Assembly (NCBI GenBank): GCA_021847425.1
Contig: JAJZRF010000014.1
Coordinates: forward strand, 1-52,862
Source of the DNA: Deltaproteobacteria bacterium
GTDB taxonomy: Bacteria; Desulfobacterota; Desulfobulbia; Desulfobulbales; Desulfurivibrionaceae
Length of the DNA: 52,862 bases
Direction: 5' to 3'
Below, piece by piece: positions 1-52,862 of this stretch. A program made the position numbers and the translations under genes. Numbering within the stretch: position 1 is the stretch's first letter; the number at the start of each line of letters is the position of its first letter. A model generated the notes under the pieces. That model had not been told where the DNA came from, searched no databases, and was given only the letters and a program-made list of their open reading frames with translations.

Positions 1-436
1 CCACAAATTGATGGGCAGGCAGCTTTTTCCCGGCAAAAAGCTGCTCCCACTGGAGCTTCAGCGCCCTTGTTATATGGAGGGTTTCCGGCTGCAGCACCCC
101 CCAGACCGGGGCCGAGGCCTCGCTGAAGTCAACAGGCGGATCTTTTTTCCGGTGCAGATGCAAAACAACCTGGATGGGAACAGCGCCCCAGCCTGCCTGC
201 CACTGATGTTTCTTGAGAGACTCCAGGCTTTCAAAAAAGGTGGTCAGGGCGGCAAAGGGCTCGTCATAATAAACAAGCAGGAGTTCGGCGGTGCTGGCCG
301 GGGCCTCGGTCCCCACCTGAATAAGCAGCTTGCGCAAGGTTTGCAGAAATGCGGGCCAAAGGGCATGAAGAAGCTGCTCTCCCTGATATGACAGGGGGCG
401 AATGGCCAACAGGGAGGAATGATCGGTTTCTTTCAT
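1..436 (-). CDS. Hypothetical protein, C-terminally truncated by window edge
   Basis: An open frame runs from ATG at 436 (minus strand) to the window edge without a stop, giving 145 residues that begin MKETDHSSLLAIRPL. It is a soluble-looking, Leu-rich alpha/beta sequence with no signal peptide or membrane segment. Codon use resembles the neighbouring genes. I do not recognise the family. The opposite frame (8-391) is judged a shadow because its translation is low-complexity and unlike a protein. The gene is divergent from the methyltransferase at 664, with about 230 bp between them. The start codon is the only reasonable one, as the next ATG upstream is out of frame; the ribosome-binding site is weak. 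Function unknown. Confidence 0.6.
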   Translation of the reverse strand, partial: MKETDHSSLLAIRPLSYQGEQLLHALWPAFLQTLRKLLIQVGTEAPASTAELLLVYYDEPFAALTTFFESLESLKKHQWQAGWGAVPIQVVLHLHRKKDPPVDFSEASAPVWGVLQPETLHITRALKLQWEQLFAGKKLPAHQFV

Positions 437-663
437 GGTGTTTCTTTGCCCATACGCCTTTTCTTTTCTCCCTGTTTTCGAACTGTCGCCGTTAGGCCAT
501 TGTACGTTTTTTCCACGCCCGGCACCACAGCAGTTTTCCCTGTGGCGGAAAAAAGCTGGCCGAGATTTCAAACAATGATTACCTTGCGAAAAATACGATG
601 CGGATGCCCCATCTGTTCGCCATACCCCCGCATTATCAGAACAACGCACCGGGACTTACAACA

Positions 664-1323
664 ATGACCTCCGAGCTGAAACACAACCCCGCCGACAATG
701 TAAAACGATTCGATGACGCCGCCGCGGACTGGGAAGAAAAACCGCTGCGCGTTGTCCTTGCCCGCAAGGTGGCCGGGGCGATCCGGCAGGCGATTCCTCT
801 TGCCGCCACCATGCGGGTTCTCGAATACGGCTGCGGCACCGGCATGGTCTCCAGGGCCTTGAGCCCGCATGTCGCACAGATCATGGCCGTTGACACCTCG
901 CCGCAGATGCTGGAGGTTCTCCGTCGGAAAGCAGGGGAAGAAAAAATCATCAACATCGAGACCCTTGTCCATGATCTGACCAGTGAACCCCTGCCGGATA
1001 AAGGGTTTGACCTGGTAATGAGCAGCATGACCCTGCACCATATCCCCGATATCGAGGCGCTGTTGCCCCGGTTTCTCGCCATCCTGAAACCGGGGGGCTA
1101 TCTGGCCGTTGCCGATCTGGTCACGGAAGACGGCTCCTTTCACGAGGACAACACCGGGGTCGCCCACCAGGGGATTAATCCGGAGGCAGTCCGGACCATC
1201 CTGGCAAAAAACGGCGGGCTGGACATTGGGGTGCAAGAGATCCACACCATTGAAAAACCGGGGGCAAACAGTGCAGCGGTCCGGAAATACCCCGTGTTTC
1301 TTGCTTGGTGCCGGAAGGGCTGA
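664..1323 (+). CDS. Class I SAM-dependent methyltransferase
   Basis: A 219-residue soluble protein with a Rossmann-fold methyltransferase core. Motif I is VLEYGCGTG (about residues 49-57), followed by the acidic strand-2 end AVDTSPQML and the motif IV region GFDLVMSSMTLHHIPD, then LKPGGYLAVADL (motif VI). This is the typical pattern of the ubiE/Methyltransf_11 group, which transfers a methyl group from S-adenosylmethionine to a small molecule. The substrate cannot be read from sequence. I chose ATG at 664 because the 22 extra residues available from 598 look unlike the family N-terminus. It starts a plus-strand run with the pirin and small membrane protein genes, 36 bp before the pirin start, and may be cotranscribed with them. 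Confidence 0.85.
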   Translation: MTSELKHNPADNVKRFDDAAADWEEKPLRVVLARKVAGAIRQAIPLAATMRVLEYGCGTGMVSRALSPHVAQIMAVDTSPQMLEVLRRKAGEEKIINIETLVHDLTSEPLPDKGFDLVMSSMTLHHIPDIEALLPRFLAILKPGGYLAVADLVTEDGSFHEDNTGVAHQGINPEAVRTILAKNGGLDIGVQEIHTIEKPGANSAAVRKYPVFLAWCRKG

Positions 1324-1359
1324 AGCTGAAAAGGTGCGCCTTACGATTTTGAGGAAAAG

Positions 1360-2106
1360 ATGATTACAACCATTGACGGGGATGGACGCCACTTCAGCGA
1401 TTTCGGCTGGCTCAAGACCTACTGGCTCTTTTCCTTTGCCGACTACTACGCCCCGGACAACATCCAGTTCGGCCCTCTCCGGGTGTTCAACGATGACGTG
1501 GTGATTCCCGGCACCGGGTTTCCCACCCATCCCCACGAGGAGATGGAGATCATCACCATTGTTCTTGACGGCGAGATAACCCACAGGGACAGCATGAACA
1601 ACACCAGCATTATCAAGGCCGGGGATGTCCAGCGCATGTCCGCGGGCACCGGACTCACCCATTCGGAATACAATGGCGGCAAGACCCCCGTCCATTTTTA
1701 TCAGCTCTGGATATATCCGGACAAACCAGGCCTGCGTCCGTCCTACGACCAGCGCAGTTTCAAAAAAGCGGACTGGCATAACCAGCTGCGGCCCATCGCC
1801 TCTGGCCAGCGGCACAAGGATGTGGTGCGTTTTCATAACAGCGCCACGATCTACCGGGGTGAGCTCGATCCTGGCCGGGCCATCAGCTACGACACCGCGG
1901 AAGACCGGTGCATTTTCCTCTATCTCACCTCGGGCGAGCTGGTGGTCAACCGGACCCGGTTGCTGCCGAAATACCAGGCCAGAATAGACCTGGAAAAAAA
2001 TCTCGTGCTCCAGGCGGAAAAAAAATCGGATTTTATCCTGATTGATCTGCCCACCTGCCGGGGCTGGGGCTACGACGAGAAAACCCTGAGAGGCGGCCGC
2101 TTCTAA
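1360..2106 (+). CDS. Pirin family protein (bicupin, YhhW-like)
   Basis: A 248-residue protein matching bacterial pirins of the YhhW/quercetin 2,3-dioxygenase-like group in length and order. The N-terminal cupin has the metal-binding pattern: PTHPHEEMEIITIVLDGEI supplies two His, and THSEYNG supplies the later His and Glu. DVQRMSAGTGLTHSE is the family's most recognisable stretch. The second cupin half follows (DRCIFLYLTSGELVVN). Pirins bind Fe or another divalent metal in the cytoplasm; some oxidise quercetin and others act through protein partners, so the substrate here is open. An AGGAAAAG ribosome-binding site precedes the ATG. It lies 36 bp after the methyltransferase gene and 24 bp before the small membrane protein gene. 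Confidence 0.9.
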   Translation: MITTIDGDGRHFSDFGWLKTYWLFSFADYYAPDNIQFGPLRVFNDDVVIPGTGFPTHPHEEMEIITIVLDGEITHRDSMNNTSIIKAGDVQRMSAGTGLTHSEYNGGKTPVHFYQLWIYPDKPGLRPSYDQRSFKKADWHNQLRPIASGQRHKDVVRFHNSATIYRGELDPGRAISYDTAEDRCIFLYLTSGELVVNRTRLLPKYQARIDLEKNLVLQAEKKSDFILIDLPTCRGWGYDEKTLRGGRF

Positions 2107-2130
2107 AAACTTGGGCAAAATGGAGTCCCC

Positions 2131-2523
2131 ATGGTCCGTAAAATCAGCGGCGCCTTTACCGGCGGAGCCCTCGGCGCCTTCATCGACAGTGTCAACATCT
2201 GGCTTCTGGGCCGGGCCGGGATAACGGCCTGGCTCGGCATCAGCCTGCGTCCGCAATTCACCGCCCCCTGGCTCTATCCGCGTCTGATTTGGGGCGGACT
2301 CTGGGCCATGCTGCTGCTCCTCCCGTTTTTCCGGCAAAAAACGGCCATGCGCGGCATCATCATGAGCCTGGCTCCCACCGCCATGATGTTCGTCATGGTC
2401 TTCCCGGAAATGGGTCTTGGCCTTCTGGGTTTCAAAGCAGGGCTCCTGACCCCGCTTCTCGTGCTGCTCCTGAACTTCGTTTATGGCCTGATAGCTTCTT
2501 TCTGGTACAAAAGTTGTGCATGA
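2131..2523 (+). CDS. Small multi-pass membrane protein of unknown function
   Basis: A 130-residue hydrophobic protein with three or four predicted membrane helices: around residues 5-27, 48-65 (WGGLWAMLLLLPFF), 72-95 and 97-122. There is a Gly-rich start (GAFTGGALGAFIDSVNIW), and the charged residues are few and lie mostly between helices. No catalytic motif was seen and I do not recognise the family with certainty; similar small proteins are usually annotated as conserved hypothetical. It begins 24 bp after the pirin gene with a TGGAG ribosome-binding site, so it is probably cotranscribed with it. Confidence 0.7.
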   Translation: MVRKISGAFTGGALGAFIDSVNIWLLGRAGITAWLGISLRPQFTAPWLYPRLIWGGLWAMLLLLPFFRQKTAMRGIIMSLAPTAMMFVMVFPEMGLGLLGFKAGLLTPLLVLLLNFVYGLIASFWYKSCA

Positions 2524-2597
2524 TGCGCGGCTGCCCAAGACAACGGGGCACCCCACCCCTGTTATTGATGCGTTTCACGGGAGTTTAAAAAACCGAC

Positions 2598-3254
2598 ATG
2601 AACGGCAGGATCTTTGCCATCGGCGATATCCATGGCTGCGCGGCGAAACTCAAACAGCTGCTTGACCGGCTCCCCTTCGACACCGGGCAAGACACCCTGG
2701 TGTTTCTAGGCGATTATCTGGATCGCGGCCCGGATAGCAAGGGGGTGCTGGACCAGCTCTGCCAGCTGCAGGCCGATGGGGTGCGCGTTGTCCCGCTCCT
2801 GGGAAACCATGAGTATTTGCTGCTGGAATACCACCGGAGCGTTGATCAGGCGCTGCTCCCCTACCTGCGGCGGCTTGGCCTGGAAAATACCTTGGAGAGC
2901 TACGGCGGCGCCAGCCTCAGCGCGCTGGCCTCCCTCGCTTTCATGCCCCGGGAACACCGGGAGTTTCTCGCCTCGCTGCTGCCCCATTGGGAAACCGGGG
3001 AATATATTTTCGTCCACGCGGGCTTGCGCCATGACCAGCCCCTGGCTGATCAGGATATCTCCGAGCTCTGCGAGGTCAGGGAGCCCTTTCTCTCCCAGGA
3101 CCGTGATTACGGCAGGCGGGTCATCTTCGGCCACACCCCTTTTGCCACCCCGCTTCTAACCCCTTTCCGCACCGGCATCGACACCGGCGCGGTCTACGGC
3201 AACCTGCTCACCGCCGTGGAACTGCCGGCGCTGCGCTTCCATCACGCCGCCTGA
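2598..3254 (+). CDS. Metallophosphoesterase (PPP-type serine/threonine phosphatase or ApaH-like)
   Basis: A 218-residue calcineurin-like phosphoesterase with every signature block of the PPP family: GDIHGC (residues 8-13), GDYLDRG, LLGNHE, FVHAGLR and IFGHTPF. These blocks carry the His, Asp and Asn ligands of the two metal ions and the catalytic His of GNHE. The length fits bacterial PrpA/B-like protein phosphatases and the small diadenosine-tetraphosphatase-like enzymes rather than full-length ApaH (about 280 aa). It is soluble. The substrate (phosphoprotein or dinucleoside polyphosphate) cannot be settled from sequence. It converges with the dikinase-like operon on the other strand, with only 7 bp between the two stop codons. 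Confidence 0.9.
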   Translation: MNGRIFAIGDIHGCAAKLKQLLDRLPFDTGQDTLVFLGDYLDRGPDSKGVLDQLCQLQADGVRVVPLLGNHEYLLLEYHRSVDQALLPYLRRLGLENTLESYGGASLSALASLAFMPREHREFLASLLPHWETGEYIFVHAGLRHDQPLADQDISELCEVREPFLSQDRDYGRRVIFGHTPFATPLLTPFRTGIDTGAVYGNLLTAVELPALRFHHAA

Positions 3255-3261
3255 CCGCGGC

Positions 3262-5835
3262 TCAAGGAGCAAGGCGGTAATCCCCGGCCAGAAAGCGGCG
3301 GGCCAGGGTGTTAACCATTTCGTCGGAATCAAGGCGGGCGTCGAGCTGCCGGGTGTACCCGATCAACCGGCCGATCTGTTCGAGGATTCCTTCGATTTCC
3401 TGCCTGCTTTGTCCGGAAATGCGGCCGACCAGAAGGTCGCCCTTGGCCTTGAGGGCAAAACCGTGTTCCGCCAGCACCTGGGCCATGAGGGCAATGCGGC
3501 GGGAGCGGTTGGTGATGGCGGCAGCCCCGCCCACAAAGCGGAAATAGATATGGTTGTTGCGCGGCGTCTCGCTGCAATAGCAATCGAGGATATTAAAGTG
3601 GTACCCGAAACGCAGGCTCATGTTCACATATACCGAACTCGCCAAGGCCACATTCTCCAAGACAGCCGCACCCTCTCCGGCAAGATCCGCCGCCCTGGTC
3701 ATGCCGGAGAGCAGATCGACGCCGCGGAGAGCCGTTGCTTCATTCTGCCAAACGCCGGGGGCAAGCATCCCGGCAAGCACGGCCCGCAACGGCACGGACG
3801 TCACCTCTGCAAACCCTGTCACCTTGCCGGCACCGTCTCCGCGCAGACCGCCGCCCAGGTCAATCACCTGCATCTGGACCGGAATCGGTAAAGTGAGCCG
3901 CCGCAAGGCGCCGGGATGCCAGAAAAGCCCGCCCAGCCCTCTCCTCTTGCGGCCGGCATTGGCAAGCAGGGCCTGGACCGATTTCTCGTGCATGAAGCGC
4001 ACCAGATCATGCACGGTTTTACATTTTTCCGGGGCGAATTCCTGCTCAAGGGGATTCACCAGGTTAAGCGGCGCAATATAGCGCATGATGTATTTCTGGC
4101 GCCGGAACTCATAGAGTTCCCGGAGTTTGGCCCCGGTCCGCCGCGCCTCCCGGAGCAGACTCTGGACAATCCCTTCATAGACGACAACTTCACTTCCCTC
4201 CCCGGCCTGCAGGGTGATTACCTGGCCGTGCTGCAAGACCTCGGTGGCGGAGCCGGTATTGACCACGGTGGGGATGTTGAACTCCCGGCAGATCGAGGCC
4301 ATATGACTGGTGGGGACGCCGATATCGGTAATAATGGCATTGAGGATGGGGATGGCCTGCACAAAATGCGGGGAGTCGTGCCTGGCCACCAGCACGCTGC
4401 CCTTGGGGATATGCTCCAGCTCGTCGATATGGTGCAGGATGAAAACCTTGCCCGCGGTGGTGCCTCGCTGCACCACAACCCCCTGATTCCGGAGCAGCAC
4501 CGGATAGCTGTCCGGCACGGCCTCGATATTTTTGGCCGTGGCCTCGGCTGCAGACTCGTCCATCCGCAGGCTTCGGGCCTGAAGAAAGTAGCAGCGGCCG
4601 GTGTTGTCCACGGCCCATTCGATATCCTGGGGTATCTTGTAGTATTTTTCAATGGCCAGTGCCTGTCCGGCCAACGCCAGAATCTCCGTTTCGCCGAGGC
4701 AGGCCCGCCCCATAAGTTCGACAGGGGTTTCTTTCGTCTCAACGCCGTCCCCCCCGGAGTTGATCACCATCTGCGCCTTGGCGCCGATGCGGCGCTCTGC
4801 AAGGCGGAGTTCTTCCTCCTTGGCTACCGTATAGAGATCGGCATCGGTCAGGCCGTCAACCACGCCCGGACCCAGCCCCCAGGCAGCGCTGATCGCCATT
4901 CTGCCCCGGTCCTTGCCTGCCGCGGCCGTATAGATGACGCCGCTGGCCCTTGCGTCGATCATGGCCACGCAGCCAACCGCCATCTTCAATTTCCCCGGAT
5001 CATAGCCCAGTTGCCGCTGGTAGCTCATGGCATTGGCCTGAAAAAGGCTGGCCACCACCTGCTTATAGGCTCCCTGCACCGCCTCGATGGTGCAGGGCAC
5101 ATTGAGTACCGTCTCGAACTGGCCGGCAAAGGAAAAATCGCCGTCTTCCTCCTCGGCACTGCTGCGAACCGCCAGTTTCCCGTCTCTCCCGAGCCGGAGC
5201 CGCATGGTTTCCAGGGCGGAGGCGAGCGAGGCGGTGAAATCCTCCGGGAAGGCGCCGGCGAGAATGGTCCCGCGCAGTTCGGCCAGAACACCATCATCCG
5301 CCGAGCCGAGCCCCTCCAGCCTTTCTTCCAAGCCGTTGTGGCAGAAAAAATCGCTGAAAGCGGCGGTGGTGATGGCAAAAGCCTCAGGCACCCTGAGCTG
5401 CAGGGTGTTGGCCAGCTCCGCCAGATGATAGTTCTTGCCGCCGACCTCCTCGGCCATATCCCAGGTGATCTCCGGATAAAAGACCACCAGACGGCTGGAA
5501 ATGGGCTCGATGCCGGTCAGCATCCGCTGGACCAGGCCATCGATGCGGGCCAACACCTCGGCAAGCCGGGGATATTGGTTATCGGTCAGCAGGGTGAAAT
5601 GGCGGAGTGAATCGGAGATTGCCGCGAACAGTGCGGCATAGGCGCTTCGGGTATAATTGACGTCAAAGAGATAATCGCCGCCGAGCTTTTCCCCCATCTC
5701 CGTCATGGCTTCAAGGGTGCGGTTGTTGCCGTCCAGCACCGCCTGAAAATCGAGAAACCGCGCCGCCAGGTCAGACGCCGCGGCGCTATCGTGGCCGAGA
5801 ACCTCCTTGATTCTGCGGAAAAAAGATTTTTGCAT
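3262..5835 (-). CDS. Dikinase-like protein A (ATP-grasp, phospho-His, novel C-terminal domain)
   Basis: 857 residues. A helical region (about 20-110) precedes a PPDK/PEP-synthase type ATP-grasp: VGGKNYHLAEL (131-141), LAVRSSAEEEDGDFSFAGQF (221-240) and PQDIEWAVD near 402-410. The swivelling phospho-His domain has IGVPTSHMASICRE, with candidate phosphorylated H511. Residues about 560-857 replace the usual PEP/pyruvate TIM barrel with a domain that has HDLVRFMHEK, VIDLGGG, FGYHFNILD, NNHIYFRF and IGYTRQLD, shared by the three paralogs here. From family knowledge the first two domains should use ATP to phosphorylate the histidine. The final acceptor is unknown and there is no reason to call it PEP synthase. 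It is the last gene of the ten-gene operon, 35 bp after the receiver. Confidence 0.85.
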   Translation of the reverse strand: MQKSFFRRIKEVLGHDSAAASDLAARFLDFQAVLDGNNRTLEAMTEMGEKLGGDYLFDVNYTRSAYAALFAAISDSLRHFTLLTDNQYPRLAEVLARIDGLVQRMLTGIEPISSRLVVFYPEITWDMAEEVGGKNYHLAELANTLQLRVPEAFAITTAAFSDFFCHNGLEERLEGLGSADDGVLAELRGTILAGAFPEDFTASLASALETMRLRLGRDGKLAVRSSAEEEDGDFSFAGQFETVLNVPCTIEAVQGAYKQVVASLFQANAMSYQRQLGYDPGKLKMAVGCVAMIDARASGVIYTAAAGKDRGRMAISAAWGLGPGVVDGLTDADLYTVAKEEELRLAERRIGAKAQMVINSGGDGVETKETPVELMGRACLGETEILALAGQALAIEKYYKIPQDIEWAVDNTGRCYFLQARSLRMDESAAEATAKNIEAVPDSYPVLLRNQGVVVQRGTTAGKVFILHHIDELEHIPKGSVLVARHDSPHFVQAIPILNAIITDIGVPTSHMASICREFNIPTVVNTGSATEVLQHGQVITLQAGEGSEVVVYEGIVQSLLREARRTGAKLRELYEFRRQKYIMRYIAPLNLVNPLEQEFAPEKCKTVHDLVRFMHEKSVQALLANAGRKRRGLGGLFWHPGALRRLTLPIPVQMQVIDLGGGLRGDGAGKVTGFAEVTSVPLRAVLAGMLAPGVWQNEATALRGVDLLSGMTRAADLAGEGAAVLENVALASSVYVNMSLRFGYHFNILDCYCSETPRNNHIYFRFVGGAAAITNRSRRIALMAQVLAEHGFALKAKGDLLVGRISGQSRQEIEGILEQIGRLIGYTRQLDARLDSDEMVNTLARRFLAGDYRLAP

Positions 5836-5870
5836 TATGAGCGATTCCGCAGGGGATTACCGGGCCGGGA

Positions 5871-6239
5871 TCATTCCTCCCCCAAGGCTCTCTTGACGGA
5901 GGCCTTCAGCTCCTTGATCTTGACCGGCTTGGGGAAGAAGTCGTGCACATCATCCCGCAACGCCTCAATGGCCACATCCAGGTTGGCAAAGGCGGTGATC
6001 ATGATCACCTTGACCCCGGGGTAAAGCTTCTTGACGGTGCGCAGCACCTCAAGGCCATCCATCCCCTTCATCTTCATGTCGGTTACCACCACGTCGAACC
6101 GTTTCTCCTGCAGCCGCTCCAGGGCAGCCTCCCCGTTCAGAAAGGTTTCCACTTCGTAGCCGTCCTGTTCGAAGGAGAGTTTTGCCATATCTCCCACGAT
6201 TTTCTCATCATCAATGACCATAATGCTATGCTTCGCCAT
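5871..6239 (-). CDS. Single-domain response regulator (CheY-like), operon copy 1
   Basis: A 122-residue stand-alone receiver: acidic pocket IDDE (residues 9-12), phospho-acceptor D54 in VVTDMKMKGMDG, switch Thr in MITAFAN and the conserved Lys in PKPVK. No output domain follows, so it must act through protein-protein contact or as a phosphotransfer intermediate. Its start overlaps the end of the histidine kinase gene by 14 bp, which makes that kinase the likely partner. It lies just before dikinase-like protein A. It resembles the second receiver of the operon at 17053, which also sits beside a kinase of the same build. Confidence 0.92.
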   Translation of the reverse strand: MAKHSIMVIDDEKIVGDMAKLSFEQDGYEVETFLNGEAALERLQEKRFDVVVTDMKMKGMDGLEVLRTVKKLYPGVKVIMITAFANLDVAIEALRDDVHDFFPKPVKIKELKASVKRALGEE

Positions 6240-7647
6240 CCGTACACCTCTTTAACTTTTTGCAACTGGGCAAGGTTATGATAAAAGTAGTGCCAATTCC
6301 TATCTGACTTTTCACCCGGATGTTCCCCTGGTGGTTTTTGATGATCCCGTAGCTGACCCACAGGCCGAGGCCGGTACCGCTGTCCCCCTTGGTGGTAAAA
6401 AACGGATCAAAGATGTGATCGAGAAATTCCGGGGCAATGCCCTTGCCCTTGTCGCCGATCTCGATCTCGATCTCGTCTTCGTCCGGCAAATAGCGGGTGC
6501 CGATCTGCAGCTCACCGCCCTTGTCCATGGCCTGGATGGCATTGGTCACCATGTTGACCAGCACCTGCTGAATCTGGTGTTCGTCGATGTAGATATCCGG
6601 CAGATCCCCGGCCAGGGCAAGCTTGATCTTGATATTGGAGACATCGAGCATGTTCTGCACCAGGGCCAGGATCTTCTGGATGACCTGATTGGTGGTCGCC
6701 CGGGCCAGATGCTGCTCCTTGGGTTTCGCGTAGTCAAGCAGATTGTGGATGGTAACCCGCAGCCGCTCGGTCTCCTCATCGACCCGCTCCATGAAGCCGA
6801 TCCGATCCTCCGTGCTGAGACTATCGTAGACCTCCGCGTAGGTCTGGGCGAGCATGGAGATATTATTGAGCGGATTATTGAGTTCGTGGGCCACCCCCGC
6901 CACCAGCACGCCGATGGAGGCGAGCCGTTTGGACTGGACAATCTCCTTTTCCCTTTTTTGCAGTTCCTCGGCCATGGAGTTGATGGCGCTGATCACCGCC
7001 CCGATCTCATCACTGGAGGGTTTATCCTCGATCTTCCGGTAGTTGCCCGTGGAAATGGCACGGGTGAGGTTGACCACCTTGCGCAATGACTGGCTGATGT
7101 TCCGGACGATGAGATTGCTGAAGAGAAAGGCGAAAAGGACCACGGCCCAGAAGGAATAGAGCAGGATATTCTTGGAGCGGACAATGATCGCCCCGATGCG
7201 GTCACTTTCAAGGGCGGTGATATTCTCGGAAAATGTCTTCAGGTTCTGGCCCGCCTCCCGCAGCTTCTGCTGGACCATGGCGTCCCGGTATTGAGCCTTG
7301 CTGATCAAATCAACCAGCTGTGCATACGCATGGAATTGTTCCTGAAGCACCGTGTATTTCTCGGCGCCAACGGCCCGGATGATGTCAGGCCTGACCTGCA
7401 GCATGGTCTCGCGGGTCTGGTTGATTCTGGCCTTGATATTGCTCAAGGCATTGTCATCGCCATAGAGGAAATAATTTTTTTCAGCCAGCCGCATCTCGAG
7501 AAAATTGGCGTTCAACCCTTCGGCGATCACGGTGAAGCGGAACTTGGTTAAAATTTCATTGAGGTTTTGCAGGGCGAAGCTTCCGATCAAGACGATGAGC
7601 AGGATATTAACCGCGTTGGAAAGATATATCTTATGTTCTATCTTCAT
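6226..7647 (-). CDS. Membrane sensor histidine kinase with HBM-like sensor, operon copy 1
   Basis: 473 residues. TM1 lies around 10-28. A helical periplasmic region of about 130 residues carries the RLAEKNYFLYGDD motif, as in helical bimodular (HBM) or four-helix sensor domains. TM2 is around 160-181, then HAMP (182-235), HisKA with GVAHELNNPLNN (H254), and HATPase_c with the N box (NMVTNAIQAM), GDKGKGI, a DPFFTTK F box and GTGLGL. It is expected to autophosphorylate H254 and pass phosphate to the receiver encoded just downstream with a 14 bp overlap. HBM domains are known to bind small organic acids, but the ligand here is not visible. Its start overlaps the DUF202 gene upstream by 4 bp. It is homologous in layout to the kinase at 15545. 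Confidence 0.92.
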   Translation of the reverse strand: MKIEHKIYLSNAVNILLIVLIGSFALQNLNEILTKFRFTVIAEGLNANFLEMRLAEKNYFLYGDDNALSNIKARINQTRETMLQVRPDIIRAVGAEKYTVLQEQFHAYAQLVDLISKAQYRDAMVQQKLREAGQNLKTFSENITALESDRIGAIIVRSKNILLYSFWAVVLFAFLFSNLIVRNISQSLRKVVNLTRAISTGNYRKIEDKPSSDEIGAVISAINSMAEELQKREKEIVQSKRLASIGVLVAGVAHELNNPLNNISMLAQTYAEVYDSLSTEDRIGFMERVDEETERLRVTIHNLLDYAKPKEQHLARATTNQVIQKILALVQNMLDVSNIKIKLALAGDLPDIYIDEHQIQQVLVNMVTNAIQAMDKGGELQIGTRYLPDEDEIEIEIGDKGKGIAPEFLDHIFDPFFTTKGDSGTGLGLWVSYGIIKNHQGNIRVKSQIGIGTTFIITLPSCKKLKRCTDGEA

Positions 7648-8867
7648 TTCATCTTTCCTCCCAGCACGGCACTTCTGGTCCTGGGCAGCTCGGCCTGTTC
7701 CTTGCGTACCGGCAGGTACCAGAGCGCCCCGTCGCTGATCATCAACAGGCCGATGACGATCAGCATCACATCAAAAATGGTCTTGAACCCCACGCCAAAA
7801 TAGCCGATAAAACCGATCCCTATGCTCAAAAAAGAAACCCCGGTGCGAATGAAGGCCAGGCCGGTGCGGGCCCGGGCATAGATGTTCCGGTAACTGGCGG
7901 CAATGGTGCGTTGGGCCGCGAGCACATTCCGTTCCCGCGCCAAGTGGGTCCGTTCACGGCTGGCAGGAGCAGGATACAAAATGGTGCCATAGTTGGCAAG
8001 AAGATCACCCATCCTCGCCAGCATGGTTTCCTTGGTTCTTTTTTCCGGCTCGGGGCAGTCCAGATTCTGGTAGTTTTCAAGAAAGCTCAAAGTAGCGCCG
8101 CTCACCTCGATCAGGGTCTGGTCCTGCGGCGGGATCAACCGCGAACGCCGCACCCGAAGATAGGTGGGCAAAGCGCCGAAAAAAAGGAGCAGCCCCATGG
8201 CCAGGATACCATAAGCCATGGAGGGGTAGGCGGTAAAATGTTGACGGCTCAGAAGGGTCCGGGAAATAGCGCCGAGGGCAAGACCTATCCGGACAAAGGC
8301 CAGGGCGGTACGGGCCTGGGCCAGATCCGTGCGGTAACAGGCCAGCCGGGTCCGCCACTGGGCCATGGTATTGCGCCAGAAGGCCAGACCGGTCCGTTCG
8401 GTGCCGATGAGCAAGCCCGGTTTGTCATGGAGAAAGTCCTGGATAAACCAGGCGATGTCATCGGGCAGAGCCACCCGGAATTCATAGGGGGCCGAGCCGA
8501 AAACTCCCTCCACCTCCGCGCGCATGGCAGGATCGGATGGGTCGCAGGCAGCGATAACGATGGTGCCGTCGGCGTCCTTGATCACCGGAAACCAACCCGC
8601 CGGCGCGGGCTGGCACCCCTGAAGGCAGGTGAGCAACTCGGGCGGAACGGGCAGACGCTCGTCGTATTCAATGGCCGCGCACCGGTAATGGGCGCTCAAG
8701 GCGGCAAGAAGAGCCGCACGCGGCACGCCGTACTCAACATGAAGAATCCGGGCCAGCGGCACCCCTCGCAACACCGCAGCCTGCGCCGCTTCCGCAAGCA
8801 ACCCGGGCCGGGACATGGCGAGCCCGGCGAAGGGCTGTATCAGTGCATCGTTCTCAACCTTCGTCAT
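7644..8867 (-). CDS. MshEN-DUF202 membrane protein with two arginine-heptad units
   Basis: 407 residues. Residues about 20-150 resemble the MshEN/T2SSE N-terminal domain (PLARILHVEYGVP, then LLAALSAHY, IEYD and VIAACDPSDPAM), the fold that binds c-di-GMP or ATP in type II secretion ATPases. No ATPase follows. Instead there are two DUF202-like units at 157-245 and 305-395. Each opens with six heptads of pattern x-R-[T/N]-x-x-A-x (for example ERTHLAR, ARTGLAF, IRTGVSF) and continues into two hydrophobic segments; the second ends with the DGALWYLPVR motif. I chose ATG at 8867 over the longer frame from 9017, because the MshEN-like region begins there and translation then couples to the upstream gene (14 bp overlap). 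Role unknown; probably an inner-membrane protein. Confidence 0.8.
   Translation of the reverse strand: MTKVENDALIQPFAGLAMSRPGLLAEAAQAAVLRGVPLARILHVEYGVPRAALLAALSAHYRCAAIEYDERLPVPPELLTCLQGCQPAPAGWFPVIKDADGTIVIAACDPSDPAMRAEVEGVFGSAPYEFRVALPDDIAWFIQDFLHDKPGLLIGTERTGLAFWRNTMAQWRTRLACYRTDLAQARTALAFVRIGLALGAISRTLLSRQHFTAYPSMAYGILAMGLLLFFGALPTYLRVRRSRLIPPQDQTLIEVSGATLSFLENYQNLDCPEPEKRTKETMLARMGDLLANYGTILYPAPASRERTHLARERNVLAAQRTIAASYRNIYARARTGLAFIRTGVSFLSIGIGFIGYFGVGFKTIFDVMLIVIGLLMISDGALWYLPVRKEQAELPRTRSAVLGGKMK
7830..7955 (-). repeat. Arginine-heptad array a2 (six heptads)
   Basis: Residues 305-346 of the 407-aa protein: ERTHLAR, ERNVLAA, QRTIAAS, YRNIYAR, ARTGLAF, IRTGVSF. Arg is at heptad position 2 and Thr or Asn at position 3 in all six, and Ala at position 6 in five. 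The repeat is at protein level; the DNA copies have diverged. Confidence 0.8.
8274..8399 (-). repeat. Arginine-heptad array a1 (six heptads)
   Basis: Residues 157-198 of the 407-aa protein: ERTGLAF, WRNTMAQ, WRTRLAC, YRTDLAQ, ARTALAF, VRIGLAL. An Arg recurs at every seventh residue and Ala at position 6, giving a positively charged stripe if helical. Confidence 0.8.
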
Positions 8868-10386
8868 TGCTGAACACCACGGTTTTCCAAAATCGGGCTG
8901 ACACGCCGTAGTCAGGAATGGGGATTTCCATATCGCCGTAACAGTAAGGAAGTTGACGGCGGGTCCGCTCGGCCGGAATGCTCCAGTAAAAGCCGTCTGC
9001 CACCAGAACAAGACCAATCGCCATCATGGAAAAGTTGAACACGGTCCAACCAATGCGGCCGGTATCGCTGAAAAAAAGCAAAAAGCCCACGCCAATCGAA
9101 AAGAGACTGAGTCCCGTGCGGATAAAGGCAAAGCCGGTACGGGCCCTGGCCATGACCGTCCGCAACCGGGCCATGACGTTGCGGCGTTCCGCCAATACGG
9201 TCCGTTCCAGGGCAACGCCGGTGGTGGCCCAGATCCCTGGGGCATGGGAGCTTTTCACCGGCAGGATCATGGGATTTTTGTCCACCCCTGGCAGGCCATG
9301 ACGGTGGAGGGGGAAGAAATAATGCCAGACCGTGGACATACGGGCCTTTTGCCGCACCGAGACCAAGCCATCCACCCCAGCCTGGCGACCGCGGGCATAC
9401 CAAAAAAATCCTTCCAGCCCCATGACGACCCCCAGACCCATGAGCCCAAGATCAAAATACACCCAGCGACTGGCATGAAACTGGCGCAGCAAGCCAAGGC
9501 CGATACTGATAAAAGCGAAGCCCGTGCGGGTAAAGGCCAGCCCGGTTCTGACCTTGGCCATCCTGGTTCGGAAACAGGCAAGCACGGTCCGCTCCTCGGC
9601 CAGATCGGTGCGGTCGCTGGCCAGATAGCGCCGCCGCATCACCGGAGACAAACTGGTCCAACCGGCCCGCAAGGCGGCGGCTCCGGGCACCACTTCGCTG
9701 CGCCGGAACTCCGGGGCAATGTACTCGTTGCCTACCTCAAGCACACTGGTTCCGCCCGTGGCCCCGGTTTCAAGGCAGGGAGGCAAGGCGGCAAAAAGCG
9801 TCCGGGCGGGCAGATACCATTTGAAGCCGTCATAGATAATGATGATGCCGCTGATCAGGAGAGGCGCCTCCAAAAACAGGTAATAACCGGCGCCAACCAG
9901 CCGAAGAAAAAGCAGGGCAATGGTAATAAAGGAAAGACCGGTACGAATAAAGGCCAGCCCGGTGCGGCTCTTGGCCAGGAGAGTCCGGTAATGGGCGAAC
10001 AGGGAACGGCGGCCTGCCAGATAGGTGCGGACCTTGGCCAATGGTGTCCGGCCTGCAGTGGGCGGAAAGCCTGGGTTAATATCCTGATTGTGTTCAAAAA
10101 TGCGGAGGAGGTCTTCGGCCAGGGTTACCTGGAACTCGACCTCTTGCACGCCCAGAGTCTTGCGGACCTTGGCGGCCAAAGCGGGACCGGGCTCAATGGC
10201 GATCACCGTTGCCCGGCCATCACCAACCAGCCGCGGAAACCAGCCTTCCGCCCGGAGCTGTGCCATGTCCAGTTTCCAAAGGAGAAGCTGGGGGCCGGTC
10301 ACCGACTCCTGATACTCCACCCATGGACAGCCATACCTCTTGCCAAGCGCCTCCAGCGCTTGCAATTTTTCCAAACCCGCTTTCAT
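8854..10386 (-). CDS. MshEN-DUF202 membrane protein with three arginine-heptad units
   Basis: 510 residues. Residues 8-105 resemble the second half of an MshEN domain (LGKRYGCPWVEY, then WFPRLVGDGRATVIAIEP and VTLAEDLLRIFEHN). Three DUF202-like units follow at about 112-200, 251-340 and 387-480. Each has a block of heptads x-R-T-x-x-A-x, then two hydrophobic segments, and two of the three end in a DG-x-x-W motif (DGFKWYLPAR, DGFYWSIPAE). DUF202 is the family that includes the Vtc1 membrane subunit of yeast polyphosphate polymerase, but most bacterial members are small, single-unit and of unknown function, so a fused three-unit protein is unusual. The gene starts 9 bp after dikinase-like B, with an AAGGAT ribosome-binding site, and its end overlaps the next DUF202 gene by 14 bp. 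Confidence 0.82.
   Translation of the reverse strand: MKAGLEKLQALEALGKRYGCPWVEYQESVTGPQLLLWKLDMAQLRAEGWFPRLVGDGRATVIAIEPGPALAAKVRKTLGVQEVEFQVTLAEDLLRIFEHNQDINPGFPPTAGRTPLAKVRTYLAGRRSLFAHYRTLLAKSRTGLAFIRTGLSFITIALLFLRLVGAGYYLFLEAPLLISGIIIIYDGFKWYLPARTLFAALPPCLETGATGGTSVLEVGNEYIAPEFRRSEVVPGAAALRAGWTSLSPVMRRRYLASDRTDLAEERTVLACFRTRMAKVRTGLAFTRTGFAFISIGLGLLRQFHASRWVYFDLGLMGLGVVMGLEGFFWYARGRQAGVDGLVSVRQKARMSTVWHYFFPLHRHGLPGVDKNPMILPVKSSHAPGIWATTGVALERTVLAERRNVMARLRTVMARARTGFAFIRTGLSLFSIGVGFLLFFSDTGRIGWTVFNFSMMAIGLVLVADGFYWSIPAERTRRQLPYCYGDMEIPIPDYGVSARFWKTVVFSNDEG
9103..9228 (-). repeat. Arginine-heptad array b3 (five heptads plus one degenerate)
   Basis: Residues 387-428 of the 510-aa protein: degenerate ATTGVAL, then ERTVLAE, RRNVMAR, LRTVMAR, ARTGFAF, IRTGLSL. 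The regular Arg at position 2 continues through the last five units. Confidence 0.75.
9511..9636 (-). repeat. Arginine-heptad array b2 (six heptads)
   Basis: Residues 251-292 of the 510-aa protein: RRRYLAS, DRTDLAE, ERTVLAC, FRTRMAK, VRTGLAF, TRTGFAF. All six keep Arg at position 2 and Ala at position 6. Confidence 0.8.
9928..10053 (-). repeat. Arginine-heptad array b1 (six heptads)
   Basis: Residues 112-153 of the 510-aa protein: GRTPLAK, VRTYLAG, RRSLFAH, YRTLLAK, SRTGLAF, IRTGLSF. All six keep Arg at position 2; five have Thr at position 3, and five have Ala at position 6. Confidence 0.8.
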
Positions 10387-10395
10387 ATCCTTATC

Positions 10396-12999
10396 TCATA
10401 CCGTGGCCTGCACGAGGTCTTCGTTGCTGGTCAGGCCGGAAAGAGCATAATCGCCTGCCATAAAGGCCCGAGCCACGGCAGGGATCAGCGCATCGGTGGT
10501 CATGGCCGCGTCCAGCAGACGGGTGAAACCCAGAATCCTGCCGACCATCACCAGCTTCTCCTCGATGGCCTCCCTGGATGCCCCCTGTAGCGAGGCATTG
10601 ACCAGATCTTCCTTGACATCAACGAAAAAACCATGCTGCTCAAATATCTCCCCGATGCACAGGGCGCGCCGCCGCCGCCGTTCCAGAGAGGTTCCGCCGC
10701 CCTTGAAACGGAACTTGATATGGTTGCTGCGCGGCTCAAGGGAAGCCACTGCGTCGATCATGATGAAATGAAAATCCATGCGAGCGTTCATATTACAGTA
10801 ATCACGGCTGACCATGGCGTAGTTGGGCATACCGATGGGCCGCTCCGATTTCTGGTCGGTGATAAAGGAAGACATCACCGAACCCATGGGCGCCCCGCCG
10901 GGGGGCGGCCCCCAGTGCAGGCCGGGAGTGGTGATCCCTTGCCACAGCGCCTGAAAAGGACGGGAGACCACCAATTCCGGTTTTATCCTGCGCCGTTGCG
11001 GCTCTATTAAAGCCAAACCGCCGCCCATGTCAATAACGCTGACAAAAAAAGGCACCGGCGAGTCGACAACATATACGGCGCCGAGATTTTCCTCCAGCAT
11101 TTCGTCGCCGGCGTGGAACATGGCCAGTACCGCCTTTTCATGGACAAAGCGGACGATATCGTGGAGCGACTTGCATTCGAGGATGGAAAAAGTGGGGCCA
11201 TAGGCATCGGTGAGATGCAGCACCGTCACCATCTCCTGCAGTTCCCGGTGCAACGGCGGCAGCGGCACGCGCATTCTGTTGCCGGCCGGCACCCCGTCCC
11301 GCCAGGCCTTTTCCGTAACCTCGATCTCGAAAGCGGTGGCATTGTACACCCTGCCGTGACCGCCGTCCACCGTGATCCACTGACCGTCATGCAAAAAATC
11401 GGACAGATCCTTCAAGCCGCAGACCATTGGGGTCTCCTGCTCGCGGGCCACGCAGGCCAAATGGTCCGCCGGGCTGCCCAGCTCCACCAGCACGGCGGAC
11501 ACCTGCGCCAACAGGGACGCCGCTTCGACAAAGCTCTGGTGCATGACCAGCACCAGCGGCCCCGGCGGAATAGTCTCAAAATCCCTCCGGCTTTTCACCG
11601 CCAGAACCCTGCCGGTTGCCCGCCCCCCAGAGGCGGTCACCCCTTGGGCCAGAAACGGGGCCTGTTCCTGCCAGCCGTCACTGGTTTGGATACCCATGGC
11701 GGTCATGGGCCGGACCTGGAGAATGACCACTGCCCCCTTACGGTCCACGGCCCACTCCAGATCCAGGGGCATGGACCCGCGTCTTTCCAATTCCCTGCCC
11801 CAACTGGCCAGGGTAGCCAGCTCCCCTTCCCCGAGCACCGGTAGCCGGCGCGCCTCAGGGGCAAGCTCGCGCCATGCCACCCCGCCCGCCTCCTCGCAGG
11901 CGAGAAATCGCTCCTTGTCGGCGATGGTTGACCGCTGCCAGTCCACCCTGCCGTCTGCTCCGACCAGATAGAGATCCGTGGCCGCGCTGCCGGAGACCGC
12001 GGCTTCGCCCAACCCCGGCACCGCGCTGACCAGCATCATTCCGCTTTCCGGCTCCTGGGGGGAGCGGGTCAGCAGAACGCCTGCGGCGCGGGCCTCCACC
12101 ATCTCCAGACAGAGGACCGCCATGTCGAACCGCAAGGGGTCCAACCCGGCGTTGAGCCGGTAGGCAAGGCTGCGCGGATTGAAATTGCTGGCCACCACCT
12201 GCTTGAACGCCTCCAGAAACTGCGCCTCGTCGCGGACATTGAGCACCGAGCTGAACTGCCCGGCAAACGAGTGATGACGGCCGTCCTCGCTGATACTGCT
12301 GCTGCGCACCGCCAGGGGTTTGCCGTTTTCCAGGAAAACCCGCGCCGCCTCGGTGATTTCCCGGGCCAGGGACAACGGAATCGCCGCGCCGGTAATCAAT
12401 GCCTGCACCTGGGCAGCGGTGGCGGCGGAGACCTGTTTTTCCTTGTCAGCCCCGTGGGTGGCCAAAAGATGGACCAGCTCCAGGGACAGACCTGCATGTT
12501 CAAGAAAAAACCGGCAGCCGGCCAGGGTAATCACAAAACCATCCGGCGAGGGCAGGGAATTATTGCGCAGTTCGGCCAAGGCCGCCGCTTTGTTGCCGGT
12601 CTGCCCCTTGAGCCCGCCATGAATCCTGGCAAGCGGCAGCACCAGGGGAACCTGCGCAGTGGCGGCGAGATTGGCCAGCGCGGCCTGGAGGCGTTGGCTT
12701 ATTGCCTGATGGGCAGCCAGCAACCCCCTGTAGCGGCCGCTTGCCAGATCTTCGAGACGGGCGATCATTTCCGCGGTTTCTCCGAGCAGGCGATGGACCA
12801 GCCGGGCAAGGCCCGCGGGATCACCCTGCATCCGCAGATGGATGCCGATTTCGGTAAGACAGTCCACGGCCCGGTTGTTGCTGGCCAAAAGGGAGCGGAA
12901 CACATGGTAACGCGCCTTGAGCAGCTGTTGCGAATCTTTCTTCCGCTGCTGGCGGGCCTGCCGCACCCTGCCGAGCTGCTTAGTGAACCAGTTCCGCAT
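10396..12999 (-). CDS. Dikinase-like protein B (most divergent paralog)
   Basis: 867 residues with the same order as protein A: helical N-terminus, ATP-grasp with LAVRSSSISEDGRHHSFAGQ (229-248) and PLDLEWAVDRKG (411-422), phospho-His domain, then the shared novel C-terminal domain (HDIVRFVHEKAV, VIDMGGG, NHIKFRFKGGG, LGFTRLLD). It departs from the other three copies at key points. The glycine loop VGGK is GQTGNK. The phospho-His motif is GSPADHLACVARE (candidate H513), where the others have PTSH, PTGH or PASH. The C-terminal YHFN motif is FHFIMID. It may have changed substrate or become regulatory. Its start abuts the stop of dikinase-like C exactly (12999/13000) and a DUF202 gene follows after 9 bp, so it is translationally linked to both. 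Confidence 0.85.
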   Translation of the reverse strand: MRNWFTKQLGRVRQARQQRKKDSQQLLKARYHVFRSLLASNNRAVDCLTEIGIHLRMQGDPAGLARLVHRLLGETAEMIARLEDLASGRYRGLLAAHQAISQRLQAALANLAATAQVPLVLPLARIHGGLKGQTGNKAAALAELRNNSLPSPDGFVITLAGCRFFLEHAGLSLELVHLLATHGADKEKQVSAATAAQVQALITGAAIPLSLAREITEAARVFLENGKPLAVRSSSISEDGRHHSFAGQFSSVLNVRDEAQFLEAFKQVVASNFNPRSLAYRLNAGLDPLRFDMAVLCLEMVEARAAGVLLTRSPQEPESGMMLVSAVPGLGEAAVSGSAATDLYLVGADGRVDWQRSTIADKERFLACEEAGGVAWRELAPEARRLPVLGEGELATLASWGRELERRGSMPLDLEWAVDRKGAVVILQVRPMTAMGIQTSDGWQEQAPFLAQGVTASGGRATGRVLAVKSRRDFETIPPGPLVLVMHQSFVEAASLLAQVSAVLVELGSPADHLACVAREQETPMVCGLKDLSDFLHDGQWITVDGGHGRVYNATAFEIEVTEKAWRDGVPAGNRMRVPLPPLHRELQEMVTVLHLTDAYGPTFSILECKSLHDIVRFVHEKAVLAMFHAGDEMLEENLGAVYVVDSPVPFFVSVIDMGGGLALIEPQRRRIKPELVVSRPFQALWQGITTPGLHWGPPPGGAPMGSVMSSFITDQKSERPIGMPNYAMVSRDYCNMNARMDFHFIMIDAVASLEPRSNHIKFRFKGGGTSLERRRRRALCIGEIFEQHGFFVDVKEDLVNASLQGASREAIEEKLVMVGRILGFTRLLDAAMTTDALIPAVARAFMAGDYALSGLTSNEDLVQATV

Positions 13000-15552
13000 C
13001 TACCCCTCGCCTCCAGCCTGCTCCTGCCTGATGCTGGAGAGAAAACGCTGGAAAAACTCCTCGATGGCCGCCTCGTCGCGCATCCGGACATCGAGCTGGC
13101 GGGTAAAGGAGATCAGCTCGCCCAGCCGGATCAGCACCCGTTCCATCCTCGGAATATCCAGATTCCTGGCCTTGGCGATCACCAGATCGCCCGTGCGCTC
13201 CACCTTGAAATCCAGGCCGGAAAGGATGGCGCTGATCAACCGGGCCCGCCACTCGCGCTTGGCCTTTTCCGCCAGCCCTCCGGCAAAACGGAAGTAGATG
13301 TAGTTGTTGTCCGGGTCCGGCGACATGTAGGCGTCCACCACGTTGAAGTGGTAGCCCAGGCGCAGACAGAGATTGCAGTAGTGTTCGGCGATGATTCCCA
13401 GGTTGTCGCCCGGATAGGACGGCCCGGTGAGCAGGGCCAGCGGCTTGCTGATCCCGGAGATGATCTCCTTGAACCCCAGCACCGCCGATTCCTTGACGCC
13501 CTGGTCATCCTTGAGAAAGCCGGTGAGGATGGCGATAAGGGGCTTGCTGTTCAGCATTTCCATGCCGACCTCTCCTGCCCCTGACGCTTCGGAGGTCAGT
13601 CCCGAGCCAAGGTCGATAACCCGCAATTTGAGCGGAATCGGCAGACGCACCCGCCGGCTCGCCCCCTCTTGGGCACCCCTCTCGGCATGGAAATGGATCA
13701 GCGCGTCAATGGCCTTTTCGTGGGCAAAGCGAAGGATATCGTGGAAGGTGCTGCAGTTTTCCGCCTTGAAATCGGCGGCGGTTGGATCGGTCAAGGTGAT
13801 GGGCGCCACCCAGCGCAGGATCCGGCGCAGAATCCGCAGTTCCTGGGAGGCGCGGTAGTCATCCTGTTCCGCGACATGCAGACGGACCAGACCCTCGATG
13901 ATCCCCTGATAGACCTGTTTGTTCTCCACGTCCACCGTGATCTCGGCCCCTTCGGCAAGGACCCGCACCCCGTCGCCGGTGCCGAACAGGGCGGGGGTCC
14001 GGTATTCCCGGGCAATGGTGGCCAGATGACCGGTGGGCCCGCCGATCTCGGTAATGATGGCGGCGGCCCGCCAGACAATGGGGCTCAGTTGCGGGCTGGG
14101 GAAGCGGGCCACTGCGATGGCGCCCACCGGGAAGTGGTCCGGATCGGTGTCCTGATCCACATGCACCACCCTGCCTGCCGCAATGCCGAGCTGGGCAACC
14201 TGGCCCCTTCCGGACATGAGCGGGGTGGCAACGGCCAGTTCCGCAGCCAGCTCGCCGGGAAGCGGCAACGGTTTGGCCGGCAGGGAGAGAGCACGGTTCT
14301 GCAGAATCACCGGTTCGTCCCCCAAGGCCCACTCGATATCCTGGGGTTCGCCAAAGGTCTTTTCCAGCAGCAGGGCCTGCTCGGCAAGCTTTGCCAGCTC
14401 CCTGGGCGTTAAGGTTGCCGAACCGCGCCTCAGGCCGTTGGCCAGAATAGCGAACGCGTCCCTGTCGCCGGAAAAACCATCCGGCATGACGATCTCGCTG
14501 GTCAGCGGGGTAAAAGGCCAGACCCGGGTCATGACGAAGCGGTCCGCCTGTCTCCGGCCGGCAACCAGGTCATGGGCCGCGCCGCGCAGGGCGGTGATGA
14601 GCAACTGGTTTTTCTCCGGCGATTCCGGGTCACGGCTGTAGGTCACCCCTGCGGTCCGCGACCGGATCATCGGCTGCACCCCGGCGCCCATGGGGACATC
14701 CCGGCTGCCGGCCGTGGAGCCCAGATACTCCAGCGCAGCCACCGAGAACCGGGAAGCGATCACCCGCCGGTAGGCGGCAAGCACCGAGGATACCTCCGGC
14801 CGCACCTCAAGCACGGAATGGAACTGCCCGGCAAAGCTCCGGGTTCGAGCATCCTCCCCCACCCCGCTTGAACGGACCGCCAGGGGAACCGGGCCGCCGG
14901 CCCGGTTGAGCAGCTGCCTCAGCTCGTCTTGCACCGCCGCCACCAGCGGTTCCGGAAAACGCGCCTGCTCAAGGAGGCGGCTGATGGCGGCCGAACGGTC
15001 CCGGCTGGAACCAGGATTTGCGCAGATGGCATCAATGGCAGCGAAAAGACCGTTTGCCTCCATGAACTCGCGGTAGGCGGCAACAGTAATGGCAAAACCG
15101 TCCGGCGTCCGCAGATGCAGCCGGTTGCGGATCTCGCTCAAGGTGGCGTTCTTGCCGCCCACCAGTTCCTCGAAATCGCTGTCGATCAGTCCATACGCCA
15201 GGGTAAGATTCCGGTCGTACGGTCCGGCATATTCCAGAGCCAGCCCGGAAAGTTTTCCGGCAATCTCCTCGTAGCGGTCATACAGGGAGAGATAGCGGTT
15301 GCCGGTCAGGCTGCCAAGGCAGGAGACCACCTCCCGCACCAGCTCGTTCAACCCGGCCACGGCTTCGCTTAAGAATTTCCGGTCGAAGACATACTCCCCG
15401 GCCAGGGAACTCTCCATGCGGCCGATCTTTTCAAGCACCGCGTTGTTCAGGGAAAGCAGCCGGCGGAACAACAGGAAGGAGGCGGCAAAGGAAGCCGGTT
15501 CCCCCGGTGCCGCCTTGGCGAAGGGATTAACCGGAAAATTCATCTCAGGCAC
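13000..15552 (-). CDS. Dikinase-like protein C (ATP-grasp, phospho-His, novel C-terminal domain)
   Basis: 850 residues. ATP-grasp motifs: VGGKNATLSEI (131-141), LAVRSSGVGEDARTRSFAGQ (224-243) and PQDIEWALGDEPVILQNR (403-420). The phospho-His motif is EIGGPTGHLATIARE (candidate H509). The C-terminal domain, about 555-850, has FHDILRFAHEKAIDAL, VIDLGSG, LGYHFNVVDAY, NNYIYFRFAGG and ISFTRQLD. The motifs between SRDPE and the QDIEW block differ from A and D, suggesting a changed nucleotide or regulatory loop. The reaction is inferred to be ATP-dependent phosphorylation of H509 followed by transfer to an unknown acceptor. The start overlaps the upstream histidine kinase by 8 bp; the stop abuts the next start. 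Confidence 0.85.
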   Translation of the reverse strand: MPEMNFPVNPFAKAAPGEPASFAASFLLFRRLLSLNNAVLEKIGRMESSLAGEYVFDRKFLSEAVAGLNELVREVVSCLGSLTGNRYLSLYDRYEEIAGKLSGLALEYAGPYDRNLTLAYGLIDSDFEELVGGKNATLSEIRNRLHLRTPDGFAITVAAYREFMEANGLFAAIDAICANPGSSRDRSAAISRLLEQARFPEPLVAAVQDELRQLLNRAGGPVPLAVRSSGVGEDARTRSFAGQFHSVLEVRPEVSSVLAAYRRVIASRFSVAALEYLGSTAGSRDVPMGAGVQPMIRSRTAGVTYSRDPESPEKNQLLITALRGAAHDLVAGRRQADRFVMTRVWPFTPLTSEIVMPDGFSGDRDAFAILANGLRRGSATLTPRELAKLAEQALLLEKTFGEPQDIEWALGDEPVILQNRALSLPAKPLPLPGELAAELAVATPLMSGRGQVAQLGIAAGRVVHVDQDTDPDHFPVGAIAVARFPSPQLSPIVWRAAAIITEIGGPTGHLATIAREYRTPALFGTGDGVRVLAEGAEITVDVENKQVYQGIIEGLVRLHVAEQDDYRASQELRILRRILRWVAPITLTDPTAADFKAENCSTFHDILRFAHEKAIDALIHFHAERGAQEGASRRVRLPIPLKLRVIDLGSGLTSEASGAGEVGMEMLNSKPLIAILTGFLKDDQGVKESAVLGFKEIISGISKPLALLTGPSYPGDNLGIIAEHYCNLCLRLGYHFNVVDAYMSPDPDNNYIYFRFAGGLAEKAKREWRARLISAILSGLDFKVERTGDLVIAKARNLDIPRMERVLIRLGELISFTRQLDVRMRDEAAIEEFFQRFLSSIRQEQAGGEG

Positions 15553-17056
15553 CCCGGAACAGGCGGGGGAAGGTTAACCGGAAAGTCGTACCCTTGCCCG
15601 GCTCGCTCTCCACCTTGATGTCGCCGCTGTGGTCCTTGACAATGGCGTAGCTCAAAGAAAGGCCAAGCCCGGTGCCTTCATTCTTGGTGGTAAAGAACGG
15701 GTCGAAGATATGGTTCAACGCCTCGGGAGCAATGCCTGCCCCGGTGTCGCTGACCACGATCAGCGCCTCTTTTTCCCGGGCGCTCACCGCGAGGTCGAGG
15801 CGGCCATCGGGCTGCATGGCCTGGACCGCGTTGAGCATCAGGTTGACCAGCACCTGCTGCAGCTGGTTGGGATTGCCATTGACCAGCACCGCTTTGTCCG
15901 GATGGTCATAGCGGTAGACGATCCCGCCCAGGCGAAACTGATTCTTCACCAGGGTAATGGAACTTTCCATCAGCGCGACAAGATCCACCGGCTCCATGAT
16001 ATTGGACTTGCGGGTCCGGGAAAACTCAAGCAAATGGTGCACCACCTCCCGGGCCCGGTCCGACTGAACCAGAATGTCGCGCACCATGTCCATCCGTTCG
16101 CTGCACGCCAGGTTGGGAAGATCCTCCAGCAGCACCTCGGCGGTGAGCGAGATATTGTTCAGCGGGTTGTTGATCTCATGGGCAATGCCTGCGGTCACCT
16201 TGCCGATGGCCGCAAGCTTTTCCGACTGCACCAGTTGGCTCTGCTTGGCATTCAGGGCCTGGAGCATGAGGTTCAGGGAATTGACCAGCTCCATGCCCTC
16301 CACCGAGCACCGGATCTCATCATTCACCGGGATGGAGCTCATCTCTCCCTGCATGATCCTGGCCGATGCCTCACGGATGACGGCAAGAGGCCGCATGATC
16401 CAGCGCATCATATACAAGACCAGCACGGCGCCAAGCCCCACCGCCAGAGCGAAAATAAGCATTGCTGATTTCTGGTAGCCCGCGACCTCGCGCTCCACCC
16501 GAACCCGTGCCCTGGCGTCCAGGTCGAAAATTTTCCTGGTGATGTCCTGGCCGTGTTTGCGCAGGGCGTTTTCCAGGGATTGCTTGTTCCCGGCAGAGAG
16601 CCCGTCTTGCAGAAGCTGGCGGGAAACAGCTTCGTACCGGCCAAGTTCCGTACCGTCCAGGGACTCCAGCTCGCTCCGGTTTTCCAGGAGAATCGTCTTC
16701 ACCGCGACAATGGCGGCCCGGACCTGATCCACATAATCAAGGGCATTGAGCAGATCCTTCCGGTCGTTGAACAGGAAGTAATTTTTCTCGTAGCGCCTGA
16801 TCTCAAGCACTTTCTGGTTCAGCTCGTAGAACGATTCGATGATCCGGATCTTGTCCTCCATGCGCCACAGTGCGTAGGTGGCGGTGGCCATGGCGATAAT
16901 GCCAAGGCCAGCGACAATGCAGATCGTGAACAGGAGCTTTCCCCGGATGGAACGGATCGCGGGAAAGAGAAACCGGCAAGGCGGCAGGGTTACAGGGCGT
17001 TCCCCCTTACTGGCTGCTGTCTGCGCCGCTTGGGGCCCCGGAAGACCGGCGCTCAT
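15545..17056 (-). CDS. Membrane sensor histidine kinase with HBM-like sensor, operon copy 2
   Basis: 503 residues. A cytoplasmic N-terminal extension of about 35 residues precedes TM1 (41-63). The helical periplasmic domain carries IRRYEKNYFLFNDRKDLLNA, matching the EKNYFL motif of the other operon kinase. TM2 lies at about 197-217, then HAMP, HisKA (GIAHEINNPLNN, H293), and HATPase_c (NLMLNAVQAM, SDTGAGI, DPFFTTK, GTGLGL). It should phosphorylate the receiver encoded immediately upstream, with which it overlaps by 4 bp. Gene order here is receiver then kinase, the reverse of the other pair in the operon. The 3' end overlaps dikinase-like C by 8 bp. Confidence 0.92.
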   Translation of the reverse strand: MSAGLPGPQAAQTAASKGERPVTLPPCRFLFPAIRSIRGKLLFTICIVAGLGIIAMATATYALWRMEDKIRIIESFYELNQKVLEIRRYEKNYFLFNDRKDLLNALDYVDQVRAAIVAVKTILLENRSELESLDGTELGRYEAVSRQLLQDGLSAGNKQSLENALRKHGQDITRKIFDLDARARVRVEREVAGYQKSAMLIFALAVGLGAVLVLYMMRWIMRPLAVIREASARIMQGEMSSIPVNDEIRCSVEGMELVNSLNLMLQALNAKQSQLVQSEKLAAIGKVTAGIAHEINNPLNNISLTAEVLLEDLPNLACSERMDMVRDILVQSDRAREVVHHLLEFSRTRKSNIMEPVDLVALMESSITLVKNQFRLGGIVYRYDHPDKAVLVNGNPNQLQQVLVNLMLNAVQAMQPDGRLDLAVSAREKEALIVVSDTGAGIAPEALNHIFDPFFTTKNEGTGLGLSLSYAIVKDHSGDIKVESEPGKGTTFRLTFPRLFRGA

Positions 17057-17439
17057 TCTTCCGCCCTGTTGGATTCCATGGCTCGATAAATAACCTGTTT
17101 CAATTCGTCCAGGCGAAAGGGCTTGGCAAGGAAGGCGAAAACCCCCTGCCGCTGCGCCAGTTCCGCCGTATCCGGCGAGGCATAGCCGGTGATGATGATC
17201 ACCCTGGTTTCGGGATTCATGACCCGGACCCGTTTCAAAACCTCGATGCCGTCAATTCCCTCCATCTTAAGGTCAGTCACCACGATGTCAAAGGATTTTT
17301 CCGCCATGGCGGCAAGGGCCGAAGCCGAATCGGTAAAGGTCTCGATCTCGAAGCCGATTTTCCCGAACACCTGCTTGAGCCGCTTACCGACAATGGGTTC
17401 GTCATCCACCACCAGCAGCCGCGTGATTGTCTCGCTCAT
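17053..17439 (-). CDS. Single-domain response regulator (CheY-like), operon copy 2
   Basis: A 128-residue receiver with VDDE (11-14), phospho-acceptor D56 in VVTDLKMEGIDG, switch Thr in IITGYAS and the Lys in AKPFRLDEL. No output domain. It is encoded 18 bp after dikinase-like D and overlaps the kinase gene by 4 bp. The region before the ATG has GGAGGTGGAACA, a strong ribosome-binding site. Its output is probably an interaction with an operon partner, since no DNA-binding domain is present. Confidence 0.92.
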   Translation of the reverse strand: MSETITRLLVVDDEPIVGKRLKQVFGKIGFEIETFTDSASALAAMAEKSFDIVVTDLKMEGIDGIEVLKRVRVMNPETRVIIITGYASPDTAELAQRQGVFAFLAKPFRLDELKQVIYRAMESNRAEE

Positions 17440-17457
17440 TGTTCCACCTCCCTGCTA

Positions 17458-20046
17458 TCATTTGTCGGCAACAATGCCGTAATCTCCCATGAGAAAGGCC
17501 TCGGCATATCGAGCCACGGCCTGGTCGTCCGTCATCTGCACATCCAACTGCCTGGTAAAGCCGATCAACCGGCCAAGGATATCAAGGGTGCGCTCCATTT
17601 CCGGCTGCGACAGATTGCTGGTCCGGGCGATGACCAGATCCCCCTTGGTCTGGACGCTGAAATCAAAGGCCTCCAGAATGGTGGCGATGAGGGTCGCCCG
17701 CCGCGAACGCTTGGCAATGTCGGTGGCCCCGCCCAAAAACCGGAAATAGATATGATTGTCGCGCTCCACGTCGTGACAGAAGGCATCGACAATATTGAAA
17801 TGATACCCGAACCGGAAGCACAGGTTCACATACGTTTCGCTGATGATCGCGATATTGTGTCCGGTGTACTGTCCGGAAAGGGTGTCTTGCGGGGTGGTCA
17901 TCATGCTGTGCATCATGTCCTTAAAGCTCACCGGCATGGTCTCCTGGTGCCAGGCCCCGGGAAAAAGCATGCCCTGCAGGATGGCCTTGAACGGGATCGA
18001 ACGGATGGCGGAAAAGGGAATCTGGTCGCGCGGGGCGTCCGGGGCAATGCCGCCGCCGATATCGATGGCAAGTATCCCGGCCTGAATAGGCAGGTCCAGC
18101 CGTCTTGCCAGGCCGCCGGGCAGACAGCGGTCATCCCGGCCCAGCTCCACCAGCTCAAGCACCGCGGTCTCATGGATGAAGCGCAGCACGTCATGGAAGG
18201 TCTTGCACCCTTCGGGCCTGAATTCCTGCATCAGGGGGTCAACCAGATTCAGCCGGGAAACCTCCCGGAGAATACGGCGCAGCATCCTGAACTCCGGGGC
18301 CATGTGCAGGTCCATGCTGGTGGACGCCTGATAGGTGAGGAGCTCCACGACCCTGCCCCGGTAAATCCGCCGGTCCTCGGCATCAACGGTTATTTCCTCG
18401 CCGGGAGCCACCTTGGCAAGGATACCCGGAACCCCGACCAGACAGGGAACCCGCAGCTCGCGGCACAGCGTGGCCATATGGCTTGCCGGGGTTCCCACCT
18501 CGGTGACGATGGCCGCGGCCCGGTGCATGACCTGCACGAATTGGGAGGAATCGCGGTGACTGATAAGTACCGCGCCCTCGGGAAAACTCTTGAGATCAGC
18601 CAGGGTTTCCACCCAGAAAGCCGGCCCGGCGCCGATCCCCTGCTGGGCCACACGGCCCACATCCGCGGCGACAAGCTCATAGCCTTCGAGTTTTTCGGAA
18701 AGTCGTGGCGTTCCCTGGGCGCTCTCCGTGATCAACAAAGGCCTGGATTGCAGGATGTAGAGAACACCCTGTGTATCCACGGTCCATTCGATGTCCTGGG
18801 GGCGTTTGAAGAAGGTCTCCAGATGAATGGCGATTCCGGCAAGCTCCAGCAGAAGCCGCTCGTCAAGACAGGGGGATTTGATCTGCCCGTCAGGCACCGC
18901 CTGCATCGCAAGCCCGCCATCCGTGTTCCCCGTTGGCAGGAGGGCTTCATGTTTTGTGGCGATCACCTGCTCAAGGATCTGCACCACCTCACCCTTGCTG
19001 AACCGGAAAAAATCCGTGGGCACCTGTCCCTCGACCACCGCCTGCCCCTGGCCCAAAGCACCGACAGCCACCATGCTCTGGGAACCGGGCGCCATGGGAT
19101 CAACAGAATAGATGATGCCGCTGGCATGAGCCGGAATCATGCGCTGGCAACAGGCGGCAATGGACATGGGACTGCCTTCGGGGAAGACCTGACGCCGGTA
19201 GCGAATGGCCTTGTCATCAAAAAGACTGGCCGCCACCTTGAGGTAGGCGCGGTACACTGCCTCGGCCCGGGGAAGAACCTGCAGTTCGGAATGAAACTGC
19301 CCGGCAAAAGAGAAATCCATATCCTCTTCCTGGGCACTGCTGCGGATCGCGAGAAAAAAAGGAGGTTCGCTGCCGGCCGCAAGCCGCTCAAGAGACTTGG
19401 CCAGGGTATCAAGAAAGCCGGATGGGGGCTCGGCGTGGAGCACCTTTTCCCGCAGAAGGCGGCGCACCCCCCCAAGATCCTCTTCATCGGCATGATGGCC
19501 GGAAAGCAGCTGTTCAAACCGGTCGAATTCAGGCCGCAGCCCGTTCAGATCGATAAGATCGTGGAACAACCGGGCGGTGATCACAAATCCTTCCGGCACC
19601 CGGACCTTGGGGTTGTGGAGCAGCTCGGAAAGATGCGCGGCCTTGCCGCCCACCAGAGGCCAGTGCCGGGTCTCGACCTCGGAAAGCCAGAGCAGGGGCG
19701 GGCCGTCCCGGTCATCCCGTTTATTGAGAATCGCCCGGACCCTGGTCTCCATGGGGGCAAACACTCCAGGCAGCACCGCACACCTGTTCTGGGTCAGGAT
19801 ATTGATCGCGTCAATGGCGCGACGCATGGCTGTGATCATCTCCTCAACCGTGGATTCCACGTAGCGGAGATCAAACAGATACTCGCCGCTCAGCTTCTCC
19901 CCTATGTCGGCGATGATCTCAAGGGCCTGGTTATTTGCCTTGAGCACCTCACGAAATTGAGAAAATACCAGGGGTAAAGGACGACAGCTTTTGGGAGTGA
20001 ACCAGTGTTGGGCAGAAAATCCTTTCAGGAGATCACGGAGGGCCAT
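17458..20046 (-). CDS. Dikinase-like protein D (first gene of the operon)
   Basis: 862 residues, closest in motif content to protein A. VGGKAAHLSEL lies at about 132-142, LAIRSSAQEEDMDFSFAGQF at 232-251, and RPQDIEWTVDTQG near 415-427. The phospho-His motif is EVGTPASHMATLCRE (candidate H523). The C-terminal domain has FHDVLRFIHETAV, AIDIGGG, FGYHFNIVDAF, DNHIYFRFLGG and IGFTRQLD. No TIM-barrel PEP-binding signature is present. The start is ATG at 20046 with a CAGGAG ribosome-binding site, only about 25 nt after a terminator-like hairpin. No separate promoter is obvious in that space, so expression may depend on read-through from the TauE operon or on attenuation. Confidence 0.85.
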   Translation of the reverse strand: MALRDLLKGFSAQHWFTPKSCRPLPLVFSQFREVLKANNQALEIIADIGEKLSGEYLFDLRYVESTVEEMITAMRRAIDAINILTQNRCAVLPGVFAPMETRVRAILNKRDDRDGPPLLWLSEVETRHWPLVGGKAAHLSELLHNPKVRVPEGFVITARLFHDLIDLNGLRPEFDRFEQLLSGHHADEEDLGGVRRLLREKVLHAEPPSGFLDTLAKSLERLAAGSEPPFFLAIRSSAQEEDMDFSFAGQFHSELQVLPRAEAVYRAYLKVAASLFDDKAIRYRRQVFPEGSPMSIAACCQRMIPAHASGIIYSVDPMAPGSQSMVAVGALGQGQAVVEGQVPTDFFRFSKGEVVQILEQVIATKHEALLPTGNTDGGLAMQAVPDGQIKSPCLDERLLLELAGIAIHLETFFKRPQDIEWTVDTQGVLYILQSRPLLITESAQGTPRLSEKLEGYELVAADVGRVAQQGIGAGPAFWVETLADLKSFPEGAVLISHRDSSQFVQVMHRAAAIVTEVGTPASHMATLCRELRVPCLVGVPGILAKVAPGEEITVDAEDRRIYRGRVVELLTYQASTSMDLHMAPEFRMLRRILREVSRLNLVDPLMQEFRPEGCKTFHDVLRFIHETAVLELVELGRDDRCLPGGLARRLDLPIQAGILAIDIGGGIAPDAPRDQIPFSAIRSIPFKAILQGMLFPGAWHQETMPVSFKDMMHSMMTTPQDTLSGQYTGHNIAIISETYVNLCFRFGYHFNIVDAFCHDVERDNHIYFRFLGGATDIAKRSRRATLIATILEAFDFSVQTKGDLVIARTSNLSQPEMERTLDILGRLIGFTRQLDVQMTDDQAVARYAEAFLMGDYGIVADK

Positions 20047-20071
20047 GTATTGCGCTCCTGAAAAAAAGAAT

Positions 20072-20113
20072 CGGCGTGGGTTAGATCAGGTTCCCCTTTT
20101 CTACCCCACGCCG
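20072..20113 (-). terminator. Terminator or attenuator hairpin before the dikinase operon
   Basis: CGGCGTGGG (20072-20080) pairs with CCCACGCCG (20105-20113), extended by TAG/CTA inside after one mismatch. Read on the minus strand the hairpin is followed by ATTCTTTTTTT, a standard Rho-independent terminator. The T-run leads straight into the CAGGAG ribosome-binding site of dikinase-like D. A run of T residues also precedes the hairpin on the minus strand. Confidence 0.75.
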
Positions 20114-20139
20114 CGTAAAAAAAAAACTAAAAAATGAAA

Positions 20140-20934
20140 TCAGTGGCTGCCGCCGCCCTTCTTGAAGATGGCGCCCACGGCCAAGCCGGCAATCAGCGCG
20201 ATGACAACAGCCATTATGCCATACAATCCGGCCTGATCAAAGGCCATTTTTGACAAGGCCGCGACCATTCCAGTACTCTTGACCTCAAAATGGGTCGAGG
20301 CCCGGTCAACCACCTTACCATCCCTGACGGCGAGCACATTCACCGTGTATGTTCCCGGAGGAGCTTGATACGGCCAGGCAACGTCCACCTTGTAGGTGTT
20401 GCCCTCCACCCCATGCTGCCGGACAACGGTCCCTTCCTGGATGTTGTAGACTTTTTCCTGCTTCTTGAATTTGAGATATTCGTCGAACCATTTTCCGTCC
20501 GCCGGTTTCCCCGCGCTGTCTTCAATCCGGATATGTCCGCGCAGGGCGTCATAGCCGAGCAGGTGCTTATTGAGCTCAGCCCCGCTGAGAAGACGGCTCA
20601 GCTCAGCGGTGCTCTGGAGCAGATAAATGCGGGGCGCATCCCTGAATTCAAGAGAGCCCTTTTTCATCCAAACCAGACCGCCGACCTTTTCCTTGTATTT
20701 CAAGGCAACATCAACCGGTTCGCTGGTGATGGTGACGACCAGGTCATCGGTGCTCGCGCTCTGGCCGGTGATGGCCAGCTGCGCGCCATGATAGGTAAAG
20801 GTGATCGGAATACTATCCGGAGTCACCGAACAGGTGAGCGTCTGGGCCGCGGAGACCGGCAGGCTGGCAATTCCAAGGAGAACAACAGCCGTCACGGCCA
20901 AATACCGGGAAAAATTAATGAGGGTGCGTTTCAT
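20140..20934 (-). CDS. TIGR02186 family protein (membrane-anchored periplasmic)
   Basis: 264 residues. It has a signal peptide (VTAVVLLGIASLPVSAAQ), a long extracytoplasmic domain, and one C-terminal membrane helix (about residues 230-258, AVVIALIAGLAVGAIFKK). The sequence matches what I know of the TIGR02186 family, whose genes usually sit next to TauE/SafE exporters, as here. Typical stretches include the GKWFDEYLKFKKQEKVY and PPGTYTVNVLAVRDGKVV regions. Biochemical role unknown; an accessory to the exporter is likely. I chose ATG at 20934 (MKRTL), preceded by GGGAGG, rather than the upstream ATG at 20952 that lies inside the exporter gene. The two genes are separated by 1 bp. Confidence 0.8.
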   Translation of the reverse strand: MKRTLINFSRYLAVTAVVLLGIASLPVSAAQTLTCSVTPDSIPITFTYHGAQLAITGQSASTDDLVVTITSEPVDVALKYKEKVGGLVWMKKGSLEFRDAPRIYLLQSTAELSRLLSGAELNKHLLGYDALRGHIRIEDSAGKPADGKWFDEYLKFKKQEKVYNIQEGTVVRQHGVEGNTYKVDVAWPYQAPPGTYTVNVLAVRDGKVVDRASTHFEVKSTGMVAALSKMAFDQAGLYGIMAVVIALIAGLAVGAIFKKGGGSH

Positions 20935-20935
20935 C

Positions 20936-21865
20936 TTAGTGGCCTCCCGCATAGGAAAGAAGAATGGAAGGCTCCATCACCAGCTCCAGAACAATCTTGA
21001 CAGTAACCGCAAGCACGATAATGGAAAGCAAAATCTTCAGCTGGTCGCCATGGAGTTTCTTGCCCAGCGCTGTGCCGATCTGCGCGCCGAACACCGAGCC
21101 TATGAGGAGAAGAATGGCCAGCATGAAATCCACCGTATGGTTGGAATACGCCTGGAGATAGGTAACCTCGATGCAGGTGAAGAGAATCTGGAAAAGGCTG
21201 GTCCCCACCACCACATGCATGGGCATCCGGAGCATGTAGATCATCACCGGCACCATGAGAAAGCCGCCGCCGACCCCCATGATCGCGGCAAGAACCCCGA
21301 CAAAGGTGCCAAGGAAAAGAGGCACCAGGGCCGAATGGGTGACCCCGGATTTTTCAAAGTAGGTCTGCATGGGCAGGGCCGCGAAAAATCCGCCCTTTTT
21401 CTCTTTCGGCTTGGCTGCCGGCGCCGCAGCAACCGGAGCCTTCTTGGTTTTGCGCATGGCGTTGAGACTTTCAACGAACATGAAGCTGCCGACTCCACCC
21501 AGCATGATAACATAGGTCATTTTGATCATGAAATCCGCGCCGCCGGTGGCCCGCAGGATCTTGATCACCTGTACCCCCGCCGCCCCGCCGGCAAAACCGC
21601 CGATCAGAAGATAGAGGCCCATCTTGAAATCCACATTGCCGAGACGCCAGTGGGAAAAGGTTCCGGAAGCGGAAGCAGCCACGATCTGGTTGGCATCCGT
21701 TGCCGCCGCAATTGTCGGCGGAATGCCGATCATCATCAGGAGCGGGGTCATGAGAAACCCTCCGCCCACACCAAAGAGGCCGGACAACAGGCCGACCGCC
21801 AGTCCCAGGCCCATCACCACCAAATAATTGACACTGGTGAGGGCTATTGGCAGATACATGTACAT
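20936..21865 (-). CDS. TauE/SafE family sulfite/anion exporter
   Basis: A 309-residue multi-pass inner-membrane protein with the duplicated TauE/SafE layout. The GLFGVGGGFLMTPLL motif near the N-terminus and IMGVGGGFLMVPVMIYM in the second half mark the repeats. A charged, Ala/Lys-rich cytoplasmic loop lies between them (about residues 145-165). Family members export sulfite, sulfoacetate and related organosulfur anions. In a sulfur-metabolising anaerobe sulfite is plausible but unproven. The start has an excellent AGGAGG site 6 nt before the ATG. It is followed directly by the TIGR02186 gene and preceded by a UspA-like gene 102 bp upstream. Confidence 0.9.
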   Translation of the reverse strand: MYMYLPIALTSVNYLVVMGLGLAVGLLSGLFGVGGGFLMTPLLMMIGIPPTIAAATDANQIVAASASGTFSHWRLGNVDFKMGLYLLIGGFAGGAAGVQVIKILRATGGADFMIKMTYVIMLGGVGSFMFVESLNAMRKTKKAPVAAAPAAKPKEKKGGFFAALPMQTYFEKSGVTHSALVPLFLGTFVGVLAAIMGVGGGFLMVPVMIYMLRMPMHVVVGTSLFQILFTCIEVTYLQAYSNHTVDFMLAILLLIGSVFGAQIGTALGKKLHGDQLKILLSIIVLAVTVKIVLELVMEPSILLSYAGGH

Positions 21866-21967
21866 CTTCTTCCTCCTTTACTCTTTTTTGTTGTGCTGCA
21901 ATACTGTTGAGAAAATGTCGATCCATTCACCTTTCCGCCCAAAAAATAATCCACTGGCATCGACGCT

Positions 21968-22438
21968 TCAGGTACGACTGTTGATTTTTGAAACAGCACG
22001 CTCAAGGGTTGATGCGTCCCATGGCGTCATGATAACAGACCACAGGTCCGGCAGATACCAATTTTCGCTGGCCTGAAGCTGCTTGCGAAGGAGGTTCACC
22101 CAAACGGTCTTACGCTCGAACTCTTTCCGGTCACTAGCTCCGAGAACAAGACAGAATATCCGGTGCGCACAAAGAAAGCGGATCAGGGGCTCCCCCGTCA
22201 ACCTCTCCAGAATATGCGTATGAATTTTCACCCCTTCCTGGCTGGCGAGCCTGGTTGCCAGAGAAACAAATTCTTCCTGTCTCTCCCTGGCCGCCGATCT
22301 TTTTTTCTCGCCTGTCCGGTCTGCCTTGCAAAGGGCATGCAGAATTCCCGTGGTCCGCCGGGCAAGCTCAACGGCATGGACGGTGGCGGAAAGATCGACG
22401 CCGGCGCCAGTCAGGAGGAGTGCGATGCCAGCTTCCAT
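21968..22438 (-). CDS. UspA-like small protein
   Basis: 156 residues with a universal-stress-protein type alpha/beta pattern: an N-terminal strand (GIALLLTGAGVDLSATVHAVELARRT), helical middle, and a CLVLGASDRKEF segment resembling the strand and turn where Usp proteins bind nucleotide. The C-terminal strand, SVIMTPW, ends the fold. The full ATP-binding G-2X-G-9X-G signature is not intact, so it is probably a non-ATP-binding member. An AGGAGCG ribosome-binding site precedes ATG 22438. It stands just downstream of a strong sigma-54 promoter and heads the TauE/TIGR02186 genes, suggesting a conditionally expressed stress or nutrient operon. Confidence 0.65.
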   Translation of the reverse strand: MEAGIALLLTGAGVDLSATVHAVELARRTTGILHALCKADRTGEKKRSAARERQEEFVSLATRLASQEGVKIHTHILERLTGEPLIRFLCAHRIFCLVLGASDRKEFERKTVWVNLLRKQLQASENWYLPDLWSVIMTPWDASTLERAVSKINSRT

Positions 22439-22484
22439 GAACGCTCCTCAAATGCCTTGTTCGGCAATCATTGCTGGAGCGTAA

Positions 22485-22500
22485 AGCACTAACCGTGCCA
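22485..22500 (-). promoter_or_regulatory. Sigma-54 (-24/-12) promoter
   Basis: On the minus strand the sequence is TGGCACG-GTTA-GTGCT, against the consensus TGGCACG-N4-TTGCW. The -24 block is perfect and the -12 block has one mismatch, with exact spacing. Transcription would start near 22474, about 36 nt before the UspA-like ATG. Confidence 0.75.
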
Positions 22501-22575
22501 CTGAACCTATCATGTTGTTTACAGGTTGTTTTGCCTGATTTCAAGGGATACCGACAACGGCAACAATGTTCACCT

Positions 22576-22649
22576 TTGAAACAATAAATTTACAACTCAT
22601 TGTAATTAAAGTATTTTTTTACTTGAAACAATTGTTACTGATTGAAACA
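22576..22649. promoter_or_regulatory. Three TTGAAACA sites, candidate activator binding region
   Basis: TTGAAACA occurs at 22576-22583, 22623-22630 and 22642-22649 in the same orientation, in AT-rich DNA about 75-150 bp upstream of the sigma-54 promoter. That is the usual place for enhancer sites of NtrC-type activators. The gene for such an activator begins its 3' end at 22688. Confidence 0.45.
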
Positions 22650-22687
22650 TCTCTGTTGGGTGGCTGGAAAAACTGGGGCGGGAGCGA

Positions 22688-24052
22688 CTACTTTTCGGAA
22701 AACAGATTGAGTTCCTTAAGCCGTCGCCACAAGGTGGTGCGGGAAATACCAAGCAGGCGCGCGGTCTCGGTCTGATTGAAGCCGGTGCTGCGATATACCT
22801 CGGTGATACGTTCATGCTCCAAGGCCTTCAGGTGGCTGGAGTTTTTTTCAGGGACAGGGGGCTGGATCCCCGCGAAGAAAATATCCGGCGGAAGATCCCT
22901 GCCCGTGAGAACGGGCTCACGGGAAAGGGCCACCGCCCGCTCCACGATGTTCTGCAGCTCCCTGACGTTGCCGGGGAAGGTGTACGAAGAGAGCGCCTCA
23001 AGAAAATCCGGGGCGATTTCCGGTACCATGGGCTTGCCGAACTGCGTGGTGACGAGGGTGACAAAATGCTCCACAAGCAAAGGGATGTCTTCCCGCCGCT
23101 TGCGCAGCGGCGGGATATTGATCATCACCACCTTCAGGCGGTAAAAAAGATCCTGGCGGAACTCGCCCGCGGCGATCATCTTCTCAATATCCCGGTTGGT
23201 TGCGGCAATGAGCCGCACATTGATGCTGATCGGAGCGACGCCGCCCACCCGGAGCAGGGTCCGCTCCTGGATAACCCGCAGCAGCTTAATCTGCATGGGG
23301 ATCGGCATCTCGCCAACCTCATCAAGAAAAATCGTGCCGTTGTTGGCTGCCTCAAGCAGACCAAGCTTGGTGCTCACCGCGCCGGTGAAGGCCCCTTTTT
23401 CGTGTCCAAAAAGTTCGTTGGCCACCAGATCTTCGCTGAAGGCCCCGCAGTTGAAGGGGATAAAGGGATGCTGGGCACGACCGCTTACGCCATGAAGGGC
23501 TTTGGCCACAAGTTCCTTGCCGGTGCCGCTTTCCCCCTGAATGAGCACATTGCAGTTGAGCGGCGCAATCTGGCGGATGGTCTTGAATATCTCCTGCATG
23601 GCCGGAGAACGCCCGATGATTCCGGCAAAATGGTCGACAGGACTTAAATCCGCGGCATCGTCCGGTTTGCCGGGATAACGCAAGGCGTCGCTGATGGTGT
23701 TGCGTAACTCCTCAAGCTTAAACGGCTTTGCCAGATAGTGAAAGGCCCCTGCTTTCATGGCCTGGACCGCATGATCAACGGCGGCATAACCGGTCATCAG
23801 AATAACCTTTGTCCCGGGCGCCAGAATGGTGACCCGCTGGAGGATTTCCATGCCGTCCGCGTCATTAAGCCGAACATCCGTTACCAGCACCTCGGGTGGG
23901 TGGGCCGCAACCCGGGACATTGCTTCCCCTGCGGAAATAAAGCCTTCCACCTCGTAACCATCCTTGGCAAGAGCCTGGACAAGACGACGGACCGTGACAA
24001 TTTCATCATCGAGGATATAGACGCGCGGCTTTGAAGGGGCGTTATCTGCCAT
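22688..24052 (-). CDS. Sigma-54-dependent response regulator (NtrC/AtoC type)
   Basis: 454 residues. Receiver with LDDE and phospho-acceptor D59 (LVTDVRL), switch Thr in LMTGYAA and Lys in AKPFKL. AAA+ domain with Walker A GESGTGKE (about 173-180), the sigma-54-contact loop EKGAFTGAV, and Walker B TIFLDEVGEMP. C-terminal Fis-type HTH with NQTETARLLGISRTTLWRRL. When phosphorylated it should bind upstream sites and open sigma-54 promoters. No kinase gene is adjacent, so its partner is elsewhere or one of the operon kinases. I chose ATG at 24052 (MADNAPSKP), because the extra 46 residues from 24190 look non-native. Its natural target is probably the promoter at 22485. Confidence 0.93.
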   Translation of the reverse strand: MADNAPSKPRVYILDDEIVTVRRLVQALAKDGYEVEGFISAGEAMSRVAAHPPEVLVTDVRLNDADGMEILQRVTILAPGTKVILMTGYAAVDHAVQAMKAGAFHYLAKPFKLEELRNTISDALRYPGKPDDAADLSPVDHFAGIIGRSPAMQEIFKTIRQIAPLNCNVLIQGESGTGKELVAKALHGVSGRAQHPFIPFNCGAFSEDLVANELFGHEKGAFTGAVSTKLGLLEAANNGTIFLDEVGEMPIPMQIKLLRVIQERTLLRVGGVAPISINVRLIAATNRDIEKMIAAGEFRQDLFYRLKVVMINIPPLRKRREDIPLLVEHFVTLVTTQFGKPMVPEIAPDFLEALSSYTFPGNVRELQNIVERAVALSREPVLTGRDLPPDIFFAGIQPPVPEKNSSHLKALEHERITEVYRSTGFNQTETARLLGISRTTLWRRLKELNLFSEK

Positions 24053-24348
24053 TAAAAGAATTTTCCGAAAAAATATTGGGGGGAGACCGAAAGCTGCCGG
24101 GCAGGAAAAGAAAAAATCCCCCTTGGCAGCCGCATCCTGCGAAAACCTCTTTCCCGGATGATCACGCCAACCTAGCATGCTCGCCATCACCTTGCAAATT
24201 GATTTTTCGCCGCCGCAGCATCAGCCGCCGTCTTTGCAGGAATAAGGGGCAAAAATAGATTGGTTTTCTCAGCCACCTGGCGTATTTTAATTTTTCCGGC
24301 AGTGGCGGCCAACCAACACATCCCAGACACACACGACGGACAAAACCA

Positions 24349-24579
24349 ATGCCAACAGCCAACCCGTCCAATCCTGCCACCTCCGGGCCAGATTGCCCGG
24401 AACTGCGCCTTGCCTGCCTCTTCTGCGGGGGCGAGGCCGTCCTTTCCGGGCGCTGACACAGCGCCAAAGTGCTCTGCACGGTGTGCGGAATGGACTCTCC
24501 AGCAGAACCTTACCGGGAACAGATCGAACAATGGAAGGAGGATGTCTGCCGCTGCATGGCCCGCGGCCGGGCACCATGA
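24349..24579 (+). CDS. Small zinc-ribbon ORF interrupted by an in-frame UGA (possible selenoprotein or decayed gene)
   Basis: From ATG 24349 the frame encodes 35 residues with CLFCGGE, reaches TGA at 24454-24456, and then continues for 40 residues with CTVCGM, QIEQWKEDVCRC and a stop at 24577-24579. The two CxxC knuckles on either side of the UGA form one Lar-type or similar zinc ribbon, so the parts belong together. The UGA could encode selenocysteine: a short hairpin with GGU loop (GCAC-GGT-GTGC, 24476-24486) follows 20 nt downstream. Equally, this may be a nonsense mutation or a decayed gene. The start is uncertain and the ribosome-binding site weak. It is a lone plus-strand gene among minus-strand neighbours. 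Confidence 0.4.
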
Positions 24580-24660
24580 GCGAGACAAACGGCTGCGGGG
24601 GATTACCGGCGCATTCTTGTAGGGACGGGAGATAAGACGAGGCGGATTGCGACGGGATGC

Positions 24661-24879
24661 TCAGATTTTATAGCGCTGATAAATTTCCAGCCGTACCGGA
24701 CAATCGCAAGTATGCAGGCTGCCGTATTTTTTCTTGTAGTGGCACTCTTCATCCCCATGGCCAACGAAATAAAAGTGCTCGCCGTCAATGGGAAAAGCCG
24801 GGCGGCAATAGGTCTGCTCCTCCCGGCAGGCGTAGGCCCGTTTGCACAGCGGGGCCTCGGTGTTCTTCTTTTCCGTCAT
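24661..24879 (-). CDS. Small Cys-rich conserved hypothetical protein
   Basis: 72 residues, soluble, rich in Cys, Tyr and Lys. The Cys positions (LCKRAYAC, YCRP, EECHYKKKYG, TCDCPV) suggest a metal-binding or disulfide-bearing fold. I do not recognise a characterised family. A good AGGGAA ribosome-binding site lies 8 nt before ATG 24879, and codon use is native, which supports a real gene. No operon partner is evident: the next gene on the same strand ends the ClC region 188 bp upstream. Confidence 0.65.
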   Translation of the reverse strand: MTEKKNTEAPLCKRAYACREEQTYCRPAFPIDGEHFYFVGHGDEECHYKKKYGSLHTCDCPVRLEIYQRYKI

Positions 24880-25067
24880 TCGTTTTTCCCTGCCGCATGG
24901 CTTGTAAATGTGAGGATCCTAGCACATGGTAGGCAAAACACAATACGGAAAAAATACGGGGGAACGCATGCAGGAGATGCGCTTTGCCTAGAAAATGAGG
25001 GAGGAGAAAGCGGAACCGGCAGTGTGGCGGGTCGTGAAGATCTTGTCCTGGAAGCAACCCACGGAGA

Positions 25068-26849
25068 TCAGTGCTCCCCGGAGATAGCGCAAAGCGGAGC
25101 GCTCCGCTCGCAGATCCCCCGCCGGATCACCTCCTTGTTATAGGCGGCGATGGCATCCCGGCGTTTGAGCATCCCCACCACCCAGCGGTTGTCCGTATTC
25201 TCAACCACCGGAATCTCATCCACTCCTTTTGCGTCAAAGAGGGCCATGGCGGCATAGAGGTTATCCTCGGGCGTGAGCACCACAACCTCGCGGGTGCAGA
25301 TATTCCCCACCAGGGCGGAAAGCCGCAGCTCCTCGTCCTGCAGAATGGTTTTCACGTCCTGCAGGGAGACGATCCCGGCCAATCTGCCGCTTTCATCGAT
25401 CACCGGGAAATAAAAACTGTCCCTGGCCATGCTGAAAATCGTCAGCAGCTGGTTCACGTTGGCCTGTTCGCTGATAAAATCCACATCCTCGCTGACCACC
25501 CTGCCGACCTTGATGGACTTCAGCACCGAAATTTCCCTCCCCTCGTGGAGATCAATGCCGTCCCGGCTGAAATCCACGGTGTCTATGGAATCCGGGTTCA
25601 GGCGGGCGGCCACCACCGTGCCGATGATGCTGGAAAGCATGATGGGAATGATGATGCGATAGTTTCCGGTCATTTCGAAAAGAAGAAAAATGGCGGTGAG
25701 CGGCGCATGGGTGGAGGCGGCAAGAAAGGCGCCGATGCCCACTGCGGCATAGTCGCTGGAGTTGGCGGTATACCGGGGCAACAGGATATGGGCCAGATCG
25801 CCGAATGCCCCGCCGGTCACCCCGCCGATGAAAAGCGCCGGGGCAAACACCCCGCCCGCGCCGCCGGAGCCCAGGGTAAGGGCCGTGGCCGCGATCTTGA
25901 TAAAAATCAGCGCCCCCATCACCCAGAGCACGCCATGGCCGGCCAGCACCTCTTCCAGATAATGATAGCCATCGCCCATGACCTGGGGGAAACCCATGGC
26001 CAGCACGCCGAGAACCAGAGCGCCGGCCAGGGGCTTGAGTTGCGGATGCAGGTTGAGCGCAGCAAAGCGGTCGCGGATTTTATAAAACACATCAATATGC
26101 AGCACCGCGACCAAGCCCATGATCACGCCCAGCAACGAATAGAGCGGGAGCTCGACAAAGGAATTGACAATCTCATAGGCCGGGATGGGAAAAGCCGGAG
26201 AAGCGCCGTAGTAGCCGCGGGAAACAACGGTGGCCATGGCCGAGGAGATCACCAGGGCGGCGAAGGAACCGATTTCGTAGGTGCCAAGCAGGACAATCTC
26301 GGCGGCAAAAAAGACCCCGGCAATGGGGGCGTTGAACATGGCCGCCACCCCGCCGGCACAACCGGCGGCGATAAAAATCTTCATCCTGCTGCCGGAAACC
26401 CGGAAGAACTGGCCAAATTGGGAACCAACCGCCCCGCCCACCTGGGCAATGGGTCCCTCCACCCCGGCGGAGCCGCCGGTGCCGATGGTCAGGGCACAGG
26501 AAAGAATCTTGAGGACGATGGTCCGCAACCGGACAATGCCGCCTTCCAGATTGACCTGGCGCAAAAATTTCGGAAAACCGTAGCCGTTGACCTCGCCGGG
26601 AAAAAGCAGGGAAAGGGGGATGAGCAACACCATGCCGCAAAGAGGAATCAAGGGCAGGAAAAGGAGATGCAGCCCGCCCTGTTCCAGACCGAGCAAGGCG
26701 GAGCCGTTGACAAAAATATATTTATGGACCAGGGCAACGGTAGAGCGGAAAAGAATATTCGTCGCCCCGGCCATCAAGCCGATACAGGCGGCGATGGCAT
26801 TCACCCGGAAATTCTCGCCCGGCAGGATTCTTTTGATCTTCGTCTTCAT
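25068..26849 (-). CDS. ClC-type chloride channel/transporter with C-terminal CBS pair
   Basis: 593 residues. The ClC membrane domain (about 15-440) shows TGGSAGVEGPIAQVGGAVGS, containing the gating or proton Glu of the GxEGP motif, and GSGGAGGVFAPALFIGG, the GxFxP selectivity motif. A CBS pair occupies about 455-580. ClC proteins carry Cl- or F- across the inner membrane as channels or H+ antiporters, and the CBS pair usually senses nucleotides. Transport mode cannot be assigned here. I chose ATG 26849, which overlaps the stop of the dGTPase-like gene as ATGA, with GGAAAAGG as ribosome-binding site; the longer frame to 26870 is inside that gene. The two genes are therefore coupled. Confidence 0.9.
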   Translation of the reverse strand: MKTKIKRILPGENFRVNAIAACIGLMAGATNILFRSTVALVHKYIFVNGSALLGLEQGGLHLLFLPLIPLCGMVLLIPLSLLFPGEVNGYGFPKFLRQVNLEGGIVRLRTIVLKILSCALTIGTGGSAGVEGPIAQVGGAVGSQFGQFFRVSGSRMKIFIAAGCAGGVAAMFNAPIAGVFFAAEIVLLGTYEIGSFAALVISSAMATVVSRGYYGASPAFPIPAYEIVNSFVELPLYSLLGVIMGLVAVLHIDVFYKIRDRFAALNLHPQLKPLAGALVLGVLAMGFPQVMGDGYHYLEEVLAGHGVLWVMGALIFIKIAATALTLGSGGAGGVFAPALFIGGVTGGAFGDLAHILLPRYTANSSDYAAVGIGAFLAASTHAPLTAIFLLFEMTGNYRIIIPIMLSSIIGTVVAARLNPDSIDTVDFSRDGIDLHEGREISVLKSIKVGRVVSEDVDFISEQANVNQLLTIFSMARDSFYFPVIDESGRLAGIVSLQDVKTILQDEELRLSALVGNICTREVVVLTPEDNLYAAMALFDAKGVDEIPVVENTDNRWVVGMLKRRDAIAAYNKEVIRRGICERSAPLCAISGEH

Positions 26850-28015
26850 GCCTTTTCCGGAATCTCGCAACCCAGCATTCTTGCCTGTCTCAAAAAATAT
26901 TCATCGGTCATCCCGGCGATGAAATCCCGGGCCATGACCGCAGGCTGCTGGGTCTCAATGTATTCCAATCCCTGTTCGTTCAAGAAATTCGCATACATCT
27001 CGGCCTGACGTTCCTGCCTGGCAAACTGATCGAAACAGGAGGCGAACAACACCCGATAACAATTGGTGATTTTGGCAAGACCCTTCTTGATAGCGGGATT
27101 CAGGTAAATCCGCTCATAGTTGAATGCCTTCAGCTCGCTCAGCCCCTCGGAAACCTCCTTGCTGAAGGCGATACCTCCGTCTTCAAGACCATTATCAATC
27201 AGGTCCGTGACCAGGCGGTACACCATGCTGCCGTTGGTCCGGCCAAAAATCTCCCGGCAGCGGACAGGGATATCGTCCCGGCTGATGAGCGCAAGCTCGA
27301 TGGCATCCTCAATGTCCCTGCCGACATAGGCAATGGTATCGGCAAAACGGACAACGCAGCCCTCCGTGGTCATGGGGACCAATTCCAGGCGACGGTCAAG
27401 ACCCTTTGCCGCGCCCTCACGGTCAAAATCGGCAAAGGTTTTGCCGCGCCGGGGCGCCAGCGTGCGGTTGTGGATCTCCCCATCGTGGCACATGATGCCG
27501 TCCAGGGTCTGCAGGGTCAGATTCCAGCCCCTCCCCTGCCGCTCGATGCCCTCCAGAAACCGGACGCTTTGCAGGTTATGCTGGAACGAGGGCAAGCCGT
27601 GCTCGCGGCAGAGTGCGTCCAGAACCTTTTCCCCATCATGGCCAAAGGGGGGATGGCCGATATCATGGCCCAGGGCGATGGCTTCGATGAGATCCTCGTT
27701 CAGCCGCAGATAGCGGCCGATGGTCCGGGCGATCTTCGCCACCAGCTGCACATGCAACACCCGGTGGGTGATATGATCGTTTGCGACCATGTAAAACACC
27801 TGGGTTTTATCGATGTAGCGCGTATAGGCCCGCGAATGCAGAATCCGGTCGCCATCCACGGCATAGGACTGCCGGTGGTCCTCGTCCTGGCCCTTCTCGG
27901 GGTATCGCTTGACTCCTTCACGGCTCAGGCTGGCAAACGGCGACAACCGTTCGGCCTCAAGCGTGTCCAGTTGATGTTTCAAGGCAAGTAAATGGGGGTT
28001 GGTCATATGGGGCAT
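26846..28015 (-). CDS. Deoxyguanosinetriphosphate triphosphohydrolase-like protein (dGTPase family)
   Basis: A 389-residue HD-domain phosphohydrolase. The N-terminal DHRQSYAVDGDRILHSRAYTR region and the HD motif GHDIGHPPFGHDGEKVLD carry the metal ligands of the dGTPase family, and TIAYVGRDIEDA is a further conserved block. Members cleave dNTPs to the nucleoside and triphosphate, controlling dNTP pools or phage defence; specificity is not readable. The length fits the short, type II group. The start may be ATG 28015 or the fourth codon (ATG 28006); no clear ribosome-binding site separates them. It is coupled to the ClC gene by a 4 bp overlap. Confidence 0.88.
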   Translation of the reverse strand: MPHMTNPHLLALKHQLDTLEAERLSPFASLSREGVKRYPEKGQDEDHRQSYAVDGDRILHSRAYTRYIDKTQVFYMVANDHITHRVLHVQLVAKIARTIGRYLRLNEDLIEAIALGHDIGHPPFGHDGEKVLDALCREHGLPSFQHNLQSVRFLEGIERQGRGWNLTLQTLDGIMCHDGEIHNRTLAPRRGKTFADFDREGAAKGLDRRLELVPMTTEGCVVRFADTIAYVGRDIEDAIELALISRDDIPVRCREIFGRTNGSMVYRLVTDLIDNGLEDGGIAFSKEVSEGLSELKAFNYERIYLNPAIKKGLAKITNCYRVLFASCFDQFARQERQAEMYANFLNEQGLEYIETQQPAVMARDFIAGMTDEYFLRQARMLGCEIPEKA

Positions 28016-28215
28016 GGCGGTATGGTCCGATAAGGTCGTGGATAAAAAAAATCAAGTATATCCCAGCAATCCCATCCGCACAATGCCTTGTCGCTTTTCC
28101 GTGAAAATCAACCCGGCAAAAGCCATCGGAGCATTTTCCCCGTGCGATTTTCCCATAAATTAGGTAACAATACCTAGGAGCCTGAAGTGGAAACGCTACG
28201 CTTTTCCCATACTAC

Positions 28216-28258
28216 AGACTGAAGACTGATTTTTCCGACAGCCTTCAGCCTTCAGTCT
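28216..28258. repeat. Intergenic inverted repeat
   Basis: AGACTGAAG (28216-28224) pairs with CTTCAGTCT (28250-28258). The interior contains further copies of the CTTCAG word. It lies between the divergent dGTPase and acuC-like genes and could be a mobile intergenic repeat or a terminator-like hairpin, though no T-run follows. Confidence 0.55.
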
Positions 28259-28283
28259 ATCACCCTGTTTACAAGGATGCCCG

Positions 28284-29255
28284 GTGCCTCTCTCCCGACC
28301 GATAGCCATTGTCACCCATCCCCACTTTCTTGCCCACGACACCGGCGGTGGCGAGCATCCGGAAACACCCGCCCGCCTCAGCGCAATCCTGGCAAAACTG
28401 CAGGGTTCGCCGCTCAGGGACCGGCTTGCCATTATCGAGCCCCGCAAGGCCCAGCGGCAATGGCTGACAACCTTTCATGACGAGCATTACCTTTTCCGCC
28501 TGGAAGAGTGCGCCCTTTCCGGCAAGACCTATCTTGACCATCCGGACAACCAGCTCTGCTTCGACTCCTACGAGGCGGCCCTGCTTTCGGCGGGCGCGGG
28601 GCTCACCGGTATCGACCTGCTTGAAGGCAGGGAAACTCTGGCCTTTTGCGCGGTGCGGCCGCCCGGGCATCACGCCGAAAAAAACCTGGCCCTGGGTTTC
28701 TGCTTCCTGAACAACTGTGTGCTGGCCGCCCGCTACTGGCAGCAGCAGTACGGGCGGAGGAGGATTCTGATCCTCGACTTTGACGCCCATCACGGCAACG
28801 GCATCCAGAGCGCCTTTGAAGAAGACCCGGAGGTCTTCTACATCAGCCTGCACGAGCATCCCACCTTCAGTTTCCCCGGCAGCGGCTATGCGGAAGAGGC
28901 CGGCACCGGCCCGGGACGCGGGACCACCCTGAATATCCCCCTGCCGCCGGGAGCGGACGATCAGATGGTGCTCAATGCCTTTGGCCGAAAAATCGAACCG
29001 GCCTTGGCTGCCTTCGGACCGGAACGGATCATCGTCGCGGCAGGCTTTGACGGCCACCGCAAGGATGACATGTCCGGCCTTGCCTACTCCACGGAACTCT
29101 ACGGCAAGATCGGCGAATACCTGGCCGGTTGGGCGCAAAGGTTCTGCCAGGGCAAGCTGTTGTCCATTCTCGAAGGCGGCTACCATTTGGAAAGCCTGGC
29201 CGACAGCGCGGCCACGTATCTCACCGCCCTAAGCAACCACCGTACAGAGGAATAA
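28284..29255 (+). CDS. acuC: Histone-deacetylase family protein, AcuC-like
   Basis: 323 residues of the class II/acetoin-utilisation deacetylase type. Signatures: RPPGHHAEKNLALGFCFLNN (with the catalytic His pair), ILDFDAHHGNG and AAGFDGHRKDDMSG, which supply the zinc-binding Asp/His/Asp. The family removes acetyl groups from lysines or polyamines. In Bacillus AcuC deacetylates acetyl-CoA synthetase. The start is GTG at 28284, with AAGGA 6 nt upstream; no in-frame ATG lies nearby. It heads a four-gene plus-strand set with the AcuB-like CBS protein (2 bp gap), the acetate-CoA ligase and the CoA-transferase/GNAT fusion. Confidence 0.87.
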   Translation: MPLSRPIAIVTHPHFLAHDTGGGEHPETPARLSAILAKLQGSPLRDRLAIIEPRKAQRQWLTTFHDEHYLFRLEECALSGKTYLDHPDNQLCFDSYEAALLSAGAGLTGIDLLEGRETLAFCAVRPPGHHAEKNLALGFCFLNNCVLAARYWQQQYGRRRILILDFDAHHGNGIQSAFEEDPEVFYISLHEHPTFSFPGSGYAEEAGTGPGRGTTLNIPLPPGADDQMVLNAFGRKIEPALAAFGPERIIVAAGFDGHRKDDMSGLAYSTELYGKIGEYLAGWAQRFCQGKLLSILEGGYHLESLADSAATYLTALSNHRTEE

Positions 29256-29257
29256 CC

Positions 29258-29923
29258 ATGTTCATCACCCAGCACATGACCAGAAATCCGGTGACCGTTT
29301 CCCCGGAAACCACCCTCCCCGCAGTGCGGGAAATTTTTCAAAGAGGCAAGTTCCGCCATCTGCCGGTGGTGGATGGCGGAAACCATTTGGCCGGCATTGT
29401 CACCGACCGGGATCTGCGCTCGGCTTCGCCTTCCACGGTGCTTCCCCCAGAGCGGCTCAAGGCCTGTCATTCGGAATTCGACCAGACCCCGGTCAGCGCC
29501 ATCATGAGCCATGCCTTTTTCACCTTAAACCCCATGTCCACCCTGGACGACGCCCTGATCCTCCTCGACCGGGAGAAAATCGGCGCCCTGCCCGTGGTGG
29601 ACCAGGAACAGCGGGTCATCGGCATGTTTTCCATGCGCGACCTCATGGCTGCCTACCGGCGGCTTTTCGGCCTTGGCGAACGAGGCAGCGCCATGATCGT
29701 GGTGGAGCACGACGGCAAGCGCAAGCCGCTTTCCCGCATCGCCAAGGTGCTTGAAGAGCACAGCATCCGTTTCACCCGCCTCATCCGCACCGAACCGGAA
29801 GAGAATATGCCGGAACGCATCTATCTGCGGGTCAACACCTACAATATCAGCGCCGTGCACCAGGCCCTCGGAGAGGCGGGCTTTTCCGTGGTTCTGCCGG
29901 AAATTCCCGAATTTGCCGGCTAG
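29258..29923 (+). CDS. acuB: CBS-ACT domain protein, AcuB-like
   Basis: 221 residues. Two CBS domains (about 6-60 and 80-135) show the FRHLPVVDGGNHLAGIVTDR and GALPVVDQEQRVIGMFSMRD repeats. A C-terminal ACT-like half (about 145-216) has SRIAKVLEEHSIRFTRLIR. This matches the AcuB layout (about 214 residues in Bacillus). CBS pairs commonly bind AMP/ATP, so the protein may pass adenylate state to the acetate-activation enzymes. The start is ATG 29258 with AGAGGAA; the longer frame starting at 29129 lies within acuC and is not used. It follows acuC by 2 bp and precedes the ligase by 25 bp. Confidence 0.85.
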   Translation: MFITQHMTRNPVTVSPETTLPAVREIFQRGKFRHLPVVDGGNHLAGIVTDRDLRSASPSTVLPPERLKACHSEFDQTPVSAIMSHAFFTLNPMSTLDDALILLDREKIGALPVVDQEQRVIGMFSMRDLMAAYRRLFGLGERGSAMIVVEHDGKRKPLSRIAKVLEEHSIRFTRLIRTEPEENMPERIYLRVNTYNISAVHQALGEAGFSVVLPEIPEFAG

Positions 29924-29948
29924 CAATAACCTCTTACAGGAAGACGCC

Positions 29949-32054
29949 ATGCTCAAGCCGCTTTTCTCCCCGGAATCCATTGCCGTGCTCGGCGCTTCCC
30001 GCATGCCGGGCAAGGTAGGTCACGATATTGTCGCCAACCTGCTGGCCAGCGGTTATGCCGGACGGATCATCCCGGTAAATCCGGCAACCCCGGAGGTGCT
30101 GGGGTTGCCCTGCCTGGCCGAGATCAAGAAGGCGAAAGAAAAGATCGATCTCTGCATCATCGCCCTTCCCAGCGGTCTGGTCCTGGAGGCGGTGCGCGAT
30201 TGCCTCGAAGCCCAGGCCGGGGCAATTGTCATTATCAGCTCCGGCTTCAAGGAAACAGGGGAGAAAGGTGCTGAGCTGCAACAGCGGATCGCCGATCTCT
30301 GCCAGAGCCACAAGGTTCCCCTGCTTGGCCCCAACTGCCTGGGGCTTATCAACACCGAAAACCGGATGAATGGTTCCTTTGCCAGCCACATGCCTTCTCC
30401 GGGCTCTATTTCGGTTATCTCCCAGTCCGGTGCCATCTGCACCGCTCTCCTGGACCTGGCCGCAGCCCGCCACACCGGCATCGCCAAAATGGTGAGCATG
30501 GGCAACAAGGCGGACCTCAACGAAGGGGATCTCTTGATCGCCCTGGCCGGCGACGCGCAGACCAAGGTGATTGTCGCCTACCTGGAAGACATTGCCTGCG
30601 GGGACGAATTTGTCAAGGCGGCCACCGAGGCCTCCAGCAAAAAACCGGTGATCATCCTCAAATCCGGCACCACCGTGGCCGGACAGAAAGCAGCCTCCTC
30701 CCACACCGGAGTGCTGGCCGGAGCGGAAATCGCCTACGGCGCGGCCTTCATGCGCTCCGGGGTCATCCGGGCCGACAACTTCGAGGCCCTGGCCGACTAT
30801 GGAGCACTCTTTGCCATGCAGCCCCTGCCCAAGGGCAAGCGGGTGCTGATCATCACCAACGCCGGCGGCCCCGGCACCATGGCCGCCGATGCCGTGGAAA
30901 AATCCGGCATGATTGTAGCCACCTTGGACCGTAATACCGCCTCGGCCCTGCGCCAGAAACTACCCTGTGCGGCCAGCATCGGCAACCCCATCGATGTACT
31001 GGGCGACGCGGAACCGGACCGCTACGTGGCCGCTTTGGAAGCAGCCCAGGAAGACGGGGCCGTGGACGCCATTGTGGTCATCCTCACCCCCCAGGCCATG
31101 ACCAGGCCGGCGGAGACCGCCCGGGCCATTGCCGGCTGCCATAAGGGAGACAAGCCGGTGGTTGTCGCCTTCATGGGCGGGGCCGATGTCATGCCGGGCC
31201 GCGATGAGCTGGTGGCCGCTGGGTTGCCCGATTATCCTTCACCGGAACGGGCCGTGGCCGCGCTCAAGGCCATGGTGGAATATGCCGCCTGGCGCAAGCG
31301 CCCGCCCCGGATGGTGGCCCGCTTCCCTGTGAACCGGCGCAGGGTGGAACGCATCATCACCCGCCGCTTGCGAACCAACCGGTTGCAGATCGGCGAGGTC
31401 AAGGCAAAAAGCATCCTGGCGGCCTACGGCTTCCAGATTCCCCAGGGGTATCTTGCCACCAACGCCGGCGAAGCCGTGGAAATAGCCGAACGCATCGGCT
31501 ATCCGGTGGCCATGAAGATCGTCTCCCCGGACATCATCCACAAATCCGATCTGGGCGGGGTGAGGCTCAACGTGACCAGCGGCGAGGCGGTGGCGGACGC
31601 CTACGACCTGATGATGCTCCGCATCGCTCAGCGAGCGCCGGAGGCGTGGATCGAAGGGATCTACGTGGAGAAGATGCTGGCCCGGGGCATGGAGGTGATC
31701 ATCGGCATGAACCGCGACCCGCAATTCGGGCCCATGCTCATGTTCGGCCTGGGCGGCATCTTTGTCGAGGTCATGAAGGATGTTACCTTCTATCTCGCGC
31801 CCATCACCAACGAAGAGGCCGTCCAGATGCTGATGAGTACCCGCTCCTACGAAATCCTCAAGGGCAAGCGCGGGCACAAGGGCGTCGATCTGGCGGGCAT
31901 TGCCAACGGCTTGCAGCGGATCAGCCAGTTGACCACCGATTTCCCCCAGATCGGGGAGCTGGACATCAACCCCTTCATTGTCGGGGAGACAGGCACCGAA
32001 CCGGTGGTGGCGGATGCGCGAATGACCTTGCAGAGCTTTGAGGTGGTGCGATGA
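29949..32054 (+). CDS. Acetate-CoA ligase (ADP-forming), fused alpha-beta form
   Basis: 701 residues. The CoA-binding Rossmann domain opens the protein (SIAVLGASRMPGKVG), followed by succinyl-CoA-ligase-like domains with SSHTGVLAG, whose His (H252) is the phospho-carrier of the ADP-forming family. The ATP-grasp beta part is C-terminal (YPVAMKIVSPDIIHKSD, FGLGGIFVEVMKDV, LDINPFIVGE). It interconverts acetyl-CoA (or another acyl-CoA), ADP and phosphate with acetate, ATP and CoA. In an anaerobe it can make ATP from acetyl-CoA or activate acetate. The ribosome-binding site is CAGGAAG. The 3' end overlaps the CoA-transferase gene by 4 bp, so both enzymes should be made together. Confidence 0.92.
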   Translation: MLKPLFSPESIAVLGASRMPGKVGHDIVANLLASGYAGRIIPVNPATPEVLGLPCLAEIKKAKEKIDLCIIALPSGLVLEAVRDCLEAQAGAIVIISSGFKETGEKGAELQQRIADLCQSHKVPLLGPNCLGLINTENRMNGSFASHMPSPGSISVISQSGAICTALLDLAAARHTGIAKMVSMGNKADLNEGDLLIALAGDAQTKVIVAYLEDIACGDEFVKAATEASSKKPVIILKSGTTVAGQKAASSHTGVLAGAEIAYGAAFMRSGVIRADNFEALADYGALFAMQPLPKGKRVLIITNAGGPGTMAADAVEKSGMIVATLDRNTASALRQKLPCAASIGNPIDVLGDAEPDRYVAALEAAQEDGAVDAIVVILTPQAMTRPAETARAIAGCHKGDKPVVVAFMGGADVMPGRDELVAAGLPDYPSPERAVAALKAMVEYAAWRKRPPRMVARFPVNRRRVERIITRRLRTNRLQIGEVKAKSILAAYGFQIPQGYLATNAGEAVEIAERIGYPVAMKIVSPDIIHKSDLGGVRLNVTSGEAVADAYDLMMLRIAQRAPEAWIEGIYVEKMLARGMEVIIGMNRDPQFGPMLMFGLGGIFVEVMKDVTFYLAPITNEEAVQMLMSTRSYEILKGKRGHKGVDLAGIANGLQRISQLTTDFPQIGELDINPFIVGETGTEPVVADARMTLQSFEVVR

Positions 32055-33922
32055 ACAGCCCGAATACCTTTGATCCCGACTGGCAGCAGAAATACAGCGA
32101 CATGATCGCCACGCCTTACCAGGCTGCAGCCAAAATCAAGCCGGGCCAGCGGGTCTTCATCGGCACCGCCTGCGCCGAGCCGGTGCTGCTGGTCAAGGCC
32201 CTTACCGAACGGGCCCGCGAGCTGGCCGACGTGGAGATCATCCAGCTGCTCACCAAGGGCGATGCGCCTTACGCCAGCAGCAACCTGGCCGACTGCTTCT
32301 CGGTGAACAGCTTTTTCATCGGGGCCAACATCCGGGAGCATATTCAGCAGGGCTTGGGCAACTACACCCCCATCCTGCTCTCCGATATTCCCATGCTCTT
32401 TAACTCCGGCCAGCTTCCCGTAGACGTGGCCCTCATCCAGGTAACGCCTCCGGATGAACGCGGCAAGGTGAGCCTGGGCGTTTCGGTGGACATCGTGAAA
32501 AGCGCGGCGGAAAACGCCTCGCTGGTGATCGCCCAGGTGAACCCGATGATGCCCAAAACATTGGGCGACAGCTTCCTTGACATCTACGATCTCGATCTGC
32601 TGGTGCCGGCGGCAAGCCCCATCATCGAACGGGAATCCACCCCGGTATCCGAGGATACCCGCCGCATCGGGGAGCACATCGCCGCCCTGATCGAAGACGG
32701 CTCGACCATCGAATTCGGCATCGGCCGCATCCCCCATGCCCTGGTGGAGTTTCTGCACCACAAAAAGGATCTTGGCATCCATACGGAGATGCTCACCGAC
32801 TCCATCATCGACCTGGTGGAATCGGGCGCGGTGACCGGCCAGCGGAAAACCACGGACAAGGGGAGGATCGTGGCCAGTTTCTGCATGGGCACCCAGCGCC
32901 TCTACGACTACATCGACAACAACCCCCGCTTCTGCTTCAGGCCCACGGAATACGTGAACGATACCCACATCATCGGCAGGCAGCACAAGATGGTGGCCAT
33001 CAACATGGCGCTCGAAATCGACCTTACCGGTCAGGTCTGCGCCGACTCCCTGGGCTCTCTCTTCTATTCCGGAATCGGCGGCCAGGTGGACTTCAACCGG
33101 GGCGCGGCCCGCTCCATCGGCGGCAAAGCAATCATCGCCATGGAATCAACAGCCAGGGACAAGACCATCTCCCGCATCGTCACCCGTCTCGCCCCTGGGG
33201 CCGGAGTGGTCACCACCAGGGGCGAGGTGCATTACGTGGTCACCGAGTACGGCGTTGCCTACCTGCACGGAAAAAGCGTGCAGGAACGGGCCCTGGCCCT
33301 GATCAGCATCGCCCATCCCAAGTTCCGGGAACAGCTGTTCAAGGAAGCCATCGAAGCGAAGTATCTCCGCCAGGATCTCGGCGATGTGGAGGGCCGCTTC
33401 ATGATCGCCTCCAAGGAAATGCACACCATCATGCTTCTTGAAGACGGCACCCAGATCAATTTCCGGCCCGTGCATCTCACCGATGAGCCCAGGATGCGGG
33501 ACATTCTCTACGCCCTTTCCCAGGAAACCCTCTATTACCGCTTCATGACCCACAGTCAGCGCTTCGGCCACAAGCAGATTCAGAACTTTGTCTACTTCGA
33601 CCATCGCAAGGACGCGTCCATTGTCGGCACCGTGCCGGAGGCGCACGGCGAGGAGATCATCGCCATGGGCCGCTACTACCTGGACGAAAAAACCAACCGG
33701 GCCGAGGTGGCCTTTATTGTCCGCGACGAATGGCAGAACAAGCGGATCGGCACCTTTCTCTTCCGGCACCTGGTCACCATTGCCAAGAGAAACGGCATTG
33801 GAGGTTTTTCCGCCGAAGTGCTCCGGGAAAACAAACGCATGCAGGCCATCTTCCTCCATTGCGGCTTTACCGTGAAGAGCAGCCTGGAAGAAGACGTTTA
33901 CAGCTTCCAGATTGACTTCTGA
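32051..33922 (+). CDS. Acetyl-CoA hydrolase/CoA-transferase fused to a GNAT acetyltransferase
   Basis: 623 residues. The first 440 or so form an acetyl-CoA hydrolase/4-hydroxybutyrate CoA-transferase: an N-terminal half, FGIGRIPHALVEFL, then VTEYGVAYLHGKSVQERALA, which includes the conserved GKSVxERA region. A C-terminal GNAT domain (about 470-615) has VAFIVRDEWQNKRIGTFL, an acetyl-CoA-binding motif A. This fusion is known in Desulfobacterota. It may exchange CoA between acyl groups and also acetylate a protein. Together with AcuC and AcuB neighbours, the GNAT part is a candidate AcuA-like acetyltransferase acting on the adjacent ligase. The gene begins 4 bp before the ligase stop. Confidence 0.9.
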   Translation: MNSPNTFDPDWQQKYSDMIATPYQAAAKIKPGQRVFIGTACAEPVLLVKALTERARELADVEIIQLLTKGDAPYASSNLADCFSVNSFFIGANIREHIQQGLGNYTPILLSDIPMLFNSGQLPVDVALIQVTPPDERGKVSLGVSVDIVKSAAENASLVIAQVNPMMPKTLGDSFLDIYDLDLLVPAASPIIERESTPVSEDTRRIGEHIAALIEDGSTIEFGIGRIPHALVEFLHHKKDLGIHTEMLTDSIIDLVESGAVTGQRKTTDKGRIVASFCMGTQRLYDYIDNNPRFCFRPTEYVNDTHIIGRQHKMVAINMALEIDLTGQVCADSLGSLFYSGIGGQVDFNRGAARSIGGKAIIAMESTARDKTISRIVTRLAPGAGVVTTRGEVHYVVTEYGVAYLHGKSVQERALALISIAHPKFREQLFKEAIEAKYLRQDLGDVEGRFMIASKEMHTIMLLEDGTQINFRPVHLTDEPRMRDILYALSQETLYYRFMTHSQRFGHKQIQNFVYFDHRKDASIVGTVPEAHGEEIIAMGRYYLDEKTNRAEVAFIVRDEWQNKRIGTFLFRHLVTIAKRNGIGGFSAEVLRENKRMQAIFLHCGFTVKSSLEEDVYSFQIDF

Positions 33923-33970
33923 TCGGTTATCATCTTTCCTGGGGGGTAACAATCAGGATACGGAGGGCAG

Positions 33971-34774
33971 ATGGCTTCCCCAGTCCCGGACGATATTACC
34001 CAAAAAGTTGTCAGAATCATGGTGGTGGAGGATGTGGATTTCAACCTGGACATCCTCATCAATATCCTTGCCGAGCGGAGCTGGCAGGCCATTGCCGCCG
34101 CCAGCGGCGAAGCGGCGCTGAATATCCTTGCCCGGGACACCGATTTCCAGATCGTCCTGATGGATCTTGGCCTGCCGGGCATTGACGGCATGGAGACCAC
34201 GCGCAGAATCAAAAAAAATCCGGCGACTTGCACAATTCCGGTCATTGCCCTCACGGCCGAGACCAGCATCGAAAGAGAACGGTTTTTAGACGCGGGGTTT
34301 AACGGGTATGCGGAAAAAAACTTCGACCCGGAGCAACTTTTCGCCGCCATTGAAAAACATCTCTTCCCTGCCTGCGGAAATCCACGGGAGAAGGGACCAG
34401 CCTTGGCGCCCACCCCGGAACATTGCGATCTTGATTTCGAAGCCCTGCTTGCCATCTACCTTGACGAGAACACCCTCTGCCGCATAGCCAAGGCCTTCTT
34501 TGCCGATACCGGCAAAGAACTCATCCTGCTTGACAAGGCAATGGCTGTTGGCGACCAGAAAGGGATACTGGCCTGTTGCCACAGCCTCAAGGGAGCGTCC
34601 GCGCTTTTCACCGCGAAGAACCTGGGCACAGCGGTGATGGAACTGGAGGCCTGCATCCTGCAAGGAATACAAGAGGAGACCGGCGGCTCGGCCTGGCGCA
34701 GGATCCTCGCCGCCCATGAATCGCTGCGCGGGACTGTGGCAAGCCGGCTCAATCTGTCGCTGCAAAATGAATAA
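33971..34774 (+). CDS. Response regulator with C-terminal HPt domain
   Basis: 267 residues. Receiver with VVEDVDFN and phospho-acceptor D65 in LMDLGLPGIDG, switch Thr in ALTAET and Lys in AEKNFDPEQ. A histidine phosphotransfer domain follows (about 160-260) with CCHSLKGASALF, in which the His is the phosphorylated residue. Such proteins pass phosphate in multi-step relays or act as phosphate sinks. No kinase is adjacent; the hybrid kinase at 39324 is the nearest candidate. It starts about 48 bp after the CoA-transferase gene and overlaps the next receiver gene by 8 bp. Confidence 0.9.
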   Translation: MASPVPDDITQKVVRIMVVEDVDFNLDILINILAERSWQAIAAASGEAALNILARDTDFQIVLMDLGLPGIDGMETTRRIKKNPATCTIPVIALTAETSIERERFLDAGFNGYAEKNFDPEQLFAAIEKHLFPACGNPREKGPALAPTPEHCDLDFEALLAIYLDENTLCRIAKAFFADTGKELILLDKAMAVGDQKGILACCHSLKGASALFTAKNLGTAVMELEACILQGIQEETGGSAWRRILAAHESLRGTVASRLNLSLQNE

Positions 34775-35267
34775 GGCATTACCGCCAGCCGCGATTTTCA
34801 ACCAGATCTTTTCTGCTTCCAGCAACGGAAGCATCCTGAATGCACAGATGCATCCTGACTATTCAACCATCCTGATTGTCGACAATGCCGAGTTTATCCG
34901 CATGGTTGCCCGGTTGCGCCTGGAGGGGGCCGGAGTACCGCCCGGGAAGATTCACGAGGCGGAAAACGGGCAGGCGGCTTACGATCTTCTGGTCGCAAAA
35001 GGGATAGCCAACATCCTCTGCGATTATGAAATGGCGGTTATGAATGGAATAGAGCTGGCAATCAGGCTCCTCATTACAGAGCAGCGCCTGGGGCTTCGTT
35101 TTGTCCTGTTCAGCGGCACCCAGCCGGCCAAGATCACCGCAGCGCTGGCCAAAACCGGGCTGAACATCCCGGTTGTCCCCAAAACCCAACTCAGGGAAAA
35201 CTGGGTCCAGACAGATTTCATCAACGCCTGGTTTCCGGAACTGGCAATCATCCTCTCTCGGCAATAA
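34767..35267 (+). CDS. Divergent single-domain response regulator
   Basis: 166 residues. The receiver begins about residue 33 (STILIVDNAEF) and has phospho-acceptor D86 in ILCDYEMAVMNG, with a switch-region Ser (LFSGTQP) and Lys (VVPKTQ). The second acidic pocket residue is Asn instead of Asp or Glu, so phosphorylation may be altered. The start is ATG 34767, overlapping the stop of the upstream HPt gene, which argues for coupled translation; ATG 34848 is an alternative. No output domain. Confidence 0.75.
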   Translation: MNKALPPAAIFNQIFSASSNGSILNAQMHPDYSTILIVDNAEFIRMVARLRLEGAGVPPGKIHEAENGQAAYDLLVAKGIANILCDYEMAVMNGIELAIRLLITEQRLGLRFVLFSGTQPAKITAALAKTGLNIPVVPKTQLRENWVQTDFINAWFPELAIILSRQ

Positions 35268-35375
35268 AAATAGCACAGCTCATTCCCAAATCCGCCGATA
35301 GATATTATAGTGAAAAATGAAACAGCTTCGGTTTTCGCCTGCACACACTGATCATGATCCCTGAGGGGGAACTGA

Positions 35376-35750
35376 ATGAAGATCCTTATTGTCGATGATG
35401 AAATAACATCCAGAACCATCCTCAAGAAACATCTGCAGCAGATTATTCCTGGGTGCAAGCTTTTTGAAGCGGCAAACGGCACCGAGGCTATTTTCCGCTA
35501 CCTGAAATACCAGCCGGATGTCGTTCTCCTTGATCTTGTTATGCCGGTGGTGGATGGCGAAACCTTTCTTGCCATCATCGAGGATGCCTTTCAGAAGGGT
35601 TTTCTCAAAAAAGAGCCAAAGGTCATCGTCATTACCAGCTTTGACGACCCCGGCAAGCTCCTTGAAATATCTGGCAGGCCATCGGTGGAAACAGTCATCC
35701 CCAAGCCCATCACCCAGGCCACCATCGAACGGCTGAAAACCCTGCTGTGA
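35376..35750 (+). CDS. Single-domain response regulator (CheY-like)
   Basis: A 124-residue receiver with IVDDE (5-9), phospho-acceptor D53 in LLDLVMPVVDG, switch Thr in VITSFDD and Lys in IPKPIT. No output domain. It starts 108 bp after the preceding receiver, with a GAGGGGGAAC ribosome-binding site. Its likely partner is the HPt protein just upstream. Confidence 0.9.
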   Translation: MKILIVDDEITSRTILKKHLQQIIPGCKLFEAANGTEAIFRYLKYQPDVVLLDLVMPVVDGETFLAIIEDAFQKGFLKKEPKVIVITSFDDPGKLLEISGRPSVETVIPKPITQATIERLKTLL

Positions 35751-35870
35751 TGACGCCGTTTTGCCCGTGCCTGTCCGAGCCCTGTGTTTCCTTGCGGAAA
35801 ATACCTGCCGCCCGGTATCCGTTGCAAAGCCCCCCCTTGATTTTTTTAATGACGCATCCCTTGTATCCAC

Positions 35871-35876
35871 TATAAT
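35871..35876 (+). promoter_or_regulatory. Candidate sigma-70 -10 box upstream of fba
   Basis: A perfect TATAAT lies 49 bp before the aldolase ATG. The -35 region (AATGAC, 17 bp upstream) is weak, so this is a tentative call. Confidence 0.35.
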
Positions 35877-35924
35877 AACGCCAGACAATCCAACAGACTA
35901 TCCGCACACCAAGGAGGTTCCCCT

Positions 35925-37208
35925 ATGTCTGTCTCCCAGGCAGATTTGAAACAGGCTCTCGCCATTGGCCGGCCACCCAATATTGTCAAGCTTTTCCCCA
36001 ACTCAAAAGCCCTGATCGTCAGCGGCAAGGTGATCGACCGGGCCTTGCGGGCCAAGGGCAAGGGGATGACCATCGCTGCCAACGGCCGCAACAATTTCAT
36101 CATCCGCGGAGCCCTGTTGGCCGCGCAACGGGCCAACGCCGCCATCATCATCGAAATTGCCCGCTCCGAGGGCGGGGCAAACGCCTACTGTCCGGTAACT
36201 TACTGGAACATGGCCATGCAGGTGGACCAGGCCATGAATGAACTGGGTATCACAGTGCCGGTGGCCATCCACGCCGACCATTACGGGATCAAGAAGGAAA
36301 CAGATCTTGATTTCGCCAAGGTGGAGATCCCCACCATCTTCGAGGCAGGCATCACCTCCATCGCCATTGACGCCTCCCATCTGCCGGACGACAAGAATCT
36401 TCTGACCAATCTGGCCCTGACGCAGCTGGTCCCGGCCTGGGCAGGTCTGGAAACGGAGATCGGCGAGATCAAGGGCGACCAGGGGCTTTCCACCCCGGCG
36501 GAAGCGCTTTTTCTCATCCAGGGGCTCAACGCCCACAACATCTTCCCCGACTGGATCGCCTTGAACAACGGCACCACCCACGGGATCGAAGAAAGCGGCC
36601 AGGGCATTCAGGTGGGACTCACCGCCGAGGTTCACGCCGGTCTGGCGCGATACCATATCTCCGGCGCCCAGCACGGCACCTCGGGCAACAGCTCGGAAAG
36701 GCTGCGGGAGATCGCCGCCAAGACCTCCACCACCAAGGCCAATGTCGCCACGGCCCTGCAGATGGTTGCCTGGGGCTTGCAGGTGAACGACTACGGCAAT
36801 GCCATCCTTGACGAAAACGGCAATTTCATCAAGGTGAAGGATGCCGGAGTCACCGAGAACATGTGGCAGCAGATGGTTGCCTACGCCGAGGCAAACGGCT
36901 GGAAAAAAGGCAACTACAAGAGCCTGAACCTGCCCTTTGAACCGAAGCTGATGGGGCAGCCCAGAATGATCCGGGAACGGATGGTGAAACGGGTAGAGGA
37001 TTTTGTCTACAATCTGCTGGTCGATGTCTTCAACGCCCAGGACAGCGCGCCATTGGGAATCCAGGCCATTCTGGAGAAGGGTTCACACGACATGGGGCCC
37101 AAGGTTGGACGCATCGAGGATCCTGCCGAGTGGAGCGGAGAAAAGATCGCCAGGAGGGCAGCCAACCTCGGAGGCGACAAAGGACCGGCAGGGAATTTTG
37201 ACGATTGA
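35925..37208 (+). CDS. fba: Class II fructose-bisphosphate aldolase
   Basis: 427 residues of the long class II type. Metal and substrate motifs: VAIHADHYGIKK (His zinc ligand), LETEIGEIKGDQG (catalytic-loop Glu/Asp), LNNGTTHGIEE, and ISGAQHGTSGNSS (second zinc His region). It cleaves fructose 1,6-bisphosphate to dihydroxyacetone phosphate and glyceraldehyde 3-phosphate in glycolysis and gluconeogenesis. An AAGGAGG site lies 8 nt before the ATG. It is monocistronic: a TATAAT lies upstream and a strong terminator downstream. No other carbohydrate gene is adjacent. Confidence 0.93.
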   Translation: MSVSQADLKQALAIGRPPNIVKLFPNSKALIVSGKVIDRALRAKGKGMTIAANGRNNFIIRGALLAAQRANAAIIIEIARSEGGANAYCPVTYWNMAMQVDQAMNELGITVPVAIHADHYGIKKETDLDFAKVEIPTIFEAGITSIAIDASHLPDDKNLLTNLALTQLVPAWAGLETEIGEIKGDQGLSTPAEALFLIQGLNAHNIFPDWIALNNGTTHGIEESGQGIQVGLTAEVHAGLARYHISGAQHGTSGNSSERLREIAAKTSTTKANVATALQMVAWGLQVNDYGNAILDENGNFIKVKDAGVTENMWQQMVAYAEANGWKKGNYKSLNLPFEPKLMGQPRMIRERMVKRVEDFVYNLLVDVFNAQDSAPLGIQAILEKGSHDMGPKVGRIEDPAEWSGEKIARRAANLGGDKGPAGNFDD

Positions 37209-37268
37209 ACAGTCGGGCCCGGAATTTTTCCCGCCCCATTGTTCCTGCTGTTGTCCGTAATTGCATCA

Positions 37269-37300
37269 GCCGCCGGTCTTGCGACCGGCGGCGTTTTTTT
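37269..37300 (+). terminator. Rho-independent terminator of fba
   Basis: GCCGCCGGTC (37269-37278) and GACCGGCGGC (37283-37292) form a perfect 10-bp stem with a TTGC loop, followed by GTTTTTTT. Confidence 0.93.
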
Positions 37301-37309
37301 GAAGACCGG

Positions 37310-37783
37310 CTACCGGATCAGGGTGCTGGCCCAGACCATTGCCAGACAGGCAAAGGGAAGGGCACTGTAGGAAAGCAGCACATCCTTGACCGGATAGTTG
37401 AAATCAAAGACGTGCAGGCTGAAGGCTGCTCCGTACAGCCAGGCGTAGAGAACGATCGCCAGGGTTCCTCCGCCTTCCAGCCAGAAATTAACCCCGAGAT
37501 CAAACCAGAAAACCAGGGCGACCAGACTCATGGCGCAGAGAAGAAGCTGAACCAGCTCATAAACAGCCTTGGCCATCACATACAGGATATTAAAAAAACC
37601 AATCCCGCCAAAAAGCAGCGAGGCGCAGACCAGGGCAAGAACCCCGAGCAGGCCTCCCCCAAGAAGCGCCATCTGGTGTGCGGCAAGAAAGCCGAACAGC
37701 GGCGCAAGCACCTCCGCGGAGGTAAGCCCGGCGAAATGAAAGGCCACGACCGCGCAGCCGGAAATGAAAAAATTTCGGCCCAT
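37310..37783 (-). CDS. Small membrane protein beside the P-II-like gene
   Basis: 157 residues with about four membrane helices (roughly 5-23, 38-60, 66-96 and 105-150). There is a Gly/Ala-rich N-terminus and no enzyme motif. Unrecognised family. It starts 41 bp after the P-II-like gene on the same strand, suggesting a P-II-regulated membrane function. Confidence 0.65.
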   Translation of the reverse strand: MGRNFFISGCAVVAFHFAGLTSAEVLAPLFGFLAAHQMALLGGGLLGVLALVCASLLFGGIGFFNILYVMAKAVYELVQLLLCAMSLVALVFWFDLGVNFWLEGGGTLAIVLYAWLYGAAFSLHVFDFNYPVKDVLLSYSALPFACLAMVWASTLIR

Positions 37784-37824
37784 CTATGCAAATACCATAT
37801 AGGAAGATCCCGCCAGCCAGGGGG

Positions 37825-38142
37825 TCATTCGGTCACAAAGCCGATGGCGCGATCAAGTTTGTGGAGAAATGCGAAGCCCTGCCCTTTCTTCTCAAGCCGG
37901 GCCGCCTTGACCACTGCATCAAAGACCGCATCCGTCTGTTCATTTTTGGTAATAATCAGAATGATCTCTTTTTCCGGCTTGATGAACATCCCGGAAAACC
38001 CAAGTTTTTCGCGGATGCCTGTGCCCCTTCCATAATAGAGCGTCGCCCCCTCCGCGCCGGCGTGCATCGCCGCCTCCACCACCCGGTCGGCCTCGCCGCG
38101 CTGCACGATACAGGTTATCAGGTTCGGATTCACACTTTCCAT
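37825..38142 (-). CDS. P-II family (GlnB/GlnK-like) signalling protein
   Basis: 105 residues with the P-II ferredoxin-like fold: an ITCIVQRGEADRVVEAAMHAG opening strand-helix, YYGRGTGIREKLGF where the T-loop region falls, and EIILIITKNEQTDAVF leading to the C-terminal half. It lacks the standard T-loop Tyr51 uridylylation context, so it belongs to a P-II-like subgroup rather than classical GlnB. These proteins sense ATP/ADP, 2-oxoglutarate or related ligands and usually bind a membrane transporter. The likely partner is the small membrane protein encoded 41 bp downstream. A hairpin at 38232-38255 lies in its upstream region. Confidence 0.85.
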   Translation of the reverse strand: MESVNPNLITCIVQRGEADRVVEAAMHAGAEGATLYYGRGTGIREKLGFSGMFIKPEKEIILIITKNEQTDAVFDAVVKAARLEKKGQGFAFLHKLDRAIGFVTE

Positions 38143-38587
38143 ACATCCCCCTTCCTTATGAACTGACGCGCCGTAAGGCAGACCATTCGACGCCTGAAAA
38201 CAATCACCTGCTCGACATGGAGACAGTCAGCCACCTCCGGCATAGCCTGGAGGTGACCTTAAGGGAATTATCGAGCCGGAGGGGTATATTGTCAAGCATT
38301 CAATGATGGCGGTAATTTTTTCTCCCCAGGCTCAGCAACGCTCCGGCACCAGCAATCACCTTGGGCTACATCCATGTTGTCGGGAGTCCAAGGAACATCT
38401 CAACATTCCGTTAGATTTTTCAAATGATTTTTGCTATCTTTATTACATGAACACCATACAGGTCGCCCGGCTACAACCGGAATAACGGGAGCGATTCGAC
38501 GGCCATTCAATCGGATAAAATAACCCCGTTGGCCGAATGTTCGATACCACTGCCGGCAAAACCTTCTTGTCCGACCGGGAGACGCTG
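38143..38587. other. Intergenic region between the P-II-like and solute-binding protein genes
   Basis: About 445 bp without a convincing gene. It holds one imperfect hairpin, CACCTCCGG with CCTGGAGGTG (38232-38255), near the P-II side, and an AT-rich patch at about 38405-38450 that may hold the promoter of the plus-strand genes. Nothing else was recognised. Confidence 0.6.
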
Positions 38588-39337
38588 ATGCGGATACAAT
38601 TTGTCCTGCTGATGCTCTTGCTTCTGTGCCAGGCAACCCCTCTTTATGCACAGCCACCGCTCAGACTGAACACTTTCACCGGCCCGCCGCTTTCCACCCC
38701 CGACCACACCGGCTATTACGACCGGATCCTCCTTGAAGCATTCAGCCGGTTGAAGATTCCCATCGCCATCGGGCACCTGCCGGCGGAGCGTTCATTGCAA
38801 AACGCCGACAGCGGCATCGACGACGGCGACTTCGTCCGTGTCGCCGGACTTGAACAACGCTATCCCAATCTGGTCATGGTGCCGGAAAAAATCGACGATT
38901 TCGAGTTTGTCGCCTTTACCAGGACCATCAACCTGCCCACCGACAGCTGGAAGGCGCTTACCCCATACCAAGTAGGCATTGTCCGCGGCTGGAAGATTCT
39001 GGAGCAAAACCTGGCCGGGGTCAAGAAACTTACCGAGGTAAGGGATCAGAAACAGCTTTTCACCCTGCTCAAAAATGGCAGAGCCGATGTGGTGGTCTAT
39101 GCCCGCGCGGAAGGCCTCGGTCTGCTCGGACAACTCGGCATTGCCGATGCCCGAATCCTGGAGCCGCCGCTGGCCGTGCAACCCATGCACCTCTATCTCA
39201 ACAAAAAACACGCCGGACTGGTGGCCCCGCTGGCCGCGGTCCTGAAAAGCATGAAAAAGGAAGGCGCCTTCGCGGCCATTGCCCGGCAGACAATAGCGGC
39301 TCCTCTTTCCGGGAAGAATCATCGTGCGCATCATTAA
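38588..39337 (+). CDS. Periplasmic solute-binding family 3-like protein
   Basis: 249 residues with a signal peptide (RIQFVLLMLLLLCQATPLYAQ). The mature part resembles the SBP_bac_3 fold of amino-acid-type binding proteins: PLRLNTFTGPPLSTPDHTGYYDRIL, a hinge region with YQVGIVRGWKI, and a second-lobe segment with VVVYARAEGLGLLGQL. No ABC transporter genes follow. Instead a membrane hybrid kinase overlaps its 3' end by 14 bp, so it may be a ligand-binding sensor for that kinase. I chose ATG 38588 (GGGAGA site) over the longer frame at 38537, since it begins the signal peptide. Confidence 0.82.
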   Translation: MRIQFVLLMLLLLCQATPLYAQPPLRLNTFTGPPLSTPDHTGYYDRILLEAFSRLKIPIAIGHLPAERSLQNADSGIDDGDFVRVAGLEQRYPNLVMVPEKIDDFEFVAFTRTINLPTDSWKALTPYQVGIVRGWKILEQNLAGVKKLTEVRDQKQLFTLLKNGRADVVVYARAEGLGLLGQLGIADARILEPPLAVQPMHLYLNKKHAGLVAPLAAVLKSMKKEGAFAAIARQTIAAPLSGKNHRAHH

Positions 39338-41651
39338 ATCCACCATCGGCGCCAAGCTCATCCTGGCCTTGCTTGGCTGCGGCGTACTTCTGATCGTGGC
39401 CACCGCCACCATCCGGTTTTATTACGACTACAACCGCGAAATGCGCCTCCTGAACGCACGGGTGCACGAGGTGGAGCAGAGTAATATTTCCGCCCTGGAG
39501 AACAGTATCTGGCTCGCCGACTGGGAAATGGTGCGGGTTCAGGCCGAGGGCATCCGGCGGCTCCAGGAGATCCGCCGGGTGGAGGTGGTGGCCGATGGCC
39601 GGGTGATCGCCGCGTTCGGAGGAGTGGTTGCGGATACGGCCCCCCGGCATATTTTCCCGCTGGTTTATTGGTACAATAACCGTGAAATTTCCCTGGGCAC
39701 GCTGACCCTGTATACGGATGAGGATGCTGTCCGCCTGCGGTTGCTCGGCTCGGTCATCGTGACGCTGGGTATCCAGATGGTCACCATCCTCATCATCTCC
39801 TCCGTTCTCTTTTTTCTCTTTCATCGGCTGGCCGGCCGCCACCTCATCGCCATTACCCGCCAGCTTCGCGTCTTCGGCCAGGAACAGATGGAAACCCCGC
39901 TGGTGCTGGACAAAAAGCCGGCTGGCAGCGGAGGGCTGGACGAAATCGATCAGGTGGTTGCTTCATTCAACGAGATGCGGCACAACCTGCATCGCTCCTT
40001 TGAGGAACTGCGGCAGGCCAACGAGAAGCTGGTGCGGGAAAACCAGGAACGGGTCAAGGCGGACGCGGCCCTGCGCGAGAGCGAAACACGCTACTCGCTT
40101 TTGGTAAACGCCATCCCTGAAGTTTTCTGGATGGTTTCCGCCGACTTCAAGCAGGTTCTCTTCATCAGTCCGGCCTACGAGCAAATCTGGGACCGAAGCT
40201 GTGAAAAATTGAAGGCCGAGCCCAACGGATGGCTGGCGGCGATCGAAGCAGAAGACCGGCCCGGGATTGCCGCGGTGATCGACTCCATCGGCAAGGGACA
40301 GGTGGAACAAATCGATTTTCCTCAATACCGGATCAGACGGCCGGACGACACCCTGCGGTGGATCAAGTCCAAGGGCGTACCGCTCCGGGACGAAACGGGC
40401 AAGGTGTGGGGCGTTGCCGGCCTCTCCGAGGACATCAGCAAACGCCTCCTGGCCGAGGAGGAAAAGACCAGACTTGAATTCCAGCTGCGCCAGGCACAGA
40501 AGATGGAGGCCATCGGGACCCTGGCTGGCGGCATTGCCCATGATTTCAACAATATTCTCTCCATCATCTTTGGCTATAACGAATTGGCCATAATGGAGAC
40601 GGATCCGGAAAAACGCCTGCTCCACCTTAAGGAACTAAAAAAGGGGGCGACAAGGGCCAGGGAACTGGTTGCACAAATCCTGGCCTTCAGCCGTAAGGCA
40701 GAACTGCGGAAACAACCCCTGCAGGTGTCGCTGATCGTCAAGGAAGCCCTCAAGATGCTGCGCGCCTCCATCCCGGCCACCATAGAAATCAGGCAGGAGA
40801 TCGTCTCCGATGGCATAATTTTGGCCGACCCCTCCCAGATCCATCAAATCGTCATGAACCTGTGCACCAATGCCTACCAGGCCATGCGCGAAACCGGGGG
40901 AACTCTTGCCGTCTCTTTAAGGGAAACGAAGATAGGGGCGGGAGAATACGGCTATGCCAATCTCAACCCGGGAAATTATCTAAAACTCGAAGTGAGCGAT
41001 ACAGGCTGCGGCATTGATCCGAAAATACAGGGGAAAATCTTTGACCCCTACTTCACGACCAAGAAGCAAGGGGAAGGAACCGGAATGGGGCTTGCCGTGG
41101 TGCATGGCATAGTTAAAAGTCATCATGGGCATATTACGGTTTACAGCGAACCGGGGAAAGGGACGTGCTTCAATGTCTATCTGCCCCTGAGCGAACAAAA
41201 CGGTGCGGCGATATTACCGGACAGAACAGAACCTAAAAAATGCCCGGGAAAAGGGGAACGGATTCTGTTCGTTGATGACGAAGAACAAATTCGTGCCGTT
41301 GTTGAGACCATTTTAACGCACAACGGCTATAAGGTGACAACCTGTGCCGATGGAGTCCGGGCTTTGGCGGAATTCAAAAAAAAGCCCGACCAATTTGATC
41401 TGGTGATTACCGACATGACCATGCCTGCCATGACCGGCGCCGAACTGGCACAAAAAATCATGTCCTTAAGCCCTCGAACGCCGGTCATTCTTTGCACCGG
41501 CCAGAGTGAGCTCATCAACCGGGAGAAGGCCCTGGCCATGGGAGTGCGCGATTATCTGAACAAACCGGTCCTGATGGAAACGCTTCTTGGGGCGGCAAGG
41601 AAAGCCCTTGACTCTGGCAACTCACCCCTTGATTACCGCCAGGGGGCGTAG
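39324..41651 (+). CDS. PAS-containing hybrid sensor histidine kinase
   Basis: 775 residues. TM1 lies at about 10-32, a periplasmic domain at about 33-145, TM2 at about 146-170, then a HAMP-like linker and coiled coil. A PAS domain (about 250-370, SETRYSLLVNAIPEVFWMVS) precedes HisKA with GGIAHDFNNIL (phospho-His) and HATPase_c with NLCTNAYQAM, DTGCGI, DPYFTTK and GTGMGL. A C-terminal receiver carries phospho-Asp in VITDMTMPAMTG. Start GTG 39324 overlaps the solute-binding protein gene by 14 bp, which links the two as a likely binding-protein/kinase pair. The 3' end overlaps rtcB tail-to-tail by 30 bp. Confidence 0.9.
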   Translation: MRIIKSTIGAKLILALLGCGVLLIVATATIRFYYDYNREMRLLNARVHEVEQSNISALENSIWLADWEMVRVQAEGIRRLQEIRRVEVVADGRVIAAFGGVVADTAPRHIFPLVYWYNNREISLGTLTLYTDEDAVRLRLLGSVIVTLGIQMVTILIISSVLFFLFHRLAGRHLIAITRQLRVFGQEQMETPLVLDKKPAGSGGLDEIDQVVASFNEMRHNLHRSFEELRQANEKLVRENQERVKADAALRESETRYSLLVNAIPEVFWMVSADFKQVLFISPAYEQIWDRSCEKLKAEPNGWLAAIEAEDRPGIAAVIDSIGKGQVEQIDFPQYRIRRPDDTLRWIKSKGVPLRDETGKVWGVAGLSEDISKRLLAEEEKTRLEFQLRQAQKMEAIGTLAGGIAHDFNNILSIIFGYNELAIMETDPEKRLLHLKELKKGATRARELVAQILAFSRKAELRKQPLQVSLIVKEALKMLRASIPATIEIRQEIVSDGIILADPSQIHQIVMNLCTNAYQAMRETGGTLAVSLRETKIGAGEYGYANLNPGNYLKLEVSDTGCGIDPKIQGKIFDPYFTTKKQGEGTGMGLAVVHGIVKSHHGHITVYSEPGKGTCFNVYLPLSEQNGAAILPDRTEPKKCPGKGERILFVDDEEQIRAVVETILTHNGYKVTTCADGVRALAEFKKKPDQFDLVITDMTMPAMTGAELAQKIMSLSPRTPVILCTGQSELINREKALAMGVRDYLNKPVLMETLLGAARKALDSGNSPLDYRQGA

Positions 41652-42791
41652 TTCAACCAAGACCTCCACCAGATCAAGCTGGTTGTCGATCACCTCAGCA
41701 ATATCCTTGTAGGCCCCGGCCGCCTCTTCCAGATCACCGACCGAGCGGATGGCATGGATGATTCCCTGGTCATCCAGCCGTTTCTTTTCCTGCTCCAGAT
41801 TCAGCTGACGCTGGGCCTGCTTGCGGCCCATCTTCCTGCCTGCGCCATGGGCGCACGACGTAAAACTCTCCTTGTTGCCCTTGCCGCGCACGATATAGCT
41901 GGGAGTCCCCTGGGAGCCTGGGATAATGCCGATCTCCCCGGCCTGGGCCCGGGTTGCCCCTTTGCGATGGACCAGGACATTTTTGCCGAAATGCACCTCC
42001 ATGGCCGCATAGTTGTGGGCAATGTTGAGCATGGGTTCAAAGAATACCGGCGGCGCCACGGCCAACAGGGCATCCTTGATCCGTTCCATCATCATCTTCC
42101 GGTTGGCATAGGCAAAGTCGACGCAGTACCGCATCTCGCGCAGATACTGCTGGCCGGCCTCGCTGGCAATGGGCAAAAAAGCCAGCTGCCAGTTCGGGGA
42201 AATCTTTGCCCCCCACCGCTTATTCAGATCCATGGCCAGGTGATTATAATAATTGGCGACCTTGAAGCCGATATTGCGGCTGCCGGAATGGACCATGAGC
42301 CAGACATGGCCGTCATTGCCCTTCTGGATCTCGATAAAATGGTTCCCTCCCCCCAGGGTGCCCAGCTGAGTAAGCCCGCTTTGGTATTGGCTGGCAACAA
42401 TGGGCAGATCACCAAGAGGGACCTCCGTCTGCGGCATGAGGCTTGTTTTTTGCTTATGCTGGTGGTGCTTGAACCCAAGGGGAACGGTTCTTCTGATCTC
42501 ACTGAGCACCATTTTCAGCTTTTCCGAAGAGATTCCGGACAGCGAGGTCCGCACCGCGCACATGCCGCAGCCGATATCAACCCCAACCGCATTGGGGATC
42601 ACCACCTCTTCCGAGGCCATCACCCCGCCGATGGGCATGCCGTATCCCAGATGGGCATCGGGCATCACGGCGACATGGTGGAAGACAAAGGGGAGATTGG
42701 CGAGATTTCTCGCCTGGGAAAAGGCCCCGGCATCCATATCGTCAAGCCAGAGCTTGATCGGCTGTTTCTCGGTGGTGATTACCTGTTTCAT
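41622..42791 (-). CDS. rtcB: RNA ligase RtcB
   Basis: 389 residues, the shorter bacterial RtcB form. The family metal and GTP motifs are present: GVDIGCGM, GGGNHFIE, VHSGSRNIG, NIAHNYA, HRKGATRA and SCAHGAGRKMGR, the last holding the guanylated His. It joins RNA ends with 2',3'-cyclic phosphate or 3'-phosphate to 5'-OH, for tRNA or rRNA repair. No rtcA or archease gene is next to it. I chose ATG 42791 (MKQVITTE) with GGGAGGGA upstream; the longer frame to 43082 runs into the YgiQ gene. Both are on the minus strand, with 37 bp between YgiQ stop and this start. Confidence 0.92.
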   Translation of the reverse strand: MKQVITTEKQPIKLWLDDMDAGAFSQARNLANLPFVFHHVAVMPDAHLGYGMPIGGVMASEEVVIPNAVGVDIGCGMCAVRTSLSGISSEKLKMVLSEIRRTVPLGFKHHQHKQKTSLMPQTEVPLGDLPIVASQYQSGLTQLGTLGGGNHFIEIQKGNDGHVWLMVHSGSRNIGFKVANYYNHLAMDLNKRWGAKISPNWQLAFLPIASEAGQQYLREMRYCVDFAYANRKMMMERIKDALLAVAPPVFFEPMLNIAHNYAAMEVHFGKNVLVHRKGATRAQAGEIGIIPGSQGTPSYIVRGKGNKESFTSCAHGAGRKMGRKQAQRQLNLEQEKKRLDDQGIIHAIRSVGDLEEAAGAYKDIAEVIDNQLDLVEVLVELRPLAVIKG

Positions 42792-42828
42792 CGAAAAGTC
42801 CCTCCCTGCCCCTGTTGTTGCCGCTGAT

Positions 42829-44631
42829 TCAGGACGATCCCCGCTGTGCCGTGCGCTTTGCTCGGACCACCTTCTTCGGGCCGAGCGGTCGCACTTTCCC
42901 CGGCGCAGCGGTGTGACGGTGTTCCAAAACCTGCCGCTGCCTGCTCCGTTCTCCGCTGTTCCGGGCCACGGGGATAGCCTGACGGGTCTCGCGGTCCAGG
43001 CCGGTGACATACATGGCTGTTGCAATCGTCCCCGGTGTGGGGGTGAAATCCTGAAACTGCCGGACCGCGAGGCCGAGATCACCGAGGCGCCCTGCCATCT
43101 TCTCCATGTCGGCGAGGGCGCAGCCCGGATGCGAGGCGATCAGATAGGGGGTGAAATGAAAGTTTTTCCCCGTCTTTTTGCCGATCTCCCGGCACAGGGC
43201 AAGGAATTCCTCAAGCACCGCCGATCCCGGCTTGTGCATGAGCCGCAGCACCTTGTCCTCCGTATGTTCCGGCGCAATCTTCATCGCCCCCGGAGTATGA
43301 TGCAGCAGCAATTTTTGCAGCAACTGCGGAGTCCTGGTCAACAACTCCATGCGCAGCCCGGAGGAAACGAAAAGATGTTTGACCCCACCACAGCCTGCCA
43401 CCGCCTCCAGCAGACCGAGCATCGCCTGCTCGTCGATCTTCAGAAATTTACACACCTTGGGATACAGGCAATCATGGCGCTTGCAGGGCTGCGGACTGCC
43501 GCATCCCGTGCCGTACAGGTTGGCAGTCGGACCGCCCAGATCGCTGATGGTGCCGGAAAAATCCTTGTCCCCGGCAAGACGCTTCGCCTCCCGGAGCACG
43601 GACTCGCGGCTCCGGCTGATGATCTTCGGCCCCTGGTGCCTGGAGATGGCGCAGAAGGAGCAATTGCCGCAACAACCGCGAACAATGGTGATCGAATCCC
43701 GGATCATCCGGCAGGCCGGCACATCGCCGCAGGAGGGATGAGGTTTGCGGGTGAAAGGCAGACAGTAGAGACCATCCAGCTCCGCCGTGTCCAGCGGTGC
43801 GGCCGGCTGGTGCTGGACAACCCAGGCTGCCTGCTGCCGCTGCAGCAAGGGCTCGTCGGCATAGGCCCTGGCCTGGCGGTCCACAATGAGTTCGGCTTCA
43901 AGAAACAGGGGCAGGTCCGCCTGAATTTCCGCCCAGGAAGGCAGAAGCATGGGCGCGAAAATCCCCCGCGTTGCCAGCTCCTTTTCCGTCAACCGTTCAC
44001 AGGTGCCGGGAATACCGGCCAGGTCCCTCCCCTTGGCAAGCCGGGCCGCCGTCTCCAGCACCGCCCGCTCCCCCATGCCATAGATCAAAAGATCACCCTT
44101 GGCGTCGGTCAGAACCGAACCCCGAAGCCGCTGCTGCTGGTAATCATAATGCACGAACCGGCGCAGGGAAGCCTCGATGCCGCCCAGAACCACGGGCACC
44201 TCCGGGAACGCGGCCCTGGCAAGGTTGCTGTACAGGATGGTGGCCCGGTCCGGCCGCCGCCGCATCTTTTTTTCCGCCGCAAGGCCGAAATAGGGGTTGC
44301 CGCCGGGGGAATAGTCATCGCGGTCCCGGACCTTGGCGTTGCCGCTGTAATTGGCCACGATGGAGTCCAGGTTGCCCGCGGTTATGCCGAAGAAGAGACG
44401 CGGCGCGCCGAACTGCCGGAAATCATCCGGGACATGATGCCGCGGCTGGGAGAGGATGGCCACCCGGTAGCCGTTGGCCTCAAGCAGGCGAGCGATCAAG
44501 GCCACGCCAAAGGAGGGATGATCCACATAAGCATCCCCGGTAACCAGCACCACATCAACATATTTCCAGCCCCGGGCTGCCATCTCCGCCCCTGAGGCCG
44601 GCAGAAAATCTCCGGTTTTTTCGTGGGCCAC
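42829..44631 (-). CDS. YgiQ family radical SAM protein
   Basis: 600 residues. The radical SAM cluster motif is RGCCGNCSFCAI, with Cys at the CxxxCxxC spacing, and DPA-type context GVKHLFVSSGLRMEL. The N-terminal region has the cobalamin-like or YgiQ N-domain (VLVTGDAYVDHPSFGVALIARLLE), and PVVLGGIEASLRRF is characteristic of the family. C-terminal part: DFTPTPGTIATAMYVTG, then a basic tail. YgiQ proteins are conserved but their reaction is not established to my knowledge. It precedes rtcB on the same strand. Confidence 0.9.
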   Translation of the reverse strand: MAHEKTGDFLPASGAEMAARGWKYVDVVLVTGDAYVDHPSFGVALIARLLEANGYRVAILSQPRHHVPDDFRQFGAPRLFFGITAGNLDSIVANYSGNAKVRDRDDYSPGGNPYFGLAAEKKMRRRPDRATILYSNLARAAFPEVPVVLGGIEASLRRFVHYDYQQQRLRGSVLTDAKGDLLIYGMGERAVLETAARLAKGRDLAGIPGTCERLTEKELATRGIFAPMLLPSWAEIQADLPLFLEAELIVDRQARAYADEPLLQRQQAAWVVQHQPAAPLDTAELDGLYCLPFTRKPHPSCGDVPACRMIRDSITIVRGCCGNCSFCAISRHQGPKIISRSRESVLREAKRLAGDKDFSGTISDLGGPTANLYGTGCGSPQPCKRHDCLYPKVCKFLKIDEQAMLGLLEAVAGCGGVKHLFVSSGLRMELLTRTPQLLQKLLLHHTPGAMKIAPEHTEDKVLRLMHKPGSAVLEEFLALCREIGKKTGKNFHFTPYLIASHPGCALADMEKMAGRLGDLGLAVRQFQDFTPTPGTIATAMYVTGLDRETRQAIPVARNSGERSRQRQVLEHRHTAAPGKVRPLGPKKVVRAKRTAQRGSS

Positions 44632-44682
44632 TGTTTTTCTCCTCTTGCGGACAAAATAAAGGTACTGCTATCCAACATGGCT

Positions 44683-44688
44683 TATAAT
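44683..44688 (+). promoter_or_regulatory. Candidate -10 box for the HTH-Rieske operon
   Basis: A perfect TATAAT lies 182 bp upstream of the HTH gene. No good -35 is seen 17 bp upstream, so this is tentative. It would place the structured RNA at 44753-44812 inside the leader. Confidence 0.3.
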
Positions 44689-44752
44689 CGAACCATGATA
44701 TGGTATAAAGCAGGAATCGAGACCGCTGCCCTGCACCGTGCAGAACATCACG

Positions 44753-44812
44753 GCAACCTGATCCGGCGGCTCCCCACGCAACAAACAGGTTGCTTTTCCT
44801 GGGAGACCGGAT
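44753..44812 (+). ncRNA. Structured leader with two competing foldings
   Basis: ATCCGG (44761-44766) and CTCCC (44770-44774) pair with CCGGAT (44807-44812) and GGGAG (44801-44805), enclosing an inner GCAAC/GTTGC hairpin (44778-44782 with 44789-44793). Alternatively GCAACCTG (44753-44760) pairs with CAGGTTGC (44786-44793), which excludes the inner hairpin. This looks riboswitch- or attenuator-like, but only a weak U-rich stretch follows. Confidence 0.4.
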
Positions 44813-44869
44813 TTATTACTATCAGCATTTGTTAATAATACCAGAAATTCAACCCGCAGGACACCCGGT

Positions 44870-45931
44870 ATGGATTCAGCAAAGCCCATGGCTGGCGGCA
44901 TCCCCATGGTCAATATAGACGGCGCCAGAATTCGCCGGATCAGGGAAGAAAAAGGACTGACCCAGCTCTATGTTGCCACGGTGGTCGGGGTCACCACCGA
45001 CACCATCTCCAGATGGGAAAACCGCCGCTATCCAAACATCAAAAAAGAAAACGCCCTGAAACTGGCCGAGGCCCTGGAAGCCCAACTTGCGGATATTATT
45101 GACCACGGCCAGCCAACAACCGTAACGGAGACACCCAGGCAGGAAGACATCCCGCCTCAACCAGCCGTGCCGGAGGCCAAACCTGCGCCAACCGTTCCAG
45201 AGGCGCCGCCTGCGCCAGCGCCCGAACCAGACGCGCCGCCAACCGCACCGGCAGCAGCACCGGCAGCAGCCCCACCGCGCATGCTTCGCCTGGCCTCGCA
45301 GCCTGTAATCATCCTGTTCGCCGCCGTTCTGTTGCTTGCCTTTGCCGGCCTCACCCTGCTCTGGTGGTATACCGGAGACGACGGGGAAGGCCAGGTGACG
45401 GCCGTCAGAACCCTGCCCGCGCACGCAACCCCCGGCATCGCCTTTCCGGTGGTCATTGAAGTGACAAACAGCGCTTCCAAACCCTTTTCCCTGATCCTCA
45501 AGGAAACCCTGCCCCCAGGCTGCATCCCGGTCCAGGGTAAACCCCAGTTTGCCTCCCAGGAAAATACTCCCCCGGTTCTCAAATGGATCGGCAAAATCAA
45601 CGGTGAGCATGCCGTGTACAGCTATCTGGCCAAACTCCGTCCGGACACGAAGATGGAAACCGTCCATCACTTCACCGGAGGCGTCACGCTCCGCTCGGAC
45701 GACAACCCCAGCATTCCGGTCTCAGGGAACGATTCCCTGCAAGCAAGCCCCTTCCATTGGGCGGACAGCAACGGCGACGGCCGGATAGACGACGAAGAAC
45801 TGCTTTCCGTGTATGAGACCTATGGCGGAATTGAAGGTCTGCATTTCGGCAAGAAGCTGATCGAGGAGATCTGGGCGTCCAAAGGCTACCGCTGGGATCC
45901 GGAGACGCGCACCTATGATATTCTCCACTAA
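44870..45931 (+). CDS. Membrane-anchored HTH protein with extracytoplasmic EF-hand
   Basis: 353 residues. An XRE-type HTH (about 20-70; LTQLYVATVVGVTTDTISRW) is followed by a Pro/Ala/Glu-rich linker (about 85-140), one membrane helix (145-167; VIILFAAVLLLAFAGLTLLW) and an extracytoplasmic part. The latter has a beta-type domain (KPFSLILKETLPPGCIPVQG) and near 302 an EF-hand-like loop, DSNGDGRIDDEE. The build resembles RodZ in order (HTH, TM, beta domain), but the EF-hand is unusual. It might bind DNA or a cytoskeletal partner inside and Ca2+ outside. An AGGACA site precedes ATG 44870. It is followed 21 bp later by a secreted protein and then a Rieske protein. Confidence 0.75.
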   Translation: MDSAKPMAGGIPMVNIDGARIRRIREEKGLTQLYVATVVGVTTDTISRWENRRYPNIKKENALKLAEALEAQLADIIDHGQPTTVTETPRQEDIPPQPAVPEAKPAPTVPEAPPAPAPEPDAPPTAPAAAPAAAPPRMLRLASQPVIILFAAVLLLAFAGLTLLWWYTGDDGEGQVTAVRTLPAHATPGIAFPVVIEVTNSASKPFSLILKETLPPGCIPVQGKPQFASQENTPPVLKWIGKINGEHAVYSYLAKLRPDTKMETVHHFTGGVTLRSDDNPSIPVSGNDSLQASPFHWADSNGDGRIDDEELLSVYETYGGIEGLHFGKKLIEEIWASKGYRWDPETRTYDILH

Positions 45932-45952
45932 TCACCCTACAGGAGGAAAAAA

Positions 45953-46369
45953 ATGACGGCTAAAAAAATCCATGCCGGCGCCCCTGGCCTGCTATTCCTG
46001 GCGCTGCTCCTGCTTCTGTCCGTGCCAGCACCCCTGCGCGCGGGCGAGGCTCTGGTCAGCGGGCAATACCTCAGTGGCACCGGTCAGGATATCCAAATGC
46101 GGATCACCGTTGCCAACCCAGCCCCCACCACCCTGATTGTCATCCAGAATCTCCCCACGGGAACAATGATCGACGCCGCCTCGCCCGCATTCAACCAGTA
46201 CGATGCGGACAAAGGCGAGGTGAAATGGCTGCTGACCCAGGTCGCTCCAGGCAGTTATACTTTAAGCCTGCATCTGTCGCGTCCCGTCGCTTCCGGGCAA
46301 ATCAGCGGAGAAATCCGTTACAAGGATCCGGCCAATGGCCGCCTGACAAATCTGCCGGTCAAGCCTTGA
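45953..46369 (+). CDS. Secreted protein of unknown function
   Basis: 138 residues with a clear signal peptide (LLFLALLLLLSVPAPLRAGEA). The mature part is a small beta-sandwich-like domain (AGEALVSGQYLSGTG, then TTLIVIQNLPTGTMIDAA and GSYTLSLHLSRPVASG). It resembles the extracytoplasmic beta region of the upstream HTH protein (NLPTGT and ETLPPG in similar positions), suggesting a related adaptor. An ideal AGGAGG ribosome-binding site precedes the ATG. No family recognised. It lies 21 bp after the HTH gene and 28 bp before the Rieske gene. Confidence 0.7.
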   Translation: MTAKKIHAGAPGLLFLALLLLLSVPAPLRAGEALVSGQYLSGTGQDIQMRITVANPAPTTLIVIQNLPTGTMIDAASPAFNQYDADKGEVKWLLTQVAPGSYTLSLHLSRPVASGQISGEIRYKDPANGRLTNLPVKP

Positions 46370-46397
46370 GCCTGGAAACCGCAAGCAGCAGGAGGAA

Positions 46398-46883
46398 ATG
46401 CGGACCATGCCCCCTGATGATTTGCTGAACCGCCGTAAATTTCTTGCCGATTCCGGAAGGCTGCTGGTCATGATCTCTTCCTTCAGCGCCCTGTCCTGCG
46501 CCTGCACCAGTGAAAAAAAAGGAGAACCTCGGCTCGCCGGGCTTGTCATTGACCAGGGCAGGCTCGTTCTTGACCTGAACGAAAGCCTTTACAGCGCGCT
46601 CAACACCATTGGCAACGGCCTGAAGCTCGAAATTACCCAACAGGAAAAACCGCTCATCATCACCAGGGTCTCGGAAACACGGGTCGCGGCCTTTTCCTCG
46701 CAATGCACCCACGCCGGCTACGAAATTATGCTGCCGGAACATGGGGTACTGACCTGCGCAAGCGGGCACGGCGGAGCCTTTGACCTGGAAGGCAGAGTGC
46801 TGACAGGACCGCCCAAAAGCAATCTGGCAAGCTACCCGGCCCAACTGATCGCCAACCGGGTCTATGTAACCTTGTTCAGCTGA
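46398..46883 (+). CDS. Rieske [2Fe-2S] protein with Tat-type signal
   Basis: 161 residues. The Rieske cluster motifs are CTHAG (Cys-His) and CASGHGG (Cys-His), separated by about 18 residues. The N-terminus has a twin-arginine signal, NRRKFLADSGRLLVMISS, ending in a possible lipid-modified Cys (ALSCAC). Such proteins move electrons at about 100-300 mV at the outer face of the membrane; no cytochrome b subunit is encoded next to it. The signal suggests export through Tat, and TatA-like genes lie about 4 kb downstream. The AGGAGG site is only 2 nt from ATG 46398, so ATG 46407 is an equally possible start. Confidence 0.85.
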   Translation: MRTMPPDDLLNRRKFLADSGRLLVMISSFSALSCACTSEKKGEPRLAGLVIDQGRLVLDLNESLYSALNTIGNGLKLEITQQEKPLIITRVSETRVAAFSSQCTHAGYEIMLPEHGVLTCASGHGGAFDLEGRVLTGPPKSNLASYPAQLIANRVYVTLFS

Positions 46884-47059
46884 TCGCGCGGAAAGGGTTA
46901 TTGGGAAGAACCACATTGATCTTGCGCATCTTTGCCCTGATCAGGTATGGTGTTGCCCCGTACCTTCCCTTGCAAGCAAAATAATATCGCCATCTAGACG
47001 ATCAAAACGGCATAAAGAGCCGTAAGGCATTGACCAAGAAAACATTGGCTATTGCCTAA

Positions 47060-48169
<1,110 letters not shown>

Positions 48170-48246
48170 GACGGAAAAAAATCCACTGGCCCAGTGCCCA
48201 GGGCCTCCACATTTTTCTATGAATTTTGCAACGAAAGAGGATCATC

Positions 48247-48780
48247 ATGAGCGAATTGACCGCCACAATGACAACGAGCAAAGGCACCATCACCATCAGG
48301 CTGTTCGCCGAGAAAACCCCATATACCGTGGCGAATTTTGCCAATCTCGCTCGGCGCGGTTTTTACAACGGCCTCAAATTCCACCGGGTCATCCCGGATT
48401 TCATGGTGCAGGGCGGCTGCCCCAAGGGCACCGGCACCAGCGGCCCCGGCTACGATTTTGAGGATGAATTCGACGCAAGCCTGAGGCACAACAAGCCGGG
48501 CATCCTTTCCATGGCCAATGCCGGACCGAACACCAACGGCAGCCAGTTCTTCATCACCCACGTTCCCTGCCCCTGGCTGGACGGTAAGCACACGGTTTTC
48601 GGGGAAATCGCCGGCGAAAAAGACCAGGAAGTGATCGACAGCATCCGGCAGGGTGACACCATTACCGCGGTGACCATCGAGGGAGATCTGAGCGAAATTT
48701 TTGCAAAAGCCCAGGACAAGCTCAAGACCTGGAATCTCGCCATAAGCCAGAGGTTCCCAACCCTTGCTGCGGCGGAATAA
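48247..48780 (+). CDS. Peptidyl-prolyl cis-trans isomerase, cyclophilin type
   Basis: 177 residues, cytoplasmic. Cyclophilin motifs [13 protein letters not shown] (catalytic Arg in HRV), [12 protein letters not shown] and [10 protein letters not shown] are complete. It catalyses proline cis-trans isomerisation in folding proteins. I chose ATG 48247 (MSELT), with AGAGGAT upstream. The gene follows leuB by 77 bp and is closed by a strong bidirectional hairpin. Confidence 0.93.
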
Positions 48781-48818
48781 GGCATAGACCGAGAGCGCTT
48801 TCTTCCGATCACAGACAT

Positions 48819-48849
48819 AAAAAAAGGCGGGGTCTCCCCGCCTTTTTTT
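48819..48849. terminator. Bidirectional terminator between the cyclophilin and WD40 genes
   Basis: AAAAAAAGGCGGGG and CCCCGCCTTTTTTT (48819-48832 and 48836-48849) form a 14-bp stem with a TCT loop, ending in T-runs in both directions. Confidence 0.92.
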
Positions 48850-48874
48850 ATTATCACCTCAATACAAAACAGAA

Positions 48875-50713
48875 TCAGGGCAGCATCTTCAAACTTTGTG
48901 CCGCATTGATATTACCATTGGCAGCCGCCTTCTGGTACCACTTCTTGGCCTCGCCCATATCCTGCTTCACCCCGCCCCCGATCTCATACATATAGCCAAG
49001 ATAATACTGGGCCTCCGGATCGTTCTGCTTGGCGGCCTTCTGCCACCATTTGATCGCCTCCAGGTCGCTTTTCTTCACGCCCTTGCCAAGGCTGTACATG
49101 AAGCCAAGCCGGTACTGCGCCTTGGCCTGTCCCATCTCCGCCGCCTCGACGAAAAGTTTGTGGGCCTGCGCATAGTCCCGGGGAACCCCGTCGCCTTTAA
49201 AAAAACGCAACCCTTCTTCGTACAAAGTATTTTTGTCCTTGGCAACCGGCTTCGGCGGAAGGGGAGGAACAGCCTTGGCAACATGCTCCATCTTTGGCGA
49301 CTCCTTCACTTCCGCCTTAAGCTTTTTCTCCTCCGGCGCCAATGTCTTGGGCTCTGCTTGGACATGCGGTGGTTCAAGTTTTACTTGGGGCGGCGGCGAG
49401 ACAGCCGAGGCAACCTTTTGCCCGGCCTGCAACTGCGCCTTGGCCGAGGCGAGCCCTTTTCCCGCGGCAAGGGTCCACCACTTCCTGGCCTCATCCGGAC
49501 TCCTGGCAACCCCCTTGCCCTGACTATACATGGTGCCAAGCCGGAACATGGCCTCGGCCTGCCCATTTTCAGCCGCCTGCTGATAGAGTTTTGCGGCTTG
49601 CCCCAGGTCTTGCTCCATGGGGTCTGTCCCTGCCTCATATTTCACGGCCTGGGCATAAACAGAATCGGGTCCGCCCTGACCGGGCGCGTTCCAAACCCGG
49701 ATGGTACCATCCAGCCCAGCGGAAATGAGATATTTCCCGGAGGAGGGAATGGCCAGGGCAGTCACGGCAAGATCGTGTCCTTCATAAAAGTTGAACAGCT
49801 TGCCCCCGGTTCTCTGCCAGGACAAAATATCCCTGCTTTGGGTGGCGGCCATGACATAACGGCCATCGGGAGAATAAACTACGCTGTTCACCGGGTCGAG
49901 CTCCGGGTCTCGTAACACCCGCAAGCGCTCACCGGTCTCGGCATCCCAGGCATATACCGATCCGTCCCTGCTTCCGGTGACAAACTCCTTGCCGTCAGGG
50001 GAAAAAGCCACACACAACACCCAGTCGGCATGTCCTTGGATTGAACGGATCAAACGCACATTGACCGCATCCCACATGTCGATCTTTCCGCCCCAGTCCT
50101 CGGTGGTGACAATCTTTTTGCCGTCCGGCGAATAGGCAAGGGCCAGAAGATTCTCCTTGCTTTCCGCCTCAGTGGTTTCAAGGGTGCCGTATTTCACGTT
50201 CCAGATACGGAGGCTGTTATCGTTGCTCACAGAGGCAATGCGATTGCCGTCCGGGGAAAAAGCCAGGTCATTGATCTGCTGGGTGTGCCCCCGCATGTCC
50301 TGCAGCAGTTGGCCGTTTGCCAGATCCCATATCTGCACGGTATGGCCACGCCGCCCGCCTTCGTTCACCGCTGCGGCAAGCAACCGGCCATCAGGAGAGA
50401 AGGCCACGTTATCCGCGCTTTCCAAATCCTTGCCCAAGGTAAGCAGAGCCTTGCCCGTGTTAAAATCCCAAACCTTGACGGATCCATTATCACCGGCAGA
50501 GGCAATTTTTTGGCCATCGGGAGAACAGGCCACCCCATTGATAATCTCTGCCTTTTGTCCCTGGATGGTTTTCACAAGATCGGGGTTGTCCGAGGCACCG
50601 GATGGTGTGGCCCAGACAGCAAGGAGAAGACACCCCGCCAAAAAAACAAAACCCATCTCCCGAGCAACCGAATTCCCCCTCCTGCACGAAAAAATACGCT
50701 GCAACACGGCCAT
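48875..50713 (-). CDS. Secreted WD40-Sel1 repeat protein
   Basis: 612 residues. A signal peptide or N-terminal anchor (MGFVFLAGCLLLAVWATPSGA) starts the protein. Seven WD40 repeats follow (about 45-340), each with SPDG and W-D/N-type ends (VKVWD, VQIWD, LRIWN, IDMWD, VYAWD, ILSWQ, IRVWN), enough for one seven-blade propeller. Sel1/TPR-like repeats then appear in two groups (about 360-430 and 500-610; AAEMGQAKAQYRLGFMYSLG), separated by a Pro/Lys-rich linker. Both repeat types bind proteins, so it is probably a periplasmic scaffold. Ligands unknown. A GGAGG site precedes the ATG. Monocistronic, ending at the bidirectional terminator. Confidence 0.9.
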   Translation of the reverse strand: MAVLQRIFSCRRGNSVAREMGFVFLAGCLLLAVWATPSGASDNPDLVKTIQGQKAEIINGVACSPDGQKIASAGDNGSVKVWDFNTGKALLTLGKDLESADNVAFSPDGRLLAAAVNEGGRRGHTVQIWDLANGQLLQDMRGHTQQINDLAFSPDGNRIASVSNDNSLRIWNVKYGTLETTEAESKENLLALAYSPDGKKIVTTEDWGGKIDMWDAVNVRLIRSIQGHADWVLCVAFSPDGKEFVTGSRDGSVYAWDAETGERLRVLRDPELDPVNSVVYSPDGRYVMAATQSRDILSWQRTGGKLFNFYEGHDLAVTALAIPSSGKYLISAGLDGTIRVWNAPGQGGPDSVYAQAVKYEAGTDPMEQDLGQAAKLYQQAAENGQAEAMFRLGTMYSQGKGVARSPDEARKWWTLAAGKGLASAKAQLQAGQKVASAVSPPPQVKLEPPHVQAEPKTLAPEEKKLKAEVKESPKMEHVAKAVPPLPPKPVAKDKNTLYEEGLRFFKGDGVPRDYAQAHKLFVEAAEMGQAKAQYRLGFMYSLGKGVKKSDLEAIKWWQKAAKQNDPEAQYYLGYMYEIGGGVKQDMGEAKKWYQKAAANGNINAAQSLKMLP

Positions 50714-50848
50714 GCCACCTCCATCGAGTTCTAGGTGTAACGCGAATCAGAAAGAAACGGACTGATATGACGGCTTGTCACCTCTCTGCCCATAACGCAC
50801 CATTGTATATGCAGAATGACCAGGAAAACAAGCAGGATATTTAGACAT

Positions 50849-50887
50849 AAAAAAAGGCAGGCAGATACCGTGGTATCCACCTGCCTT
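50849..50887 (-). terminator. Rho-independent terminator of the tatA-like genes
   Basis: AAGGCAGG (50854-50861) pairs with CCTGCCTT (50880-50887), and inside it ATACC (50865-50869) with GGTAT (50872-50876). On the minus strand it ends in a run of seven T. Confidence 0.85.
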
Positions 50888-50988
50888 GTTAGGCGCAACA
50901 ATCGCCCGTGCTTATTTTAGGAGCCGCTATGAAATAATAACCGCTTTCCCGACCCTTCCTCGCAACTCCCTCGGCGACATTATTTATT

Positions 50989-51210
50989 TTACAACGGCTT
51001 GGCCAGTTCCTTGACCTTGTCGACTTCCTCCTTGAAAGAAGCAACCTCTTTCACGCCGGGCACGGATTCTTCCGCCTCGCGCAGTCCTTTTTTAAAGGAA
51101 GAGATGGCCTGCCCAAGACCGGAGCCGATTTCCGGCAACTTCTTCCCGCCAAAGACCAAAAAAGCGATCCCCAAGATAACAATCAATTCCGGAGTACCCA
51201 AGCCAAACAT
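50989..51210 (-). CDS. tatA: TatA/E family twin-arginine translocase subunit (copy 2)
   Basis: 73 residues. One N-terminal membrane helix (GTPELIVILGIAFLVFGGKK), followed by the conserved LPEIGSGLGQAISSFKKGL amphipathic helix with the FGxxKLPEIG signature of TatA/E. The acidic and basic C-terminal tail is short. TatA forms the pore for folded proteins carrying twin-arginine signals. ATG 51210 (MFGLG) was chosen over ATG 51216 because the AGGAGG site then sits about 6 nt away and the start matches the paralog. Confidence 0.9.
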   Translation of the reverse strand: MFGLGTPELIVILGIAFLVFGGKKLPEIGSGLGQAISSFKKGLREAEESVPGVKEVASFKEEVDKVKELAKPL

Positions 51211-51259
51211 ATCCATCCTCCTTTTGTAGAATCATTACAAACAAACACGCAGTATCGTT

Positions 51260-51454
51260 TCAGGCGGAACCGGAGCCCCCTTCCTTGTTTTTTCCTTCGA
51301 TTTTTTCCTGCTTGTCCGCATCCTGTGTGGCTTTTTTAAAGTTCTTGATACCCTGCCCGATTCCCGATCCGATTTCAGGCAGTTTGCCCGCGCCAAAGAT
51401 GATGACGATTATCACCAGAATAACAATGAGTTCCGGCATTCCAAGTCCAAACAT
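51260..51454 (-). CDS. tatA: TatA/E family twin-arginine translocase subunit (copy 1)
   Basis: 64 residues, starting [19 protein letters not shown] single helix and [20 protein letters not shown] mark it as TatA/E. The tail is short and charged ([14 protein letters not shown]). A ribosome-binding site AAAGGGG precedes the ATG. It lies 49 bp upstream of the second TatA-like gene on the same strand. No tatB or tatC is in the window. The duplication is common in this group of bacteria and may reflect different expression. Confidence 0.88.
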
Positions 51455-51602
51455 GAGAAACCCCTTTCAGCTGGCGACGATTATGGTGGATCAGCCCGAC
51501 CGTACAACCAAGGGACAAACCCATTTATTAATATGTACACCATAAAGGGGCAAATAAGCAACTCCATTTTCATTTTGAATGTTTCAGCCACGCGGGTGTG
51601 AC

Positions 51603-51643
51603 TTGACGAAATTCCTGTTTACACCAGTAATACTTTGTATTAC
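51603..51643 (+). promoter_or_regulatory. Promoter with 17-bp palindromic operator
   Basis: TTGACG (51603-51608) is a good -35 box. A perfect palindrome GTAATAC-TTT-GTATTAC spans 51627-51643, covering the expected -10 region. This is the layout of an autoregulated operator. It lies 41 bp before the regulator ATG. Confidence 0.6.
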
Positions 51644-51683
51644 GATCGTCTCACATCTCCTTTCATCCCTCCAGAGGAAAGAC

Positions 51684-51959
51684 ATGCGCACGAAAAAACC
51701 CGAGACCATCACCTTCAAGGCCGATGAAACACTGGCCGAAGCCCTGCACAAGGTGCCGAATAAATCAGAATTTATCAGAAACGCCATCCTGAATGCCCTA
51801 GAAAATGGCTGCCCGCTCTGCCAAGGGACCGGCATTCTGACCTCGGAACAACGCACCCACTGGGCCAAATTCCTCAACACGCATTCCCTGCAGAAATGCG
51901 ATGCCTGCAAGGCCGTGCATCTGGTCTGCGGAACGGACGAAATTCCATGCCAACATTAA
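51684..51959 (+). CDS. Ribbon-helix-helix/zinc-ribbon regulator, probable metal sensor
   Basis: 91 residues. The N-terminus resembles a CopG/NikR-type ribbon-helix-helix DNA-binding fold ([19 protein letters not shown], then [12 protein letters not shown]). The C-terminal half holds paired Cys/His positions: C43/C46, C72/C75, H79, C82, C89, H91. These could bind zinc or another metal. It overlaps a ZnuA-type metal-binding protein gene by 13 bp, so it is inferred to be a metal-responsive repressor of that uptake operon. An AGAGGAAAG site precedes ATG 51684; the longer frame from 51579 would cover the promoter. Confidence 0.75.
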
Positions 51960-52862
51960 ACCTTTCCAGACTCTTTTCCGCCGCTGTTCTTTTTCTATCC
52001 ATTGCCTGCGGGACAACCATCGGCATGGCCGCGACAGGGCCAGCGGCTAAAACGCAGATCTTCGTCACCGTGCCGCCCCAGGCATATCTTGCCGAAAGAA
52101 TCGGCGACGATGCAGTGGAGGTGCACATCCTGGTCGGCAAAGGGCAAGACCCGCACACCTTTGAACCAACCCCGCGCCAGGCCGCCGCCCTGGCGCGGGC
52201 CGGCCTGTTTTTCACCGTGGATATCCCCTTCGAGAAGCAACTGGTGGCCAAGGTCACGGCCAGCAATCATAATTTGCAGGTTGTCGACTCCACCAGGGGC
52301 ATTGTCAGATTGCCGCTTACGGAGCCCGACCACGACGAAGAACCAATCAAAGAAACACACTCCGGCAGTGAAGCAGACCCCCATACCTGGCTGGCCACGG
52401 ATAACCTGCGGATCATGGCCGACAACATGGCGGCGGCCATGATCGCCGCGATGCCGGCCCGCAAAAAGACCCTGCAGAAAAATCTCGCCTCCCTCCAGAA
52501 CGAGATCCGCGCCCTGGACAAACGTCTGAGCGCGGTCCTGAGCCCTTCCCGGGGCAAGACCTTTTACGTGTTCCATCCGGCCTTTGGCTATTTTGCCCAT
52601 GCCTATGGCCTGAAACAGAAGAGTGTGGAAATCAACGGCAAATCCCCCACCCCGAGGCAGCTTACCGCTCTTGTCCGTCAGGCCAGGCAGGACGGGGTGC
52701 GCACCATCTTTGTTCAGCCGCAATTCGACAGCAAGAGCGCCGATACCGTGGCCCAGGCCATCAACGGGGCCGTGGTCCCCATCGACCCCCTGAATCAGGA
52801 CGTGTTGCACAATCTCGCCACCATTGCTGCCGCTATTGAGCAATCGCTGAGGGGGGCACCCC
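51947..52862 (+). CDS. znuA: ZnuA-type zinc/metal ABC transporter substrate-binding protein (truncated by window edge)
   Basis: 305 residues to the window edge, no stop yet. It has a hydrophobic signal ([20 protein letters not shown]; possible lipobox at SIAC). Metal ligands match the TroA/ZnuA family: [13 protein letters not shown] (His), [14 protein letters not shown] (His), [17 protein letters not shown] (His), and the Asp region [12 protein letters not shown] short His/Asp/Glu-rich segment precedes the second His (residues about 125-143), typical of zinc-binding ZnuA. It begins inside the regulator gene with a 13 bp overlap, so translation is coupled. The permease and ATPase genes are expected beyond the window. 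Confidence 0.88.

Follow-up and report, generated by a model that had tools for sequence, protein, structure and literature searches.

Organization of the gene cluster

The window, the whole 52,862-nt stretch of DNA analysed here, carries between positions 3,262 and 20,046 a run of ten packed minus-strand genes, which we designate A to J. Four encode dikinases with a new C-terminal domain (A, 3,262-5,835; F, 10,396-12,999; G, 13,000-15,552; J, 17,458-20,046; clade support 100, 99, 100 and 90, respectively), two encode membrane histidine kinases with HAMP, HisKA and HATPase domains (C, 6,226-7,647; H, 15,545-17,056, with the HAMP domain of H under the Pfam cut-off), two consist of a receiver domain alone (B, 5,871-6,239, Pfam E 9e-30; I, 17,053-17,439, E 8e-28), and two encode DUF202-repeat proteins (D, 7,644-8,867; E, 8,854-10,386). 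A preliminary description had reported these genes, their domain classes and their close packing; all ten open reading frames were recovered at the same places, the domains were seen by Pfam, and the recomputed junctions, with overlaps given as negative values, are A/B +35, B/C -14, C/D -4, D/E -14, E/F +9, F/G 0 (12,999/13,000), G/H -8, H/I -4 and I/J +18 bp. The D/E value takes the ATG at 8,867 as the start of D; the longest frame begins with a TTG at 9,017, which would bring the overlap with E to 164 bp.

The borders first drawn around these ten genes proved too narrow. Beyond J, the minus strand continues with K (20,140-20,952), a membrane-anchored protein with an Alph_Pro_TM domain (Pfam E 3e-52), which overlaps by 17 bp with L (20,936-21,865), a TauE/SafE (TSUP) permease (E 4e-49), followed by M (21,968-22,438), a small Usp-like protein whose Pfam match is under the cut-off. 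A minus-strand match to the sigma-54 (-24/-12) promoter consensus, TGGCACGGTTAGTGCT (22,485-22,500), lies 46 bp before M, agrees at 11 of 12 consensus positions and is the only site in the window to reach at least 11. It is flanked by N (22,688-24,190, minus strand), an NtrC-type sigma-54 activator with receiver, AAA and Fis HTH domains by Pfam and NCBIfam matches under the cut-offs. At the other end, a plus-strand gene convergent with A (2,598-3,254; Metallophos E 3e-18) encodes a PPP/ApaH-like phosphoesterase containing GDIHG, GDYLDRG, GNHE and GHT, which we take to be the motifs of that type. The transcription unit probably starts at the sigma-54 promoter and includes M, L and K, and N likely activates it; permease L, which lay just outside the original borders, is probably key to function.

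The promoter match recurs, with 28 of 52 regions upstream of L-type TSUP homologues scoring at least 10 versus 1.44 expected from shuffles that keep single-base content only, several of the 52 regions coming from related genomes. N homologues adjoin TSUP-dikinase loci, and K adjoins the L-type TSUP gene in 39 of 39 cases in one set of loci (L009-L088) and 23 of 25 in another (L124-L163). Within 6 kb of the L-type TSUP gene, and sharing its strand, a dikinase gene encoding the new C-terminal domain is present in 29/39 and 24/25 cases of these sets, and a phosphoesterase homologue is found at 17 of their 80 and 10 of their 40 loci, respectively.

Conservation, modularity and association with dsrA

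As the order of genes A to J was found again in other genomes, and is kept in full in near relatives, the cluster is more than a chance arrangement and stands as a genuine operon conserved among sulfite-reducing bacteria. It is also modular, and its parts can separate. A stand-alone receiver lies within 500 bp of, and on the same strand as, a dikinase with the C-terminal domain at 25 of 40 loci, with none found near at the other 15, and one locus (L071) encodes a DUF202-receiver fusion 10 bp from the dikinase. D occurs in 9 of 390 genomes of a phylum sample, all nine of which also hold the dikinase family. In three of these (G371, G254 and G328) the stretch of about 19 kb around the E-D-kinase module is free of dikinase genes, and at two loci (L139 and L151) the G-F dikinases occur without the rest of the cluster. 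The earlier view that the dikinases are conserved together with the other genes as a single system is thus borne out by the near relatives but not by these three genomes.

The dikinase family was present in 146 of 395 and 85 of 295 genomes in two phylum samples, with up to nine matches per genome, and carriers were mostly dsrA genomes. The gene dsrA was found in 139/146 carriers versus 51/249 non-carriers in the first sample and in 77/85 versus 56/210 in the second, so that 51 and 56 dsrA genomes were without the family; the 40 carrier families of the second sample all fall among its 54 dsrA families, a family count being the only way in which phylogeny was handled, and other sulfate-reducer core genes are expected to show such a link too.

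Dikinases with a new C-terminal domain

A, F, G and J each contain PPDK_N (Pfam E 1e-56 to 1e-72) and PEP-utilizers domains, and the phospho-His is conserved in 180/180 dikinase homologues. What we take to be the ATP-site residues of dikinases are nearly as constant among these homologues (Lys134 in 177, Arg224 in 178, Glu406 in 177, Gln419 in 177 and Arg421 in 179), with the further ATP-grasp residues Q239 and D404 kept in 163 and 170. The C-terminal domain of about 270 aa, in which H609, D610, H616, H746, R780 and D832 are invariant in all 180 homologues, is a domain family that has no Pfam entry. Its conservation, in a domain with no annotated relative, leads us to guess that it may bind the acceptor. 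A Pfam search of the four proteins gave no match to the PEP/pyruvate-binding barrel. Their scores against the PEP synthase model TIGR01418 (208-285, cut-off 740) come from matches that extend only to about residue 570, and those against the rifampin phosphotransferase model NF041857 are 147-188 bits (cut-off 999). Because the four dikinases sit in four separate clades of the tree, they are not recent copies.

Several candidate relationships were set aside. The model of the C-terminal domain (mean pLDDT 81.7) gave a best Foldseek match at E 0.046, with query-normalised TM-scores of at most 0.25 among the matches listed, and we claim no structural relative; the single match of the domain profile to the PDB (E 0.17) and a UDPG_MGDP_dh_C match in G (residues 563-601, Pfam E 0.06, under the cut-off) were disregarded. 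No receiver-dikinase fusion was present among the collected dikinase frames, and of the Nitrospirota dikinases of about 1060-1090 aa, the one scanned has no receiver.

DUF202 units and arginine ladders in D and E

D combines an MshEN domain, over the Pfam cut-off, with two DUF202 units, and E combines an MshEN-like domain, under the cut-off, with three. Together they contain 29 conserved arginines at an exact 7-residue spacing, arranged in ladders at residues 158-193 and 306-341 of D and 113-148, 252-287 and 395-423 of E. In Foldseek, the model of E matched the N-domains of MshE, XpsE and PilF with a probability of 1.00 and E-values of 0.01 to 0.15, none at or below 0.001; this N-terminal part is short in near relatives. 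The MshEN fold would fit control of D and E by c-di-GMP, which we do not claim.

The two units of D and three of E add up to five, equal to the number of subunits in the yeast VTC polyphosphate channel. When E was compared with PDB sequences, four Vtc1 entries were the only matches up to E 10 (E 0.03-0.05, not significant), and positions 409 and 416 of E align with Vtc1 residues 24 and 31. No VTC entry was among the best 50 of 549 Foldseek matches of E, and neither D nor E gave a Pfam match to the VTC polymerase or SPX domains.

A possible switch for sulfur-oxyanion transport

Our best explanation, held tentatively and at somewhat less than even confidence, is that this sigma-54-driven operon serves dissimilatory sulfur metabolism by transporting sulfur oxyanions, the transport being operated by phosphoryl transfer under receiver control. 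In this scheme, a membrane kinase would sense a signal and phosphorylate a stand-alone receiver, which may in turn switch on a PEP-synthase-like dikinase. The dikinase would pass a phosphoryl group from ATP through its invariant His to a presumed acceptor on the C-terminal domain, and this transfer would turn on or energise what we presume to be sulfur-oxyanion uptake through permease L and its partner K; the PPP-type phosphatase could reset the system. The core would be L-K-J-I, to which this genome adds the paired dikinases G and F and a pore-like E-D module with C, B and A, in which the five DUF202 units might form a VTC-like, arginine-lined anion conduit. The reading is favoured by the intact His and ATP-site residues, the link of the dikinase family to dsrA, the nearness of L-type permease genes to dikinase genes, the DUF202-receiver fusion, the promoter match and the phenotype shared by the Desulfovibrio mutants described below. 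Counting against uptake, TauE proteins are known as exporters too. The transport reading has further points against it in that the E-D module is rare (9/390 genomes) and shows no nearby dikinase in three of nine genomes, and that the layout closest to a Desulfovibrio cluster compared below lies elsewhere in this genome. The receiver count of 25 of 40 loci, and data on the Desulfovibrio kinase gene DVU0248 (PMC4001038) that speak against a needed kinase, weigh slightly against this reading and in favour of independent modules. The preliminary proposal of a signal-controlled phosphoryl transfer at the membrane gains from the intact His and ATP site, the receivers, the DUF202-receiver fusion and the Desulfovibrio mutants, but the ten genes are not the indivisible unit it implied.

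Among the alternatives, the dikinases may instead be signal-controlled protein kinases acting on membrane targets (the permease, K, D or E), forming a switch without transported energy. We consider this unlikely, though deserving of serious weight: phosphatases of protein-phosphatase type adjoin both layouts (PPP-like here, DSPc at locus L170), the receivers stand alone and four paralogues could mean four targets, whereas the invariant His, Asp and Arg residues of the C-terminal domain are more suggestive of a catalytic site or one for a small ligand, and PPP/ApaH relatives, judging from the family names, cleave nucleotides too. It is distinctly unlikely that three independent modules are neighbours here by chance. 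The E-D-C(-B) module on fetched stretches free of dikinases in G371, G254 and G328, and G-F alone at L139 and L151, argue for such independence, but every genome with D holds the dikinase family, near relatives keep the full order, and a DUF202 protein fused to a receiver is encoded beside a dikinase. That these are ordinary gluconeogenic PEP synthases misread as special is very improbable; their ATP-grasp and His parts do score to PEP synthase models, and five Dissulfurimicrobium genes are so named, of which three are probably family members from their locus-tag order, but all four proteins fall far under the cut-offs, the match ends near residue 570 with no barrel match, and a much better PPDK_N match (401 bits) lies elsewhere in the genome in an 818-aa frame (C34).

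Two readings give the DUF202 units the leading role. In a VTC-like machine, the dikinases would build or charge a phosphate-rich polyanion, the E-D pseudo-pentamer would move it across the membrane and the phosphoesterase would trim it. The Vtc1 matches of E with the 409/416 alignment, the 29 laddered arginines, the five units as in the 3:1:1 pentamer (PMC9911596) and a genome giving no match to PP_kinase (PF02503) point this way; however, the genome is 81% complete, so that a PP_kinase gene may sit in a gap, the search covered PF02503 rather than PPK2, the Vtc1 matches are not significant, no VTC entry is among the best 50 of 549 Foldseek matches, D and E give no polymerase or SPX match, and most dikinase carriers have no D, which makes this reading quite improbable. 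Slightly better, yet still improbable in our estimate, is that receiver-controlled dikinases charge or phosphorylate an anion, which then crosses the membrane through a covalent DUF202 pseudo-pentamer (2+3 units) lined by a stack of five to six arginine rings, in aid of sulfate or sulfite reduction or sulfur disproportionation. If true, bacteria would have their own equivalent of the VTC channel, with another enzyme coupled to it. The arginine ladders offer a sharp structural prediction.

The preferred transport reading bears on the entry of sulfur oxyanions into bacteria that reduce sulfite or disproportionate sulfur, and on the first steps of disproportionation. The main text of a 2026 survey of disproportionation markers does not contain the words TauE, dikinase or DUF202 (PMC12998232), and at least one genome paper (Dissulfurimicrobium) probably lists members of the widespread dsrA-linked family as PEP synthases. 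Searches of an open-access paper collection for DUF202 with dikinase, dikinase with sulfite exporter, and the nitrate-cluster and DVU2956-2962 locus tags found no paper that explains the system.

Comparison with known systems

The dikinases share with PEP synthase and pyruvate phosphate dikinase the ATP-grasp and swivelling phospho-His domains and their conserved residues, but differ in giving no barrel match and in carrying extra N-terminal (about 115 aa) and C-terminal (about 270 aa) parts. Rifampin phosphotransferase and the prodigiosin ligases are PPDK-type enzymes with another acceptor part; their models match A, F, G and J best in the ATP-grasp part, far under the cut-offs, and their domain order presumably differs from that found here.

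With yeast VTC, as described in PMC9911596, D and E share five DUF202-type membrane units and basic residues 7 apart. The VTC pentamer is 3:1:1, with K24 and R31 of Vtc1 and K622 and R629 of Vtc4 as TM1 residues at this spacing, and Vtc1 residues 24 and 31 among those lining the channel (PMC9911596). In contrast, D and E are without polymerase or SPX domains, their units are fused 2+3, and they carry five to six arginines per helix versus two to four basic residues in VTC (PMC9911596).

The preliminary description knew of no described system with this combination, which is partly wrong, as a smaller version is the described yet unexplained Desulfovibrio "nitrate cluster", DVU0251-DVU0245/Dde_0597-0605 (PMC4001038). 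There too a TauE permease (DVU0251), a histidine kinase (DVU0248, annotated as a pseudogene), a stand-alone receiver (DVU0247), a PPDK-type dikinase (DVU0246) and a phosphatase (DVU0245) are clustered, whereas that cluster has one dikinase instead of four, another phosphatase type, no DUF202 protein named in its description, and a PtxB-type binding protein (DVU0249; PMC4001038) that has no equivalent among the cluster and neighbour proteins scanned here. The likeness is one of gene layout, and DVU0246, at 2235 bp (PMC4001038), is shorter than A, F, G and J. Similar layouts with the C-terminal domain of A, F, G and J occur at L180 (TauE-212 aa-Phosphonate-bd-kinase-receiver-dikinase) and L170 (kinase-receiver-dikinase-DSPc phosphatase), in genomes of a family to which D. 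aespoeensis belongs as well. In the genome analysed here this layout belongs to another locus (C84, L160), which encodes a fifth paralogue adjoined by a PtxB-type binding protein.

A genetic handle thereby already exists in Desulfovibrio. According to PMC4001038, permease, receiver and dikinase mutants share nitrate resistance, and insertion mutants in 0246, 0247, 0250 and 0251 grow alike with and without 100 mM nitrate; pooled and single tests disagree for DVU0250, the DVU0248 mutant, in single culture, gained little or nothing over others in nitrate, and DVU0245 phosphatase mutants stayed nitrate-sensitive. All are transposon insertions, so that polar effects are possible. The same authors mention, as unpublished data, that G20 mutants are mildly sick on thiosulfate, and propose a leaky thiosulfate transporter (PMC4001038). 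A second parallel is the sigma-54 operon DVU2957-DVU2964 of D. vulgaris (also given as extending to DVU2967), controlled by DVU2956, in which an activator likewise stands beside an operon labelled "transmembrane transport" (PMC4641369). DVU2958 is a TSUP protein of the highly conserved clade B (PMC5840216), and judging from gene order, the DVU2957-DVU2964 operon may be this same core locus.

Organization of the gene cluster and its putative promoter

The source genome of the window is a 2.7-Mb draft that is 81% complete and contains dsrA. The preliminary description had reported ten minus-strand genes (A-J, 3262-20046) encoding four dikinases (A, F, G, and J), two stand-alone receivers (B and I), two membrane histidine kinases (C and H), and two MshEN/DUF202 proteins (D and E), and these genes and their junctions were borne out when ORFs, Pfam domains, and junction distances were checked in the sequence. 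The Alph_Pro_TM protein K (20140-20952) lies 93 bp 5' of J and overlaps the TauE/SafE (TSUP) permease L (20936-21865) by 17 bp, followed by the Usp-like M (21968-22438) at 102 bp and the NtrC-type sigma-54 activator N (22688-24190) at 249 bp. A sigma-54 site, TGGCACGGTTAGTGCT, is located on the same strand as M, 46 bp 5' of this gene, and was the only match with at least 11 of 12 consensus positions when the 52.9-kb window was scanned. Sites scoring at least 10 were found in 28 of 52 regions 5' of L-type TSUP homologues, versus 1.44 expected from shuffles. This recurrence, the site before M, and the gene spacing suggest that M-L-K-J-I-H-G-F-E-D-C-B-A likely form a thirteen-gene transcript with N as its activator. 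At the other border, a plus-strand gene for a PPP-type phosphoesterase (2598-3254) converges on A, with 7 bp between the two gene ends; such a gene adjoins 10/40 (L124-L163) and 17/80 (L009-L088) fetched loci when own-genome copies are excluded. Elsewhere, the window encodes an ADP-forming acyl-CoA ligase-type protein and, after it, a GNAT domain-containing acetyl-CoA hydrolase/transferase (29751-33922), a receiver-Hpt protein (33971-34774), a CHASE5-PAS hybrid kinase (39324-41651), and a bacterial 612-aa protein with WD40 and Sel1 repeats (48875-50713).

Four divergent dikinases share invariant C-terminal domain residues

Dikinases A, F, G, and J are about 30-39% identical in pairwise comparisons and share an N-terminal part of ~115 aa without a Pfam match, PPDK_N and PEP-utilizers domains, and a C-terminal domain (CTD) of ~270 aa without a Pfam match above the cut-off. 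From 226 CTD matches above 80 bits, 189 proteins of 790-960 aa were retained after excluding own-genome copies, and removal of identical sequences left 180 distinct full-length dikinases for alignment. The phospho-His position is histidine in all 180, and five main ATP-site residues are conserved in 177-179, with Q239 (163) and D404 (170) less so. Within the CTD, H609, D610, H616, H746, R780, and D832 (A numbering) are invariant in 180/180, a degree of conservation that suggests a site for ligand binding or catalysis; the predicted CTD structure (pLDDT 81.7) gave no convincing PDB match. In a midpoint-rooted FastTree phylogeny of the 180 rows, A, F, G, and J fell into four separate clades, containing 41, 58, 22, and 39 rows and supported at 100, 99, 100, and 90, respectively, which places their divergence before the spread of these lineages and indicates that they probably have separate jobs. 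Seven Nitrospirota CTD dikinases (L201-L207) are about 200 aa longer than A, F, G, and J, and the extra segment of the one scanned (L201) had no Pfam match.

D and E are predicted to form an arginine-lined pseudo-pentamer

Exactly two DUF202 matches occur in 35 of the 39 D-like ORFs; in three others the two matches are accompanied by a short overlapping piece, and the last is a stub cut off at a locus end. Of 44 E-like ORFs, six are fragments, and the 38 with a length of 400 aa or more comprise 35 with three DUF202 matches and three with an additional short piece. Repeated copies of contigs and the window itself contribute to both sets, and the few higher counts in later loci may include short pieces. 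Every DUF202 unit carries an arginine ladder with a spacing of exactly seven. The three ladders of E have 6, 6, and 5 arginines and the two of D have 6 each, for a total of 29, each arginine being conserved in at least 21/22 aligned E and 18/19 aligned D sequences. In the predicted structure of E (pLDDT 77.8), helices of 52-55 residues span these ladders. The only matches of E to PDB sequences were to Vtc1 of the yeast polyphosphate channel complex VTC (E-values 0.03-0.05), aligning E positions 409/416 with Vtc1 24/31, and the VTC channel is described as lined by five TM1 helices carrying K24/R31 and equivalents (PMC9911596). VTC was absent among the Foldseek matches listed for the E model. 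Taken together, the unit numbers, ladders, long helices, and Vtc1 matches predict that D and E would assemble as a 2+3 pseudo-pentamer with arginine rings. A connection between receiver, DUF202, and dikinase also exists outside the window's own cluster, as a single case among the collected loci: a 350-aa protein with about ten arginine heptads (L071:16962-18014) fuses an arginine-rich DUF202 unit to a receiver domain, and a gap of 10 bp separates its end from a CTD dikinase.

The cluster is one arrangement of conserved modules

The closest matches to the CTD of A in named genomes are from Deltaproteobacteria, Desulfobulbaceae, and Desulfurivibrio MAGs. A CTD pattern scan across genome contigs returned 209 relatives, 80 of which were kept, mainly from genomes of the Deltaproteobacteria/Desulfobulbaceae, Nitrospirota, and Thermodesulfobacteria types, plus single MAGs bearing the titles Actinomycetes and Deferribacteres. 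Mapping of the neighbours revealed a core of TSUP, K, J-type dikinase, and receiver, in many cases accompanied by a kinase and NtrC, to which the G-F dikinases and an E-D-C-B(-A) module are optional additions. L-type TSUP genes (>50% identity) are present in 39/80 (L009-L088) and 24/40 (L124-L163) CTD loci; a CTD dikinase lies within 6 kb on the same strand for 29/39 and 24/25 of these genes, K adjoins 39/39 and 23/25, and 25/40 loci (L124-L163) have a stand-alone receiver no more than 500 bp from a CTD dikinase, although these counts are not independent samples, as the loci were fetched via the CTD, many end at contig ends, and some share one contig. As the window's genome has six TauE places, the likelihood of adjacency by chance is low. 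Usp-type proteins also adjoin this core (e.g. L153:6862-8602), one family in 11/40 loci. Large proteins with sigma-54 activation domains, possibly membrane-bound activators, are encoded directly 5' of CTD dikinases at L164:10785-13481, L126:4611-7340, and L169:10635-13187, two of them with a weak, below-cut-off Cache match.

Searching 390 genomes of the phylum with D yielded nine positives, all with the CTD family and dsrA. A CTD dikinase or L-type TSUP is close to D in G000 (the window's genome), G261, G052, G295, and G101, while neither occurs in the ~19 kb fetched around D in G371, G254, and G328; in G001 the stretch is interrupted by a contig end. Thus, the ten-gene order is one way in which at least three modules are arranged. 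The reading of the ten genes as a single system is supported in part: near relatives keep the full order, the TSUP-K-J-receiver core recurs, as does the TSUP-K-...-E-D-C-B-A order, which is common among Nitrospirota, but the parts also occur separately.

CTD dikinases co-occur with dsrA

In a first phylum sample, dsrA was present in 139/146 CTD-family carriers versus 51/249 non-carriers; five of the seven carriers lacking it are 62-80% complete and two are 97% and 100% complete. A second sample (centre G475) gave 77/85 versus 56/210, with 40/40 CTD carrier families within the 54 dsrA families. Both sets, TSUP-J-I-G-F and E-D-C-B, were found in Dissulfurimicrobium hydrothermale, described as one of two strains known to grow solely by sulfur disproportionation. 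Its genome paper lists five 'phosphoenolpyruvate synthase' genes, and the three with neighbouring tags are, from tag order, probably J, G, and F.

Comparison with Desulfovibrio gene clusters

The cluster is real and conserved. Our best reading as a whole, a tentative one at somewhat less than even odds, is that phosphoryl transfer under receiver control operates a transport system for sulfur oxyanions. In two Desulfovibrio strains, mutants of the 'poorly annotated' nitrate cluster (DVU0251-DVU0245/Dde_0597-0605) are reported to resist nitrate; this cluster contains a TauE permease and a PtxB-type protein along with a kinase, receiver, dikinase, and phosphatase, and was proposed to encode a leaky thiosulfate transporter (Korte et al. 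2014, PMC4001038), with 'putative thiosulfate transporters' repeated later (PMC9723548). Telling against a tidy account, the same report describes the DvH kinase gene as an annotated pseudogene whose mutant, tested singly, had little or no advantage, and the phosphatase mutant as still nitrate-sensitive (PMC4001038). The gene order of the nitrate cluster recurs, with a CTD-containing dikinase, at L180 (family f43, which also contains D. aespoeensis), and the D. aespoeensis locus L170 has a kinase-receiver-CTD dikinase-DSPc phosphatase order. The window's own genome encodes a fifth CTD dikinase (G000:C84:70798-73314; L160:8799-11315) in a nitrate-cluster-like setting, neighboured by a Phosphonate-bd (PtxB-type) protein, a 691-aa kinase, and a 119-aa receiver. 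Finally, the D. vulgaris operon DVU2957-2964, assigned to the sigma-54 activator DVU2956 on gel-shift evidence (PMC4641369) and including DVU2958, a TSUP that falls within a conserved clade (PMC5840216), resembles the TSUP-dikinase core described here in its gene order.
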